DNA of 38,399 bases from Verrucomicrobiia bacterium Tous-C4TDCM (GTDB lineage Bacteria; Verrucomicrobiota; Verrucomicrobiia; Verrucomicrobiales; Akkermansiaceae). Where the stretch lies: contig NEUO01000017.1 of the NCBI GenBank assembly GCA_002304315.1, positions 1 to 38,399 on the forward strand. Reading direction: 5' to 3'. Of the stretch, positions 1 to 38,399 are shown one piece after another (positions within the stretch are counted from its first letter, which is position 1; every line of letters begins with the position of its first letter). The position numbers were made by a program, and so were the translations under genes. The notes under the pieces were generated by a model, which worked only from the letters and a program-made list of their open reading frames with translations, ran no database searches and had not been told where the DNA came from.

Positions 1-1
1 C

Positions 2-145
2 GGCCGGGTCACCCGGGTGACCACGCTTTACGCCGCGGAGCCCGCGACCGATGACAGCGCGGAGCTTTGGCTGCGTCAGGTGATCCTCGAAGGCGGCAGC
101 AAGGACGGTGGCTGGACGGCGGTGGAAATTTCGAGCGGATCATGA
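2..145 (+). CDS. C-terminal end of an unidentified protein (partial)
   Basis: An open frame enters from the left edge and stops at TGA 143-145. It encodes 47 residues, including a stretch reading AELWLRQVILEGG and ending in EISSG. The next gene starts inside its stop codon (ATGA overlap at 142-145), so the two are probably translationally coupled. The fragment looks like ordinary coding sequence, but I do not recognise the family. The gene start lies outside the window. Confidence 0.5.
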   Translation, partial: GRVTRVTTLYAAEPATDDSAELWLRQVILEGGSKDGGWTAVEISSGS

Positions 146-384
146 TCGAACTCACCCTCACCGAACTGGCTGCCTGGAGCATCGGCGTTTCGATGATCAT
201 CGTGGTGTTCTTCACCTGGATCTCGCGCTGGTCGAATGGCAATGCCGAGCGCCGCTCGCTGCGCCGCCGGGCGACCTGCCGGCTTTGCTTGCAGGTGCTG
301 GAAGTGGAGGGGAGGGACCGTGTGTTCCGCTGTCCTCACTGCGGCGGCGAGAATGAAAAGGGGCGGAATCGGAGTCTGGGATGA
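142..384 (+). CDS. Small membrane protein with C-terminal zinc ribbon
   Basis: This 80-residue protein starts at ATG 142, which overlaps the upstream stop. I prefer it to an in-frame ATG at 67 because it couples the two genes and places a hydrophobic segment (about residues 7-26, ending VVFFTWISRW) at the N terminus. A basic stretch (RRSLRRR) follows, then two cysteine pairs (CRLC and CPHC, about 20 residues apart) typical of a zinc-ribbon knuckle. The likely topology is a single-pass inner-membrane anchor with a cytoplasmic zinc ribbon. Function is unknown. It lies 66 bp upstream of the FabF-like gene and may belong to the same transcription unit. Confidence 0.6.
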   Translation: MIELTLTELAAWSIGVSMIIVVFFTWISRWSNGNAERRSLRRRATCRLCLQVLEVEGRDRVFRCPHCGGENEKGRNRSLG

Positions 385-450
385 GGCTTGCCACCCATCC
401 CGCGAGCCTCTAAGCACCCTTTAAATCCCCGTCACGCGAGGGCACTACTC

Positions 451-1695
451 ATGAGCGAAAGAAGAGTCGTCATCACCGGCATCGGCTGCGTCAGCCCCCT
501 TGGCAATGATCTGCAATCCACCTGGGACGGCATGAAAGCCGGCCGCAGCGGGATCTCCCGGATCACCCTGCTCGATCCCGAGCCCTACGAGTGCAAGATC
601 GCCGGGGAGGTGAAGGACTTCGCGCCCGATCCTTATTTCCGCGTGCCGAAGGATTCCCGCCGCTCCGATCGCTACGTGCAGTTCGCCGTGGCCGCCGCGA
701 AGATGGCGATGGCGGACAGCGGGCTGGACGTTTCCGCCACGGATTCGCGGCGTGTCGGCGTGATGGTCGGCAGCGGCATCGGCGGCCTGGGCACGCTGGA
801 GCGCGAGCACGAGGTCTGCCTCACCAAGGGGCCGAAGCGCGTCTCGCCCTTCACGATCCCGATGATGATTTCCAACATCGCGAGCGGCATCATTTCGATG
901 GAGCACGGTCTCCACGGCCCGAACATGGTGATCGTCACCGCTTGCGCGACCTCGAACCACAACATCGGGGAAGCCTGGCGGATGATCAAATTCGGCGACG
1001 CCGATGCCTTCCTGGCCGGCGGCGCGGAGTCGACCATCCTGCCGATGGGTCTCGCGGGCTTCGCCAATATGAAGGCGCTGAGCACCCGCAACGACGAGCC
1101 GGAGAAGGCGTCCCGTCCTTTCGACAAGCACCGCGACGGCTTCGTCATGGGTGAAGGCGCGGGCGTGGTGATGATCGAGGAGCTGGAGCATGCGAAGGCG
1201 CGCGGTGCGAAGATTTATGCGGAGCTGGTCGGCTACGGCGTGAGCGCCGATGCCTACCACCTCAGCGCCCCGTCGCCGGACGGTTCCGGCCCGGCTTACG
1301 CGATCGGCATGGCGCTCAAGCATGCCAAGCTGAACCCGGAAGACGTCCAGTATTTGAACGCCCACGCCACCTCGACCGGCCTCGGCGACATCGCGGAGAC
1401 CAAGGCGATCAAGCTGGCGTTTGGCGAATATGCGCAGAAGGGCCTGATGGTCAGCTCCACCAAGTCGATGACCGGCCACATGCTCGGCGCGGCCGGCGGG
1501 ATCGAGCTGATTGCCTCGGTGATGGCGATTGTCGACGGCGTGGTGCCGCCCACCATCAACATCGAAGAGCAGGATCCGGATTGCGATCTCGATGTCGTGC
1601 CGAACGTCGCCCGCGAGGCGAAGGTGGACGTCGCGCTGAGCAACAGCTTCGGCTTCGGCGGGCACAATGCTTCGCTGCTGGTGAAGCGGTTTTAA
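451..1695 (+). CDS. fabF: Beta-ketoacyl-ACP synthase II (FabF-like)
   Basis: A 414-residue condensing enzyme of normal FabF length, expected to catalyse decarboxylative Claisen condensation of malonyl-ACP with an acyl chain in the cytosol. The Cys-His-His triad is intact: Cys165 in TACATSNHN, His305 in NAHATSTG and His343 in MTGHMLGAAGG, with the conserved Lys338 just before. The protein starts MSERRVVITGIG; the in-frame ATG at 388 would add 21 non-conserved residues. Its neighbours (methyltransferase, flavoprotein, type III PKS) suggest a dedicated ketosynthase that makes or extends an acyl starter, though a housekeeping role in fatty-acid synthesis cannot be excluded without seeing the rest of the genome. 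It converges with the lipoprotein gene on the other strand. Confidence 0.93.
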   Translation: MSERRVVITGIGCVSPLGNDLQSTWDGMKAGRSGISRITLLDPEPYECKIAGEVKDFAPDPYFRVPKDSRRSDRYVQFAVAAAKMAMADSGLDVSATDSRRVGVMVGSGIGGLGTLEREHEVCLTKGPKRVSPFTIPMMISNIASGIISMEHGLHGPNMVIVTACATSNHNIGEAWRMIKFGDADAFLAGGAESTILPMGLAGFANMKALSTRNDEPEKASRPFDKHRDGFVMGEGAGVVMIEELEHAKARGAKIYAELVGYGVSADAYHLSAPSPDGSGPAYAIGMALKHAKLNPEDVQYLNAHATSTGLGDIAETKAIKLAFGEYAQKGLMVSSTKSMTGHMLGAAGGIELIASVMAIVDGVVPPTINIEEQDPDCDLDVVPNVAREAKVDVALSNSFGFGGHNASLLVKRF

Positions 1696-1719
1696 GGTCC
1701 GGTGCCGCTGCGGGGCGGA

Positions 1720-1848
1720 GCCACCGGGTGCGCGGAGCCTCCGGCCCGCAGAAGCATGGAGACGGCTGGAGTTGGCGATGCGGCCTTGAATGGGTTGCGG
1801 AGTGTGAGGGATCGCTCTGCGGGGCAGAGCCTCCGCGCCCCCGGTGGC
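1720..1848. repeat. Imperfect inverted repeat between convergent genes
   Basis: Two arms of about 34 bp face each other across roughly 60 bp. The left arm is 1720-1753 (begins GCCACCGGG, contains GCGCGGAG) and the right arm 1814-1848 is its near reverse complement (GCTCTGCGGGG ... CCCCCGGTGGC). They fill the gap between the stop of the FabF-like gene and the stop of the convergent lipoprotein gene. The element could form a large cruciform or mRNA hairpin and act as a bidirectional terminator or mRNA 3' stabiliser. The sequence differs from the REP-like family at 8.0, 13.7 and 18.4 kb. Confidence 0.6.
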
Positions 1849-1854
1849 AGCCGG

Positions 1855-2607
1855 TTAGAGATCCACCATGCACGCATCCTCGCGGCGCTGGCGGCGCTTG
1901 CGGCGGATTCGCAGGACCAGCAGGACGATGCCTAATAGCAGCAAGCCCACCGCGACATGGGCGTACCAAGGGATCGGCAGGCCGGCGCGGAACCGGGTGA
2001 CCACCGGTTTGCTCAAGGCTTCGCCGAGGGTGGACTTCCACACCAGGGTCTTGCCGCCGTCCGCGACCGAGCTGGCATTGGATTCCTTGGCGGCCTTCGG
2101 CAGGTGGATGATGTATTCGAGGCTCCGGTTCGCGCGGTCCTGGCCGCCGATGGTCAGGATCGCGAAGCCCAGTGCTTCGCGGACCTTCACGGTGCGGGTG
2201 AAATCGATGTCCAGACCGCGCAGTTTCACGACCACCGTCCCGGCGATGTTCGAGGCCGCATTCGGCAGCTTTTGGAAGGCATCGCTCTCCTGGAGATCGA
2301 CCAGAGAGAGCATCGAGTCGGTGGAAAGCTTCACTTCGATCTTCGCCTCGTCGTTGCCGGTGGTGACGGCCACCGCATCGAGCCGGATACCCGGCTGGGA
2401 AGCGACGAGTTCGCGAACTTTCTCTTGCAAGCCCTCCTGCCCGCCCGCGAACAGCAAGGCGGACTCGGGGATCGTGTAGTTGAGCTTCGCGTGGCCGGAG
2501 CCGTTGCGATGGATCCAGACTTCCTCGCGGATGTCGAAGCAGGCGGCCAGCAGAAAGCAGGCGAGGCCGGCGAGAAACCGGGTGAAAAGAGCGGGAAGCT
2601 TGCGCAT
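1855..2607 (-). CDS. Membrane-anchored lipoprotein with C-terminal TM helix
   Basis: A 250-residue exported protein. The N terminus is a type II signal peptide (MRKLPALF, then a hydrophobic stretch and lipobox LLAAC), so the mature N terminus should be lipidated. The ectodomain (about residues 25-205) starts with a strand resembling EVWIHRNGSGHAKL, loosely like LppM/DUF3153-type domains; that link is tentative. Near the C terminus is a TM helix (YAHVAVGLLLLGIVLLVL) followed by a strongly basic tail. An upstream GTG at 2625 would add six residues; I chose ATG 2607. It is divergent from the methyltransferase gene with a gap of about 30 bp, so the two may share a promoter region. Confidence 0.75.
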   Translation of the reverse strand: MRKLPALFTRFLAGLACFLLAACFDIREEVWIHRNGSGHAKLNYTIPESALLFAGGQEGLQEKVRELVASQPGIRLDAVAVTTGNDEAKIEVKLSTDSMLSLVDLQESDAFQKLPNAASNIAGTVVVKLRGLDIDFTRTVKVREALGFAILTIGGQDRANRSLEYIIHLPKAAKESNASSVADGGKTLVWKSTLGEALSKPVVTRFRAGLPIPWYAHVAVGLLLLGIVLLVLRIRRKRRQRREDACMVDL

Positions 2608-2637
2608 CGGAAGGGCGGAAGCCACGCTCTAACCGCC

Positions 2638-3279
2638 ATGCAGCGAGTTGTAGAGCCTGAATTTGTCGATCAACTGCCTCCGGACCATCCGGACGTCGTG
2701 CGCAGCCGGATCGACCTCAAGGTGATTAATTTCCTGATGGGCAACGAGCGCTGGATCGCGCGGCAGGTCCGTGAGTTTCCGGAGGTGCGGGCGAGGGGCG
2801 TGCTGGAAATCGGAGCGGGGGAGGGGACCTTGCTGGAGCGGCTGGGGAAGGCGCATCCGGGCATCCCGCTGAAGGCCTGCGACCTCGCGCCGAGGCCGGG
2901 CTGGCTGCCGGAAGAAATCGCGTGGGACCAGCGCGATGTCTTCGAGTGCTTGGCGGAGTCGTCCGGCGGGATCCTTGCGGCGAATCTTTTCCTCCATCAT
3001 TTCGAGGAGCCGGAGTTGAGTCGATTCGGTCCCCTGATGCGGAACTTCGAGGTGATTTGCATCAACGAGCCGTTCCGTACCGCGCAGACGATCACGGACG
3101 CGCGCTTCATGCGGCCCTTCGTGGGCCGTGCGACGAAGCACGACATGGTGGTCAGCATCCGCGCCGGCTTCGTGCCGGGCGAGCTGCCGGAATTGCTGGG
3201 ACTGGATGCCGCGGAGTGGAAGGTTCACGAGGAAACCAGCTGGCGCGGAGGTTTGCGCGTGCTAGCGTCGAGGGTTTGA
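2638..3279 (+). CDS. Class I SAM-dependent methyltransferase
   Basis: A 213-residue protein starting MQRVVEPEF. It carries the glycine-rich SAM motif I (VLEIGAGEGTLLERL, about residues 55-69), an acidic residue closing the next strand (LKACDLAPRP), and a motif IV-like region (GGILAANLFLHHFEEPEL). It ends just before the flavoprotein gene, and the type III PKS follows, so it probably methylates a product of this polyketide/lipid pathway, for example the oxygen or carbon of a resorcinol or pyrone ring. The substrate is inferred from context only. Confidence 0.85.
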   Translation: MQRVVEPEFVDQLPPDHPDVVRSRIDLKVINFLMGNERWIARQVREFPEVRARGVLEIGAGEGTLLERLGKAHPGIPLKACDLAPRPGWLPEEIAWDQRDVFECLAESSGGILAANLFLHHFEEPELSRFGPLMRNFEVICINEPFRTAQTITDARFMRPFVGRATKHDMVVSIRAGFVPGELPELLGLDAAEWKVHEETSWRGGLRVLASRV

Positions 3280-3284
3280 ACGGC

Positions 3285-4292
3285 ATGGTGACGATCGCAG
3301 GCGGCGGATTGGCGGGACTTTCGCTTGCCGCGGGTCTGCGTTCGCGAGGGGTGGCGGTGGAGGTCCACGAGGCCGGGAGCTATCCAAGGCACCGGGTCTG
3401 CGGGGAATTCATCTCGGGAGTGGAACGATCCACCTTGGAGAATCTCGGCATCCGCGAGGACCTCGACGATGCGTTGCAACATCGGTCCGTGGTCTGGTCC
3501 CGCGAGGGGCGGCGGATCCATGAAGACGTGATGCCCACGCCGGCATTGGGGATTTCACGGCACCGGCTGGACCTGCGGCTGCGCGACCGGGTGGTGGCGG
3601 CGGGCGGAAGGATTCACGAGCGATCGCGGCTGGTCCGTGAGGCATGCGAGGGCCGGGTCTGGGCGGCGGGGCGGATCCCGCGGCGCGGGTCGTGGATCGG
3701 TCTGAAGTGCCACTTTCACGATCTGGAAATGGCCGCGGATCTGGAGATGCACCTTGGCGCGAACGGCTATGCCGGTCTGGCAGGAATCGAGGACGGTGGG
3801 GTGAATGTTTGCGGGCTGTTCAAGGTGGATCGCACGCGTCGTGCGCGGGGTTCGGAACTGCTGCTTGAGTATTTGGCGGCGGGCGGGAACACGAAGCTGG
3901 TCGAGCGGCTGCGGGCGGCGCGGGCGGACGAGGTTTCGTTCTGCGCGGTGGCTGGATTCGAGCTCGGGCGGCAGGAGATCGAGGAGGATTTGTGTGCGAT
4001 CGGCGATGCCGAGAGCATGATCCCGCCTTTCACCGGCAACGGCATGAGCATGGCTTTCCAGTCGGCGGAGCTTGCGCTGGAGCCCTTGTCCCGCTGGAGC
4101 CGCGGGGAGCTTTCATGGGAAGAATGCGTCGCCGGGATCCGCGGCGGCTTGCATCATCGCTTCCGCCGTCGGCTGCTGGCGGCGTCGGCCATGCATCCGG
4201 TGTTGCTGCGTCGCGGCGGCCGGACTTTTCTCGAAGTGCTGGCGCGTTCCGGCGCGCTGCCTTTCGGCCCCCTGCTTTCCCTTGTTCGCTGA
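3285..4292 (+). CDS. FAD-dependent oxidoreductase, geranylgeranyl-reductase/UbiH-like
   Basis: A 335-residue flavoprotein. The N terminus is a Rossmann dinucleotide fold ([20 protein letters not shown], GxGxxG variant), followed by the GGR-family region [11 protein letters not shown]. Near residues 236-256 is the second FAD motif, with an acidic GD-type loop ([19 protein letters not shown]) that contacts the FAD ribityl chain. The start lies five bases after the methyltransferase stop, and its own stop overlaps the PKS start by one base (TGATG), so the three genes are almost certainly co-translated. It likely oxidises or hydroxylates the polyketide product, or reduces a double bond in its lipid tail; the sequence does not decide which. 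Confidence 0.88.
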
Positions 4293-5314
4293 TGTTCCTT
4301 GAATCGATTGCCACTGCCGTTCCGCCGCATCATTTCACCCAGCCGGAGTGCCTTGCCGCGCTGGCTTCCACGCCGGCTTTCGCGGCGCTGAAACCGCGCT
4401 CGAGGGTGATGATGGAAAAGATCCTGGGCAGCGGTGCGTCGGGGATCGCCACGCGGAGTTTCTGTCTGCCGGAGATCGCGCCGGTGGTCGGCCGTGACGC
4501 GCAGCAGCTCAACGAGACCTTCGAGCGCGAGGCTCCGCGGTTGGCGGCGGCGGCACTGGTGCCGGCCTTGGAGAAGGCGGGGATCGTGGCGGCGGATCTC
4601 GATGCGCTCTTCATCTGCACCTGCACCGGCTACCTCTGCCCGGGCGTGACCAGCCATGTCGCGGAGTTGCTCGGACTGCGGGACACGGCGTACTTGCAGG
4701 ACTTGGTGGGGCTTGGTTGCGGCGCGGCGATCCCGATGCTGCGGTCGGCCGCCGGATTCCTCGCGCTGCATCCCGGGGCGAAGGTTGCGACGGTGGCGGT
4801 CGAGGTCTGCTCTGCGGCGTTCTTTGCCGACGATGATCCGGGCGTGTTGATTTCGCTTTGCCTGTTTGGCGACGGGGCGGCGGCGGCGGTGTGGTCGGAT
4901 GTTCCCGGCGGGGGCAAGTGGCAGGCCGGGCATTTCACCACCGTCCACCGGCCGGAGCAGCGCGAGAAGATCCGCTTCGTGAATGCCGGCGGGAAGCTGC
5001 GCAACCAGCTCGACAAGGCGGTGCCGGGCCTGGCGGCGGAAGCGGTGGGGGAGCTGTGGGCGCTGCGGCAGGGCGAGCCGGACCGGGTGCTCGCGCATTC
5101 CGGCGGACGCGATGTGATCGATGCCTTGGAAGCGGTGCTGCCTCATGCCCTGGACGAGACGCGCGGCGTGCTGCGGGACCACGGGAACATGAGCAGCCCG
5201 TCGGTGATGTTCGCCTTGGAGCGGGCGGTGGCGGCGGCGAATGGCGACCGCCGCTGGTGGCTGACGGCCTTCGGCGCGGGCTTTGCGGCGCATGCGTGCG
5301 AGATGTGGCGGTAA
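4292..5314 (+). CDS. Type III polyketide synthase (chalcone/stilbene synthase family)
   Basis: A 340-residue homodimeric-type PKS that would extend an acyl-CoA or acyl-ACP starter with malonyl-CoA and cyclise it to a pyrone or resorcinol. The catalytic triad is present: Cys143 in [11 protein letters not shown], His269 in [11 protein letters not shown] and Asn299 in [10 protein letters not shown]. The thiolase-like N half ([12 protein letters not shown]) and the C-terminal [11 protein letters not shown] loop are also normal. The length is slightly short of plant enzymes (about 390) but usual for bacterial ones. It overlaps the flavoprotein by one base. The gene set PKS plus methyltransferase plus flavoprotein parallels the Streptomyces srsABC phenolic-lipid operon in enzyme classes, though not necessarily in enzyme families. 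A strong terminator follows. Confidence 0.95.
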
Positions 5315-5324
5315 TCTCCAAACC

Positions 5325-5356
5325 AAAACGGACGCCCATTGCGGGGCGTCCGTTTT
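5325..5356. terminator. Bidirectional intrinsic terminator
   Basis: A perfect 13-bp stem (AAAACGGACGCCC at 5325-5337 with its complement at 5344-5356) and a 6-nt loop. A-tracts and T-tracts bound both sides, so it should terminate the PKS operon from the left and rpsU from the right. Confidence 0.9.
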
Positions 5357-5387
5357 GAAAATCGACTTTAGGAGAACGGAAAGCTTT

Positions 5388-5654
5388 TCAGGCGTGGTGG
5401 GCAGCGGCAGCGGCGGCGGCTTCTTCAGCGCGCGCGGACTGCGACGGGCTGCTGTAGCGCCAGCGCACCTTGTGGCGCTTCGGTGCGGTGCGGGCCTTGC
5501 GGATCTTGCGGGTGGCCACGGACTCGAAAGCCCGGCGGCGGCGCATTTCCTCGAGGATGCCCTCGGTGTCCAGTTTGGTCTTGAGACGCTTCAGGGCGCG
5601 ATCCACTGGTTCGCCCTTTTTCACGTTCACTCCACGCATGCTACGGTCGCTCAT
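5388..5654 (-). CDS. rpsU: 30S ribosomal protein S21
   Basis: An 88-residue basic protein of the S21 family, a small-subunit protein involved in translation initiation. The core MRGVNVKKGEPVDRALKRLK followed by EEMRRRRAFESVATRKIRKA is typical. The C terminus carries an extension ending in an alanine-rich run (EEAAAAAAAHHA) that is longer than in E. coli S21 (71 residues). I start at the MSDRSMRG methionine; the inner MRGVNV methionine at 5639 is also possible. The gene is monocistronic, with the bidirectional terminator downstream and about 240 bp of non-coding DNA upstream up to the sulfatase stop. Confidence 0.93.
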   Translation of the reverse strand: MSDRSMRGVNVKKGEPVDRALKRLKTKLDTEGILEEMRRRRAFESVATRKIRKARTAPKRHKVRWRYSSPSQSARAEEAAAAAAAHHA

Positions 5655-5894
5655 TCGGTTCGAATCTTGTTTTCCTAAAGTCGGGGCGCGGAGGCTGAAA
5701 CCGCGGCAGGGCCTTGTCAACCCGGGAGTTCGCGATTTTCTCGGCTCGAATCCGCCCGCCAGAGCCCATGGGAGGTTGATATTTTAGGGTTTGGAAATGA
5801 ACGGGGGCAACCAAGTGGAACCATTCCTCACCGCCTCGCACCCCAACCCGCCAGACGACTTCCGCGATCCGGCCGGAACGCCCGGCGCTGCTGG

Positions 5895-7445
5895 CTACCG
5901 CTGGGGAGCGCTGCGGCCGGAGGCCTTGGTCTGCTCCAACAGCGCCTTGAGCTTCTGCACGATCTCCGGGTGCTGGTGGTAGAGGTTTCGGGTTTCGCCG
6001 GGGTCGGTGGCGAGGTTGTAGAGCTGGCCGGGGGCGTCCGGGGCGTCTTCGGGCAGGATGAAGGGGGCAAGCTCGGAGCGTTGGTCGTAGCGGTTCCCGC
6101 CGGAGCCCGGGTGATCGAGGTATTTCCAATCGCCCTGGCGGATCGCGAGCTGGAAGGTCCAGGTCTGGTGGAGGGTGAAATCGCGGACCGGCTTGCCCTC
6201 GTCCTTGCCGAGCAACACGGGGAGCAGGTCGACGCTGTCTTCCGCGGCGTCGTCGGGCAGCTTCGCACCGGTGATGGCGGCACAGGTGGCCATCAGGTCG
6301 GTGAGGCAGGCGGTCTGCGCGCTGCGTTTCGCGGGGGCGATCTTCGCCGGCCAGCGGGTGATGAAGGGCACCCGGTGGCCGCCTTCCCACTGGTCGCGCT
6401 TCACGCCGCGCCAGGGCCGGGCACCGTCGTGGCCGTAGTCCTTGCGCATGTTGACCACGGTCGGGACTTCCGGGCCGTTGTCGCTGCTGAGCATGACGAG
6501 GGTGTTTTCCGCAAGCCCGAGTTCGTCGAGCTTCGCGAGCAGCGCGCCGACGATGTGGTCGAACTCCGCGATGAAGTCGCCGTGCGGGCCCGCCTTGGTC
6601 TTCCCTTGGAATGCTTTTCCGGGGAGCGAGGGGAGGTGCACCGCTTGGGCGGAGTGGAACAGGAAGAAGGGCTTGGCCGGGGACTTCGCGGCGTGTTCGT
6701 CGAGGAATTGGAGGCTCTTTTTGAGGAAGATCATGTCGATTTCCTCCATGTCGAAATCCGGTGCGATCCGTCCCGGCCGGCAGTCGTTAGTATAGGGGTT
6801 TTTCGGGATGTCCTTCTTGTCGATGAGCTGGGTGGGCGGCACCGGGATGCGGTCGCCATCGATGAAGGCGTAGAGCCAATCGGTGGTCGGGCAGCAAGCG
6901 GTGCCGAAGAAGCGGTCGAAGCCGCGGTGGATCGGCGCGTCGGGGATCGGCCGGGTGAAGTCGATGCGCTGGATCGCCTCCGGCTTGTTGTCGTTGATCG
7001 GCTTGCCGGAGGAATCGAGGAAGGTCAGCCCGACGTGCCACTTGCCGAATAGGGCGGTGGAATAGCCTTTGTCGCGGAGCATCTGCGGCAGGGTGAGGCG
7101 TTCTTTTTCGATGATTCCGGGACCGCCCGCGCCGGTGAAGACGCTGCGGTTGCCGGTGCGGAAGGCCATCCGGCCGGTGAGGATGCTGTAGCGGGTCGGC
7201 GTGCAGACGGTCGACGGGCTGTGGGCGTCGGTGAAGCGCATGCCTTGCGCGGCGAGGCGGTCGATGTGCGGCGTCGGCACCTTCGATTCGGGATTGTAGC
7301 AACCGACATCGCCATAGCCGAGGTCGTCGGCGAGGATGAAGAGGATGTTCGGCGGTCGGTCGGCAGCGGTGATGGGGGCTCCCGAAAAAAAGACCAGCGC
7401 GGGGAGCAAGGCGATGCGGGAGCGAAGGCGATGCACGATCTTCAT
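5895..7445 (-). CDS. Secreted arylsulfatase-type sulfatase (S1 family)
   Basis: A 516-residue exported sulfatase. An N-terminal signal peptide (MKIVHRLRSR followed by a hydrophobic core, cleavage near ITAADR) precedes the metal-binding motif NILFILADDLGYGD. The formylglycine signature is CTPTR (Cys81, CxPxR) in a VCTPTRYSILTGR context, so a Cys-type maturase would be required. Further family marks are GKWHVG, DNGPE and the C-terminal LYNLATDPGETRNL. It hydrolyses sulfate esters, probably of polysaccharides or glycosaminoglycans; the exact substrate cannot be read. ATG 7445 is chosen because the frame upstream lacks a signal peptide and is not sulfatase-like. The gene diverges from bcp. Confidence 0.95.
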   Translation of the reverse strand: MKIVHRLRSRIALLPALVFFSGAPITAADRPPNILFILADDLGYGDVGCYNPESKVPTPHIDRLAAQGMRFTDAHSPSTVCTPTRYSILTGRMAFRTGNRSVFTGAGGPGIIEKERLTLPQMLRDKGYSTALFGKWHVGLTFLDSSGKPINDNKPEAIQRIDFTRPIPDAPIHRGFDRFFGTACCPTTDWLYAFIDGDRIPVPPTQLIDKKDIPKNPYTNDCRPGRIAPDFDMEEIDMIFLKKSLQFLDEHAAKSPAKPFFLFHSAQAVHLPSLPGKAFQGKTKAGPHGDFIAEFDHIVGALLAKLDELGLAENTLVMLSSDNGPEVPTVVNMRKDYGHDGARPWRGVKRDQWEGGHRVPFITRWPAKIAPAKRSAQTACLTDLMATCAAITGAKLPDDAAEDSVDLLPVLLGKDEGKPVRDFTLHQTWTFQLAIRQGDWKYLDHPGSGGNRYDQRSELAPFILPEDAPDAPGQLYNLATDPGETRNLYHQHPEIVQKLKALLEQTKASGRSAPQR

Positions 7446-7547
7446 GGCCGTCAAAGTGGCGGAGCGGCTGAAACGTGGCGAGTCTGAATCCGGTTCACTG
7501 CGGGCCGCGGGCTTGCACGACGGCGGGGCGGATGCAGGGTGGAGTCC

Positions 7548-8018
7548 ATGAAGCCGCAGCCCGGTCAAACCGCCCCGAAATTCACCGCCCCGGTCGCCGG
7601 GGAAGGATACGCCGAAGATGCGACGCTCACGCTCGATGACTTGCGGGGAGAGCGGGTGGTGCTGGTTTTCTATCCGAAGGACGACACCCCCGGCTGCACC
7701 AGGCAGGCCTGCGCGCTGCGGGACGGCTGGGACGGGGTGAAAGCGAAGGCCCGGGTGTTCGGGGTGAGCATCGATCCGGTGAAGAGCCACCGCCGTTTCA
7801 TCGCCAAGCACGGTCTTCCCTACCCGCTGATCGCCGACGAGGACCACAAGCTCGTCGAGGCTTACGGGGTGTGGGTGGAGAAGTCGATGTATGGGAAAAA
7901 GTACATGGGCACGGAGCGCAGCACATTCGTCATCGGAGTCGACGGCAAGATCGCGGCGGTGCTGGAGAAGGTGTCGCCGGACGAGCACTTGAAGCTGCTG
8001 CTGGAGGCGCTGGGGTAA
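7548..8018 (+). CDS. bcp: Peroxiredoxin, Bcp/PrxQ type
   Basis: A 156-residue thiol peroxidase that reduces H2O2 and organic peroxides using thioredoxin. The peroxidatic Cys50 and resolving Cys55 lie in FYPKDDTPGCTRQACALRD, with the five-residue spacing of the two-Cys PrxQ class. The later GTERSTFVIGVDGKI segment is also standard. ATG 7548 gives the expected N terminus (MKPQPGQTAPKF); a GTG three codons earlier is an alternative. A REP-like repeat cluster begins within a few bases after the stop. A thioredoxin gene occurs elsewhere in the window (20.9 kb). Confidence 0.95.
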   Translation: MKPQPGQTAPKFTAPVAGEGYAEDATLTLDDLRGERVVLVFYPKDDTPGCTRQACALRDGWDGVKAKARVFGVSIDPVKSHRRFIAKHGLPYPLIADEDHKLVEAYGVWVEKSMYGKKYMGTERSTFVIGVDGKIAAVLEKVSPDEHLKLLLEALG

Positions 8019-8020
8019 AG

Positions 8021-8128
8021 CCCGGGAGCGCCGGTCTTCAGACCGGCTCGAATGGTTCCCCGCTGCCGATCTGAGGACCGTCGCTCCCGGGGGAGGTCGA
8101 GCCGGTCTGAAGACCAGCGCTCCCGGGG
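8021..8128. repeat. REP-like palindrome cluster (BIME-like)
   Basis: Three copies of one element sit between bcp and the next gene. A forward copy (8024-8055) contains the hairpin GCCGGTCTTCAGACCGGC preceded by GGGAGC. A degenerate inverted copy lies at about 8070-8092. A nearly intact inverted copy spans about 8098-8128 (CCGGTCTGAAGACCAGCGCTCCC). Head-to-head copies make a large mRNA hairpin, as in E. coli BIMEs. Single copies of the same element occur at 13714 and 18449. Confidence 0.85.
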
Positions 8129-8181
8129 GGAAAGCTGTTGAGCTTTCCTCCGAGCCGCCGCTATGGTCCGCGCAGTTCCCG

Positions 8182-8616
8182 ATGCCGATCTCCCATCCCA
8201 AACCACCCGCCCATCCCGGAGCCGCCGTGCTGGCGATCGGCGGGATGTCGCTGGTGCTGGCCATGGTTTTGGAATTGCTCGGCTTTTCCAATAAGCTGGA
8301 CGCGCTGGTCTCGCACTGGATTTCCGGTAGCGGCCTGGAGGGCGAGTTCCGCGTGATGCCGGACTATTCGATCTGGCTTTGGACCGCACCGCTGGCGTTC
8401 GGGCTCGCCGCAGGGATGCTCGGCTCGCGCATGAACTGGCGGCGAATCGTGCTCTGGGTGACCACGCTGTTCCTCACCCTCGGCTGGATCCCGGTGCTGG
8501 CGTTGGCCGGCTACAAGGCGGCGGTGACCACGCCGCTGCTTGCGCTGGTCTGGTGCGGGCTGTGGTCGATGATCTACGCGACCCGCCATCAGGAGCCGGG
8601 CACGCGGACGGACTGA
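8182..8616 (+). CDS. Small integral membrane protein, unknown function
   Basis: A 144-residue protein starting MPISHPKPPAHPG. Hydropathy by eye gives four likely TM segments: about 14-34, 63-80, 87-108 and 111-129. A short periplasmic or cytoplasmic loop (SHWISGSGLEGEFRVMPDYS) lies between the first two, and the tail is polar. I see no catalytic motif and do not recognise the family. The gene ends 7 bp before recR and may be co-transcribed with it. Confidence 0.7.
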   Translation: MPISHPKPPAHPGAAVLAIGGMSLVLAMVLELLGFSNKLDALVSHWISGSGLEGEFRVMPDYSIWLWTAPLAFGLAAGMLGSRMNWRRIVLWVTTLFLTLGWIPVLALAGYKAAVTTPLLALVWCGLWSMIYATRHQEPGTRTD

Positions 8617-8623
8617 ATTTCCC

Positions 8624-9223
8624 ATGGCACGCATTGAATACCCCGAAGCCGTCGGCGCACTGGTCGAGGAACTCCGCCGCCTGCCCGGCGTGGGGCCGCG
8701 GAGTGCGGAACGGATGGCGATTTGGCTGCTGCAAAGCGCCAAGGCCGACCCGCTGGCCCTGGCTGCCGTGTTGGAGAAAGCCAAGGCCGAGGTGGTGTCG
8801 TGCCCGACCTGCGGCTTCTTCGCCACCGCGGACCGCTGCGCGATCTGCGCCGACCACTCGCGGGAGCCCATCCTCTGCGTGGTCGAGCAGGCGACCGATG
8901 TCCTGCCGCTCGAGCGCTCCGGCGTTTTCAAGGGCCGCTACCATTGCCTCGGCGGCAAGCTCTCGCCGCTCGACAACGTGACTCCGGAAGACCTGCGGAT
9001 CGGGCAGTTGTTGAGGCGGATCGAAGCGGAGAACGTCCCCGAAGTCATCCTCGCCCCCGGCTCCGACGTCGAAGGCGAGGCCACCGCCAACTACCTCGCC
9101 AGTTTGCTCCGTGGAAAGTGCCACATCACCCGCATCGCCCAGGGCCTGCCAGCCGGCGGCGGCCTCGAACACGCCGACGCGCTCACCTTGGCCCGTGCGA
9201 TGGAAGGCCGCCGCGACGTCTGA
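8624..9223 (+). CDS. recR: Recombination mediator RecR
   Basis: A 199-residue protein of normal RecR length. With RecO and RecF it loads RecA at gapped DNA. The helix-hairpin-helix (RRLPGVGPRSAERMAIWLL, about residues 18-36), the four-cysteine zinc finger (CPTC ... CAIC, about 59-75) and the Toprim domain (LCVVEQATDVLPLERSG to APGSDVEGEATANYLASLL) are all present, including the Walker-B-like GRYHCLGGKLSPL. ATG 8624 is the clear start. A 7-nt-periodic repeat array begins at the stop codon and leads into the next gene. Confidence 0.97.
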   Translation: MARIEYPEAVGALVEELRRLPGVGPRSAERMAIWLLQSAKADPLALAAVLEKAKAEVVSCPTCGFFATADRCAICADHSREPILCVVEQATDVLPLERSGVFKGRYHCLGGKLSPLDNVTPEDLRIGQLLRRIEAENVPEVILAPGSDVEGEATANYLASLLRGKCHITRIAQGLPAGGGLEHADALTLARAMEGRRDV

Positions 9224-9226
9224 TTT

Positions 9227-9261
9227 GGCACTTGGAACTTCTCACTTGGACCTTTCCTTCA
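9227..9261 (+). repeat. 7-nt-periodic array (GGCACTT type) before a start codon
   Basis: Consecutive heptads read GGCACTT, GGAACTT, CTCACTT and GGACCTT (9227-9254), then a decayed TCCTTCA. The array occupies the whole gap between the recR stop and the methyltransferase ATG at 9263, where a Shine-Dalgarno site would be expected. The same four-unit pattern, including the odd third unit CTC-CTT, recurs upstream of aroG at 23578. Confidence 0.75.
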
Positions 9262-9262
9262 A

Positions 9263-10111
9263 ATGCCCCCTCCACCCCGCAAACGCCCGAACTTCCCCGG
9301 CAGCAAGCCCTGGCAGCGCCCCGGTCCGCCGCCGCCGAAAAAGCGCGCGGGCGAACAGGGCTGGGACCCCGTCGCGGGTTGGTACGACAAGCTGGTCGGC
9401 GACAAGGGCTCCGACTACCACCGCAACGTCATCCTGCCCGCGGCGATGCGATTGCTGGCGGTGGCGCCGGGCGAGAAGGTGCTCGACCTCTGCTGCGGCC
9501 AGGGGGTGCTGATCCCGCTTTTGTTAGAAGCGAAGGCCGGCGCGGTGACGGCGGTCGATGCCAGCCCGCAGTTGATCGCCTCCGCGACCAAGCGCTTTGA
9601 AAAGGACAAGCGTGTCCGTTTGATCGTCGCCGATGCCTGCGCGCCGGGCCCCTGGGCCGATGGCTCGCACGATGCCGCCGCCTGCATCATGGCGGTCCAC
9701 GATGTGCCCGATCTTCCCGCGATGGCCCGCCAGACCGCGGCCGCCCTGAAGCCGGGCGGGCGCTTCGTCGCGATCTTCATGCACCCCTGTTTCCGCATCC
9801 CTCAGCAGTCGCACTGGGGCTGGGACGAGGGCCGCAAGCTGCAGTTCCGCCGAGTCGACCGCTACGGCGTGCCGCAGGAAATCCCGATCCTCACCCACCC
9901 GGGGCAGGGCGGGGGATTGACCACCACCTTCTATCACCGCCCGGTCGGCGAGGTGCTCAGCGCCTTCGGCAAGGCGGGGCTGGCCGTCACCGAATGCGAG
10001 GAACTTTTCAGCCATCGTCGCTCGCAGCCGGGCCCGCGGGCGAAGGGCGAGAACCGTGCGGTGCAGGAGTTCCCGGTCTTCATGGCGATCTCCTGCGTCA
10101 AACTGCCGTGA
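9263..10111 (+). CDS. Class I SAM-dependent methyltransferase
   Basis: A 282-residue protein. The first 30 residues are Pro/Lys/Arg-rich and probably disordered (MPPPPRKRPNFPGSKPW). The catalytic domain begins near GWDPVAGWYDKLVGDKG, with SAM motif I VLDLCCGQGVLIPLLL, motif II AVDASPQLIASA and a motif around LIVADACAPGPWADGSHD. The stop overlaps the GTG start of menH (GTGA), so the two are coupled. This suggests a role near menaquinone metabolism, but it lacks the usual MenG/UbiE signatures, so I do not assign the demethylmenaquinone methyltransferase step. It may instead modify another quinone or a small molecule. Confidence 0.85.
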   Translation: MPPPPRKRPNFPGSKPWQRPGPPPPKKRAGEQGWDPVAGWYDKLVGDKGSDYHRNVILPAAMRLLAVAPGEKVLDLCCGQGVLIPLLLEAKAGAVTAVDASPQLIASATKRFEKDKRVRLIVADACAPGPWADGSHDAAACIMAVHDVPDLPAMARQTAAALKPGGRFVAIFMHPCFRIPQQSHWGWDEGRKLQFRRVDRYGVPQEIPILTHPGQGGGLTTTFYHRPVGEVLSAFGKAGLAVTECEELFSHRRSQPGPRAKGENRAVQEFPVFMAISCVKLP

Positions 10112-11022
10112 AAGGAACGCTCTGGTGCCTGCACGGAGCCGTCGGCCAGGCCGGCGACTGGCAGGGCTTCGGCGTGCCGGAGTGGGGAGTGAAGCGGGTC
10201 GATCTCTGGCGCTTCCTCGACTGCTGCCCGATGACGATGCCGGAGTTCGGCCGGGCGCTGAACGCGGAGGCCGCGGGGGCGGCAGATGGTAGATGGCAGA
10301 TGGTGGATGGTAGATGGAAGGCACCTGGTCCGCGCGATGGCTCTTCAGTGGCGGGGGTAAATGGTAGATGGCAGATGGCAGATGGAGGATCCGAGCCAGA
10401 AATGCCGGATCCGTCGCTTCGGGATCTACCATCTACCATCTACCATCCACCACCTGTCCTCCGAAGCCTTGGCGAAGGAGGATCTACCATCACCCGCAGG
10501 GTCTTAGTCGGCTACTCGATGGGTGCGCGGCTGGCCTTGCATGCGTTGTTAGACGGCGGTCCCTGGGATGCGGTCGTGCTGGTCGCGCCGCATCCGGGGC
10601 TCGAGTCGGAGTTGGAGCGGGCGGCGCGGCGGGAAAGCGATGCCGAATGGGCGGGGCGGGCTTTGACCGGGGATTGGCGGGAATTTCTCACGCTGTGGAA
10701 TGCCCAGGCAGTGCTGGCGGATTCGGGACGCTTGCCGTCGGTGAGCGATCTCCGCCGCCGCGAGGTCGCGCGGAGTTTTATGGACTGGTCGCTGGGCGCG
10801 CAGGAGCCGCTGTGGGAAAGATTGGGCGAGATCCAATGCCCGGTTTTGTGGTGTGCCGGCGAGCGGGACGTGAAATTCCGAGCCCTCGCCGAGCGGGCGC
10901 TGCCGCTTTTGCCGCGGGTTGAGCTGTGGGTCGCGCCGGGTGCCGGGCACCGGGTGCCGTGGGACGCGCCGGAGGCATTCGCGGCAAAGGTCGGGGAATT
11001 TCTTGAGCGGGTGCGGTCCTGA
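10108..11022 (+). CDS. menH: MenH-like alpha/beta hydrolase with an in-frame repeat insertion
   Basis: A 304-residue protein from GTG 10108, overlapping the previous stop. The fold marks of SHCHC synthase (MenH; eliminates pyruvate from SEPHCHC) are present: LWCLHGAVGQAGDW near the N terminus, nucleophile Ser137 in VGYSMGARLALHAL, Asp254 in CAGERDVKF and His281 in APGAGHRVPW. Between the N-terminal strand region (ending near FGRALNAEAA, residue 56) and the nucleophile elbow lie about 70 extra residues (GRWQMVDGRWK ... PSTIYHPPP) encoded by heptad repeats. Removing them leaves about 234 residues, close to normal MenH. The insertion is in frame, so the enzyme may still fold. menB follows 18 bp downstream. 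Assignment to MenH rests on fold plus context. Confidence 0.85.
   Translation: MKGTLWCLHGAVGQAGDWQGFGVPEWGVKRVDLWRFLDCCPMTMPEFGRALNAEAAGAADGRWQMVDGRWKAPGPRDGSSVAGVNGRWQMADGGSEPEMPDPSLRDLPSTIYHPPPVLRSLGEGGSTITRRVLVGYSMGARLALHALLDGGPWDAVVLVAPHPGLESELERAARRESDAEWAGRALTGDWREFLTLWNAQAVLADSGRLPSVSDLRRREVARSFMDWSLGAQEPLWERLGEIQCPVLWCAGERDVKFRALAERALPLLPRVELWVAPGAGHRVPWDAPEAFAAKVGEFLERVRS
10284..10495. repeat. Heptad-repeat element in opposing orientations, in frame inside menH
   Basis: Two forward arrays of an AGATGGY-type unit, at 10284-10318 (five units) and 10357-10391 (five units, reading GTAGATG/GCAGATG), are followed by the reverse complement: ATCTACC units at 10424-10451 (four units) and a shorter one at 10482-10495. 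The spacer contains GGATCCG twice. RNA could fold into a long stem. The element adds about 70 codons without a stop or frameshift. Confidence 0.85.
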
Positions 11023-11040
11023 GCCGACACTGCCGCCGCC

Positions 11041-11856
11041 ATGTGGACCACCGTTTGTGAATTTGAGGACATCCGTTTCGAAACGACGGACGAGGGGCAG
11101 ATCGCCAAGATCACCATCAACCGCCCGGAAGTGCGAAACGCGTTCCGCCCGCAGACGGTGAAGGACATGCTCGCCGCTTTCGAACTGGCCCACGAGGACC
11201 CGCAGGTCGGGGTGGTGATTCTAACCGGTGAAGGACCGGATGCCTTTTGCTCCGGCGGCGACCAGAAGGTGCGCGGCCATGCCGGCTACATCGGCGGCGA
11301 TGGCGTGCCGCGGCTCAACGTGCTCGATTTGCAGAAGAAGATCCGCGGCTTGCCGAAGCCGGTGGTCGCGATGGTCGCCGGCTACGCGATCGGCGGCGGC
11401 CACGTGCTGCACGTCGTCTGCGACCTGACCATCGCCGCCGACAACGCACGCTTCGGCCAGACCGGGCCGAAGGTCGGATCCTTCGACGGCGGCCTGGGAT
11501 CCAGCTACCTCGCTCGGATCGTCGGCCAGAAAAAGGCGCGCGAGATCTGGTACCTCTGCCGCCAGTACGACGCCCAGCAGGCACTCGACATGGGTCTGGT
11601 GAACACCGTGGTCCCGCTTGCCGAGCTGGAAACCGAGACCTTGAAATGGTGCCGCGAGATGCTCGCCCACTCGCCGCTCGCCCTGCGTTGCCTGAAGTCG
11701 GCGCTCAACGCCGACTGCGACGGCCAGATGGGTCTGCTCGACCTCGCCGGCAATGCGACCCTGCTCTACTACATGAGCGAGGAGGCGAAGGAAGGGAAGC
11801 AGGCCTTCATCGAGAAGCGGAAGCCGGACTTCTCGAAGTTCCCACGGGTTCCTTGA
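11041..11856 (+). CDS. menB: 1,4-Dihydroxy-2-naphthoyl-CoA synthase
   Basis: A 271-residue crotonase-superfamily enzyme that closes the second ring of the menaquinone head group from OSB-CoA. Diagnostic segments are the oxyanion-hole region [13 protein letters not shown], the second oxyanion segment [21 protein letters not shown], and the MenB-specific run [19 protein letters not shown] followed by [21 protein letters not shown]. The C terminus [13 protein letters not shown] is also family-typical. It lies 18 bp after menH. The rest of the pathway in this window (menA, menC, menE) resumes after the autotransporter gene. Confidence 0.97.
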
Positions 11857-11911
11857 TCTGGGGGGCTTTTCCGGGGCCTCCACCGCCCGGACCCGCTGAC
11901 CGTCAAATGGA

Positions 11912-11940
11912 TTGACCTCAATTCGGGTTTTATCTAATAA
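11912..11940 (+). promoter_or_regulatory. Sigma70-like promoter upstream of the autotransporter
   Basis: TTGACC (11912-11917), a 17-bp spacer and TAATAA (11935-11940) sit in a locally AT-rich patch that stands out from the GC-rich surroundings. Transcription from here would give an untranslated leader of roughly 180 nt before ATG 12130. Confidence 0.5.
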
Positions 11941-12129
11941 ATATTCAATCGCTTCGCACCCGAGACGATCGATGCCCCCCCCTCTTGGCGCTGGTTCCCT
12001 ACCCTGAAAGCAGCGGTTGATTCCCCGGTCATCAGTGGCTGTTGGGCGCAAGGTCAGGGCGGGGTGGATTCGATCCGATGGATCGAGGCAGCCCAACCCT
12101 CCCCCTCGAGGGGTCAACCGACACAAACC

Positions 12130-13638
12130 ATGAAAATCAAAAAGGAAACCTATGCCATGCTGGCGGCCATTCTTGCCACCGGCAGCATCGCAGACGCACA
12201 CATCGTGGCACTCGGCTGGAACGCCCTTCCCGGCGGCTCGGTCCAGTTCTCCGCCCTCCACTGGCACGGCAACTCGGAACCGGACGGTTACCTCCTGTTT
12301 GACGGGGTGGAGTATCCTTTCACCAGCTTCATTTGGGACACCCCCACCATCACGGGCTTCGATGGGGGTCTGATCAACTCGGATTACGCCACCTGGACTC
12401 CGGGCTCCGGCACGATCAACGCCGTGGACACCGGCGACGGTCTCCAAACCAACTGGCTGACCGTTACCGTCCCAAACGTCACGGGTGGAACCCACACCAT
12501 CGGCTCTTCCGATATCGCCCTGACCGAGTGGACGCTCGATGGTGATCTTGCCGAGTTCGAGTTCGACTTCACCGGCGGTGGCGACTCCGCCGCGCTCCTG
12601 TCCTCGACCCTGCGCCTGACCTCGATCAGCGTTGCCCGCAGGGTGACCCGCGATGTCGGCGACCGCCTGTTCCGCATGCGTGCCGGCCGCCCACAAGCCG
12701 GTGGTCAACAGGCCGCTGCCGCTCCCGCCGCAGCCACCGATGCCAAGGGAGGCATGGTGCAGAGCTCCAAGTCACCAATCATGATGCCGGCGGAAACCCG
12801 CAATTGGGAAGTTTACGGCACGGTGTTCTACTTCACCGAAGATCAGGACCAGCAGAACCTGTCGGCCCGCACGGCCAACGGTGCGCTGGTCACCCGGACC
12901 GTCCATCCCGATACCTCGGTGGACATCTTCGGTGGCAATGCCGGCTTTGAATACCGCTTCAACAATCGCGTGAGCGTTGGTTTAGCCGTGGGTGCCTCCA
13001 CGACGGACGTCGACATGACCACCATCGGTAGCTCGGACATCGATACCCTCGCGCTGATGCCCTACGTCTCCTACTATCAGGAAGACCTGCTGGGTGCCGC
13101 CGATTTCTACGCCGACGCCCTTTATGCTTATGGCATGAACGAGTATGACACCCGTCGTCTCAGCGGCGGTGGCATCGCCACCGGCTCCCCGGACGGCGAT
13201 TTCCACCAGATCGAACTCACCACGGGCCTCAACTACGCTTCGGGATCGCTGATTCACGGACCGTATGCCTCGCTCCGCTGGTTGGACGGATCGATCGATG
13301 GATACACGGAAGCCGGCCCTGGCGCGGCGATCTACCCCTCGGCTGACTTCGAATCCCTGGCCACCAACCTTGGCTATCAGGTTTCCTATCCGATGCAGCT
13401 TGCCGGTGGTGTGCTGGTGCCCCAGGCCCGCGCGGCTTGGGAGCATGAGTTCGAAACCGACGCGACCGGTGCCTTCGGCCTTCCCGGTGGCGCGGTGGAC
13501 GATGATCTCGCGATCCTCGGCACCGGACTCGGCTATTACTTGAACAGCGGTTGGAACGTGGCACTCGACTACGAGGCCCGCCTCGGCAGCGAGAACCAGT
13601 CGCACTATGTCGGTCTGAAGGCTGGCTACGAGTTCTGA
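12130..13638 (+). CDS. Autotransporter-type outer-membrane beta-barrel protein
   Basis: A 502-residue exported protein. The signal peptide is MKIKKETYAMLAAILATGS, with cleavage near IADA. Residues 25-180 form a Gly/Thr/Asp-rich beta passenger (HIVALGWNALPGGSVQFSAL; GGTHTIGSSDIALTEWTLDG) with no recognised enzyme motif. An Ala/Gln-rich linker (about 195-215) leads to a C-terminal domain with alternating strands (FGYxF-type; NAGFEYRFNNRVSVGLAVG) that ends in the barrel signature LKAGYEF. It probably displays a short passenger at the cell surface. It has its own promoter-like site and terminator and lies between menB and menA, so it is likely an independent unit within the menaquinone locus. Confidence 0.85.
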   Translation: MKIKKETYAMLAAILATGSIADAHIVALGWNALPGGSVQFSALHWHGNSEPDGYLLFDGVEYPFTSFIWDTPTITGFDGGLINSDYATWTPGSGTINAVDTGDGLQTNWLTVTVPNVTGGTHTIGSSDIALTEWTLDGDLAEFEFDFTGGGDSAALLSSTLRLTSISVARRVTRDVGDRLFRMRAGRPQAGGQQAAAAPAAATDAKGGMVQSSKSPIMMPAETRNWEVYGTVFYFTEDQDQQNLSARTANGALVTRTVHPDTSVDIFGGNAGFEYRFNNRVSVGLAVGASTTDVDMTTIGSSDIDTLALMPYVSYYQEDLLGAADFYADALYAYGMNEYDTRRLSGGGIATGSPDGDFHQIELTTGLNYASGSLIHGPYASLRWLDGSIDGYTEAGPGAAIYPSADFESLATNLGYQVSYPMQLAGGVLVPQARAAWEHEFETDATGAFGLPGGAVDDDLAILGTGLGYYLNSGWNVALDYEARLGSENQSHYVGLKAGYEF

Positions 13639-13663
13639 AGCAGCAAGACGCACCATTTGTCCG

Positions 13664-13698
13664 AGCCCGCCCTGGTCGACACCGGGGCGGGCTTTTTC
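13664..13698 (+). terminator. Intrinsic terminator of the autotransporter gene
   Basis: A 9-bp perfect GC-rich stem (AGCCCGCCC at 13664-13672 with GGGCGGGCT at 13685-13693), a 12-nt loop and a T5 tract, 26 nt after the stop codon. Confidence 0.88.
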
Positions 13699-13713
13699 AT
13701 TGCCGGGAGTGCC

Positions 13714-13751
13714 CTGGGAGCGCCGGTCTTCAGACCGGCTCGAATGGCCCC
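13714..13751 (+). repeat. REP-like palindrome, single copy
   Basis: GGGAGCGCCGGTCTTCAGAC continues to CCGGCTCGAATGG, matching the forward copy at 8024-8055 almost base for base. It lies between the autotransporter terminator and menA. Confidence 0.85.
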
Positions 13752-13814
13752 TGACTGCCGTCTCCCCCGGGTTCTTTGCTTGGCAGGAAGCGCCGGGGCG
13801 GGCTTGTTCCGGGC

Positions 13815-14690
13815 GTGATCGTTCCGCTCCTGCTCGCCACCCGGCCGAAAACCCTGCCGGCCGCCATCGTCCCGGTCTGGGCCGGCTGTGTGCTGGCGTG
13901 GAAGTTGACGGGGAACTTCGACGGTCTGCTCGCCTTCTGTACGGTGGCCGGGGCGGTGTGCATCCAGATCGCGACGAACCTTTTCAACGACGCGATCGAT
14001 GCCGCGAAAGGCGCCGACACCGAGCGCCGGACCGGCCCCCAACGGGTGACCGCCAGCGGTCTGCTTTCGCGGCGGGCGGTGATGAGCTGGGCGGGCGTGT
14101 TCCTCGCGGCGGCCATCGCCTGCGGGGTGGTGCTCTATCAGGCCGCGGGCTGGCCGATCCTGGCGATCGGCGTGCCGTCCCTCTACCTCGCCTACGGCTA
14201 CACCGGCGGGCCGTTCCCGCTGGCTTACCGCGGCATGGGAGAGCTGTTCGTGGTGATTTTTTTCGGGCTGGTCGCTGTGGCGGGCACGGTCTTCATCCAG
14301 ACCCTGCAGTGGCGACCGGAGGCGCTGCTGTTAGGCGGGCAGGTCGGGCTGCTGTCGGCGGTGCTCATTTCCATCAACAACCTGCGCGACCGGGCGGAGG
14401 ATGCGACCACTGGGAAGCGGACCCTCGCGGTGCGCTGGGGGCCGAAGCCGGCGCGGCTGATCGTCTGGCTGGAAATCAAACTTGCGGTGTTCCTCGGGCT
14501 GGCCTGGTTTTTGTTCGGCCTGCCTTGGCTGGTGCTGGCGACTTTGCCGCTGTGGACGCTGGGTCTGCGGATCCTGTGGGGTGCCTTCACGATGCCGGAA
14601 GGGCGGGAAATGAACCGCCTTCTGGCGATGTCGGCCTTGCAACTGGTGGCATTTGCAGCGCTGTTCCAGGTGTTGGCCGTCCTCCTCTGA
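13815..14690 (+). CDS. menA: 1,4-Dihydroxy-2-naphthoate polyprenyltransferase
   Basis: A 291-residue UbiA-family membrane enzyme that joins DHNA to the polyprenyl diphosphate tail. The first Asp-rich motif is in NLFNDAIDAAKGAD, preceded by LATRPKTLPAAIVPVWAG; the second is NNLRDRAEDATTGKRTLAVRWG. Eight or nine hydrophobic helices follow the usual spacing. The start is uncertain: GTG 13815 puts the N terminus just before LLLATRPKT as in other MenA proteins, while an in-frame TTG at 13776 would add 13 residues. The stop is 7 bp before the menC ATG. Confidence 0.93.
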   Translation: MIVPLLLATRPKTLPAAIVPVWAGCVLAWKLTGNFDGLLAFCTVAGAVCIQIATNLFNDAIDAAKGADTERRTGPQRVTASGLLSRRAVMSWAGVFLAAAIACGVVLYQAAGWPILAIGVPSLYLAYGYTGGPFPLAYRGMGELFVVIFFGLVAVAGTVFIQTLQWRPEALLLGGQVGLLSAVLISINNLRDRAEDATTGKRTLAVRWGPKPARLIVWLEIKLAVFLGLAWFLFGLPWLVLATLPLWTLGLRILWGAFTMPEGREMNRLLAMSALQLVAFAALFQVLAVLL

Positions 14691-14697
14691 CCCACCC

Positions 14698-15660
14698 ATG
14701 AGCAATCTCCTTTGGTATTGGCACTATCGCCTGAAAAGCCGGCGTCACCTCAACGCCCGCTCGAAGCGGCGGGAGTTCGAGGGAATCCTGCTGCGCGACG
14801 GCGAGGGCGGCTACGGCTGCATCCACCCGTGGCCGGAACTGGGTGATCCGACGCTTGCCAGATGCCTCGAGGACCTCGGTGGAGCACGCCGCTGGCCGAT
14901 CGTCCGCCGCGCGCTCCGCTGCGTGGAGATGGACGGCGCGGCGCGGTCGATGAAAGACCCGCTGTTCGAGGAGTTGGAGGTTCCCGCGAGTCACGCGACC
15001 CTGGCGGGTTGCGATGAGGATCAGGTCCGCCGCGCGGTCGATGCCGGTTTCACCTGCGCCAAGCTGAAGCTCGGTGGCGTGACGTCTTCCGAACTCGCCT
15101 TCCTCGAGCGGATGAACTCCCTGCATCCCGGGCTGCGCTGGCGGCTGGACTTCAACGAAACCGGCGATGCCGCGGAGCTCGGCGAGTGGTTCGCGGGAAT
15201 GCCGGCCGAGGTGGTCTCGCGGATCGATTTCCTGGAAGACCCCGCGCCCTTCGCGGATTCCACTTGGCGCGAGCTGCATCGCAAGACGCGGATCCCGCTG
15301 GCGATCGACCGCGAGTCGGCACCGGGCCGTTCCGCGGCGCAGGTGATGGTGATCAAGCCGGCGGTCGACGAGCCGTGGTTGCTCGCGGAAGCGGCGGCTG
15401 CCAACGGCCAGCAGGTGGTGGTCACCAGCTACATGGACCACCCGCTCGGCCAGACCTTCGCGGCCTGGGAGGCGGGGCGGCTCGCCTTGCAATTCCCCGG
15501 GCTGGTCGGCACCTGCGGCTTGCAGACGCATCATCTGTTCGAGCCCGATGCCTTCACCGAGGCTCTCGGACCGTGGACGCCCGCTTTCAACGCCCCGCCG
15601 GGCACCGGGCTGGGATTCGATGACCTGTTAGACAAGCTGCCATGGAAGCGGGTTCCCTGA
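14698..15660 (+). CDS. menC: o-Succinylbenzoate synthase
   Basis: A 320-residue enolase-superfamily enzyme that dehydrates SHCHC to o-succinylbenzoate. The catalytic set is visible: Lys122/Lys124 in CAKLKLGG, metal ligands Asp151 (RLDFNE), Glu180 (DFLEDP) and Asp204 (AIDRES), and the second general base Lys220 (VMVIKPA). Length and N-terminal capping domain resemble the short Bacteroidetes-type MenC. It is coupled to menE: the next start overlaps its stop (TGATG) or lies 19 bp inside it. Confidence 0.93.
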   Translation: MSNLLWYWHYRLKSRRHLNARSKRREFEGILLRDGEGGYGCIHPWPELGDPTLARCLEDLGGARRWPIVRRALRCVEMDGAARSMKDPLFEELEVPASHATLAGCDEDQVRRAVDAGFTCAKLKLGGVTSSELAFLERMNSLHPGLRWRLDFNETGDAAELGEWFAGMPAEVVSRIDFLEDPAPFADSTWRELHRKTRIPLAIDRESAPGRSAAQVMVIKPAVDEPWLLAEAAAANGQQVVVTSYMDHPLGQTFAAWEAGRLALQFPGLVGTCGLQTHHLFEPDAFTEALGPWTPAFNAPPGTGLGFDDLLDKLPWKRVP

Positions 15661-16757
15661 TGCCGCCGGGATTCCGGGATGAGGATGCCCCCGTGCTGAT
15701 GGGGGAAAGCGGCGACGTGCCGCGCGGCATCCCGGCGCTGGTCTATTTCAAGACCTCCGGCAGCAGCGGCGAACCGAAATGGATCGGCCTGAGCCGCCAT
15801 GCGCTGCGGGTCTCGGCCGATGCGGTGAACCGGCACCTGGGGGTCGATGCTTCGAGCCTCTGGGCGCTGGCCTTGCCGATCGAACATGTCGGCGGGTTCG
15901 GCGTGATTGTTCGGGCGATCGGGGCGGGATGCGGGTTGGCGCGATACGAGCCGAAATGGAACGCGCCGGAGTTCGCAAAGTGGCTCGCGGCGTTGCGTGC
16001 CACGCATCTCTCACTGGTGCCAACGCAGGTCCACGACTTTGTAGCGGCCGGCTTGCATGCACCGGCCAGCTTGCGCGCGTTGGTGGTTGGAGGCGGATGT
16101 CTTTCGGTGGCTGTCGGCCGCGCCGCGCGCGAACTCGGCTGGCCGGTGCTGGCGAGCTACGGCATGACCGAAGCCGGTTCACAGATCGCGACGCAGGGGC
16201 TTGAACTACTGGATTCGCCGTACTCGCCGGAACCGCTGGGATTGCTGCCATGCTGGGAAGCGCGGAGCGGTTCGGCGGGTCGGATCGAAATCCGCGGCGA
16301 GGCTCTTTTCCGCGGCTGGCTGAAGCAGGATAAATCCGGGTGGCGTTTTGAGGAACGACAAGGTGACTGGTTCGTCACATCCGACTCGGGCATTTTGGAT
16401 GGACGTGAACTTCGTATCTCCGGTCGGGCGGATGCCTTGGTGAAAATTCTGGGAGAACTGGTCGATCCGGCAGAGGTCCAAGCAGAGATCGTGGCCGCTT
16501 CGGCGGGCGGGATCCGTGAACGGGAGTTGGTCGTGGTAGCGGTCGACGATGCTCGTGCGGGCAAGCGACTGGTGCTGATTCACGAACAGTCCGTGCCCGT
16601 CGCGATGATCGAGTTGGCGCTGCTTTCCTATCACGCAAAATGCCCCGGCTTCCGGCGGATCAGCGCGGCGGTGTCGGTCGATGAAATCCCGCGGAGCGCG
16701 CTTGGGAAGCCGCTCGGAAGCGAGCTGTCACGGATCGCCAAAGAAGCGGTGAATTGA
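15660..16757 (+). CDS. menE: o-Succinylbenzoate-CoA ligase, short form
   Basis: An AMP-forming acyl-CoA ligase of about 365 residues that activates OSB for MenB. The P-loop-like A3 motif is YFKTSGSSGEPKWIGLS, the A5 motif is SYGMTEAGSQ, the A7/A8 region is WFVTSDSGILDGRELRISGR followed by ADALVKILGELVDP, and the catalytic Lys is in the C-terminal SALGKPLGSEL. It is shorter than E. coli MenE (about 450), with a reduced N-terminal lobe. ATG 15660 overlaps the menC stop by one base; ATG 15642 would add six residues and is also possible. It is the last men gene in the window; menF and menD must lie elsewhere. Confidence 0.92.
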   Translation: MPPGFRDEDAPVLMGESGDVPRGIPALVYFKTSGSSGEPKWIGLSRHALRVSADAVNRHLGVDASSLWALALPIEHVGGFGVIVRAIGAGCGLARYEPKWNAPEFAKWLAALRATHLSLVPTQVHDFVAAGLHAPASLRALVVGGGCLSVAVGRAARELGWPVLASYGMTEAGSQIATQGLELLDSPYSPEPLGLLPCWEARSGSAGRIEIRGEALFRGWLKQDKSGWRFEERQGDWFVTSDSGILDGRELRISGRADALVKILGELVDPAEVQAEIVAASAGGIRERELVVVAVDDARAGKRLVLIHEQSVPVAMIELALLSYHAKCPGFRRISAAVSVDEIPRSALGKPLGSELSRIAKEAVN

Positions 16758-16907
16758 GGATTGCCATTCTCACGGCGAGGGTAATAGTCGAGAAGTCTTG
16801 ATCAAAAGTTCTACCCATGTTCCGCCTCTGGGCGGCTGGCTGGAGGCCGGTGGCGGTCCGGTTTCCTGTTCCCCCTAAACCGCCCTTATTCCATATACCA
16901 CCCCACC

Positions 16908-18443
16908 ATGATCCACCGTGCCGAGGACGTCCAAGCCCGACTTTTCGAGGAGATTCAACACGGAGGCGGGGTAGGACGAAAGGCGGCCGGCGCGTCCAAA
17001 AAGGCCAATCCATCCGAGTTCGGGCTGAAGTCGCCGTCGCAGGTGGCGAAGAACTTCGTGCTGGATACCAACGTCCTGCTCCACGACCCGGCTTGCCTCG
17101 GCCGCTTCACGGACAACCACATTTGCATCCCGGTCGATGTCCTCGCAGAGCTCGACCGCTTCAAGTCCGAGCAGACCGAGCGCGGCGCGAACGCCCGCAA
17201 GATCCACCGGATGCTGACGGAGACCTTTTCCTGCGCGAAGAACGTGACCAGCGGCGTGCCGACCGATGGCGGCGGCACCCTGCGGCTGGTCATCTACGAT
17301 CCCGCGCTGTGCCCGAAGAACTCGGAAATGCTCTCGCGTTTCCACCGGATCTTTCCCGACAAGGAGCGCGTCGATCACCGCATCCTCGCCTGCACGCTGC
17401 TGCTGATGGCGCACAACCAGGCACCGGTGGTGCTGGTGACCAAGGACCTCAACATGCAGCTCAAGGCCCGCTCGGTCGGAATCGAGTGCCAGGACTACCT
17501 CAACGACAAGGTCGAGTCGCGCGATGTCTCCAGCTACGATGTCCGTCGTATTGAAGTCGAGTCGGCCGAGCTCCAGCGCTTTGCCAGCACCGGCGATATC
17601 GTCATCGAGAATAGCCGCGTCTCTGACATCGTGCTCAACCAGTACGTCCTGCTCGAAGCGGGCGAGAAGCAGACCATGCCAGCGCGAATGACCGCGGGCG
17701 GCAAGCTGGTGCGCTTGCAGATTCCCGAGGCGCTCAAGATCCAGGACGGCACCGCCTTGAAGCCGATGAATCTCGGCCAGCGCTGCCTGATCGATGCCTT
17801 GCTGAATCCCGACATTTCGCTGGTCACCTGCTACGGTCAGGCCGGCACCGGCAAGACCTTGGTGGCGGTCGCGGCGGGCCTGCATGAGATGTTCAACCGC
17901 CGCTACAACGGTCTCACCGTCAGCCGGCCGGTGGTCGCGATGGGCGACCAGCTCGGCTTCCTGCCGGGAACGCTGGACGAGAAGATGCGGCCGTGGCTTC
18001 AGCCGATTCACGACGCGCTCGACCTGCTGATGCGCCCGGTCACACCGCTCGGCCCGCGCCGCAAACAGCCGAAGTCCGAGAGTGGAGGTCCCGGCGGCCC
18101 GGTCAAGAAGCCGTGGGAAATCCTGATGGATCAAGGGATCATCGAGGTGGAAGCGCTCTGCTACATCCGCGGCCGTTCCATCCCGAACCGTTTCTTCGTG
18201 CTCGACGAGGCCCAGCAGCTCACCCCGCAGGAGGCCAAGACGGTCGTCACCCGGATGTCACGCGGCTCCAAGCTGGTGCTCGTCGGCGACCCCGCGCAAA
18301 TCGACAACCCCTACGTCGACAGCCGCAGCAACGGCCTGGTTTACACCCGCAACCGACTCAAGGGCCTGCCCTTCGTCGCCCACGTCTCGCTCAGTCGTGG
18401 CGAGCGCTCGGAACTGGCGGACGCCGGGGCGCAGTTGATGTGA
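16908..18443 (+). CDS. PIN-PhoH fusion ATPase (PhoH2/YlaK type)
   Basis: A 511-residue two-domain protein. The N-terminal PIN nuclease domain (about residues 47-210) begins NFVLDTNVLLHDP, with Asp53 as the first acidic ligand, and continues with acidic residues near VDVLAELDRF, KERVDHRIL and LVTKDLNMQ. The C-terminal PhoH domain has Walker A GQAGTGKT (310-317) and Walker B FFVLDEAQQ (429-437), then VGDPAQIDNPYVD. PhoH2 proteins are described as RNA helicase/ribonucleases. Here a Gly/Pro/Lys-rich insert (about 383-402) lies between the two Walker motifs. About 150 bp separates it from menE. An REP-like element and a terminator follow. Confidence 0.93.
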   Translation: MIHRAEDVQARLFEEIQHGGGVGRKAAGASKKANPSEFGLKSPSQVAKNFVLDTNVLLHDPACLGRFTDNHICIPVDVLAELDRFKSEQTERGANARKIHRMLTETFSCAKNVTSGVPTDGGGTLRLVIYDPALCPKNSEMLSRFHRIFPDKERVDHRILACTLLLMAHNQAPVVLVTKDLNMQLKARSVGIECQDYLNDKVESRDVSSYDVRRIEVESAELQRFASTGDIVIENSRVSDIVLNQYVLLEAGEKQTMPARMTAGGKLVRLQIPEALKIQDGTALKPMNLGQRCLIDALLNPDISLVTCYGQAGTGKTLVAVAAGLHEMFNRRYNGLTVSRPVVAMGDQLGFLPGTLDEKMRPWLQPIHDALDLLMRPVTPLGPRRKQPKSESGGPGGPVKKPWEILMDQGIIEVEALCYIRGRSIPNRFFVLDEAQQLTPQEAKTVVTRMSRGSKLVLVGDPAQIDNPYVDSRSNGLVYTRNRLKGLPFVAHVSLSRGERSELADAGAQLM

Positions 18444-18448
18444 ACCCC

Positions 18449-18476
18449 CCGGGAGCGCTGGTCTTCAGACCGGCAG
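18449..18476 (+). repeat. REP-like palindrome, single copy
   Basis: CCGGGAGCGCTGGTCTTCAG followed by ACCGGC matches the 8.0-kb and 13.7-kb elements with one change (CGCTGG for CGCCGG). It lies a few bases after the PhoH stop and just before its terminator. Confidence 0.8.
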
Positions 18477-18481
18477 CCTTC

Positions 18482-18514
18482 AAAAGAGCGACCTCTCCAA
18501 GGTCGCTCTTTTTT
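18482..18514 (+). terminator. Intrinsic terminator of the PIN-PhoH gene
   Basis: A 12-bp stem (AAAAGAGCGACC at 18482-18493 paired with 18501-18512), a 7-nt loop and a T6 tract. The next 160 bp (18515-18674) up to the lipoprotein start contain nothing else I can name. Confidence 0.9.
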
Positions 18515-18674
18515 CAGAACTGCATCTCCCGAATCCGCCGGTCGAAGCGGCGCATGGGCGTGATTTCTTTCCAGCTTCTTCATCCGCTCCTCCTTCGACG
18601 GGTCCTGAAAGTTGCACGGCTGTGTTACAGCCCCTCCGTTGACAGCCACTCCGGGCCGTCGTTTACTCGCGCGG

Positions 18675-19253
18675 ATGTTTTCCTGGTTCCGCAGTTGCCT
18701 GGTTCTCTCCCCGTTCGTGGTGGCGGGATGCGGCTTCATGCCGCAGGACCAAGGATGGCGGGACGCTCTGGCGATGCAGACCGCGCAGCTCGGCTACCGG
18801 AACTGGATCGTGATCGCCGAGGCTTCGTTTCCCGCGCACAGCCGGCCCGGTGTGCGCCAGATCAATGCAAACGAGGAGATCCCGGCGGTGGTCGATGAGG
18901 TGCTGAGGACCCTCGAGCAGACGGAGCATGTGACGCCGCGGGTTTACGTGGCGCGTGAGTTGCGGGCGGTGGAGAACGACTACGCGCCGGGGATCGATGA
19001 ATTCCGCCAGCAGCTCAAGCCGGCGATGCATGCCCACGAGACGACCGAACTTGAGAACCATTCGCTGGTCACCTTGATCGAGGATGCGACGAAGAGCTTT
19101 AACGTGCTGGTCATCCGGACCACCACCGCCTTGCCCTACACCAGCGTCTTCATGGAGCTGCAGCCGGGCTACTGGAACTCGGATTCCGAATCCGCATTGC
19201 GCGAAAAGCTGGAGCGTCAGCGGATGCAAAAGCTGGCCCGGCCGCTTCCTTGA
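18675..19253 (+). CDS. Putative lipoprotein with a degenerate RbsD/FucU-like domain
   Basis: A 192-residue protein. MFSWFRSCLVLSPFVVAGCG is a type II signal peptide with lipobox VAGC. The mature part aligns by eye to the RbsD/FucU sugar-mutarotase family: LGYRNWIVIAEASFPAHSRP resembles the family motif LGHxDxIVIADANFP, the middle EEIPAVVDEVLRTLE resembles the helical segment, and IRTTTALPYTSVFMELQPGY resembles the C-terminal RTGExxPYANIIL. The conserved catalytic His of LGH is Tyr here and the Asp in IADA is Glu, so enzymatic mutarotation is doubtful. A cell-envelope binding role is possible. The family link is inference. Confidence 0.65.
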   Translation: MFSWFRSCLVLSPFVVAGCGFMPQDQGWRDALAMQTAQLGYRNWIVIAEASFPAHSRPGVRQINANEEIPAVVDEVLRTLEQTEHVTPRVYVARELRAVENDYAPGIDEFRQQLKPAMHAHETTELENHSLVTLIEDATKSFNVLVIRTTTALPYTSVFMELQPGYWNSDSESALREKLERQRMQKLARPLP

Positions 19254-19271
19254 ACCTAGGCTTTTGCGGCA

Positions 19272-19556
19272 ATGAACAAGACGGAGGAAGTGAAGGTGGA
19301 GCGCGAGTTCGCGTGGATCGGGGATGCGGTGCTGGCGCTGTTCGCCCGGTCCTGGGTGCTGCGCGAGCGGGGATCAATGGATGGCGAATGGTTCACCCGG
19401 CTGACCTCGAATGATTTCCTGAGTGCGTTCGGCCCTCCGACCGCCGTCGAGGCGAAGATCGGCCGGATCTACCGCGAGCAGGGGCTGGACGCGGCCTTCT
19501 CGTGGATCGATGCCGAGTTCATCCCGCTGTTCCGCAAGCAGATGGCGAAGCGGTGA
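19272..19556 (+). CDS. Mini RNase III-like single-domain protein
   Basis: A 94-residue protein starting MNKTEEVKVEREF. The segment EFAWIGDAVLALFARSWVL matches the RNase III signature (EFLGDAVL type), with the conserved Asp18. FTRLTSNDFLSAFGPPTAVEAKIGRIY covers the following helices, where Mini-III has its second acidic region (here EAKIG). No dsRNA-binding domain is present. It is shorter than Bacillus Mini-III (about 140), and two of the four expected acidic ligands are hard to place, so activity is uncertain. It is 18 bp after the lipoprotein gene and probably co-transcribed with it. Confidence 0.6.
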   Translation: MNKTEEVKVEREFAWIGDAVLALFARSWVLRERGSMDGEWFTRLTSNDFLSAFGPPTAVEAKIGRIYREQGLDAAFSWIDAEFIPLFRKQMAKR

Positions 19557-19569
19557 GGCTGAAAGCCGA

Positions 19570-19718
19570 GTTGAGAGTCTAGGGTTGATTGTTGATAGTT
19601 TGGAATAAGGGGCTTGCGCCGAGTTCCTGGCTCACCCGGAGAATGAGGTTCCAATCCGACGTGAATTCTTCTGGATCAGCTATCAACCATCCACTTTCAA
19701 CTATCGACTTTCCTCTTA
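19570..19718. repeat. Two heptad arrays in opposite orientation
   Basis: A first array (19570-19604) reads in sevens as GTTGAGA, GTCTAGG, GTTGATT, GTTGATA, GTTTGGA. A second array (19677-19718) reads CAGCTAT, CAACCAT, CCACTTT, CAACTAT, CGACTTT, CCTCTTA. Reverse-complementing the second yields GTTG/ATAG units like those of the first. The pair sits between two convergent genes with 72 bp of unrelated sequence between the arms. Confidence 0.7.
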
Positions 19719-19734
19719 GGGTGAGCGATTCCCG

Positions 19735-20469
19735 CTACATCGTCAGAAGCTTTCCTCCCGCGATGACCAGCACCGTGGCCAGCAGGATTTGAATGCCGCG
19801 CACCGGGATGCGACGGCTTCCCAGATGCGAACCGGCCAGCCCGGCGAGGGCCGCGACGATGGCCAGCCACCATGCGAAAGCGGGCACCGGCCGGCCGCTG
19901 CCGAGGTGGCCACCGAGCCCGGCGAGGGAGTTCACGAGGATGAAGGGAGCCGAGACCGCAGCGGCCTGCTTCGCCTTCGACCAGCCGCGCAGGAGCATCA
20001 GCGGGGTGAGAAAAATCCCGCCTCCCGTGCCAGTCAGTCCGGAGAGCAGGCCGATGCCCGCGCCGGTGGCAAGCGCGGTGCGGCGGGCGGGGGGGGAGGT
20101 TTCCGCGGGGTCGCCTTTGCGGAGGAAAAGGCGGGCGGCGGAGAACAGCAGGACCACGCCGAGCAAGGGCTTGAGATAGGTGGCGGGGAGAAGAAGGTAG
20201 CCGCCCAGCGCCGCCGCGGGGACCGAGAGCAAGGCGAAGGGCCAGAACAGCGGCCACGAGAAGTACCCGGCCCGTGCGAACTGGACGGTGCCGATCACGG
20301 CGACCACGACATTCAGCACCAGCGCGACCGGCTTGACCGTGGTCGCCGCGAAGCCGGCCAGGGTGAGCACCGCGATGTAGCCCGATGCCCCGGCGTGTCC
20401 GACCGAGGAATAAAGGAACGCGACCACCGCGATGCCGGCGGCGAGCAGGGTGAGGTGAAAGGGATCCAT
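19735..20469 (-). CDS. TauE/SafE (TSUP) family membrane transporter
   Basis: A 244-residue protein with about eight TM helices in two similar halves. Each half carries a glycine-rich signature: VAFLYSSVGHAGASGYIAVL in the first and GIGLLSGLTGTGGGIFLTPLMLL in the second. Family members export sulfite, sulfoacetate or other small anions, or take up sulfur compounds; the substrate here is not determined by sequence or neighbours. ATG 20469 gives the normal N terminus (MDPFHLTLLAAGIA). The stop lies just beyond the heptad arrays. Confidence 0.9.
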   Translation of the reverse strand: MDPFHLTLLAAGIAVVAFLYSSVGHAGASGYIAVLTLAGFAATTVKPVALVLNVVVAVIGTVQFARAGYFSWPLFWPFALLSVPAAALGGYLLLPATYLKPLLGVVLLFSAARLFLRKGDPAETSPPARRTALATGAGIGLLSGLTGTGGGIFLTPLMLLRGWSKAKQAAAVSAPFILVNSLAGLGGHLGSGRPVPAFAWWLAIVAALAGLAGSHLGSRRIPVRGIQILLATVLVIAGGKLLTM

Positions 20470-20617
20470 CGGCCGACCTTTTCAAGACCTCCCGCCGCGC
20501 CGATGCAAGCCCGGGGGATGGAGACGTCTGTTGGGAGAGCGACCACGACACGCCGGCCTCACGGATCGGGCGGCATTTTTTCGGCGAGTGACGGTTCGTA
20601 GCGCCGGGCGATCCCGA

Positions 20618-20773
20618 TCATCTTCGGCCCGGAATCAAGGATTCCGAAAGGATTACGCTGCGGTAGTTGGTGGTCGACCAGTCGGCGAATTCAATGAAGC
20701 GGAAGCCGAGCTTGTCATACCAGGATTGCAGGTGGACGGCGGGTTCTGCGATATCGAAGGCGCGTGTCCTGAA
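20618..20773 (-). pseudogene. C-terminal remnant of a GNAT-like acetyltransferase
   Basis: In the 413-bp gap between the TauE/SafE gene and trxA (20470-20882), one minus-strand frame keeps about 50 family-like residues: AFDIAEPAVHLQSWYDKLGF, then RFIEFADWSTTNYRSVILSE. The WYDKLGF and NYRS elements are typical of the C-terminal half of GNAT domains. Upstream in this frame the sequence turns into basic low-complexity nonsense and there is no start codon with a SAM-binding-type or acetyl-CoA motif, so only a fragment remains. The rest of the gap shows nothing I can assign. Confidence 0.5.
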
Positions 20774-20882
20774 CGTCGGGGAATCGGACCGGGAGGATCG
20801 TCGAAGGGAAAAGTTCCGCGCGAACGCGAAGACGGCCGGAGCTCGCGCGCCGGCCGTTCTCGAAAACGGGAGAATGATACAA

Positions 20883-21203
20883 TCAGGCGAGGGCCAGCAG
20901 CTTCTGCTTGAGCATCTCCTTGGTGACGTTGGCACCGACGATCTGGTCCTTCACCTCGCCGTCCTTGAAGAACAGGAGGAGCGGGATGCTCTTCACGCCG
21001 TATTTCACGGAGAGGTTTCGGGCTTCGTCGACGTTGACCTTGCCGACCTTGGCCTGGCCGTCGAGCTCGCCGGAAAGCTGGTCGATCAAGGGTCCGATCA
21101 TCTTGCAGGGTCCGCACCACTCGGCCCAGAAGTCCACCAGGACGGGAACGGAGGACTCGATGACTTCGGATTGAAAATTGCTTTCGTTGAATTGCTCAGC
21201 CAT
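20883..21203 (-). CDS. trxA: Thioredoxin
   Basis: A 106-residue cytosolic disulfide reductase. The active site WCGPC gives Cys30 and Cys33 (VDFWAEWCGPCKMIGP), and the cis-proline lies in KYGVKSIPLLLFFKDGE. Length and all core strands are normal. It is monocistronic as far as can be seen; a hairpin lies upstream at 21236-21270. It could supply electrons to the Bcp peroxiredoxin at 7.5 kb. Confidence 0.97.
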   Translation of the reverse strand: MAEQFNESNFQSEVIESSVPVLVDFWAEWCGPCKMIGPLIDQLSGELDGQAKVGKVNVDEARNLSVKYGVKSIPLLLFFKDGEVKDQIVGANVTKEMLKQKLLALA

Positions 21204-21235
21204 GGCGGGAAGGTGGAGGGGACCCCGGAAATGTC

Positions 21236-21270
21236 AAGGACCGCCCTGCCACGGGGGCGGAGCGGTCCTT
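21236..21270 (-). terminator. Hairpin, possible terminator downstream of 21295-22030 genes
   Basis: AAGGACCGC (21236-21244) pairs perfectly with GCGGTCCTT (21262-21270) around a 17-nt G/C-rich loop. On the minus strand it follows the small ORF at 21295-21375. The T-tract is weak, so termination is only plausible. Confidence 0.5.
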
Positions 21271-21294
21271 GCAGAAGCAGATCGACGCGGATCC

Positions 21295-21375
21295 TCAGGT
21301 CGGCGTGGTGCCGGTGAGGAAGGCCAAGGCGAGAACGCCGGCGGCGATGAGGAAGGTGATGATGGGGTAGATCAT
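21295..21375 (-). CDS. Candidate 26-residue membrane microprotein
   Basis: A short frame (ATG 21375, TGA ending at 21295) encodes MIYPIITFLIAAGVLALAFL followed by TGTTPT: a single hydrophobic helix with a short polar tail. It begins 25 bp after the stop of the Pro/Ala-rich membrane protein on the same strand and is followed by a hairpin. I see no clear Shine-Dalgarno site. Such a clean TM peptide in this gap is suggestive but could be chance. Confidence 0.4.
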   Translation of the reverse strand: MIYPIITFLIAAGVLALAFLTGTTPT

Positions 21376-21400
21376 GGGATTGGTGAGTTTCGGGTTGTCG

Positions 21401-22030
21401 TTAGAACAGCTTGTCCCAGCCTTCCCAGAGGCTGACGGTCATGCTCTGAAGCACCACCACGGCGGCGGCGCCGACGAAGCCGAGGATCGAGAGGATGTTC
21501 GAAATGGTGGAGACACCGGCGCTTTCCTCTTCGTCACCGGAAGTGCGGATGGTGGCGGCCTGGGTCAGCGAGGGACCGGAAGTGCCGAGCGGCTGGGTCG
21601 GCGGCTGGAGCTGCACGGTAGCCTTCGGCAGGGAAACGGTCTGGCCGCCGGGAGCACCGAGCGGGGCGGTCTTCAGCGCGACGGTCGGAGCACCGGCACC
21701 CACGGGGGTGTTCAAGCGGATCGTCGGGGCGGGAGCCGGGGCAGTAGGGGCACCGGCGGGGCGGAGGGCGATGGTCGGCGCTGGGGCGGGACGCGGCGCG
21801 GCCACGCTCGGGGCCGGCGGAGCTGAAATGCCGCTGGGCATCGGGGGCTTCGGCACGACAGGTGCTCCGGGAGCGGCTGGCGGCGCGTCGGATGCCTTGA
21901 GGGTCACCCGCACGGTCTCCTTTTTCAGCGGGATGGACGAAGTTTGCTTGGAGGCCGGCATCGACGAGGTGGCCCGGGGTGCGGGGATCGTCGAGGAGGG
22001 CTGTGGTGGTGGGATTTCGTTTTCGCTCAT
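21401..22030 (-). CDS. Pro/Ala-rich protein with C-terminal TM helix
   Basis: A 209-residue protein. Residues 1-165 are low-complexity Pro/Ala/Ser/Thr-rich and probably disordered, with a charged SIPLKKETVRVTLKA motif near residue 32 and several repeats of the form PTIxLxxP/PTVALK. A single TM helix (about 178-200: ILSILGFVGAAAVVVLQSMT) is followed by SLWEGWDKLF. This is a tail-anchored topology with a long flexible arm. I do not recognise the family. The KKETVRVTL motif and the repeats may be binding sites for a partner. Confidence 0.75.
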   Translation of the reverse strand: MSENEIPPPQPSSTIPAPRATSSMPASKQTSSIPLKKETVRVTLKASDAPPAAPGAPVVPKPPMPSGISAPPAPSVAAPRPAPAPTIALRPAGAPTAPAPAPTIRLNTPVGAGAPTVALKTAPLGAPGGQTVSLPKATVQLQPPTQPLGTSGPSLTQAATIRTSGDEEESAGVSTISNILSILGFVGAAAVVVLQSMTVSLWEGWDKLF

Positions 22031-22205
22031 TGCGGGGCGTTTCTGGATTGCGAGGTTGGAGAAGGCAACCAGCCCCCTGCCGACGTGTCAAACCTCCATC
22101 TCGCGTCCGGACCAAAGTGCGGGATCTTTTTTCGTTTCCGGTGCGATCCCGCCATTTGCCGTCCGGGTGCTTGACCCGGCGGGGATCGGGCTTTGACTGC
22201 CTGCC

Positions 22206-23564
22206 ATGACCACGCGTCGCTCTTTCCTCGGCACCACCGGCCTGGCTTTCCTCGGCCTGCAGCACTACACCCGGGCGGCGGATTCTTCCCGGGTGATCGA
22301 GCCCTTCGGCCCGCTGATCAAGGACCCGAAGGGAATCATCGATCTCCCGGAAGGCTTCCGCTACCGGCTGCTGGCGAAGCGCGGCGAGCCGATGACCGAC
22401 GGCTTCAAGGTCCCCGGCATGGCCGATGGGATGGCGGCCTTCGCGGGGCCGGACGGTAAAGTGGTGGTCGTCTGCAACCACGAGATTGGTCTTGAAATGA
22501 CCGGCATGGGGCCCTTTGCGAATAATACGCGGTTGCCCGACGGCTTCGATGCCGCGCTTTCGTTCGATTCGGGCGACGATGGCCGGAATCCGTCGCTCGG
22601 CGGCACCACGAACCTCGTTTTCGACCCGGCGAGCGGCGAAAAGACCGCGCATTTCCTGTCCCTCACCGGCACCGACCGCAACTGCGCCGGGGGGGCGATG
22701 CCTTGGGGCTCATGGATCACCTGCGAGGAACCGGCGGATCTTACCCAGGGCCACGGCCAGCGCCACGGCTGGTGCTTCGAGGTGAAAGCGACCGCCGAGC
22801 CGGGCGTGCAGAAGCCGGTCCCGCTCAAGGCGCTCGGCCGTTTCCGCCACGAGGCCGTGGCGCTCGATCCTGAAACCGGCATCCTCTATCTGACCGAGGA
22901 CCGTGGCGACGGGCTGCTTTACCGCTTCCTGCCGGAGAAAAAGAACGACCTCACCAAGGGCCAATTGCAGGCGCTGGCGATCGTCGACAAGCCGTCCGCC
23001 AATCTCCAGAACTACGATCCCGATTCGAAGTGGCTGGCGGCCGGCTCGGCGATGAAAGCGACGTGGATCGACCTCAAGGACACCGATTCGCCGAAAGACG
23101 ACCTGCGGATCCGCGGTCACAAAGCCGGCGCGGCTCGCTTTGCCCGCGGCGAGGGGATTCACCTCGTCGGCAAATCCTTCTTCATCTGCTGCACCGACGG
23201 CGGGCCGTCTCGCCGCGGCCAGATCTTCAAGCTCGATCCCTCCGGTGACGCCGCGAAACCCGACACGCTCGAGCTTTTCCTCCAGCCTGAGGAAAGCGAC
23301 CTGCTGACCAACGGCGACAACCTCTGCCCGGCTCCGTGGGGCGGGATCGTCATCTGCGAAGACCTGATCGACCCCAGCTTCTCGCCCGCCGCCCACGTCC
23401 GCTGCGTCACGCCGGAGGGCAAGATTTTCACCCTCGCCCGGAATTCCAACGGCCAGGGCGAATTCGCCGGGGGCTGCTTCTCGCCGGACGGCAAGTGGTT
23501 CTTCGTCAATCTCCAGGCCCGCGGGCTGACGCTGGCGGTGACCGGACCTTGGGAGAAGGCGTGA
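22206..23564 (+). CDS. PhoX-like (DUF839) Tat-exported protein
   Basis: A 452-residue protein beginning with a Tat signal peptide (TTRRSFLGTTGLAFLGL, twin-arginine motif RRSFLG), so it folds in the cytoplasm and is exported folded. The body shows PhoX/DUF839 features: LPEGFRYRLLAKRGEPMTDG, CNHEIG, GGTTNLVFDP, WGSWITCEEP, RFRHEAVALDPETGILYLTED and LCPAPWGGIVICED. PhoX is a calcium/iron alkaline phosphatase; the acidic and aromatic ligands look largely present, but activity cannot be confirmed. It stands alone, 52 bp upstream of aroG with a heptad array between them. Confidence 0.9.
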   Translation: MTTRRSFLGTTGLAFLGLQHYTRAADSSRVIEPFGPLIKDPKGIIDLPEGFRYRLLAKRGEPMTDGFKVPGMADGMAAFAGPDGKVVVVCNHEIGLEMTGMGPFANNTRLPDGFDAALSFDSGDDGRNPSLGGTTNLVFDPASGEKTAHFLSLTGTDRNCAGGAMPWGSWITCEEPADLTQGHGQRHGWCFEVKATAEPGVQKPVPLKALGRFRHEAVALDPETGILYLTEDRGDGLLYRFLPEKKNDLTKGQLQALAIVDKPSANLQNYDPDSKWLAAGSAMKATWIDLKDTDSPKDDLRIRGHKAGAARFARGEGIHLVGKSFFICCTDGGPSRRGQIFKLDPSGDAAKPDTLELFLQPEESDLLTNGDNLCPAPWGGIVICEDLIDPSFSPAAHVRCVTPEGKIFTLARNSNGQGEFAGGCFSPDGKWFFVNLQARGLTLAVTGPWEKA

Positions 23565-23577
23565 GCGGCCTTTCTTT

Positions 23578-23612
23578 GGCACTTGGCACTTCTCCCTTGG
23601 CACTTTTCTCTA
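23578..23612 (+). repeat. 7-nt-periodic array (GGCACTT type) before aroG
   Basis: Units GGCACTT, GGCACTT, CTCCCTT, GGCACTT (23578-23605) and TTCTCTA precede the aroG ATG at 23617. The unit order matches the array at 9227, including the third CTC-CTT unit, so the two are copies of one element. Confidence 0.78.
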
Positions 23613-23616
23613 AGGG

Positions 23617-24660
23617 ATGCCCTCGCGCGTCACCGACCTCCACATCGCCCGCAACGTCCCGCTGCCGTCGCCGGCCCGCTTGCAGGCGGAAATCCCGCGC
23701 GGGGATGCTCGGGCGGACTTTGTTGCAAACTCCCGCGCCAACCTGCGATCGCTGCTTTCGGGCAACGACCCGCGTTTTCTGGTGATCGTCGGGCCTTGCT
23801 CGATCCATGACACCGAGGCCGGCATCGAATATGCACACCGCCTCGCCGCCTTGGCGGAGCGGCTGCGCGACAAGCTCTACCTGGTCATGCGGGTCTATTT
23901 CGAAAAGCCGCGCACCACCGTCGGCTGGAAGGGCCTGATCATGGACCCGCGTCTCGACGGCACCGATGACATCCCGGAAGGCCTGCGCCGGGCGCGGCAT
24001 TTTTTGCGCAGCGTCATCGACCTCGGCCTGCCGACCGCGACCGAGTTGCTCGATCCGATCACCCCGCAGTACATCGCCGACCTGATCTCCTGGTCGGCGA
24101 TCGGCGCGCGCACCGCGGAAAGCCAGACGCACCGACAGATGGCGTCCGGGCTGTCGATGCCGCTCGGTTTCAAGAACACGACTTCCGGTGATCTCGTCGC
24201 CGCGATCAACGCGGTGAAGGCCGCCGGCCAGCCGCAGACCTTTCTCGGCGTGTCGGAAGAAGGCATCGCCTCGGCCGTCACCACCACCGGCAATCCCGAC
24301 TGCCATGTCATCCTGCGCGGCGGCGACCACGGCCCGAACTACGACGAAGCTAGTATTTCCGCCGCCCGCGCCGCGTTGATCGCCGCGAAACTCCCACCGA
24401 GCCTGGTGATCGACGCCTCCCACGCCAACTGCGCCAAGGACTGCGCGAAGATGCCCGGCGTCTTCCGCGAGATCGTCCGCCAGCGCGCCGCCGGCGACCG
24501 CTCGATCATCGGGTCGATGCTGGAAAGCAACCTCGTCGCCGGCAACCAGTCTTTCCCCAAGCCGCTCGACCAGCTCGTCCGCGGGCAGTCGATCACGGAC
24601 TCGTGCATCGACTGGGAGACGACGGAGGAGTTGCTGCGGGAGGCAGCGGGGATGCTGTGA
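23617..24660 (+). CDS. aroG: 3-Deoxy-7-phosphoheptulonate (DAHP) synthase, class I
   Basis: A 347-residue enzyme that condenses PEP and erythrose-4-phosphate as the first step of aromatic amino-acid and chorismate synthesis; chorismate also feeds menaquinone. Motifs: LVIVGPCSIHD, VMRVYFEKPRTTVGWKG, PTATELLDP, IGARTAESQTHRQMASGLSM, GFKNTTSGD, ILRGGDHGPNY and VIDASHANC, ending EAAGML. ATG 23617 is chosen because an upstream start would lie inside the repeat array. Its last 27 or so codons are echoed by a decayed copy about 1 kb downstream (25618-25698). Confidence 0.96.
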   Translation: MPSRVTDLHIARNVPLPSPARLQAEIPRGDARADFVANSRANLRSLLSGNDPRFLVIVGPCSIHDTEAGIEYAHRLAALAERLRDKLYLVMRVYFEKPRTTVGWKGLIMDPRLDGTDDIPEGLRRARHFLRSVIDLGLPTATELLDPITPQYIADLISWSAIGARTAESQTHRQMASGLSMPLGFKNTTSGDLVAAINAVKAAGQPQTFLGVSEEGIASAVTTTGNPDCHVILRGGDHGPNYDEASISAARAALIAAKLPPSLVIDASHANCAKDCAKMPGVFREIVRQRAAGDRSIIGSMLESNLVAGNQSFPKPLDQLVRGQSITDSCIDWETTEELLREAAGML

Positions 24661-24722
24661 CTCAGGCCTTCCTGCCTAAGAATGCAGCACGACAGTGCGT
24701 TTTAGCGGACGTGCGACATTTG

Positions 24723-25589
24723 ATGGTCATGCTTGCGGCGCTGGTGTTCGGGGGCGGGTGCGATAAGGCCAGTCTGCAAGAGAAGGGGGCTTCCTCCTTG
24801 CGCGGAGCCACCGTCAAGGACCTCGTCACATCGGAATCAGCTCCGGCGTTTCTTCCGGGGAACGCCGCAGTTACCGAGGTCGTGCAAGCCAATGGATCCT
24901 GGGAGTTTTATCACGACAAGGCGCTTGTGGCCCTCGCTCGCTCCGAGCCGGGGGCCTTCGAGGCCTTCAAGGAAACAAGGGAAAAAGCGGCGTTGGAAGG
25001 GGTCTCGTCCCGCATTCTGGTAAGTGCCAGTGCGGGGACGCGGTTCAAGGAATTGCGAAGGTCGGCGCGGGGAGCGTTCGATTCCGGATATGACCGACTG
25101 GATTTCCTCGTCCGCGGATCGGCTACCGCCGATGAACAACGCGCCTTTTATCTGGAGTTCCCGCCCGCGGTCGGGAGTCTTGTGCCACCGGACATTGAGC
25201 CGAAACTTGTCAAAATTGATTTCGATGGGGCGATCTCCGTCAACGCCGCCGCCAGTCTGATCCCGCTGGACAGGGCGGATTCGGATTCGTCGCTTCCGTT
25301 GTTGAACGAGGACCTATTGAGCTATGCAGCCGCGGCACGAGGCGCCGCCTCGACTCCGGTGGTGCAAATCCTGGTCGACGGCGATGCCACCTATCAACGC
25401 TGGATGGATGTCATGGCTCGTTGTCATGCGAATGGGTTCACACGCGTCCTTGTCGTGGATGTGAACATGGACATCGAGACAACGTGCCAAGGGATGACAT
25501 GCCCGGCATCAAATCCGGGTCCGGGCCATCTGCCGGTCGCACCTTCAGCGGACCGGTTGGCCACGCAGTTTCCGATCAGGGTGGACTGA
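24723..25589 (+). CDS. Lipoprotein with ExbD/TolR-like C-terminal region
   Basis: A 288-residue protein. From ATG 24723 the N terminus is MVMLAALVFGGGC, a short type II signal with the lipobox Cys at residue 13. The middle (about residues 20-190) has no family match I can name. The C-terminal part contains PVVQILVDGDATYQRWMDVM followed by ARCHANGFTRVLVVD, which resembles the periplasmic fold of ExbD/TolR (v.i.aD...y..v..v...c...g...v.l). ExbD proteins are TM-anchored; here the anchor would be lipid. The gene lies between aroG and a decayed copy of the aroG 3' end, which suggests it was inserted. Upstream in-frame starts (24603 and others) overlap aroG. Confidence 0.65.
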   Translation: MVMLAALVFGGGCDKASLQEKGASSLRGATVKDLVTSESAPAFLPGNAAVTEVVQANGSWEFYHDKALVALARSEPGAFEAFKETREKAALEGVSSRILVSASAGTRFKELRRSARGAFDSGYDRLDFLVRGSATADEQRAFYLEFPPAVGSLVPPDIEPKLVKIDFDGAISVNAAASLIPLDRADSDSSLPLLNEDLLSYAAAARGAASTPVVQILVDGDATYQRWMDVMARCHANGFTRVLVVDVNMDIETTCQGMTCPASNPGPGHLPVAPSADRLATQFPIRVD

Positions 25590-25617
25590 GCCGGCTCGCC
25601 CGTTTCCTTTTCCAACC

Positions 25618-25698
25618 GCAGGTCGAAGGGTCACGGGTTCATCCATCGGCCGGGAGACGACGGGGTTGCAGGTGGAGGAGGCGGCGGGGATGCTGTGA
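25618..25698 (+). pseudogene. Decayed duplicate of the aroG 3' end
   Basis: The last 60 bp (25639-25698) align without gaps to the last 60 bp of aroG (24601-24660) at 47 of 60 positions, both ending GGGGATGCTGTGA. In the matching frame this reads SSIGRETTG followed by LQVEEAAGML against SCIDWETTE and ELLREAAGML in AroG. Similarity extends weakly upstream (AGRRVTG for RGQSITD). No start or upstream domain is present, so it is a tail fragment, not a gene. Confidence 0.7.
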
Positions 25699-25713
25699 AG
25701 GCGGGATCCAACG

Positions 25714-25795
25714 AACCGCAGAGACGCAAAGGTCACAGAGGCGAACGCTGAGTTGCAGGTATTTCCGGGATTCCCGAAACCAGGTGCCAGGTGGC
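25714..25795 (+). repeat. Short mixed repeats downstream of the aroG relic
   Basis: AACCGCAGAGACGCAAAGG is followed by TCACAGAGGCG (25714-25744, roughly 8-nt period, resembling a CGCAGAGA-type repeat). A short palindrome CCGGGATTCCCG lies at about 25766. CCAGGTG CCAGGTG GCA near 25781-25797 has a 7-nt period. These fill the non-coding gap before the toxin gene. Confidence 0.5.
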
Positions 25796-25816
25796 AATTC
25801 TCCCTAGACAGCTCCT

Positions 25817-26119
25817 CTATCGGCGAAGGCGCTCCATCCAGTATTCCGGCTGACGCTTCTGGTGCATCACGCAAACGATTCGAATGTGAGAACCGCCCTG
25901 ATCATACCCGTAGTAAAGCTTGTAAGGCCATCGGTTCAGCCGGAAGACCCGGAGCCCGTCTCCGAGGTGCTGGAATCTTCCGGGCTCCTTGAGGATCGAC
26001 ATTACTGCCTGGCCTATTGCCGCGGCGAAGCGCCCGCCCAAGCCCTCGACCTGATCCTCATACCAATGGGCTGCGTCGGCATACTCCTGCTCCGCAGCAG
26101 GGTGGAACTCGTAGGTCAT
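25817..26119 (-). CDS. RelE/ParE-family toxin
   Basis: A 100-residue toxin-type protein. MTYEFHPAAEQEYADAAHWY, then EDQVEGLGGRFAAAIGQAV and the basic core FRLNRWPYKLYYGYDQGGSH with IRIVCVMHQKRQPEYWMERL, match the ParE-like toxin fold (two N-terminal helices, then a beta sheet). It probably inhibits gyrase or cleaves mRNA; the sequence does not decide. The start overlaps the antitoxin stop by 4 bp on the same strand, a standard type II operon with the antitoxin first. Confidence 0.9.
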   Translation of the reverse strand: MTYEFHPAAEQEYADAAHWYEDQVEGLGGRFAAAIGQAVMSILKEPGRFQHLGDGLRVFRLNRWPYKLYYGYDQGGSHIRIVCVMHQKRQPEYWMERLRR

Positions 26120-26355
26120 GACTTCCGTCGAGCATCCAGTGAGGCCTGCACCCGGGCGAGAACCAGATCTCCCGGGACGCCAGCGATGGTGCCCGATCGC
26201 ATTTCGGAAAGGCGTTTCCGCGCGATTTCGATCTGCTCTTCCTCAATGTCGCGATAGCCCGGCATGCTGATGATCAGTCGTTCGACCAGATCCATACGAA
26301 CCTCCTCCGGAAGCTGCAATGCTTCCTGAAATACTGCATCCGCTTGTGAGACCAT
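26116..26355 (-). CDS. Antitoxin, addiction-module (TIGR02574-like) family
   Basis: A 79-residue protein from MVSQADAVFQEALQLPEEV. The segment ALQLPEEVRMDLVERLIISM and the long acidic-to-basic helix IEEEQIEIARKRLSEMRSGT are typical of the small putative addiction-module component that pairs with ParE-like toxins. It would bind the toxin and probably autoregulate the operon. Upstream codons in frame are not antitoxin-like. It diverges from proS with about 200 bp between the starts, containing a heptad array. Confidence 0.85.
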   Translation of the reverse strand: MVSQADAVFQEALQLPEEVRMDLVERLIISMPGYRDIEEEQIEIARKRLSEMRSGTIAGVPGDLVLARVQASLDARRKS

Positions 26356-26493
26356 GGCGGACGTTAACCTCCGTCGGGGAACTTGGCAATGTCCGGGTGG
26401 ACAGGGGTGTCCCGGGATTCCTGCCTGAGATTTCGCGTGCAAATCCCCGCGTCCCCGGTTCCAAATCCGCGCGCCGCGCCTCTGACTGCCTTT

Positions 26494-26542
26494 CATTCGA
26501 CATTCGACATTCGATGTCGGGCGTTCGATGTTCGATGTTCTC
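26494..26542 (+). repeat. 7-nt-periodic array (CATTCGA type) before proS
   Basis: Seven consecutive heptads: CATTCGA x3 (26494-26514), TGTCGGG, CGTTCGA, TGTTCGA, TGTTCTC (26515-26542). The array ends 10 nt before the proS ATG at 26553. The centre CGACATTCGATGTCG is a palindrome. There is no Shine-Dalgarno-like sequence between the array and the start. Confidence 0.8.
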
Positions 26543-26552
26543 TTCCCAAGCC

Positions 26553-28070
26553 ATGTCCGACAAAACCGCCATCACCCCGACCCGCGCCCAGGATTTCCCC
26601 GAATGGTATCAGCAGGTCATCAAGGCCGCCGACATGGCGGAGAATTCCGAGACCCGCGGCTGCATGGTCATCAAGCCGTGGGGCTACGGCATCTGGGAGC
26701 TGATCCAGCAGCAGCTCGACCGGAAATTCAAAGCGACCGGCCACCAGAACGCCTACTTCCCGCTGCTGATTCCGATCGCCTATCTGGAAAAGGAAGCCGA
26801 GCACGCCGAGGGCTTCGCGACCGAGTGCGCGGTGGTCACCCACCATCGTCTTGAGATGGTGAAGGACCCCGTCACCGGCAAGACCAAGATGATCCCCGCC
26901 GGCGAGCTTTCCGAGCCCTACGTCATCCGGCCGACTTCCGAGACGATCATCGGCGCGGCTTTCTCGCGCTGGGTCCAGAGCTACCGCGACCTGCCGCTTT
27001 TGATCAACCAGTGGGCCAACGTCATGCGCTGGGAAATGCGTCCCCGCCTGTTCCTGCGCACCGCCGAGTTCCTGTGGCAGGAAGGTCACACCGCGCATGA
27101 GAGCCAAGACGAAGCAGTCGCCGAAACGCGGATGATCCACGGCCTTTACGAGGAGTTCCTCCGCAACCACCTCGCGATCCCGGTGATCCCCGGCGAGAAG
27201 ACCGAAAACGAGCGCTTCCCCGGTGCCGACATGACCCTCACTGTCGAAGCAATGGTCCAGGACCGCAAGGCGATCCAGGCCGGCACCTCGCACTACCTCG
27301 GCCAGAATTTCTCCAAGGCGCAGGACATTTCCTTCACCGGCCGCGACGGCACCATCCAACATGCCCACACCACCTCGTGGGGCGTTTCGACGCGGATGAT
27401 CGGCACGCTGATCATGGCGCACGCCGATGACGACGGCCTCGTGCTGCCGCCGCGGGTGGCGACCCAGCAGATCGTGATCATCCCGGTCACGCCGAAAGAA
27501 GACACCCGGGAAGCGGTGCTCGATGCCTGCCAGGCGCTCGCCGAGACGCTCCGCCGCGAGAAGAATTTCCACGGCGATCCGCTGCGCGTCCACGTCGACA
27601 CCCGCGACCTCCAAGGCGGCGTGAAGAAGTGGGAGTGGGTGAAAAAGGGCGTGCCGATCCGTATTGAGATCGGACCGCGCGACATCGAGACCCGCAAGGT
27701 CTGCGTGCAGCGCCGCGATCAGCCGAGCAACGCGAAGGAGTTCGCCGACAAGGAAGACTTCCTCCGCAACGCCACCGACATCCTGCAGGAAATCCACGAC
27801 ACGCTGTTGCAGCGCGCGACCGAGTTTCGTGATGCGAACATTGTGCCCTGTGATTCACTCGATGGCTTCCACGCTCATTGGGCGCAGGACAATCCCGGAT
27901 GGCTCATCACCTCATGGGGCGGCACCCCGGAGCAGGAGGACGAGCTTTCCAAGCAGCACAAGATCACCATCCGCTGCCTGCCGCTCGACCAGCAGGACGG
28001 CCAGGAAGCGAAGTGTTTCCTGACCGGTCATGGGACGAAGGCGAGGGCGATCTGGGGGCGGAGTTATTGA
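26553..28070 (+). CDS. proS: Prolyl-tRNA synthetase, archaeal/eukaryotic-type (ProS3)
   Basis: A 505-residue class II synthetase. Motif 2 is RWEMRPRLFLRTAEFLWQEG followed by HTAH, the catalytic-domain head includes GCMVIKPWGYGIWELIQQQL, and motif 3 lies around WGVSTRMIGTLIMAHADDDG. The anticodon-binding domain (ATQQIVIIPVTPKED and RRDQPSNAKEFADKEDFL) is followed by the short C-terminal zinc-like domain, and the last residue is Tyr (IWGRSY), a conserved feature of this type. It lacks the long editing insert of E. coli ProRS. The start MSDKTAIT is chosen because the frame upstream is the repeat array. Confidence 0.96.
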   Translation: MSDKTAITPTRAQDFPEWYQQVIKAADMAENSETRGCMVIKPWGYGIWELIQQQLDRKFKATGHQNAYFPLLIPIAYLEKEAEHAEGFATECAVVTHHRLEMVKDPVTGKTKMIPAGELSEPYVIRPTSETIIGAAFSRWVQSYRDLPLLINQWANVMRWEMRPRLFLRTAEFLWQEGHTAHESQDEAVAETRMIHGLYEEFLRNHLAIPVIPGEKTENERFPGADMTLTVEAMVQDRKAIQAGTSHYLGQNFSKAQDISFTGRDGTIQHAHTTSWGVSTRMIGTLIMAHADDDGLVLPPRVATQQIVIIPVTPKEDTREAVLDACQALAETLRREKNFHGDPLRVHVDTRDLQGGVKKWEWVKKGVPIRIEIGPRDIETRKVCVQRRDQPSNAKEFADKEDFLRNATDILQEIHDTLLQRATEFRDANIVPCDSLDGFHAHWAQDNPGWLITSWGGTPEQEDELSKQHKITIRCLPLDQQDGQEAKCFLTGHGTKARAIWGRSY

Positions 28071-28150
28071 CGGACCGCAAATTCTTACCACGCCACACAG
28101 CGGACGATTGGGCTTCCGAACATCCTCCCGAAGCGATTGATTCGGGGGAA

Positions 28151-28729
28151 ATGGAAGCGTCCAGCAATTCCACCGCCTTGGTGACGGGCAGGCGGAAAGG
28201 AAGAGGGAGAGCCGTGTTAGGGATTGTCCTTCTCGTGGTGGTCGCATGGCGCTGCTGGCCGGTCGTGGCGGCCCTGACCGGATGGAATCTGCGCGGTGCG
28301 GTCATCGCCACGCCATTGTCCGAATTCTTCCTGCCACCAGTCCGGAAGCCCGACGAGATCCGCTCGGGAATGGCGCATCCGGGCTTCGAACTTCCGAAGT
28401 TGGTGGCGCAGTCGATTTTCTGCCTGCGCGCCGTCCGGCAGGGTCATGCGTTCTGGCGTGACGATCCCGCTCTGGCGGATGCGGAAGCAACGCAGCTTGC
28501 CGCGATCCTCGCCGACTCCGCAACCTATGCGCCGTGGTGGGGCGAGAAGGGTTGCGGGGGATTTCATGCCGATTGTTATCTGCGCTGGGGTGAGGGGGAT
28601 GAGCGCCGTGAAGTCATCCTCTGCGAAGGCTGCCATGAGGCCCTCGTCTATTTCGGAGGGGGCTTTGTCCGCTGCGATCTGACCAAGGAGGGCTTTGAGA
28701 AGATCTCGGCGATCACCGGGGCCCCATAG
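28151..28729 (+). CDS. Membrane-anchored protein of unknown function
   Basis: A 192-residue protein. ATG 28151 is preceded directly by GGGGGAA, a plausible ribosome-binding site. Residues 16-36 are basic and then hydrophobic (RRKGRGRAVLGIVLLVVVAW), a signal anchor. The rest is soluble and cysteine-containing (WWGEKGCGGFHADCYLRW; VILCEGCHEALVY), with two short CxxC-like or spaced Cys elements that might bind metal or form disulfides. I do not recognise the family. It lies 80 bp after proS on the same strand and converges with the TPR gene. Confidence 0.65.
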   Translation: MEASSNSTALVTGRRKGRGRAVLGIVLLVVVAWRCWPVVAALTGWNLRGAVIATPLSEFFLPPVRKPDEIRSGMAHPGFELPKLVAQSIFCLRAVRQGHAFWRDDPALADAEATQLAAILADSATYAPWWGEKGCGGFHADCYLRWGEGDERREVILCEGCHEALVYFGGGFVRCDLTKEGFEKISAITGAP

Positions 28730-28756
28730 TTTCTGCGCCGGCGGCGATCCGGGGGA

Positions 28757-29389
28757 TCACTTCGCCATTCCTTCCGCGGCCTGCTTCGCCCGGACCGGGT
28801 GGAAGTTCGGGTTCATGCTGAGCGCACGGTTGAAGCACTTCCGGGCGGCCTCTGGTTGCTTGAGCGCGAGCTCGATCATCCCGGCGTGGAAATGAAGCTC
28901 CGCATCGGTCGTTTTCCTCTTCATCGCGCGGCGGATCATGGTCTGCGCCTCTTCCGGCTTGTCGGCCTTGAGGAGGCACCAGGCGAGGGTGTCGGTGGTG
29001 CTGACGTTCTTGTAGGTCTGGTAAGCCGCGCGGGCTTCCTTCAGCGCGAGCTCCGGTTCGCGGTCGTGGTCGGCCATGAAGCGGGCGAGCTGAGCATTGC
29101 CTTCGCCGTGCGAATGGACGTGGCCGTCATGAGTGTGGGCCTTGTGAAAGTCGAGCACCCGCTCGGCTTGTTGCTTGGCTTTCTCCGGCTCGCCGGTGAG
29201 CTGATAGAGATCGACCAGGCCCGCGAGCGCCTCGTGGTTCGGCGTGATCGCGGCCGAATTTTCATAGAGTCCGATCGCCTTCGGGTAGTCCTGCTTGGCC
29301 GTGAAAATGCGGCCCGCAATCGCCAGGATGCGCGGGTTCTCCGGCGCGGCCTCGAGGGCTTTGGTGACGAGTTGCTCCGCCGGCAACAT
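28757..29389 (-). CDS. TPR protein, C-terminal part (downstream of an in-frame TAA)
   Basis: This 210-residue frame starts at ATG 29389, but it lies exactly in frame with the preceding TPR gene and is separated from its TAA by only three codons (SGA). It consists of TPR-like helices (LVTKALEAAPENPRILAIAG; ELHFHAGMIELALKQPEAAR) with a histidine-rich loop (HKAHTHDGHVHSHGEG). Read as one protein with the part at 29399-30025, it would be a single exported TPR protein of about 420 residues. As a stand-alone product it would lack the signal peptide and stay in the cytoplasm. Confidence 0.7.
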   Translation of the reverse strand: MLPAEQLVTKALEAAPENPRILAIAGRIFTAKQDYPKAIGLYENSAAITPNHEALAGLVDLYQLTGEPEKAKQQAERVLDFHKAHTHDGHVHSHGEGNAQLARFMADHDREPELALKEARAAYQTYKNVSTTDTLAWCLLKADKPEEAQTMIRRAMKRKTTDAELHFHAGMIELALKQPEAARKCFNRALSMNPNFHPVRAKQAAEGMAK

Positions 29390-29398
29390 CGCGCCGGA

Positions 29399-30025
29399 TT
29401 AGAAATTCATCTGGGCCAGTTCCGCGCGGCACCAGGCGGCGTTCTCGGGATAGGGACCGCCGGCATCGATCGCCTGCTGCATCATCGCGCGGCCTTGGGT
29501 GGCGCGGCCGGTGATCCAGAGCAGGTGCCCCATCCGGCTCAGGGTCGAAAGATCGGAGCGGGTCTGAAGCGCGGCCTGGCAGTGCTCGTAGCCTTCATCG
29601 TAGTTGCCCAATTCAATCGCACCATCGGCGATCAAGGCGTGGGCTTCGACCTGCTGCGGATTTGCGGCGAGCGCCTTCTCCGCCCACTCGCGGCCGGCGG
29701 GGAAATCGTGTTCGGAATTCTTGACCCATGCCATGCCGACCAGTCCGCCGATGTCTTCAGGATCGAGGGCCAGCGCTTTCTGATACGCGGCAGCGGCCTC
29801 GGTAAAATCATGCGACACCCGGTCGCGGGCCCGCTGCATCAGGGCATCACCGAGCCGCACCCAGGTGCTGGCACCGGCGGCCTTGAGATTCGCGAGCAGC
29901 TTCAGGCGATCCAGTTCCGGGTCGGCGGATACCTTCTTCGCCGGAGCCGGGGTTTCGTAATCGTGGTGCTCGTGCGCTCCGGCGGATGTTAGAGCGAGAA
30001 CGAGAAAGAGAGAGGGAAGTTTCAT
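29399..30025 (-). CDS. Exported TPR protein, N-terminal part (truncated by in-frame TAA)
   Basis: A 208-residue product beginning with a signal peptide (MKLPSLFLVLALTSAGA), a His-rich mature start (HEHHDYETP) and several TPR repeats (AAAAYQKALALDPEDIGGLV; EKALAANPQQVEAHALIADG). It ends ...ELAQMNF at TAA (29401-29399), after which the same frame continues with TPR sequence. The truncation therefore looks like a nonsense mutation in a longer gene. It lies 75 bp downstream of the DUF4331 gene, on the same strand. Confidence 0.75.
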   Translation of the reverse strand: MKLPSLFLVLALTSAGAHEHHDYETPAPAKKVSADPELDRLKLLANLKAAGASTWVRLGDALMQRARDRVSHDFTEAAAAYQKALALDPEDIGGLVGMAWVKNSEHDFPAGREWAEKALAANPQQVEAHALIADGAIELGNYDEGYEHCQAALQTRSDLSTLSRMGHLLWITGRATQGRAMMQQAIDAGGPYPENAAWCRAELAQMNF

Positions 30026-30100
30026 GGTGAGGACGAGTGGTAAGAAAAGACCGGCGACACTCCGGGGGAAGCATCGCCGGCCTGCGTTAACCGGGGGCTG

Positions 30101-31135
30101 TTAGGGCGACTGGCGCTGATCGACGGCCGAGCCGGCGTGCGGCGTGGCGAGGTAGGGGAACACCTGGTTGTAGATCGCGTCGTTCGAGTCGACATTGTCG
30201 CCGACCGTGGTGATGGCGCTGTAGCTCGGGCCGCTGGCCACCGCGGAGAGCGCGATGTCCACGACGTCGTCGCCGATGCGGCGGCCGTTCGGCCAGCCGG
30301 CGGTGTCGCCGCCGATCAGGCTGAGACGATTGAAGCCGGCCTGGCCGGGCAGCTTCACGGGGCCGGTGGTGGTGTCGACGCGGATCACGTCGGGCAGGAA
30401 GATCGCCGCGAGGTCGGTGCGGCCGGTGGTGGCCAACGGACCGTCGCCTTCAGGATCGGCAAAGAGAACGGCATTGATCAGGAAGGCGACCTCGGGGTTC
30501 TCGGCATACTTGCGATAGTCCTCGTCATTCTCCGGCGAGGTCCAGTTGTAGCGATCCTTGTCGCGAAGTGCGACGAGCACTTCGTTGAACAGCGGATTGC
30601 CCAGGCGGTTCACCTGCACCCAGGAACCGCGGCTGTTAGGCGCAGCGCCGGTGCGACGCGTGGTGGTCGCACGGCGGCTGACCGAGGCATAGACGCCGAC
30701 GCCGGTGCGGGCCCCAAGCAGCGGTGCCTGGTAGGCGACCGGCTCCAGTTCGGTGAGCGGGTTCTGCACGGCGAAGGTCAGCACGTTGAAGCCTTTGAAG
30801 CCATCCACGCCGCCGTCGTCCTGGCCGAGTCCGTCGTTGCCGTCGCCGTCGTTGTTGACGATCCGCGGGTCGAGGAAATCGAAGATCCCCGGGGTGTCGG
30901 CGTAGAATCCGTCCTCGCGCGGGCCGGCCCAGGCGACGATGCCGCTGTCCACCGGGGAGATCGCTTGTTTGGTCAAGCTATCCAGCCCCGCGAAGTCCAC
31001 CGCGCCGGAGACGGCCTTGCCATCCGGACCGTTGTAGGCCGGGGTGGTGCGGGCTCCGACGTTCGGCGGGGCGACCGGCAGCGCCTTCGCCATGAAGACT
31101 TCGCGCAACTTCGCGTTGCGCCCCTTGCCGCTCAT
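30101..31135 (-). CDS. DUF4331 protein, C-terminal part (downstream of an in-frame TAA)
   Basis: A 344-residue frame whose first ATG is at 31135. The open frame really continues upstream for 12 more codons (NFTQTYDLTASK) to a TAA at 31174-31172, in phase with the DUF4331 N-terminal part. Content is typical DUF4331: DSGIVAWAGPREDGFYADTP, IFDFLD, FAVQNPLTELEP and the C-terminal GRRIGDDVVDIALSAVASG with NQVFPYLATPH. As an independent product it would have no signal peptide. Functionally it probably belongs to one secreted protein of about 500 residues. Confidence 0.75.
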   Translation of the reverse strand: MSGKGRNAKLREVFMAKALPVAPPNVGARTTPAYNGPDGKAVSGAVDFAGLDSLTKQAISPVDSGIVAWAGPREDGFYADTPGIFDFLDPRIVNNDGDGNDGLGQDDGGVDGFKGFNVLTFAVQNPLTELEPVAYQAPLLGARTGVGVYASVSRRATTTRRTGAAPNSRGSWVQVNRLGNPLFNEVLVALRDKDRYNWTSPENDEDYRKYAENPEVAFLINAVLFADPEGDGPLATTGRTDLAAIFLPDVIRVDTTTGPVKLPGQAGFNRLSLIGGDTAGWPNGRRIGDDVVDIALSAVASGPSYSAITTVGDNVDSNDAIYNQVFPYLATPHAGSAVDQRQSP

Positions 31136-31171
31136 CTTGCTGGCGGTGAGGTCGTAGGTCTGGGTGAAGTT

Positions 31172-31612
31172 TTACTGGGCGTCGCCGATGGTGACGATCG
31201 GTCCGACTCCGGTGCCGCGGCCGTACGAAAGAATGGTGTCCGGGTTTTTCACGTCGGTGATCGACGAGAACTCGAAGTCAAACTGCTGCGCGAGCCTACC
31301 GGTGACCGGATCGGTGATGTGGATGCTGTAAATGGCATCGTCCGCGAAGCGCTCGTAGATCACGCCGTCGCCGGGATCGGAGAAGGGCCGGACGGAGACA
31401 AGGACGTTGAGGACGTGCACCGAAGGGTCGTTGTATCTGGTGCCGACGAAAGTGTAGACATCGGTGAGGTTGGCTTGCGGGTCCTGCTTGATGAGCGGGG
31501 CGTCGCTGTGGCTGGAGGCGACCGCCGTGATGGGGTAGACGAAAGCCGCGCAAAAGAGCGGCGCGATCCGCCACAAGGTGAGGCGGCGGGGAGCGGTAGT
31601 TTTGAATTTCAT
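31172..31612 (-). CDS. Exported DUF4331 protein, N-terminal part (truncated by in-frame TAA)
   Basis: A 146-residue product with a signal peptide (MKFKTTAPRRLTLWRIAPLF, cleavage near AVA) and the conserved DUF4331 start SSHSDAPLIKQDPQANLTDV. It runs to TIGDAQ and stops at TAA 31174-31172. The next codons (NFTQTYDLTASK) continue the family sequence, so the stop breaks the gene between about residues 146 and 147. It is the first gene of a probable operon with the TPR gene. Function of DUF4331 is unknown. Confidence 0.8.
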   Translation of the reverse strand: MKFKTTAPRRLTLWRIAPLFCAAFVYPITAVASSHSDAPLIKQDPQANLTDVYTFVGTRYNDPSVHVLNVLVSVRPFSDPGDGVIYERFADDAIYSIHITDPVTGRLAQQFDFEFSSITDVKNPDTILSYGRGTGVGPIVTIGDAQ

Positions 31613-31759
31613 CGGATTGAGGAGTGCGGGGTTGGTGTGAGTCGGACCGTAGTGATCCTGTCACGACCGCCATCCATGGTCCCGATCCTCCCGACCGTCG
31701 AAGTTTGCCGGGTATCGAAATCGAATGGGGGTATGGCACCCGCCCAAGTCGCCGCAGGA

Positions 31760-31913
31760 GGACTTCCCGCGTGAAGTCCGGCCGGAAGTCGGCGAGATCG
31801 AGGTGGGCCGCCGGATGCGTGCCACCCTTGGAATCCTCCCACTCGGTGTGAGTCGTGAATCCGAAGCGGTGATAGAAGGACTGCGACTTTACCAGGGTGA
31901 CGCGGATCCTAAC
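31760..31913 (-). pseudogene. Possible GNAT-like C-terminal fragment
   Basis: In the gap between the DUF4331 start and the M50 protease stop (31613-31908), one minus-strand frame reads VRIRVTLVKSQSFYHRFGFT, then THTEWEDSKGGTHPAAHLDL. SFYHRFGF is typical of GNAT domains. There is no start codon upstream in a sensible place; the frame runs into the M50 gene in another phase. It may be a relic or chance. The rest of the gap contains nothing else I can name. Confidence 0.35.
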
Positions 31914-34728
31914 GTAAGCCGTGGAGCGGGCACTTGTGGTCGAGCGCCGGCGGTGCCTTCGCTCCGCTGCCGAGCCATGCCGGCAGCGCGGGTCCCTGGT
32001 GGACGCGGACATCGGTGAGTTGCAGGCCGACCTCCGCTGGCTGACGGATCAACTCCAGCGTCGCACCGTCGGGAATCGAGTGTTTCCACGCGGCCGGAAA
32101 GGTGCCGGACTTCCGGCGTGAGGCTTCGAACCGCAGGGCCGACAAGGTGGTGCTGCGGCGCCGGTGGTTCTCGCAGAAGACGATGATGAATGCGGCTTCT
32201 TCCGGGCTGGCCGAAACGGGTTCGTCCAGTTTGGCCGGGAGCGCGCCAACCTGCCGGGTCTTCTTCCAATGTCGGGCCAGTGCCACGGTCGCCGGGGTGC
32301 CGCCATCGATTGAAAAGCCGTTCTCCGATAAATGTCGTAATTCCGGGTAAACCTGATGCCAGAAGCGCGCGTCGCCCAGCAGCGGGCCGTTGTCTTCGTC
32401 GCGCAGGGTGATCTTCGCCACGCGCTCGGCCTGCGCCGCGCCCCAGCCGCCGACCAGCAGCAGGTTCTCCACTTCGGGCAGCGGGGCCTTGATGAGCGCG
32501 TTCACGCGGGACTCGATCCGCTGCAGCGTCACGGGGTCGATCTCTCCGGTCGCCGATAGCTTCTCGACTTCCGCCGGGGTGCGGAGTTCGGCGTCCCACA
32601 GGACTTCCCGGTGGGCCAAGGTGAGTGCCGGCTCCATCGTGCGGAGCCCGTGCAGCAGCAGTTCCGCCCGCCGTGTGGCCTCGGGCAGCCGGCCCTCGCG
32701 GGTCGCCGTTTCCAGCTTGCCGCAGAGGACGTCCAGCCACACGGCGAAGAGCGCGGGATCGATCAGGTCGGAGCGATGCGCAATGTGGGTTGCGGTCCAG
32801 TCGAGCTTGTCGAGCAATGCTCCGAGCTTGGCGGTTCTGGCGGGATTGCCAACGGATCCCGGCGTGGCGGTGATCAACGCATCGAGCGCCGCGAATTGCG
32901 CTTCGGTGATCGTGCGTGGCTCGGCCGGGAAGTCTTTGACGATTGCCTCGCTGTCGGCCTGATAGCGGCCGATGCTGCCGAGTCCGCCAAGTACCAAGAG
33001 GGCGAAGAGCCCGATGACCAGCAGGATCGGCAAGATGCAGAACAGCCAGTAAAGTCCGCCGCCGAAGATCCGGGTCACAAAGCCCGGGCGCTTGCGCAGG
33101 ACCTCGGCGAGCAGCACGTCGATCTGCCGCTGCCAGTCGTGGCTGCGGAGGAAGGCCTCGTTTTCCTCGCCCCTCACGCCGCGAAAGATCCGGCGCAGCG
33201 CCTCGTCCTCGTCATTGATCGAACCGGCCCAGCCGAGCCGCCGGCCGCCGCGGACGACCTTGATCATTTTGATGTCCCAGATCAGGCCCGCGAACATCCC
33301 GATCGCGATGACGCGGATGGCCCGGGAGCGGAGTAAGAACGAAGCGAGAAGAGTGGTGATGGCGGAAACCGCGGTGAACAAGGGTCGCAGCAACGGGAGG
33401 TCGCGGAAGACGAGAAGGTCGACGATTTTTCCGCCGTCGAGCGGCAGGAAGGGCAGCAGGTGGAAGGCGTTCAGCACGATCGCACAGCCGCCGAGATCGA
33501 GCAGCCAAAGCGGCATCTGTGGCAGGAAAAAGCCGGCTGTTAGAATGCCGAGCCCCGCGATCAAACTAGGCACGGGTCCGGCGAGGATGACGAAGATCTG
33601 CTGCCACGGGGTGGCGTGGAGTTTTCGTCCGCGGTCGATCGGGCCGACGAAAGGTACGAAGAAACGGCCCATTCCGCTGTAGCCGAAAAGCTTCATCGCA
33701 AGCCAGTGGCCGAACTCGTGGACGGCGATGATTCCCAGCAGCATCCCGATGGTCTGGACGGGTGCCTCTCGGCCGAAGGTAAGGGTGAAGAAGATCAGGG
33801 TCGCGGCCAGCAACAGCAGGCGGAAGAACAGGTGCTTGCCGCCCGGCGCCTGGTCGCTGTGCTTGCGGTATCGGAGGATATCGCGCTCGACGAGCTGGTC
33901 GGTGGAAAGGGTCATCGAGGCCCCGATCGGGGCGATGTCCTCCTCGCCCGGCGTGGTGTCGCGGGCGGCGCTGGCGACGTCCTTCCTCCGGCCGGAGGGG
34001 AAGGCGCTGCCGGAGAAGATCGCCGCGAAGTCCCGGCAGGCCAGCAGCGGCAGCCTCGACAAGGCGGGCCGCAGAGCGTTGGGACCGCAGGCCGAGTAGT
34101 CGCCGGATGCCTGCAAGGCCTCGAACTCCGCGCGCTCTTCCGCCGCGAGCCGGACAGGCAGTTCCAGCGGCTGCGGCATCAGGGCGAGTGCTCCGTTCGA
34201 CCGCGCGGCGACCTGTGTCCGGTGTTCCTGCACCTGGCCATCCAGCGTTTCGAAGCGGCGCTGCACCAGTGCCCAGTGGGCCGGTGGCCGGCGCGTGATC
34301 ACGCGGTCGGCAGTGACAATGGCGCGTCCGTCGTTGAGGAAAGTCACGAGTCGCAGCGCGAACGCCGGCCTGCCCCCGCCGGATGACAGCGTGCCGATGA
34401 GCACCCCCGTAGCACGGTCTTTCGGGCTCGCGAGCAGCCACTGGATGGTTTCCGGTTCCGCGTCGTCGGGCGACTTCATGATGCGGATTACCGGGAAGCC
34501 GAGATAGGCCAATCGCCCGATCCACGGCTGGCCAAAGCGCGAGAAATCCCCTGGTACCGCGGCGGAATCGGCCGGCAGCAGCGCGTGCAAGACGCGCCTC
34601 CTTCCCCGCCGCCGGACGGCCAGGAAAGCGAGCAGCACCAGCGGCACGGCGAGGATGAATCCGAAATACGCAGCCATCCACCCGCCCGGAAGCAGGGCGT
34701 CGAAGGGATGGCGGCCAAGCAGGTCCAT
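31909..34728 (-). CDS. Multidomain site-2-type (M50) membrane metalloprotease
   Basis: A 939-residue protein. Residues 1-40 hold a TM anchor followed by a basic patch. About 45-300 is a soluble domain of unknown family. TM helices start near 300, with the zinc motif HEFGH (His337, Glu338, His341; GIIAVHEFGHWLAMKLFGY) and the third ligand region LPLDGGKIVD (Asp431). A further TM pair near 560-590 (GGLYWLFCILPILLVIGLFA) leads to a C-terminal soluble domain of about 340 residues. M50 proteases cut TM substrates in regulated intramembrane proteolysis, but the long flanking domains are unusual and no PDZ domain is evident. The genes on either side do not indicate the substrate. Confidence 0.9.
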   Translation of the reverse strand: MDLLGRHPFDALLPGGWMAAYFGFILAVPLVLLAFLAVRRRGRRRVLHALLPADSAAVPGDFSRFGQPWIGRLAYLGFPVIRIMKSPDDAEPETIQWLLASPKDRATGVLIGTLSSGGGRPAFALRLVTFLNDGRAIVTADRVITRRPPAHWALVQRRFETLDGQVQEHRTQVAARSNGALALMPQPLELPVRLAAEERAEFEALQASGDYSACGPNALRPALSRLPLLACRDFAAIFSGSAFPSGRRKDVASAARDTTPGEEDIAPIGASMTLSTDQLVERDILRYRKHSDQAPGGKHLFFRLLLLAATLIFFTLTFGREAPVQTIGMLLGIIAVHEFGHWLAMKLFGYSGMGRFFVPFVGPIDRGRKLHATPWQQIFVILAGPVPSLIAGLGILTAGFFLPQMPLWLLDLGGCAIVLNAFHLLPFLPLDGGKIVDLLVFRDLPLLRPLFTAVSAITTLLASFLLRSRAIRVIAIGMFAGLIWDIKMIKVVRGGRRLGWAGSINDEDEALRRIFRGVRGEENEAFLRSHDWQRQIDVLLAEVLRKRPGFVTRIFGGGLYWLFCILPILLVIGLFALLVLGGLGSIGRYQADSEAIVKDFPAEPRTITEAQFAALDALITATPGSVGNPARTAKLGALLDKLDWTATHIAHRSDLIDPALFAVWLDVLCGKLETATREGRLPEATRRAELLLHGLRTMEPALTLAHREVLWDAELRTPAEVEKLSATGEIDPVTLQRIESRVNALIKAPLPEVENLLLVGGWGAAQAERVAKITLRDEDNGPLLGDARFWHQVYPELRHLSENGFSIDGGTPATVALARHWKKTRQVGALPAKLDEPVSASPEEAAFIIVFCENHRRRSTTLSALRFEASRRKSGTFPAAWKHSIPDGATLELIRQPAEVGLQLTDVRVHQGPALPAWLGSGAKAPPALDHKCPLHGLR

Positions 34729-34822
34729 GGCCCCGGGTATAAGGGAAATCAGGCGATTTTCAACGTCTAATCAAGTGATCCTAAACATCATGGGCTGCGG
34801 ATATTCCGACTACTCTGTTGAA

Positions 34823-36037
34823 TCACGCCACCTCTACGGGGACCGGCAAGAGCCCGCGCTTTTGCATCCGTTCCCAAAATTGGAAGAAGCCGCCGGAGGC
34901 CAGCGGACGAAGGACGAGGTCGCGGGGGCGGTCCACGAACGCGAGATGAATCCCGACCCCGGCCAGCGCGGCGATGACATCCGGCAAGGCATCGTCGAGC
35001 GGCCCGGTGTCCGGCCGCAGCGTGACGATCTGCCCGAGCGCGTGCTCTTTCGACCAATCGGCCAGAGCCTGCGCGAGACCGGTAGGCGTGACGGTCGACG
35101 CCGCCGTTTTCCAATGCTCCGTCGCCCGTCGCGCGGTGTCGTCCAGCGCGTCTAACATCCACTGCCGCTTCGATGCCGGAAAGCCGTGTTGGTCCCAGGC
35201 TGAGGAATGGCCGGTGACGAGGATCGAGTCGAAGGCGTGCCCGGCCAGCGGCGAGGTTTCCGGGGAGAGATCCTCCTCGTGAATCCAAAGTCCGGTGGTC
35301 GCGGCGGGGCGGAACTCCAAAGCCGGCAACTCCGCCCGGGTGACCGGTTCTTTCGCGGGCACCGAGGGCAGGCGGGGCTGCGGATGCTCGAAGTGGGTGA
35401 GGCCGTCGGCCAGGGATTCGAGGAGACCGGGCGCGAGGTATTTCTCAAGGTTGGAGCGGCGGGCGAGGTAGGTCTTGCCCGGTGTCTGGAGCCCGGCGAC
35501 CCAGCGCCACGAGAGCGTGTTCGCGGCCGGATCACCGTCGAGCAGGTGCTTGAAGAAGAACGCGGCGCCGCTTTGCCACGGCAGCCCGGCTTCATGCACC
35601 CACCACGCAGCGAACCACATCCGCGCGTGGTTGTGCAAGTAGCCGGTGGCGACGAGTTCGTTCGCGAAGTGATCGATCACCGCGTTACCCGATGCACCGG
35701 CTTCGACCCGCCGGGCGAACTCGCTGTGCGGCAAGCTTGCGAGCGAGTCCAGGTAGTCGCGCCAGACCTGTGGCCGCAGCGATAGCCAGCCTTTCCAGTA
35801 GCGCCGCCAGTAGACTTCCTGGACGAACTTCTCCACCCGCCCGGCCGCATGCTTGCCGAGGACGGACGCCGCGACCTCGTCCTCGGAGATCAGCCGGTGG
35901 CGGATTGCAGGGGACAGCCGCGACACCGCCGGGTGGCCGGGTTGCACATGGTTGCGGTCGCGGGCGTAGAGCGGGGCTTTCGGGAGAAAGGCCGAGAGGT
36001 GGTCGAGCGCCGCCGCGCGGGTGGATGGGCAAATCAC
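34823..36037 (-). CDS. Photolyase/cryptochrome-like protein with apparently swapped domains
   Basis: About 404 residues from GTG 36037; a TTG at 36070 would add 11, and no ATG lies nearby. The first 220 residues match the FAD-binding helical domain of the photolyase/cryptochrome family: QEVYWRRYWKGWL, GNAVIDHFANELVATGYLHN followed by HARMWFAAWWVHEAGLPW, and LSWRWVAGLQTPGKTYLARR followed by SNLEKY. The usual N-terminal alpha/beta antenna domain is absent in front, but a similar domain seems to follow it (about 248-404): GLWIHEEDLSPE (compare LVWFRxDLR), LADWSKEHALGQIVTLRPDT and GFFQFWERMQ. Light-driven DNA repair, or signalling, is plausible. The permutation is inference from pattern, not from an alignment. 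Confidence 0.8.
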   Translation of the reverse strand: MICPSTRAAALDHLSAFLPKAPLYARDRNHVQPGHPAVSRLSPAIRHRLISEDEVAASVLGKHAAGRVEKFVQEVYWRRYWKGWLSLRPQVWRDYLDSLASLPHSEFARRVEAGASGNAVIDHFANELVATGYLHNHARMWFAAWWVHEAGLPWQSGAAFFFKHLLDGDPAANTLSWRWVAGLQTPGKTYLARRSNLEKYLAPGLLESLADGLTHFEHPQPRLPSVPAKEPVTRAELPALEFRPAATTGLWIHEEDLSPETSPLAGHAFDSILVTGHSSAWDQHGFPASKRQWMLDALDDTARRATEHWKTAASTVTPTGLAQALADWSKEHALGQIVTLRPDTGPLDDALPDVIAALAGVGIHLAFVDRPRDLVLRPLASGGFFQFWERMQKRGLLPVPVEVA

Positions 36038-36077
36038 GTGAGAATCTGGCGGGTATCCCGATCCGCGCAAGACGGCT

Positions 36078-36674
36078 TCACCGCTGCCGGAACCACCCCG
36101 TGATGCTCATCCGCTCTTTCGTTGCCGGCAAAACCTCGTGCCAGAATTCCCCGGCCATGAAGCAGACGATCGTACCCATCCGCGGTTCGATCAGTTCGAA
36201 GTCGCCGCTCTGCTCGCCGGAGTTCGTCCACAACTTCAGCTCGCCGCCATCGCCCGCCTGCCAGTCGGGATTCAGGTAAAGAATGACGGTCACCACGCGG
36301 GCGGTTGTCCCGCTGTGGCGGTCGAGGTGCGGTTTGTAGAAGCCTCCTTCGGGATAGATCGCGAAGTGGCCTTCGAAGTCGAACAGTCCGAGGAAGAAGC
36401 GTCGGTTCAGGGCCAGCCGCACGAGCTCCAGCTTCGCGAGATAGATCGCCTGCTCGACCGCTTCCTCGCCGGGCTGCAACCACAGCACCCGGTCGCTTCG
36501 GATCTCCGCCCGGACGGCGGTCCCGTCACCACGACCGACACCGGCTTGGTGGAAGGCGCCGAGATCGCAGGCGTCCTGGCATTCCCGCCGCAAGCGCCGC
36601 GAATCCTCGTCGCCAACGCAGCCCGGCATCGTTGCCCACCCGTGCCGGTCCATTCCTTCCAAGAGTTCCTCCAT
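36078..36674 (-). CDS. 2-Oxoglutarate-Fe(II) dioxygenase (P4Hc/SM-20-like)
   Basis: A 198-residue enzyme from MEELLEGMDRHGWATMPGC. The iron triad is YKPHLDRHSG (HxD) and EFWHEVLP (distal His), with the 2OG-binding Arg in ERMSITGWFRQR. The double-stranded beta-helix core includes RVVTVILYLNPDW and GGELKLWTNSG. Such proteins hydroxylate prolyl or other residues; the substrate is unknown. The frame upstream of this Met (to 36800) has no family features, so I start at 36674. It follows the photolyase-like gene head to tail with 40 bp between coding regions. Confidence 0.9.
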   Translation of the reverse strand: MEELLEGMDRHGWATMPGCVGDEDSRRLRRECQDACDLGAFHQAGVGRGDGTAVRAEIRSDRVLWLQPGEEAVEQAIYLAKLELVRLALNRRFFLGLFDFEGHFAIYPEGGFYKPHLDRHSGTTARVVTVILYLNPDWQAGDGGELKLWTNSGEQSGDFELIEPRMGTIVCFMAGEFWHEVLPATKERMSITGWFRQR

Positions 36675-36945
36675 CGGCCTGAGGAGCAGGATTGCCCGAT
36701 GAAGCGCGAGGGAATTCGCATGAAGGAGCCAATTCCTTGAGCCGCGGGTGGCCGTAGATGCGGGAATGGGAACCCTTTCGTGACCGAGCGAAGTTTTCAC
36801 GTAACGCGGGGAGGGGAATTCCGTGAAAGCAGGTGAAGTCTCTCTCCTCGGACAACGACAATACCGAACGCACCGTCACGAATCGGCCTGCCACCATACC
36901 CTCGAAGTTCCATCCCATCGAAATCACCGAACTCTGATCCCCCGG

Positions 36946-37977
36946 ATGAAAATACTGCCACTCGCTCTCGCCCTCCTCGCACTGCTCACTCTCGCCAGCC
37001 GGGGCCAGGTCCTGATCGACGATGCGATGGAAGGCTATCCCACGGCCACCGCCACCAGCGTGGTTTCCAACGCCGCCACCTCCAACCCAGCCTCCTGGCA
37101 AACCGTGGTGTTTTCCGCCAGCGGCGCGGTCACGGCCACTGCGGGAATCGGCACGGCCAACGGGAAAAACGGCAGGGCCGCCGTGATGAGCATGAACTTT
37201 TCCACCGCCGGCAACCAGTGGGCCGGGGCCATTCTCAACAGCGCCGCATACACCACCCCCGCCACCCTCGGGACCTCGCTTTCCAACTTCCAGTTCACCG
37301 TCGATCTGCGCGGAACACAAGCATCCGCGGTCACTGTCGCGTTCCTCTCCTACTCCGCATCCGCCCAACTCACCGGCTCCATGGAGAAAACCTTCGCGCT
37401 CACGGCGGCGAACACCTATCAGACCTTTTCCGGCGATCTGGGACAGAACGGATGGGCTCCGGATTCGTCGAAACTCTCGGGCGCGCCCCTGGTCCTCAAT
37501 GTCCCGCGCTACGGCTGGAGCGTTGTCGTCCACGCCGAAGGCAACAGCGGCTGGGGCTTCGACCCCGACGAAAGCCCCTATGTCATCCAGCTCACCGGCC
37601 GGGTCCTCTCCTTTTCCTCCGACACCGATGCCGACGGCCTGAGCGACGCCGCGGAATACACGTGGCGGGCACTCGCATTCGACTGGCAAGTGAGTCAGCC
37701 CGCCATGGTTGCCGCATTTTTCGCCGACGCCAACCGCGCCGGACTTTACACGGCCTCCCAAGTCCAAGCCTTGCACATCGGCACGCCGCTCATCGCGCGC
37801 AACCCCGCCACCGGCCAGGTGAAGCTGACCATCGGCGTGAAGAAATCCACCGATCTGACCAGCTTCCTTTCCCTCCCGCTGACTTCCGGCAGCACCGTCG
37901 TCAACGGCCTTGGCGAACTGGAATTCACCTTCACCCCCCCGGACAACGCGGCGTTCTTCCGGCTGGAGTCGCGCTGA
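36946..37977 (+). CDS. Secreted protein with calcium-binding-type repeat and C-terminal sorting-like end
   Basis: A 343-residue protein. MKILPLALALLALLTLASRG is a signal peptide, with mature start near QVLIDDAMEG. The middle (about 20-230) is a Ser/Thr/Ala-rich beta domain of the carbohydrate-binding or lectin type by composition only. Near 230 is SDTDADGLSDAAEYTW, a thrombospondin type-3-like calcium loop. The C terminus (FTPPDNAAFFRLESR) resembles the short tail seen in many secreted proteins of this phylum. The upstream in-frame ATG (36823) gives a non-signal, basic N terminus, so ATG 36946 is used. The 271-bp gap to the divergent 2OG gene contains no feature I can assign. Confidence 0.75.
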   Translation: MKILPLALALLALLTLASRGQVLIDDAMEGYPTATATSVVSNAATSNPASWQTVVFSASGAVTATAGIGTANGKNGRAAVMSMNFSTAGNQWAGAILNSAAYTTPATLGTSLSNFQFTVDLRGTQASAVTVAFLSYSASAQLTGSMEKTFALTAANTYQTFSGDLGQNGWAPDSSKLSGAPLVLNVPRYGWSVVVHAEGNSGWGFDPDESPYVIQLTGRVLSFSSDTDADGLSDAAEYTWRALAFDWQVSQPAMVAAFFADANRAGLYTASQVQALHIGTPLIARNPATGQVKLTIGVKKSTDLTSFLSLPLTSGSTVVNGLGELEFTFTPPDNAAFFRLESR

Positions 37978-37990
37978 GAGGGGATCCGCA

Positions 37991-38032
37991 GCCGCTGCAT
38001 GCCCCAGGGGAGGGAATTGGACATGCAGCGGC
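37991..38032 (+). terminator. Hairpin after the secreted-protein gene
   Basis: GCCGCTGCATG (37991-38001) is perfectly complementary to CATGCAGCGGC (38022-38032), with a 20-nt loop, 14 nt after the stop codon. No T-tract follows, so it is either a Rho-type or mRNA-stabilising hairpin rather than a classic terminator. Confidence 0.5.
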
Positions 38033-38399
38033 GTTCCGATCGGGAGGGCGAATTCCGTGGGGGCGGGACTACTCACTCCATTGAACGGGAAACGCGCGGG
38101 AGCGTTACCGAAAAAGTTTTCGACACTCCGCCCGCAGGACGATGGCTTGCTGCCGGCTGCGGCGTCGTTGGTCCTGAGATGAGAATTCGTGACCCCCCAG
38201 TGCATCCCAGCGTGATCTTGACAAAACGGCCTTCATCGTTTGGATCGTAACTCTGGAAAATCGTTCGGGAGACTTCTGGGCACTCCGAAAAATCCCTTGC
38301 GAAGCTTCCTGATCCCGCAGCGCCGGGTCTTCCGCCTTCCGGCAGACCGGATGCTTCATAATCGATTGAGCAAAAGCGTTTCGGGACCGTCCGGGCCAG
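38033..38399. other. Non-coding right edge
   Basis: No frame here looks protein-coding. A TTGACA hexamer at 38218-38223 with no good -10 box at the right distance is the only promoter-like element. This may be the upstream region of a gene beyond the window. Confidence 0.4.

Follow-up and report, generated by a model that had tools for sequence, protein, structure and literature searches.

Heptad arrays at start codons as putative promoter arms for leaderless messages in a Haloferula-like Verrucomicrobiota genus

Two of the three heptad arrays that precede start codons in the window, the 38,399-nt stretch of DNA analysed here, are copies of one dispersed 30-nt module, TTGGCAC TTGG[CA]AC TTCTCAC TTGG[CA]AC TT (type D, or GGCACTT type; Table 1). 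This genome carries 41 copies of the module, and 22 of them end 5–13 nt before the ATG or GTG of a coding ORF, ten at exactly 12 nt. We think it just about probable that the GGCACTT arrays provide the −35 and spacer parts of sigma-70-type promoters for leaderless mRNAs, the module being a dispersed repeat. The first base of such a message would be that of the start codon; TTGG[CA]A within one heptad would form the −35 hexamer. The 17-nt spacer would consist of the two heptads that follow and 3 nt, and the −10 hexamer, with about 6 nt more, would fit into the 5–13 nt left between array and start codon. Two steps of this reading, a transcription start located at the start codon and the use of the TTGG[CA]A unit as the −35, are inferred from the sequence.

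The three arrays, which lie before genes for a methyltransferase, DAHP synthase and ProRS, had been pointed out in the first-pass annotation, and checking the sequence confirmed that they are real. The window holds four period-7 stretches with at least 16 of 21 matches, against a mean of 0.02 in 50 dinucleotide shuffles, and 606 kb of the genome contain 23 period-7 arrays (score at least 14) against none in one shuffle; period 7 is the commonest there, with periods 6, 8 and 12 also present (10, 10 and 13 arrays). The methyltransferase array starts just 3' of the recR stop codon, which ends at 9223, and the closest relative, G008, carries a type D array there too. The annotation had treated the three arrays as one phenomenon, and this did not survive: the proS array belongs to a different family and lies in a lineage-specific leader. 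The leader extension that contains it is absent from five of the eight relatives aligned (G004, G006, G008, G010 and G012), and three CATTCGA units with at most two mismatches were found at no second place in the genome. Arrays of the other families, that in the proS leader included, may be arms of additional hairpin or MITE-like elements, and a promoter role is proposed for type D only. A single heptad family for all arrays was tried and rejected, as a three-unit consensus recovered few arrays (12 overlapping matches) and the families differ in position; a grammar shared across families (NNTYNRC, units ending in AC) is a suggestive impression.

Table 1. Heptad arrays and related repeats in the window
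Feature	Position	Strand	Description
Type D (GGCACTT-type) array	9225-9254	+	Four heptads + TT, one mismatch to the module; ends 8 nt before methyltransferase ATG 9263
Three GATGGTA/CATCTACC arrays, inverted pair	10281-10452	.	In frame within an alpha/beta-hydrolase gene (GTG 10108 to 11022)
163-bp MITE-like element	19558-19720	+	Heptad arrays of the GTTGATA type as inverted ends
Type D array before aroG (DAHP synthase)	23576-23605	+	Ends 11 nt before ATG 23617
CATTCGA/TTCGATG heptads, proS (ProRS) leader	26494-26540 (26494-26514 and 26523-26540)	+	Ends about 10-12 nt before ATG 26553

The recurrent position before start codons, suspected from the three genes, holds genome-wide for the GGCACTT family. 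With starts called by a simple custom gene finder, the predictor used for the null places 16 of the 41 copies 5–13 nt before a start where 1.9% is expected, so the spacing generalises across the type D family. Of the 41 copies, besides the 22 that precede a start, seven are found at a stop codon or immediately behind it, and the other 12 are linked to neither a start nor a stop. The module was found in 12 of 18 genus genomes, at 0 to 61 copies among congeners, with none in G015, and reversed-pattern controls gave no matches. For period-7 arrays of all families taken together the enrichment is weak: six of 31 intergenic arrays are start-linked (null 5.4%, p 0.0055).

The arrays may also be nothing but the functionless ends of mobile or palindromic repeats, found near starts through the choice of target and because they survive where gaps are short. 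We regard this as unlikely. In its favour, an inverted partner lies within 200 nt of 10 of the 41 type D copies, the remainder appearing single; array presence is lineage-specific; and where neighbouring arrays have opposite polarity, the purine-rich one is on the left in 11 of 12 pairs. Other heptads form the ends of an element of this kind. The 163-bp element is short, non-coding and dispersed, with terminal inverted repeats as in a MITE, consensus ends near CCTAAAA/TTTTAGG, and direct repeats (GTGAG) at 19553-19557 and 19721-19725. It has 33 matches in this genome, some of them partial, and 17 copies from here and two from G008 align over more than 100 nt; in these 19 of the 30 element loci, seven copies are flanked by direct repeats of at least 5 bp and nine by repeats of at least 4 bp, against a mean of 1.4 and a maximum of six for the latter in 2000 shuffles, in keeping with target-site duplication. 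Its copies sit at stop codons and in gaps, which agrees with the annotation's idea that insertion is tolerated only in such places. The type D arms do not follow that idea, as they keep their 5–13 nt to the start even with 92 to 1099 nt of gap upstream, and the spacer between array and start varies in sequence but little in length. Also at odds with functionless ends is the array core before aroG, common to most congeners compared.

Heptads also expand locally, as seen in the left arm at L272 and in long perfect arrays at L022 and L148, and where the hydrolase gene here has the inverted pair, G008 has 39 nt that contain another kind of heptad array. An artefact of 7-nt slippage alone is hard to reconcile with a conserved module of four non-identical units in 41 copies. 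The array rates, like the leader counts below that combine TTG with a −10, omit stretches L143–L149, which had been chosen for pattern matches, although some earlier counts kept them; a survey of 36 arrays required a score of at least 12 or the TCNAC pattern and therefore misses weak arrays such as that at 9225-9254.

The annotation had further noted that no Shine–Dalgarno (SD) sequence is visible between array and ATG at the three genes, and had suggested an effect on translation. The observation is correct at 9263, 23617 and 26553 but does not set these genes apart, because none of the three genus genomes tested shows SD enrichment, the array-poor G010 among them; in this genome, 7% of leaders contain an SD 4-mer, as do 8% of control positions. 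The arrays might then be transcribed 5' leader elements acting in translation, with the part of the SD taken by ribosomal protein S1 or some other RNA-binding protein. Both the missing enrichment and the orientation, in which each of the 22 start-linked copies has its pyrimidine-rich strand as the sense strand, would suit such a role, and one has been proposed for the TAACTGA arrays of Beggiatoaceae in the same position, according to the available part of that report (PMC4679880). We nevertheless consider it improbable: array-poor G010 equally does without SD, and the start-codon spacing and the register of the units fit a leaderless promoter better.

The geometry is that of a TTG near −35 and a −10-like hexamer near −12, positions that, counted from the start codon, are the signature of leaderless transcripts, and it is seen in genes with and without arrays. 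With the hexamer at −13 to −11, the combination occurs in 13 of 296 leaders of G010 (control, 1), in 13 of 247 of G008 (control, 1) and in 23 of 566 here (control, 0), the last two sets containing some array leaders. Counting one row per distinct leader, TTGG[CA]A stands at −36 to −34 in 16 of the 22 start-linked type D leaders, and a [TC]A...T hexamer at −13 to −11 in nine, compared with 44 of 566 sampled starts of this genome (Fisher p 4e-5); the simple −10 proxy is missing from the other 13, lpxC included. Among the matches listed for G017, a sample of 18 regions from the top, TTGG[CA]A holds the same position in five of 17 start-linked copies and a −10-like hexamer lies at about −12 in 12. 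At the level of the family, the available text of one study gives 10% of the mapped TSS of Akkermansia muciniphila as leaderless (PMC4782308). Array leaders are not more strongly conserved between this genome and G008 than others (0.81, n=5, versus 0.82, n=50; only starts with 60 nt on both sides). The distances to the start, taken modulo 7, are clustered in 44 pooled leaders (Rayleigh p 2e-7); in this genome alone period 6 scores slightly above period 7 (0.59 versus 0.55), so the claim of a phase lock rests on G017 and the pooled set. All p-values overstate independence, since type D copies may be related by copying.

Single loci point to the same promoter reading. Among the 17 loci compared, one per species, the gene at L351 has a type D array in this genome only. 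The array lies directly 5' of CATCCT-CCCCCC-ATG, a stretch that G006 and G015 share unchanged and G008 almost unchanged, and it sets TTGGAA 17 nt before CATCCT. A weak heptad-like stretch of other sequence occupies the same place in G004. At aroG, where the second TTGGCA starts 34 nt upstream of the ATG, a two-heptad core is identical in G003, G008, G009 and G011, has one change in G010 and G015, and was not seen in G012; G010 has TTGGCGC-TTGGCAC at −41/−34 and TAGGAT at −12. Five of 37 further aroG loci (L081, L083, L085, L091 and L093; Verrucomicrobiales/Verrucomicrobiota or unclassified records) carry TTGAAAC or TTGATAC followed by TTGAA at about −39 to −31. The arrays at L351 and aroG take the site of a −35/spacer-like stretch found in relatives, a further point against a translational element, and the module would have been gained at a new gene in the first case and retained in the second. 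At lpxC the right array is common to four species whose proteins are about 80–93% identical; these loci entered by matching the array pattern, so orthologues lacking the array fall outside the sample.

Heptameric direct repeats are also known targets of SARP–LAL regulators (PMC5930380), and TTGNNAC pairs precede aroG in several species, as a binding site for a sequence-specific regulator reading direct heptad repeats might. We give this very little credence: the downstream genes named to date are unrelated, and 0 to 61 copies between congeners would be odd for a conserved regulon.

The promoter reading can be taken further, albeit with considerable doubt: tandem TTGNNAC units may act as a ruler, a sliding −35 platform for leaderless promoters. 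The module would then spread as an arm directed outwards and equip genes that lack an SD with a promoter already assembled, and heptamer arrays close to starts in other phyla may work on this principle as well. Arrays one or two steps of 7 nt farther out (peaks near 5–6, 12–13 and 19–20 nt) would still place a unit at −35. In G017 arrays are often 19–20 nt from the start, and a palindrome of variable sequence there places TAGGCT/CAGCCT at −12; the unit at −35 in this class is TTCTCAC, a poor −35. One search, with 53 matches of which 26 have a start within 28 nt, includes six loci of this genome and repeat matches within the same arrays, and is used qualitatively.

Other roles fit the units less well. 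Rho binds YC every 7–8 nt and was dropped as a general explanation because TTGGCAC units hold no YC, and an Rfam search of the window for RNA families gave no matches. The cyanobacterial heptanucleotide STRRs, which the annotation took for the closest analogue, are intergenic 7-nt units that differ in sequence from the arrays here, and we know of no start-codon lock among them. Equally close in position, so far as the available portions of the sources go, are the TAACTGA (PMC4679880) and GGGNATC (PMC4692102) arrays. The former, known from Beggiatoaceae, cyanobacteria and Bacteroidetes, share with ours the period of 7, a strain-specific spread and, in the Maribeggiatoa genome, a location that is mostly a few nucleotides upstream of starts (PMC4679880); they repeat one fixed unit, whereas we see several families (TTGGCAC, TTGGAAC, CATTCGA and others) and a module of four non-identical units. 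The GGGNATC/GGGGA[CT]T arrays of Xanthomonas and Nostoc have period 7 and the same polarity as our arms, in that the G-rich strand is the antisense one in the 50 bp before ORFs or the sense one behind stops (PMC4692102). They are ascribed to G-quadruplexes, which need G-tracts; type D, GATTGTC, CATTCGA and similar units have none, the antisense type D unit GTGCCAA lacking any run of three or more, and we rejected that explanation here.

For the putative promoter arms, the nearest parallels are the Correia elements of Neisseria (PMC10969869) and BrickBuilt of Porphyromonas gingivalis, a MITE that includes a 23-nt minisatellite and shows promoter activity in both directions (PMC4596501). As described in the available parts of those reports, the likeness lies in small dispersed inverted repeats with sigma-70-like promoters, which in our case are predicted from sequence; the module, where paired, would have its arms facing outward like promoter-bearing MITE ends. 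The arrays here differ in having heptads within the arms, a near-fixed spacing to the start, leaderless geometry and frequent solo arms, and in belonging to another phylum.

Start-proximal heptamer arrays in unrelated bacteria have so far been explained, in the accessible parts of the reports, as translational sites (PMC4679880) or G-quadruplexes (PMC4692102). The same placement recurs here in an uncultured Haloferula-like genus of Verrucomicrobiota whose sampled leaders show no SD enrichment, and the spacing matches that of a leaderless promoter, which offers a simple and testable account of a recurring oddity. If it is true, the arrays would be promoter parts that spread and, in doing so, rewire genes, aroG and lpxC among them.

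All three heptad arrays that the first-pass annotation had placed ahead of genes are where it put them, before genes for a methyltransferase, DAHP synthase (aroG) and ProRS (proS), and further arrays lie at two more places in the window (Table); the three are not, however, one phenomenon. The first two are copies of a 30-nt module, TTGGCAC TTGG[CA]AC TTCTCAC TTGG[CA]AC TT (type D), while the proS array is neither type D nor a copy of the 163-bp element considered below, and three CATTCGA units (0-2 mismatches) occur nowhere in the own genome except the proS leader. That array sits in a leader extension that, among eight relatives aligned, is missing from G004, G006, G008, G010 and G012 and present without heptads in G003, G011 and G015. 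The stretch upstream is conserved in nine aligned genus sequences and, in species lacking the extension, runs to the ATG.

The window is one of 206 contigs of a 4.28-Mb, 72% complete genome; among its named relatives, a Verrucomicrobiaceae MAG and Haloferula species come closest, followed by Akkermansiaceae and other Verrucomicrobiales. Its period-7 stretches exceed the dinucleotide-shuffle level, and a 606-kb sample held 23 period-7 arrays at a score of at least 14, against none in one shuffle; periods 6, 8 and 12 gave 10, 10 and 13 arrays. At the same score, 400 kb of the congener G010 had none of period 7. TCNAC repeated three times at 7-nt steps matched 256 times in the own genome and once at 8-nt steps; with the 7-nt pattern reversed as a control there were 140 matches, probably through other tandem arrays fitting the reversed letters. 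Octad arrays also occur, and at L145 the step changes from 8 to 7 and back to 8 nt with the core unchanged. At the hydrolase site, the closest relative, G008, has a shorter array of another type, so arrays can switch type at one site.

Positions of heptad arrays and associated features (L numbers, DNA stretches outside the window)
Feature	Window	Other loci	Remark
Type D array	9225-9254		methyltransferase
Type D array	23576-23605		aroG
Heptad hairpin	10281-10452		in frame in alpha/beta-hydrolase gene 10108-11022, directly 5' of GYSMG segment
163-bp element	19558-19720		arrays around 19583 and 19717 are its inverted ends
Conserved stretch GCGTGCAAATC ... CCAAATCCGC	26431-26475	orthologues	upstream of proS
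Motif CTGCCTTTC / GAAAGGCAG	26486-26494	L017, L024, L145, L146, L237	adjoins arrays of several families
Octad arrays (GACCTTCA, CACCGAAT, others)		L013 10274-12628, L145 9159-9233, L161, L020	
Short palindromes, arms differing in sequence (GAGGCGCAGCCTC, GAGCCGTAGGCTC, GCAGCCGTAGGCTGC)		G017: L355, L360, L362-L366, L368, L369; also L302, L314 (G002)	directly 3' of type D arrays, ending about 6 nt before starts

Type D copies (at most 3 mismatches) number 41, 51, 61 and 31 in the own genome, G008, G017 and G006, respectively; the module is present in 12 of 18 genus genomes, and its reversed control matched in none of the 18. With genes predicted around all 41 own copies by a simple dicodon gene finder, 22 end 5-13 nt 5' of an ATG or GTG opening a coding ORF, seven, in the purine-rich orientation, lie at or just past a stop codon, and 12 are linked to neither, one of them (L338) being cut by the contig end beside an ATG. 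Random intergenic 30-mers fall at start spacing in 1.9% of cases (p = 2e-27 for 22/41, copies taken as independent); by the predictor's own starts, the basis of this null, 16/41 are start-linked. The distance to the start is independent of the upstream gap (distances of 11, 6, 12 and 12 nt go with gaps of 99, 1099, 564 and 177 nt). Across all families, a 916-kb scan by autocorrelation or the TCNAC pattern found 36 arrays, five inside genes, and six of the 31 nongenic ones had a start no more than 25 nt downstream (null 5.4%, p 0.0055); set against 22/41, this makes the start-codon lock mostly a property of type D. The proposed recurrence ahead of starts is thus real and, for type D, genome-wide; across period-7 arrays of all families it is weak.

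None of three genomes, the own one, G008 and G010, has SD-like 4-mers enriched ahead of starts, in agreement with a passage of PMC10783764 counting Akkermansia among SD-scarce bacteria. The same three genomes have a TTG[AGC] peak at -34 to -38 of start codons (G008 and G010 another at -40 to -41), and there is a TA...T peak at -12/-13. TTG at -38 to -33 together with [TC]A...T at -13 to -11 marks 23/566 own, 13/247 G008 and 13/296 G010 leaders; control positions gave 0, 1 and 1. The 13 G010 leaders read TTG-like hexamer, 16-19 nt, [CT]A...T, 6-7 nt, ATG/GTG, which is the geometry predicted for a promoter whose transcript would start at the start codon; mapped TSS are reported in part of PMC4782308 as 10% leaderless in A. 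muciniphila versus 0.4% in E. coli. Type D arrays, judged by sequence, appear to fit this leaderless frame. In their commonest class, 12 nt from the start (10/22), the second TTGG[CA]A begins at -35 and is followed, after 17 nt, by a hexamer that leaves 6 nt to the start codon. TTGG[CA]A lies at -36 to -34 in 16 of the 22 own start-linked leaders, and a -10 proxy is present in nine (44/566 in the background) and absent from 13. Among the matches listed for G017, 11 of 17 leaders examined have the array 19-20 nt from the start, and in most of these a short palindrome of varying sequence in between puts TAGGCT or CAGCCT at -12.

Of 17 loci compared for the gene at L351, only that of the own genome has a type D array, G004 having a weak heptad-like stretch of different sequence. 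The CATCCTCCCCCC-ATG 3' of the array recurs unchanged in G006 and G015 and almost unchanged in G008, so the array looks to have been placed immediately upstream of a putative -10 region. At aroG, G003, G008, G009 and G011 share the two-heptad core TTGGCAC-TTGGCAC without alteration; in G010 and G015 it differs by one change each, and in G012 it was not seen. Among 37 additional aroG loci judged by eye, which include G008 and G015 (L063, L064), five (L081, L083, L085, L091, L093) have TTGAAAC or TTGATAC, then TTGAA, at about -39 to -31; L066, L067 and L071 carry TTGAAAC-type arrays. The lpxC module occurs with differing loops in the own genome, G011, G013 and G017, in a sample entered via the array pattern and thus leaving array-less orthologues outside. 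At three lpxC loci (L336, L360, L311), a type D pair occupies the gap between genes predicted to be divergent, arms outward, like a bidirectional promoter.

Between the own genome and G008, array leaders are conserved no better (0.81, n=5) than others (0.82, n=50). Of the own type D copies, 10/41 are paired with an inverted one up to 200 nt away. The 163-bp element is MITE-like: its consensus from 19 copies aligned over more than 100 nt (17 own, 2 G008) has heptad arms and ends near CCTAAAA/TTTTAGG, and direct repeats of at least 5 bp flank seven copies and of at least 4 bp nine (null for the latter: mean 1.4, maximum 6, 2000 shuffles). In the window copy, the repeat GTGAG takes in the stop codon of a predicted gene ending at 19556. 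Matches to the element number 33, 10, two and one in the own genome, G008, G006 and G009, respectively, with none in the remaining 14 genus genomes searched.

We found no account of such arrays in Verrucomicrobiota among open-licence papers. Published analogues, as portrayed in portions of the sources, are promoter-bearing MITEs (PMC10969869, PMC4596501), TAACTGA arrays (PMC4679880) and GGGNATC arrays, whose strand polarity around genes is the same as here (PMC4692102). That type D arrays are a translational element, or inert ends of repeats, we regard as improbable, and equally so. Because the lpxC loci were selected by array pattern and the aroG comparison covers some relatives only, we place just on the probable side what is our best reading of type D, namely that it would be a dispersed arm contributing the -35 and spacer of leaderless promoters.
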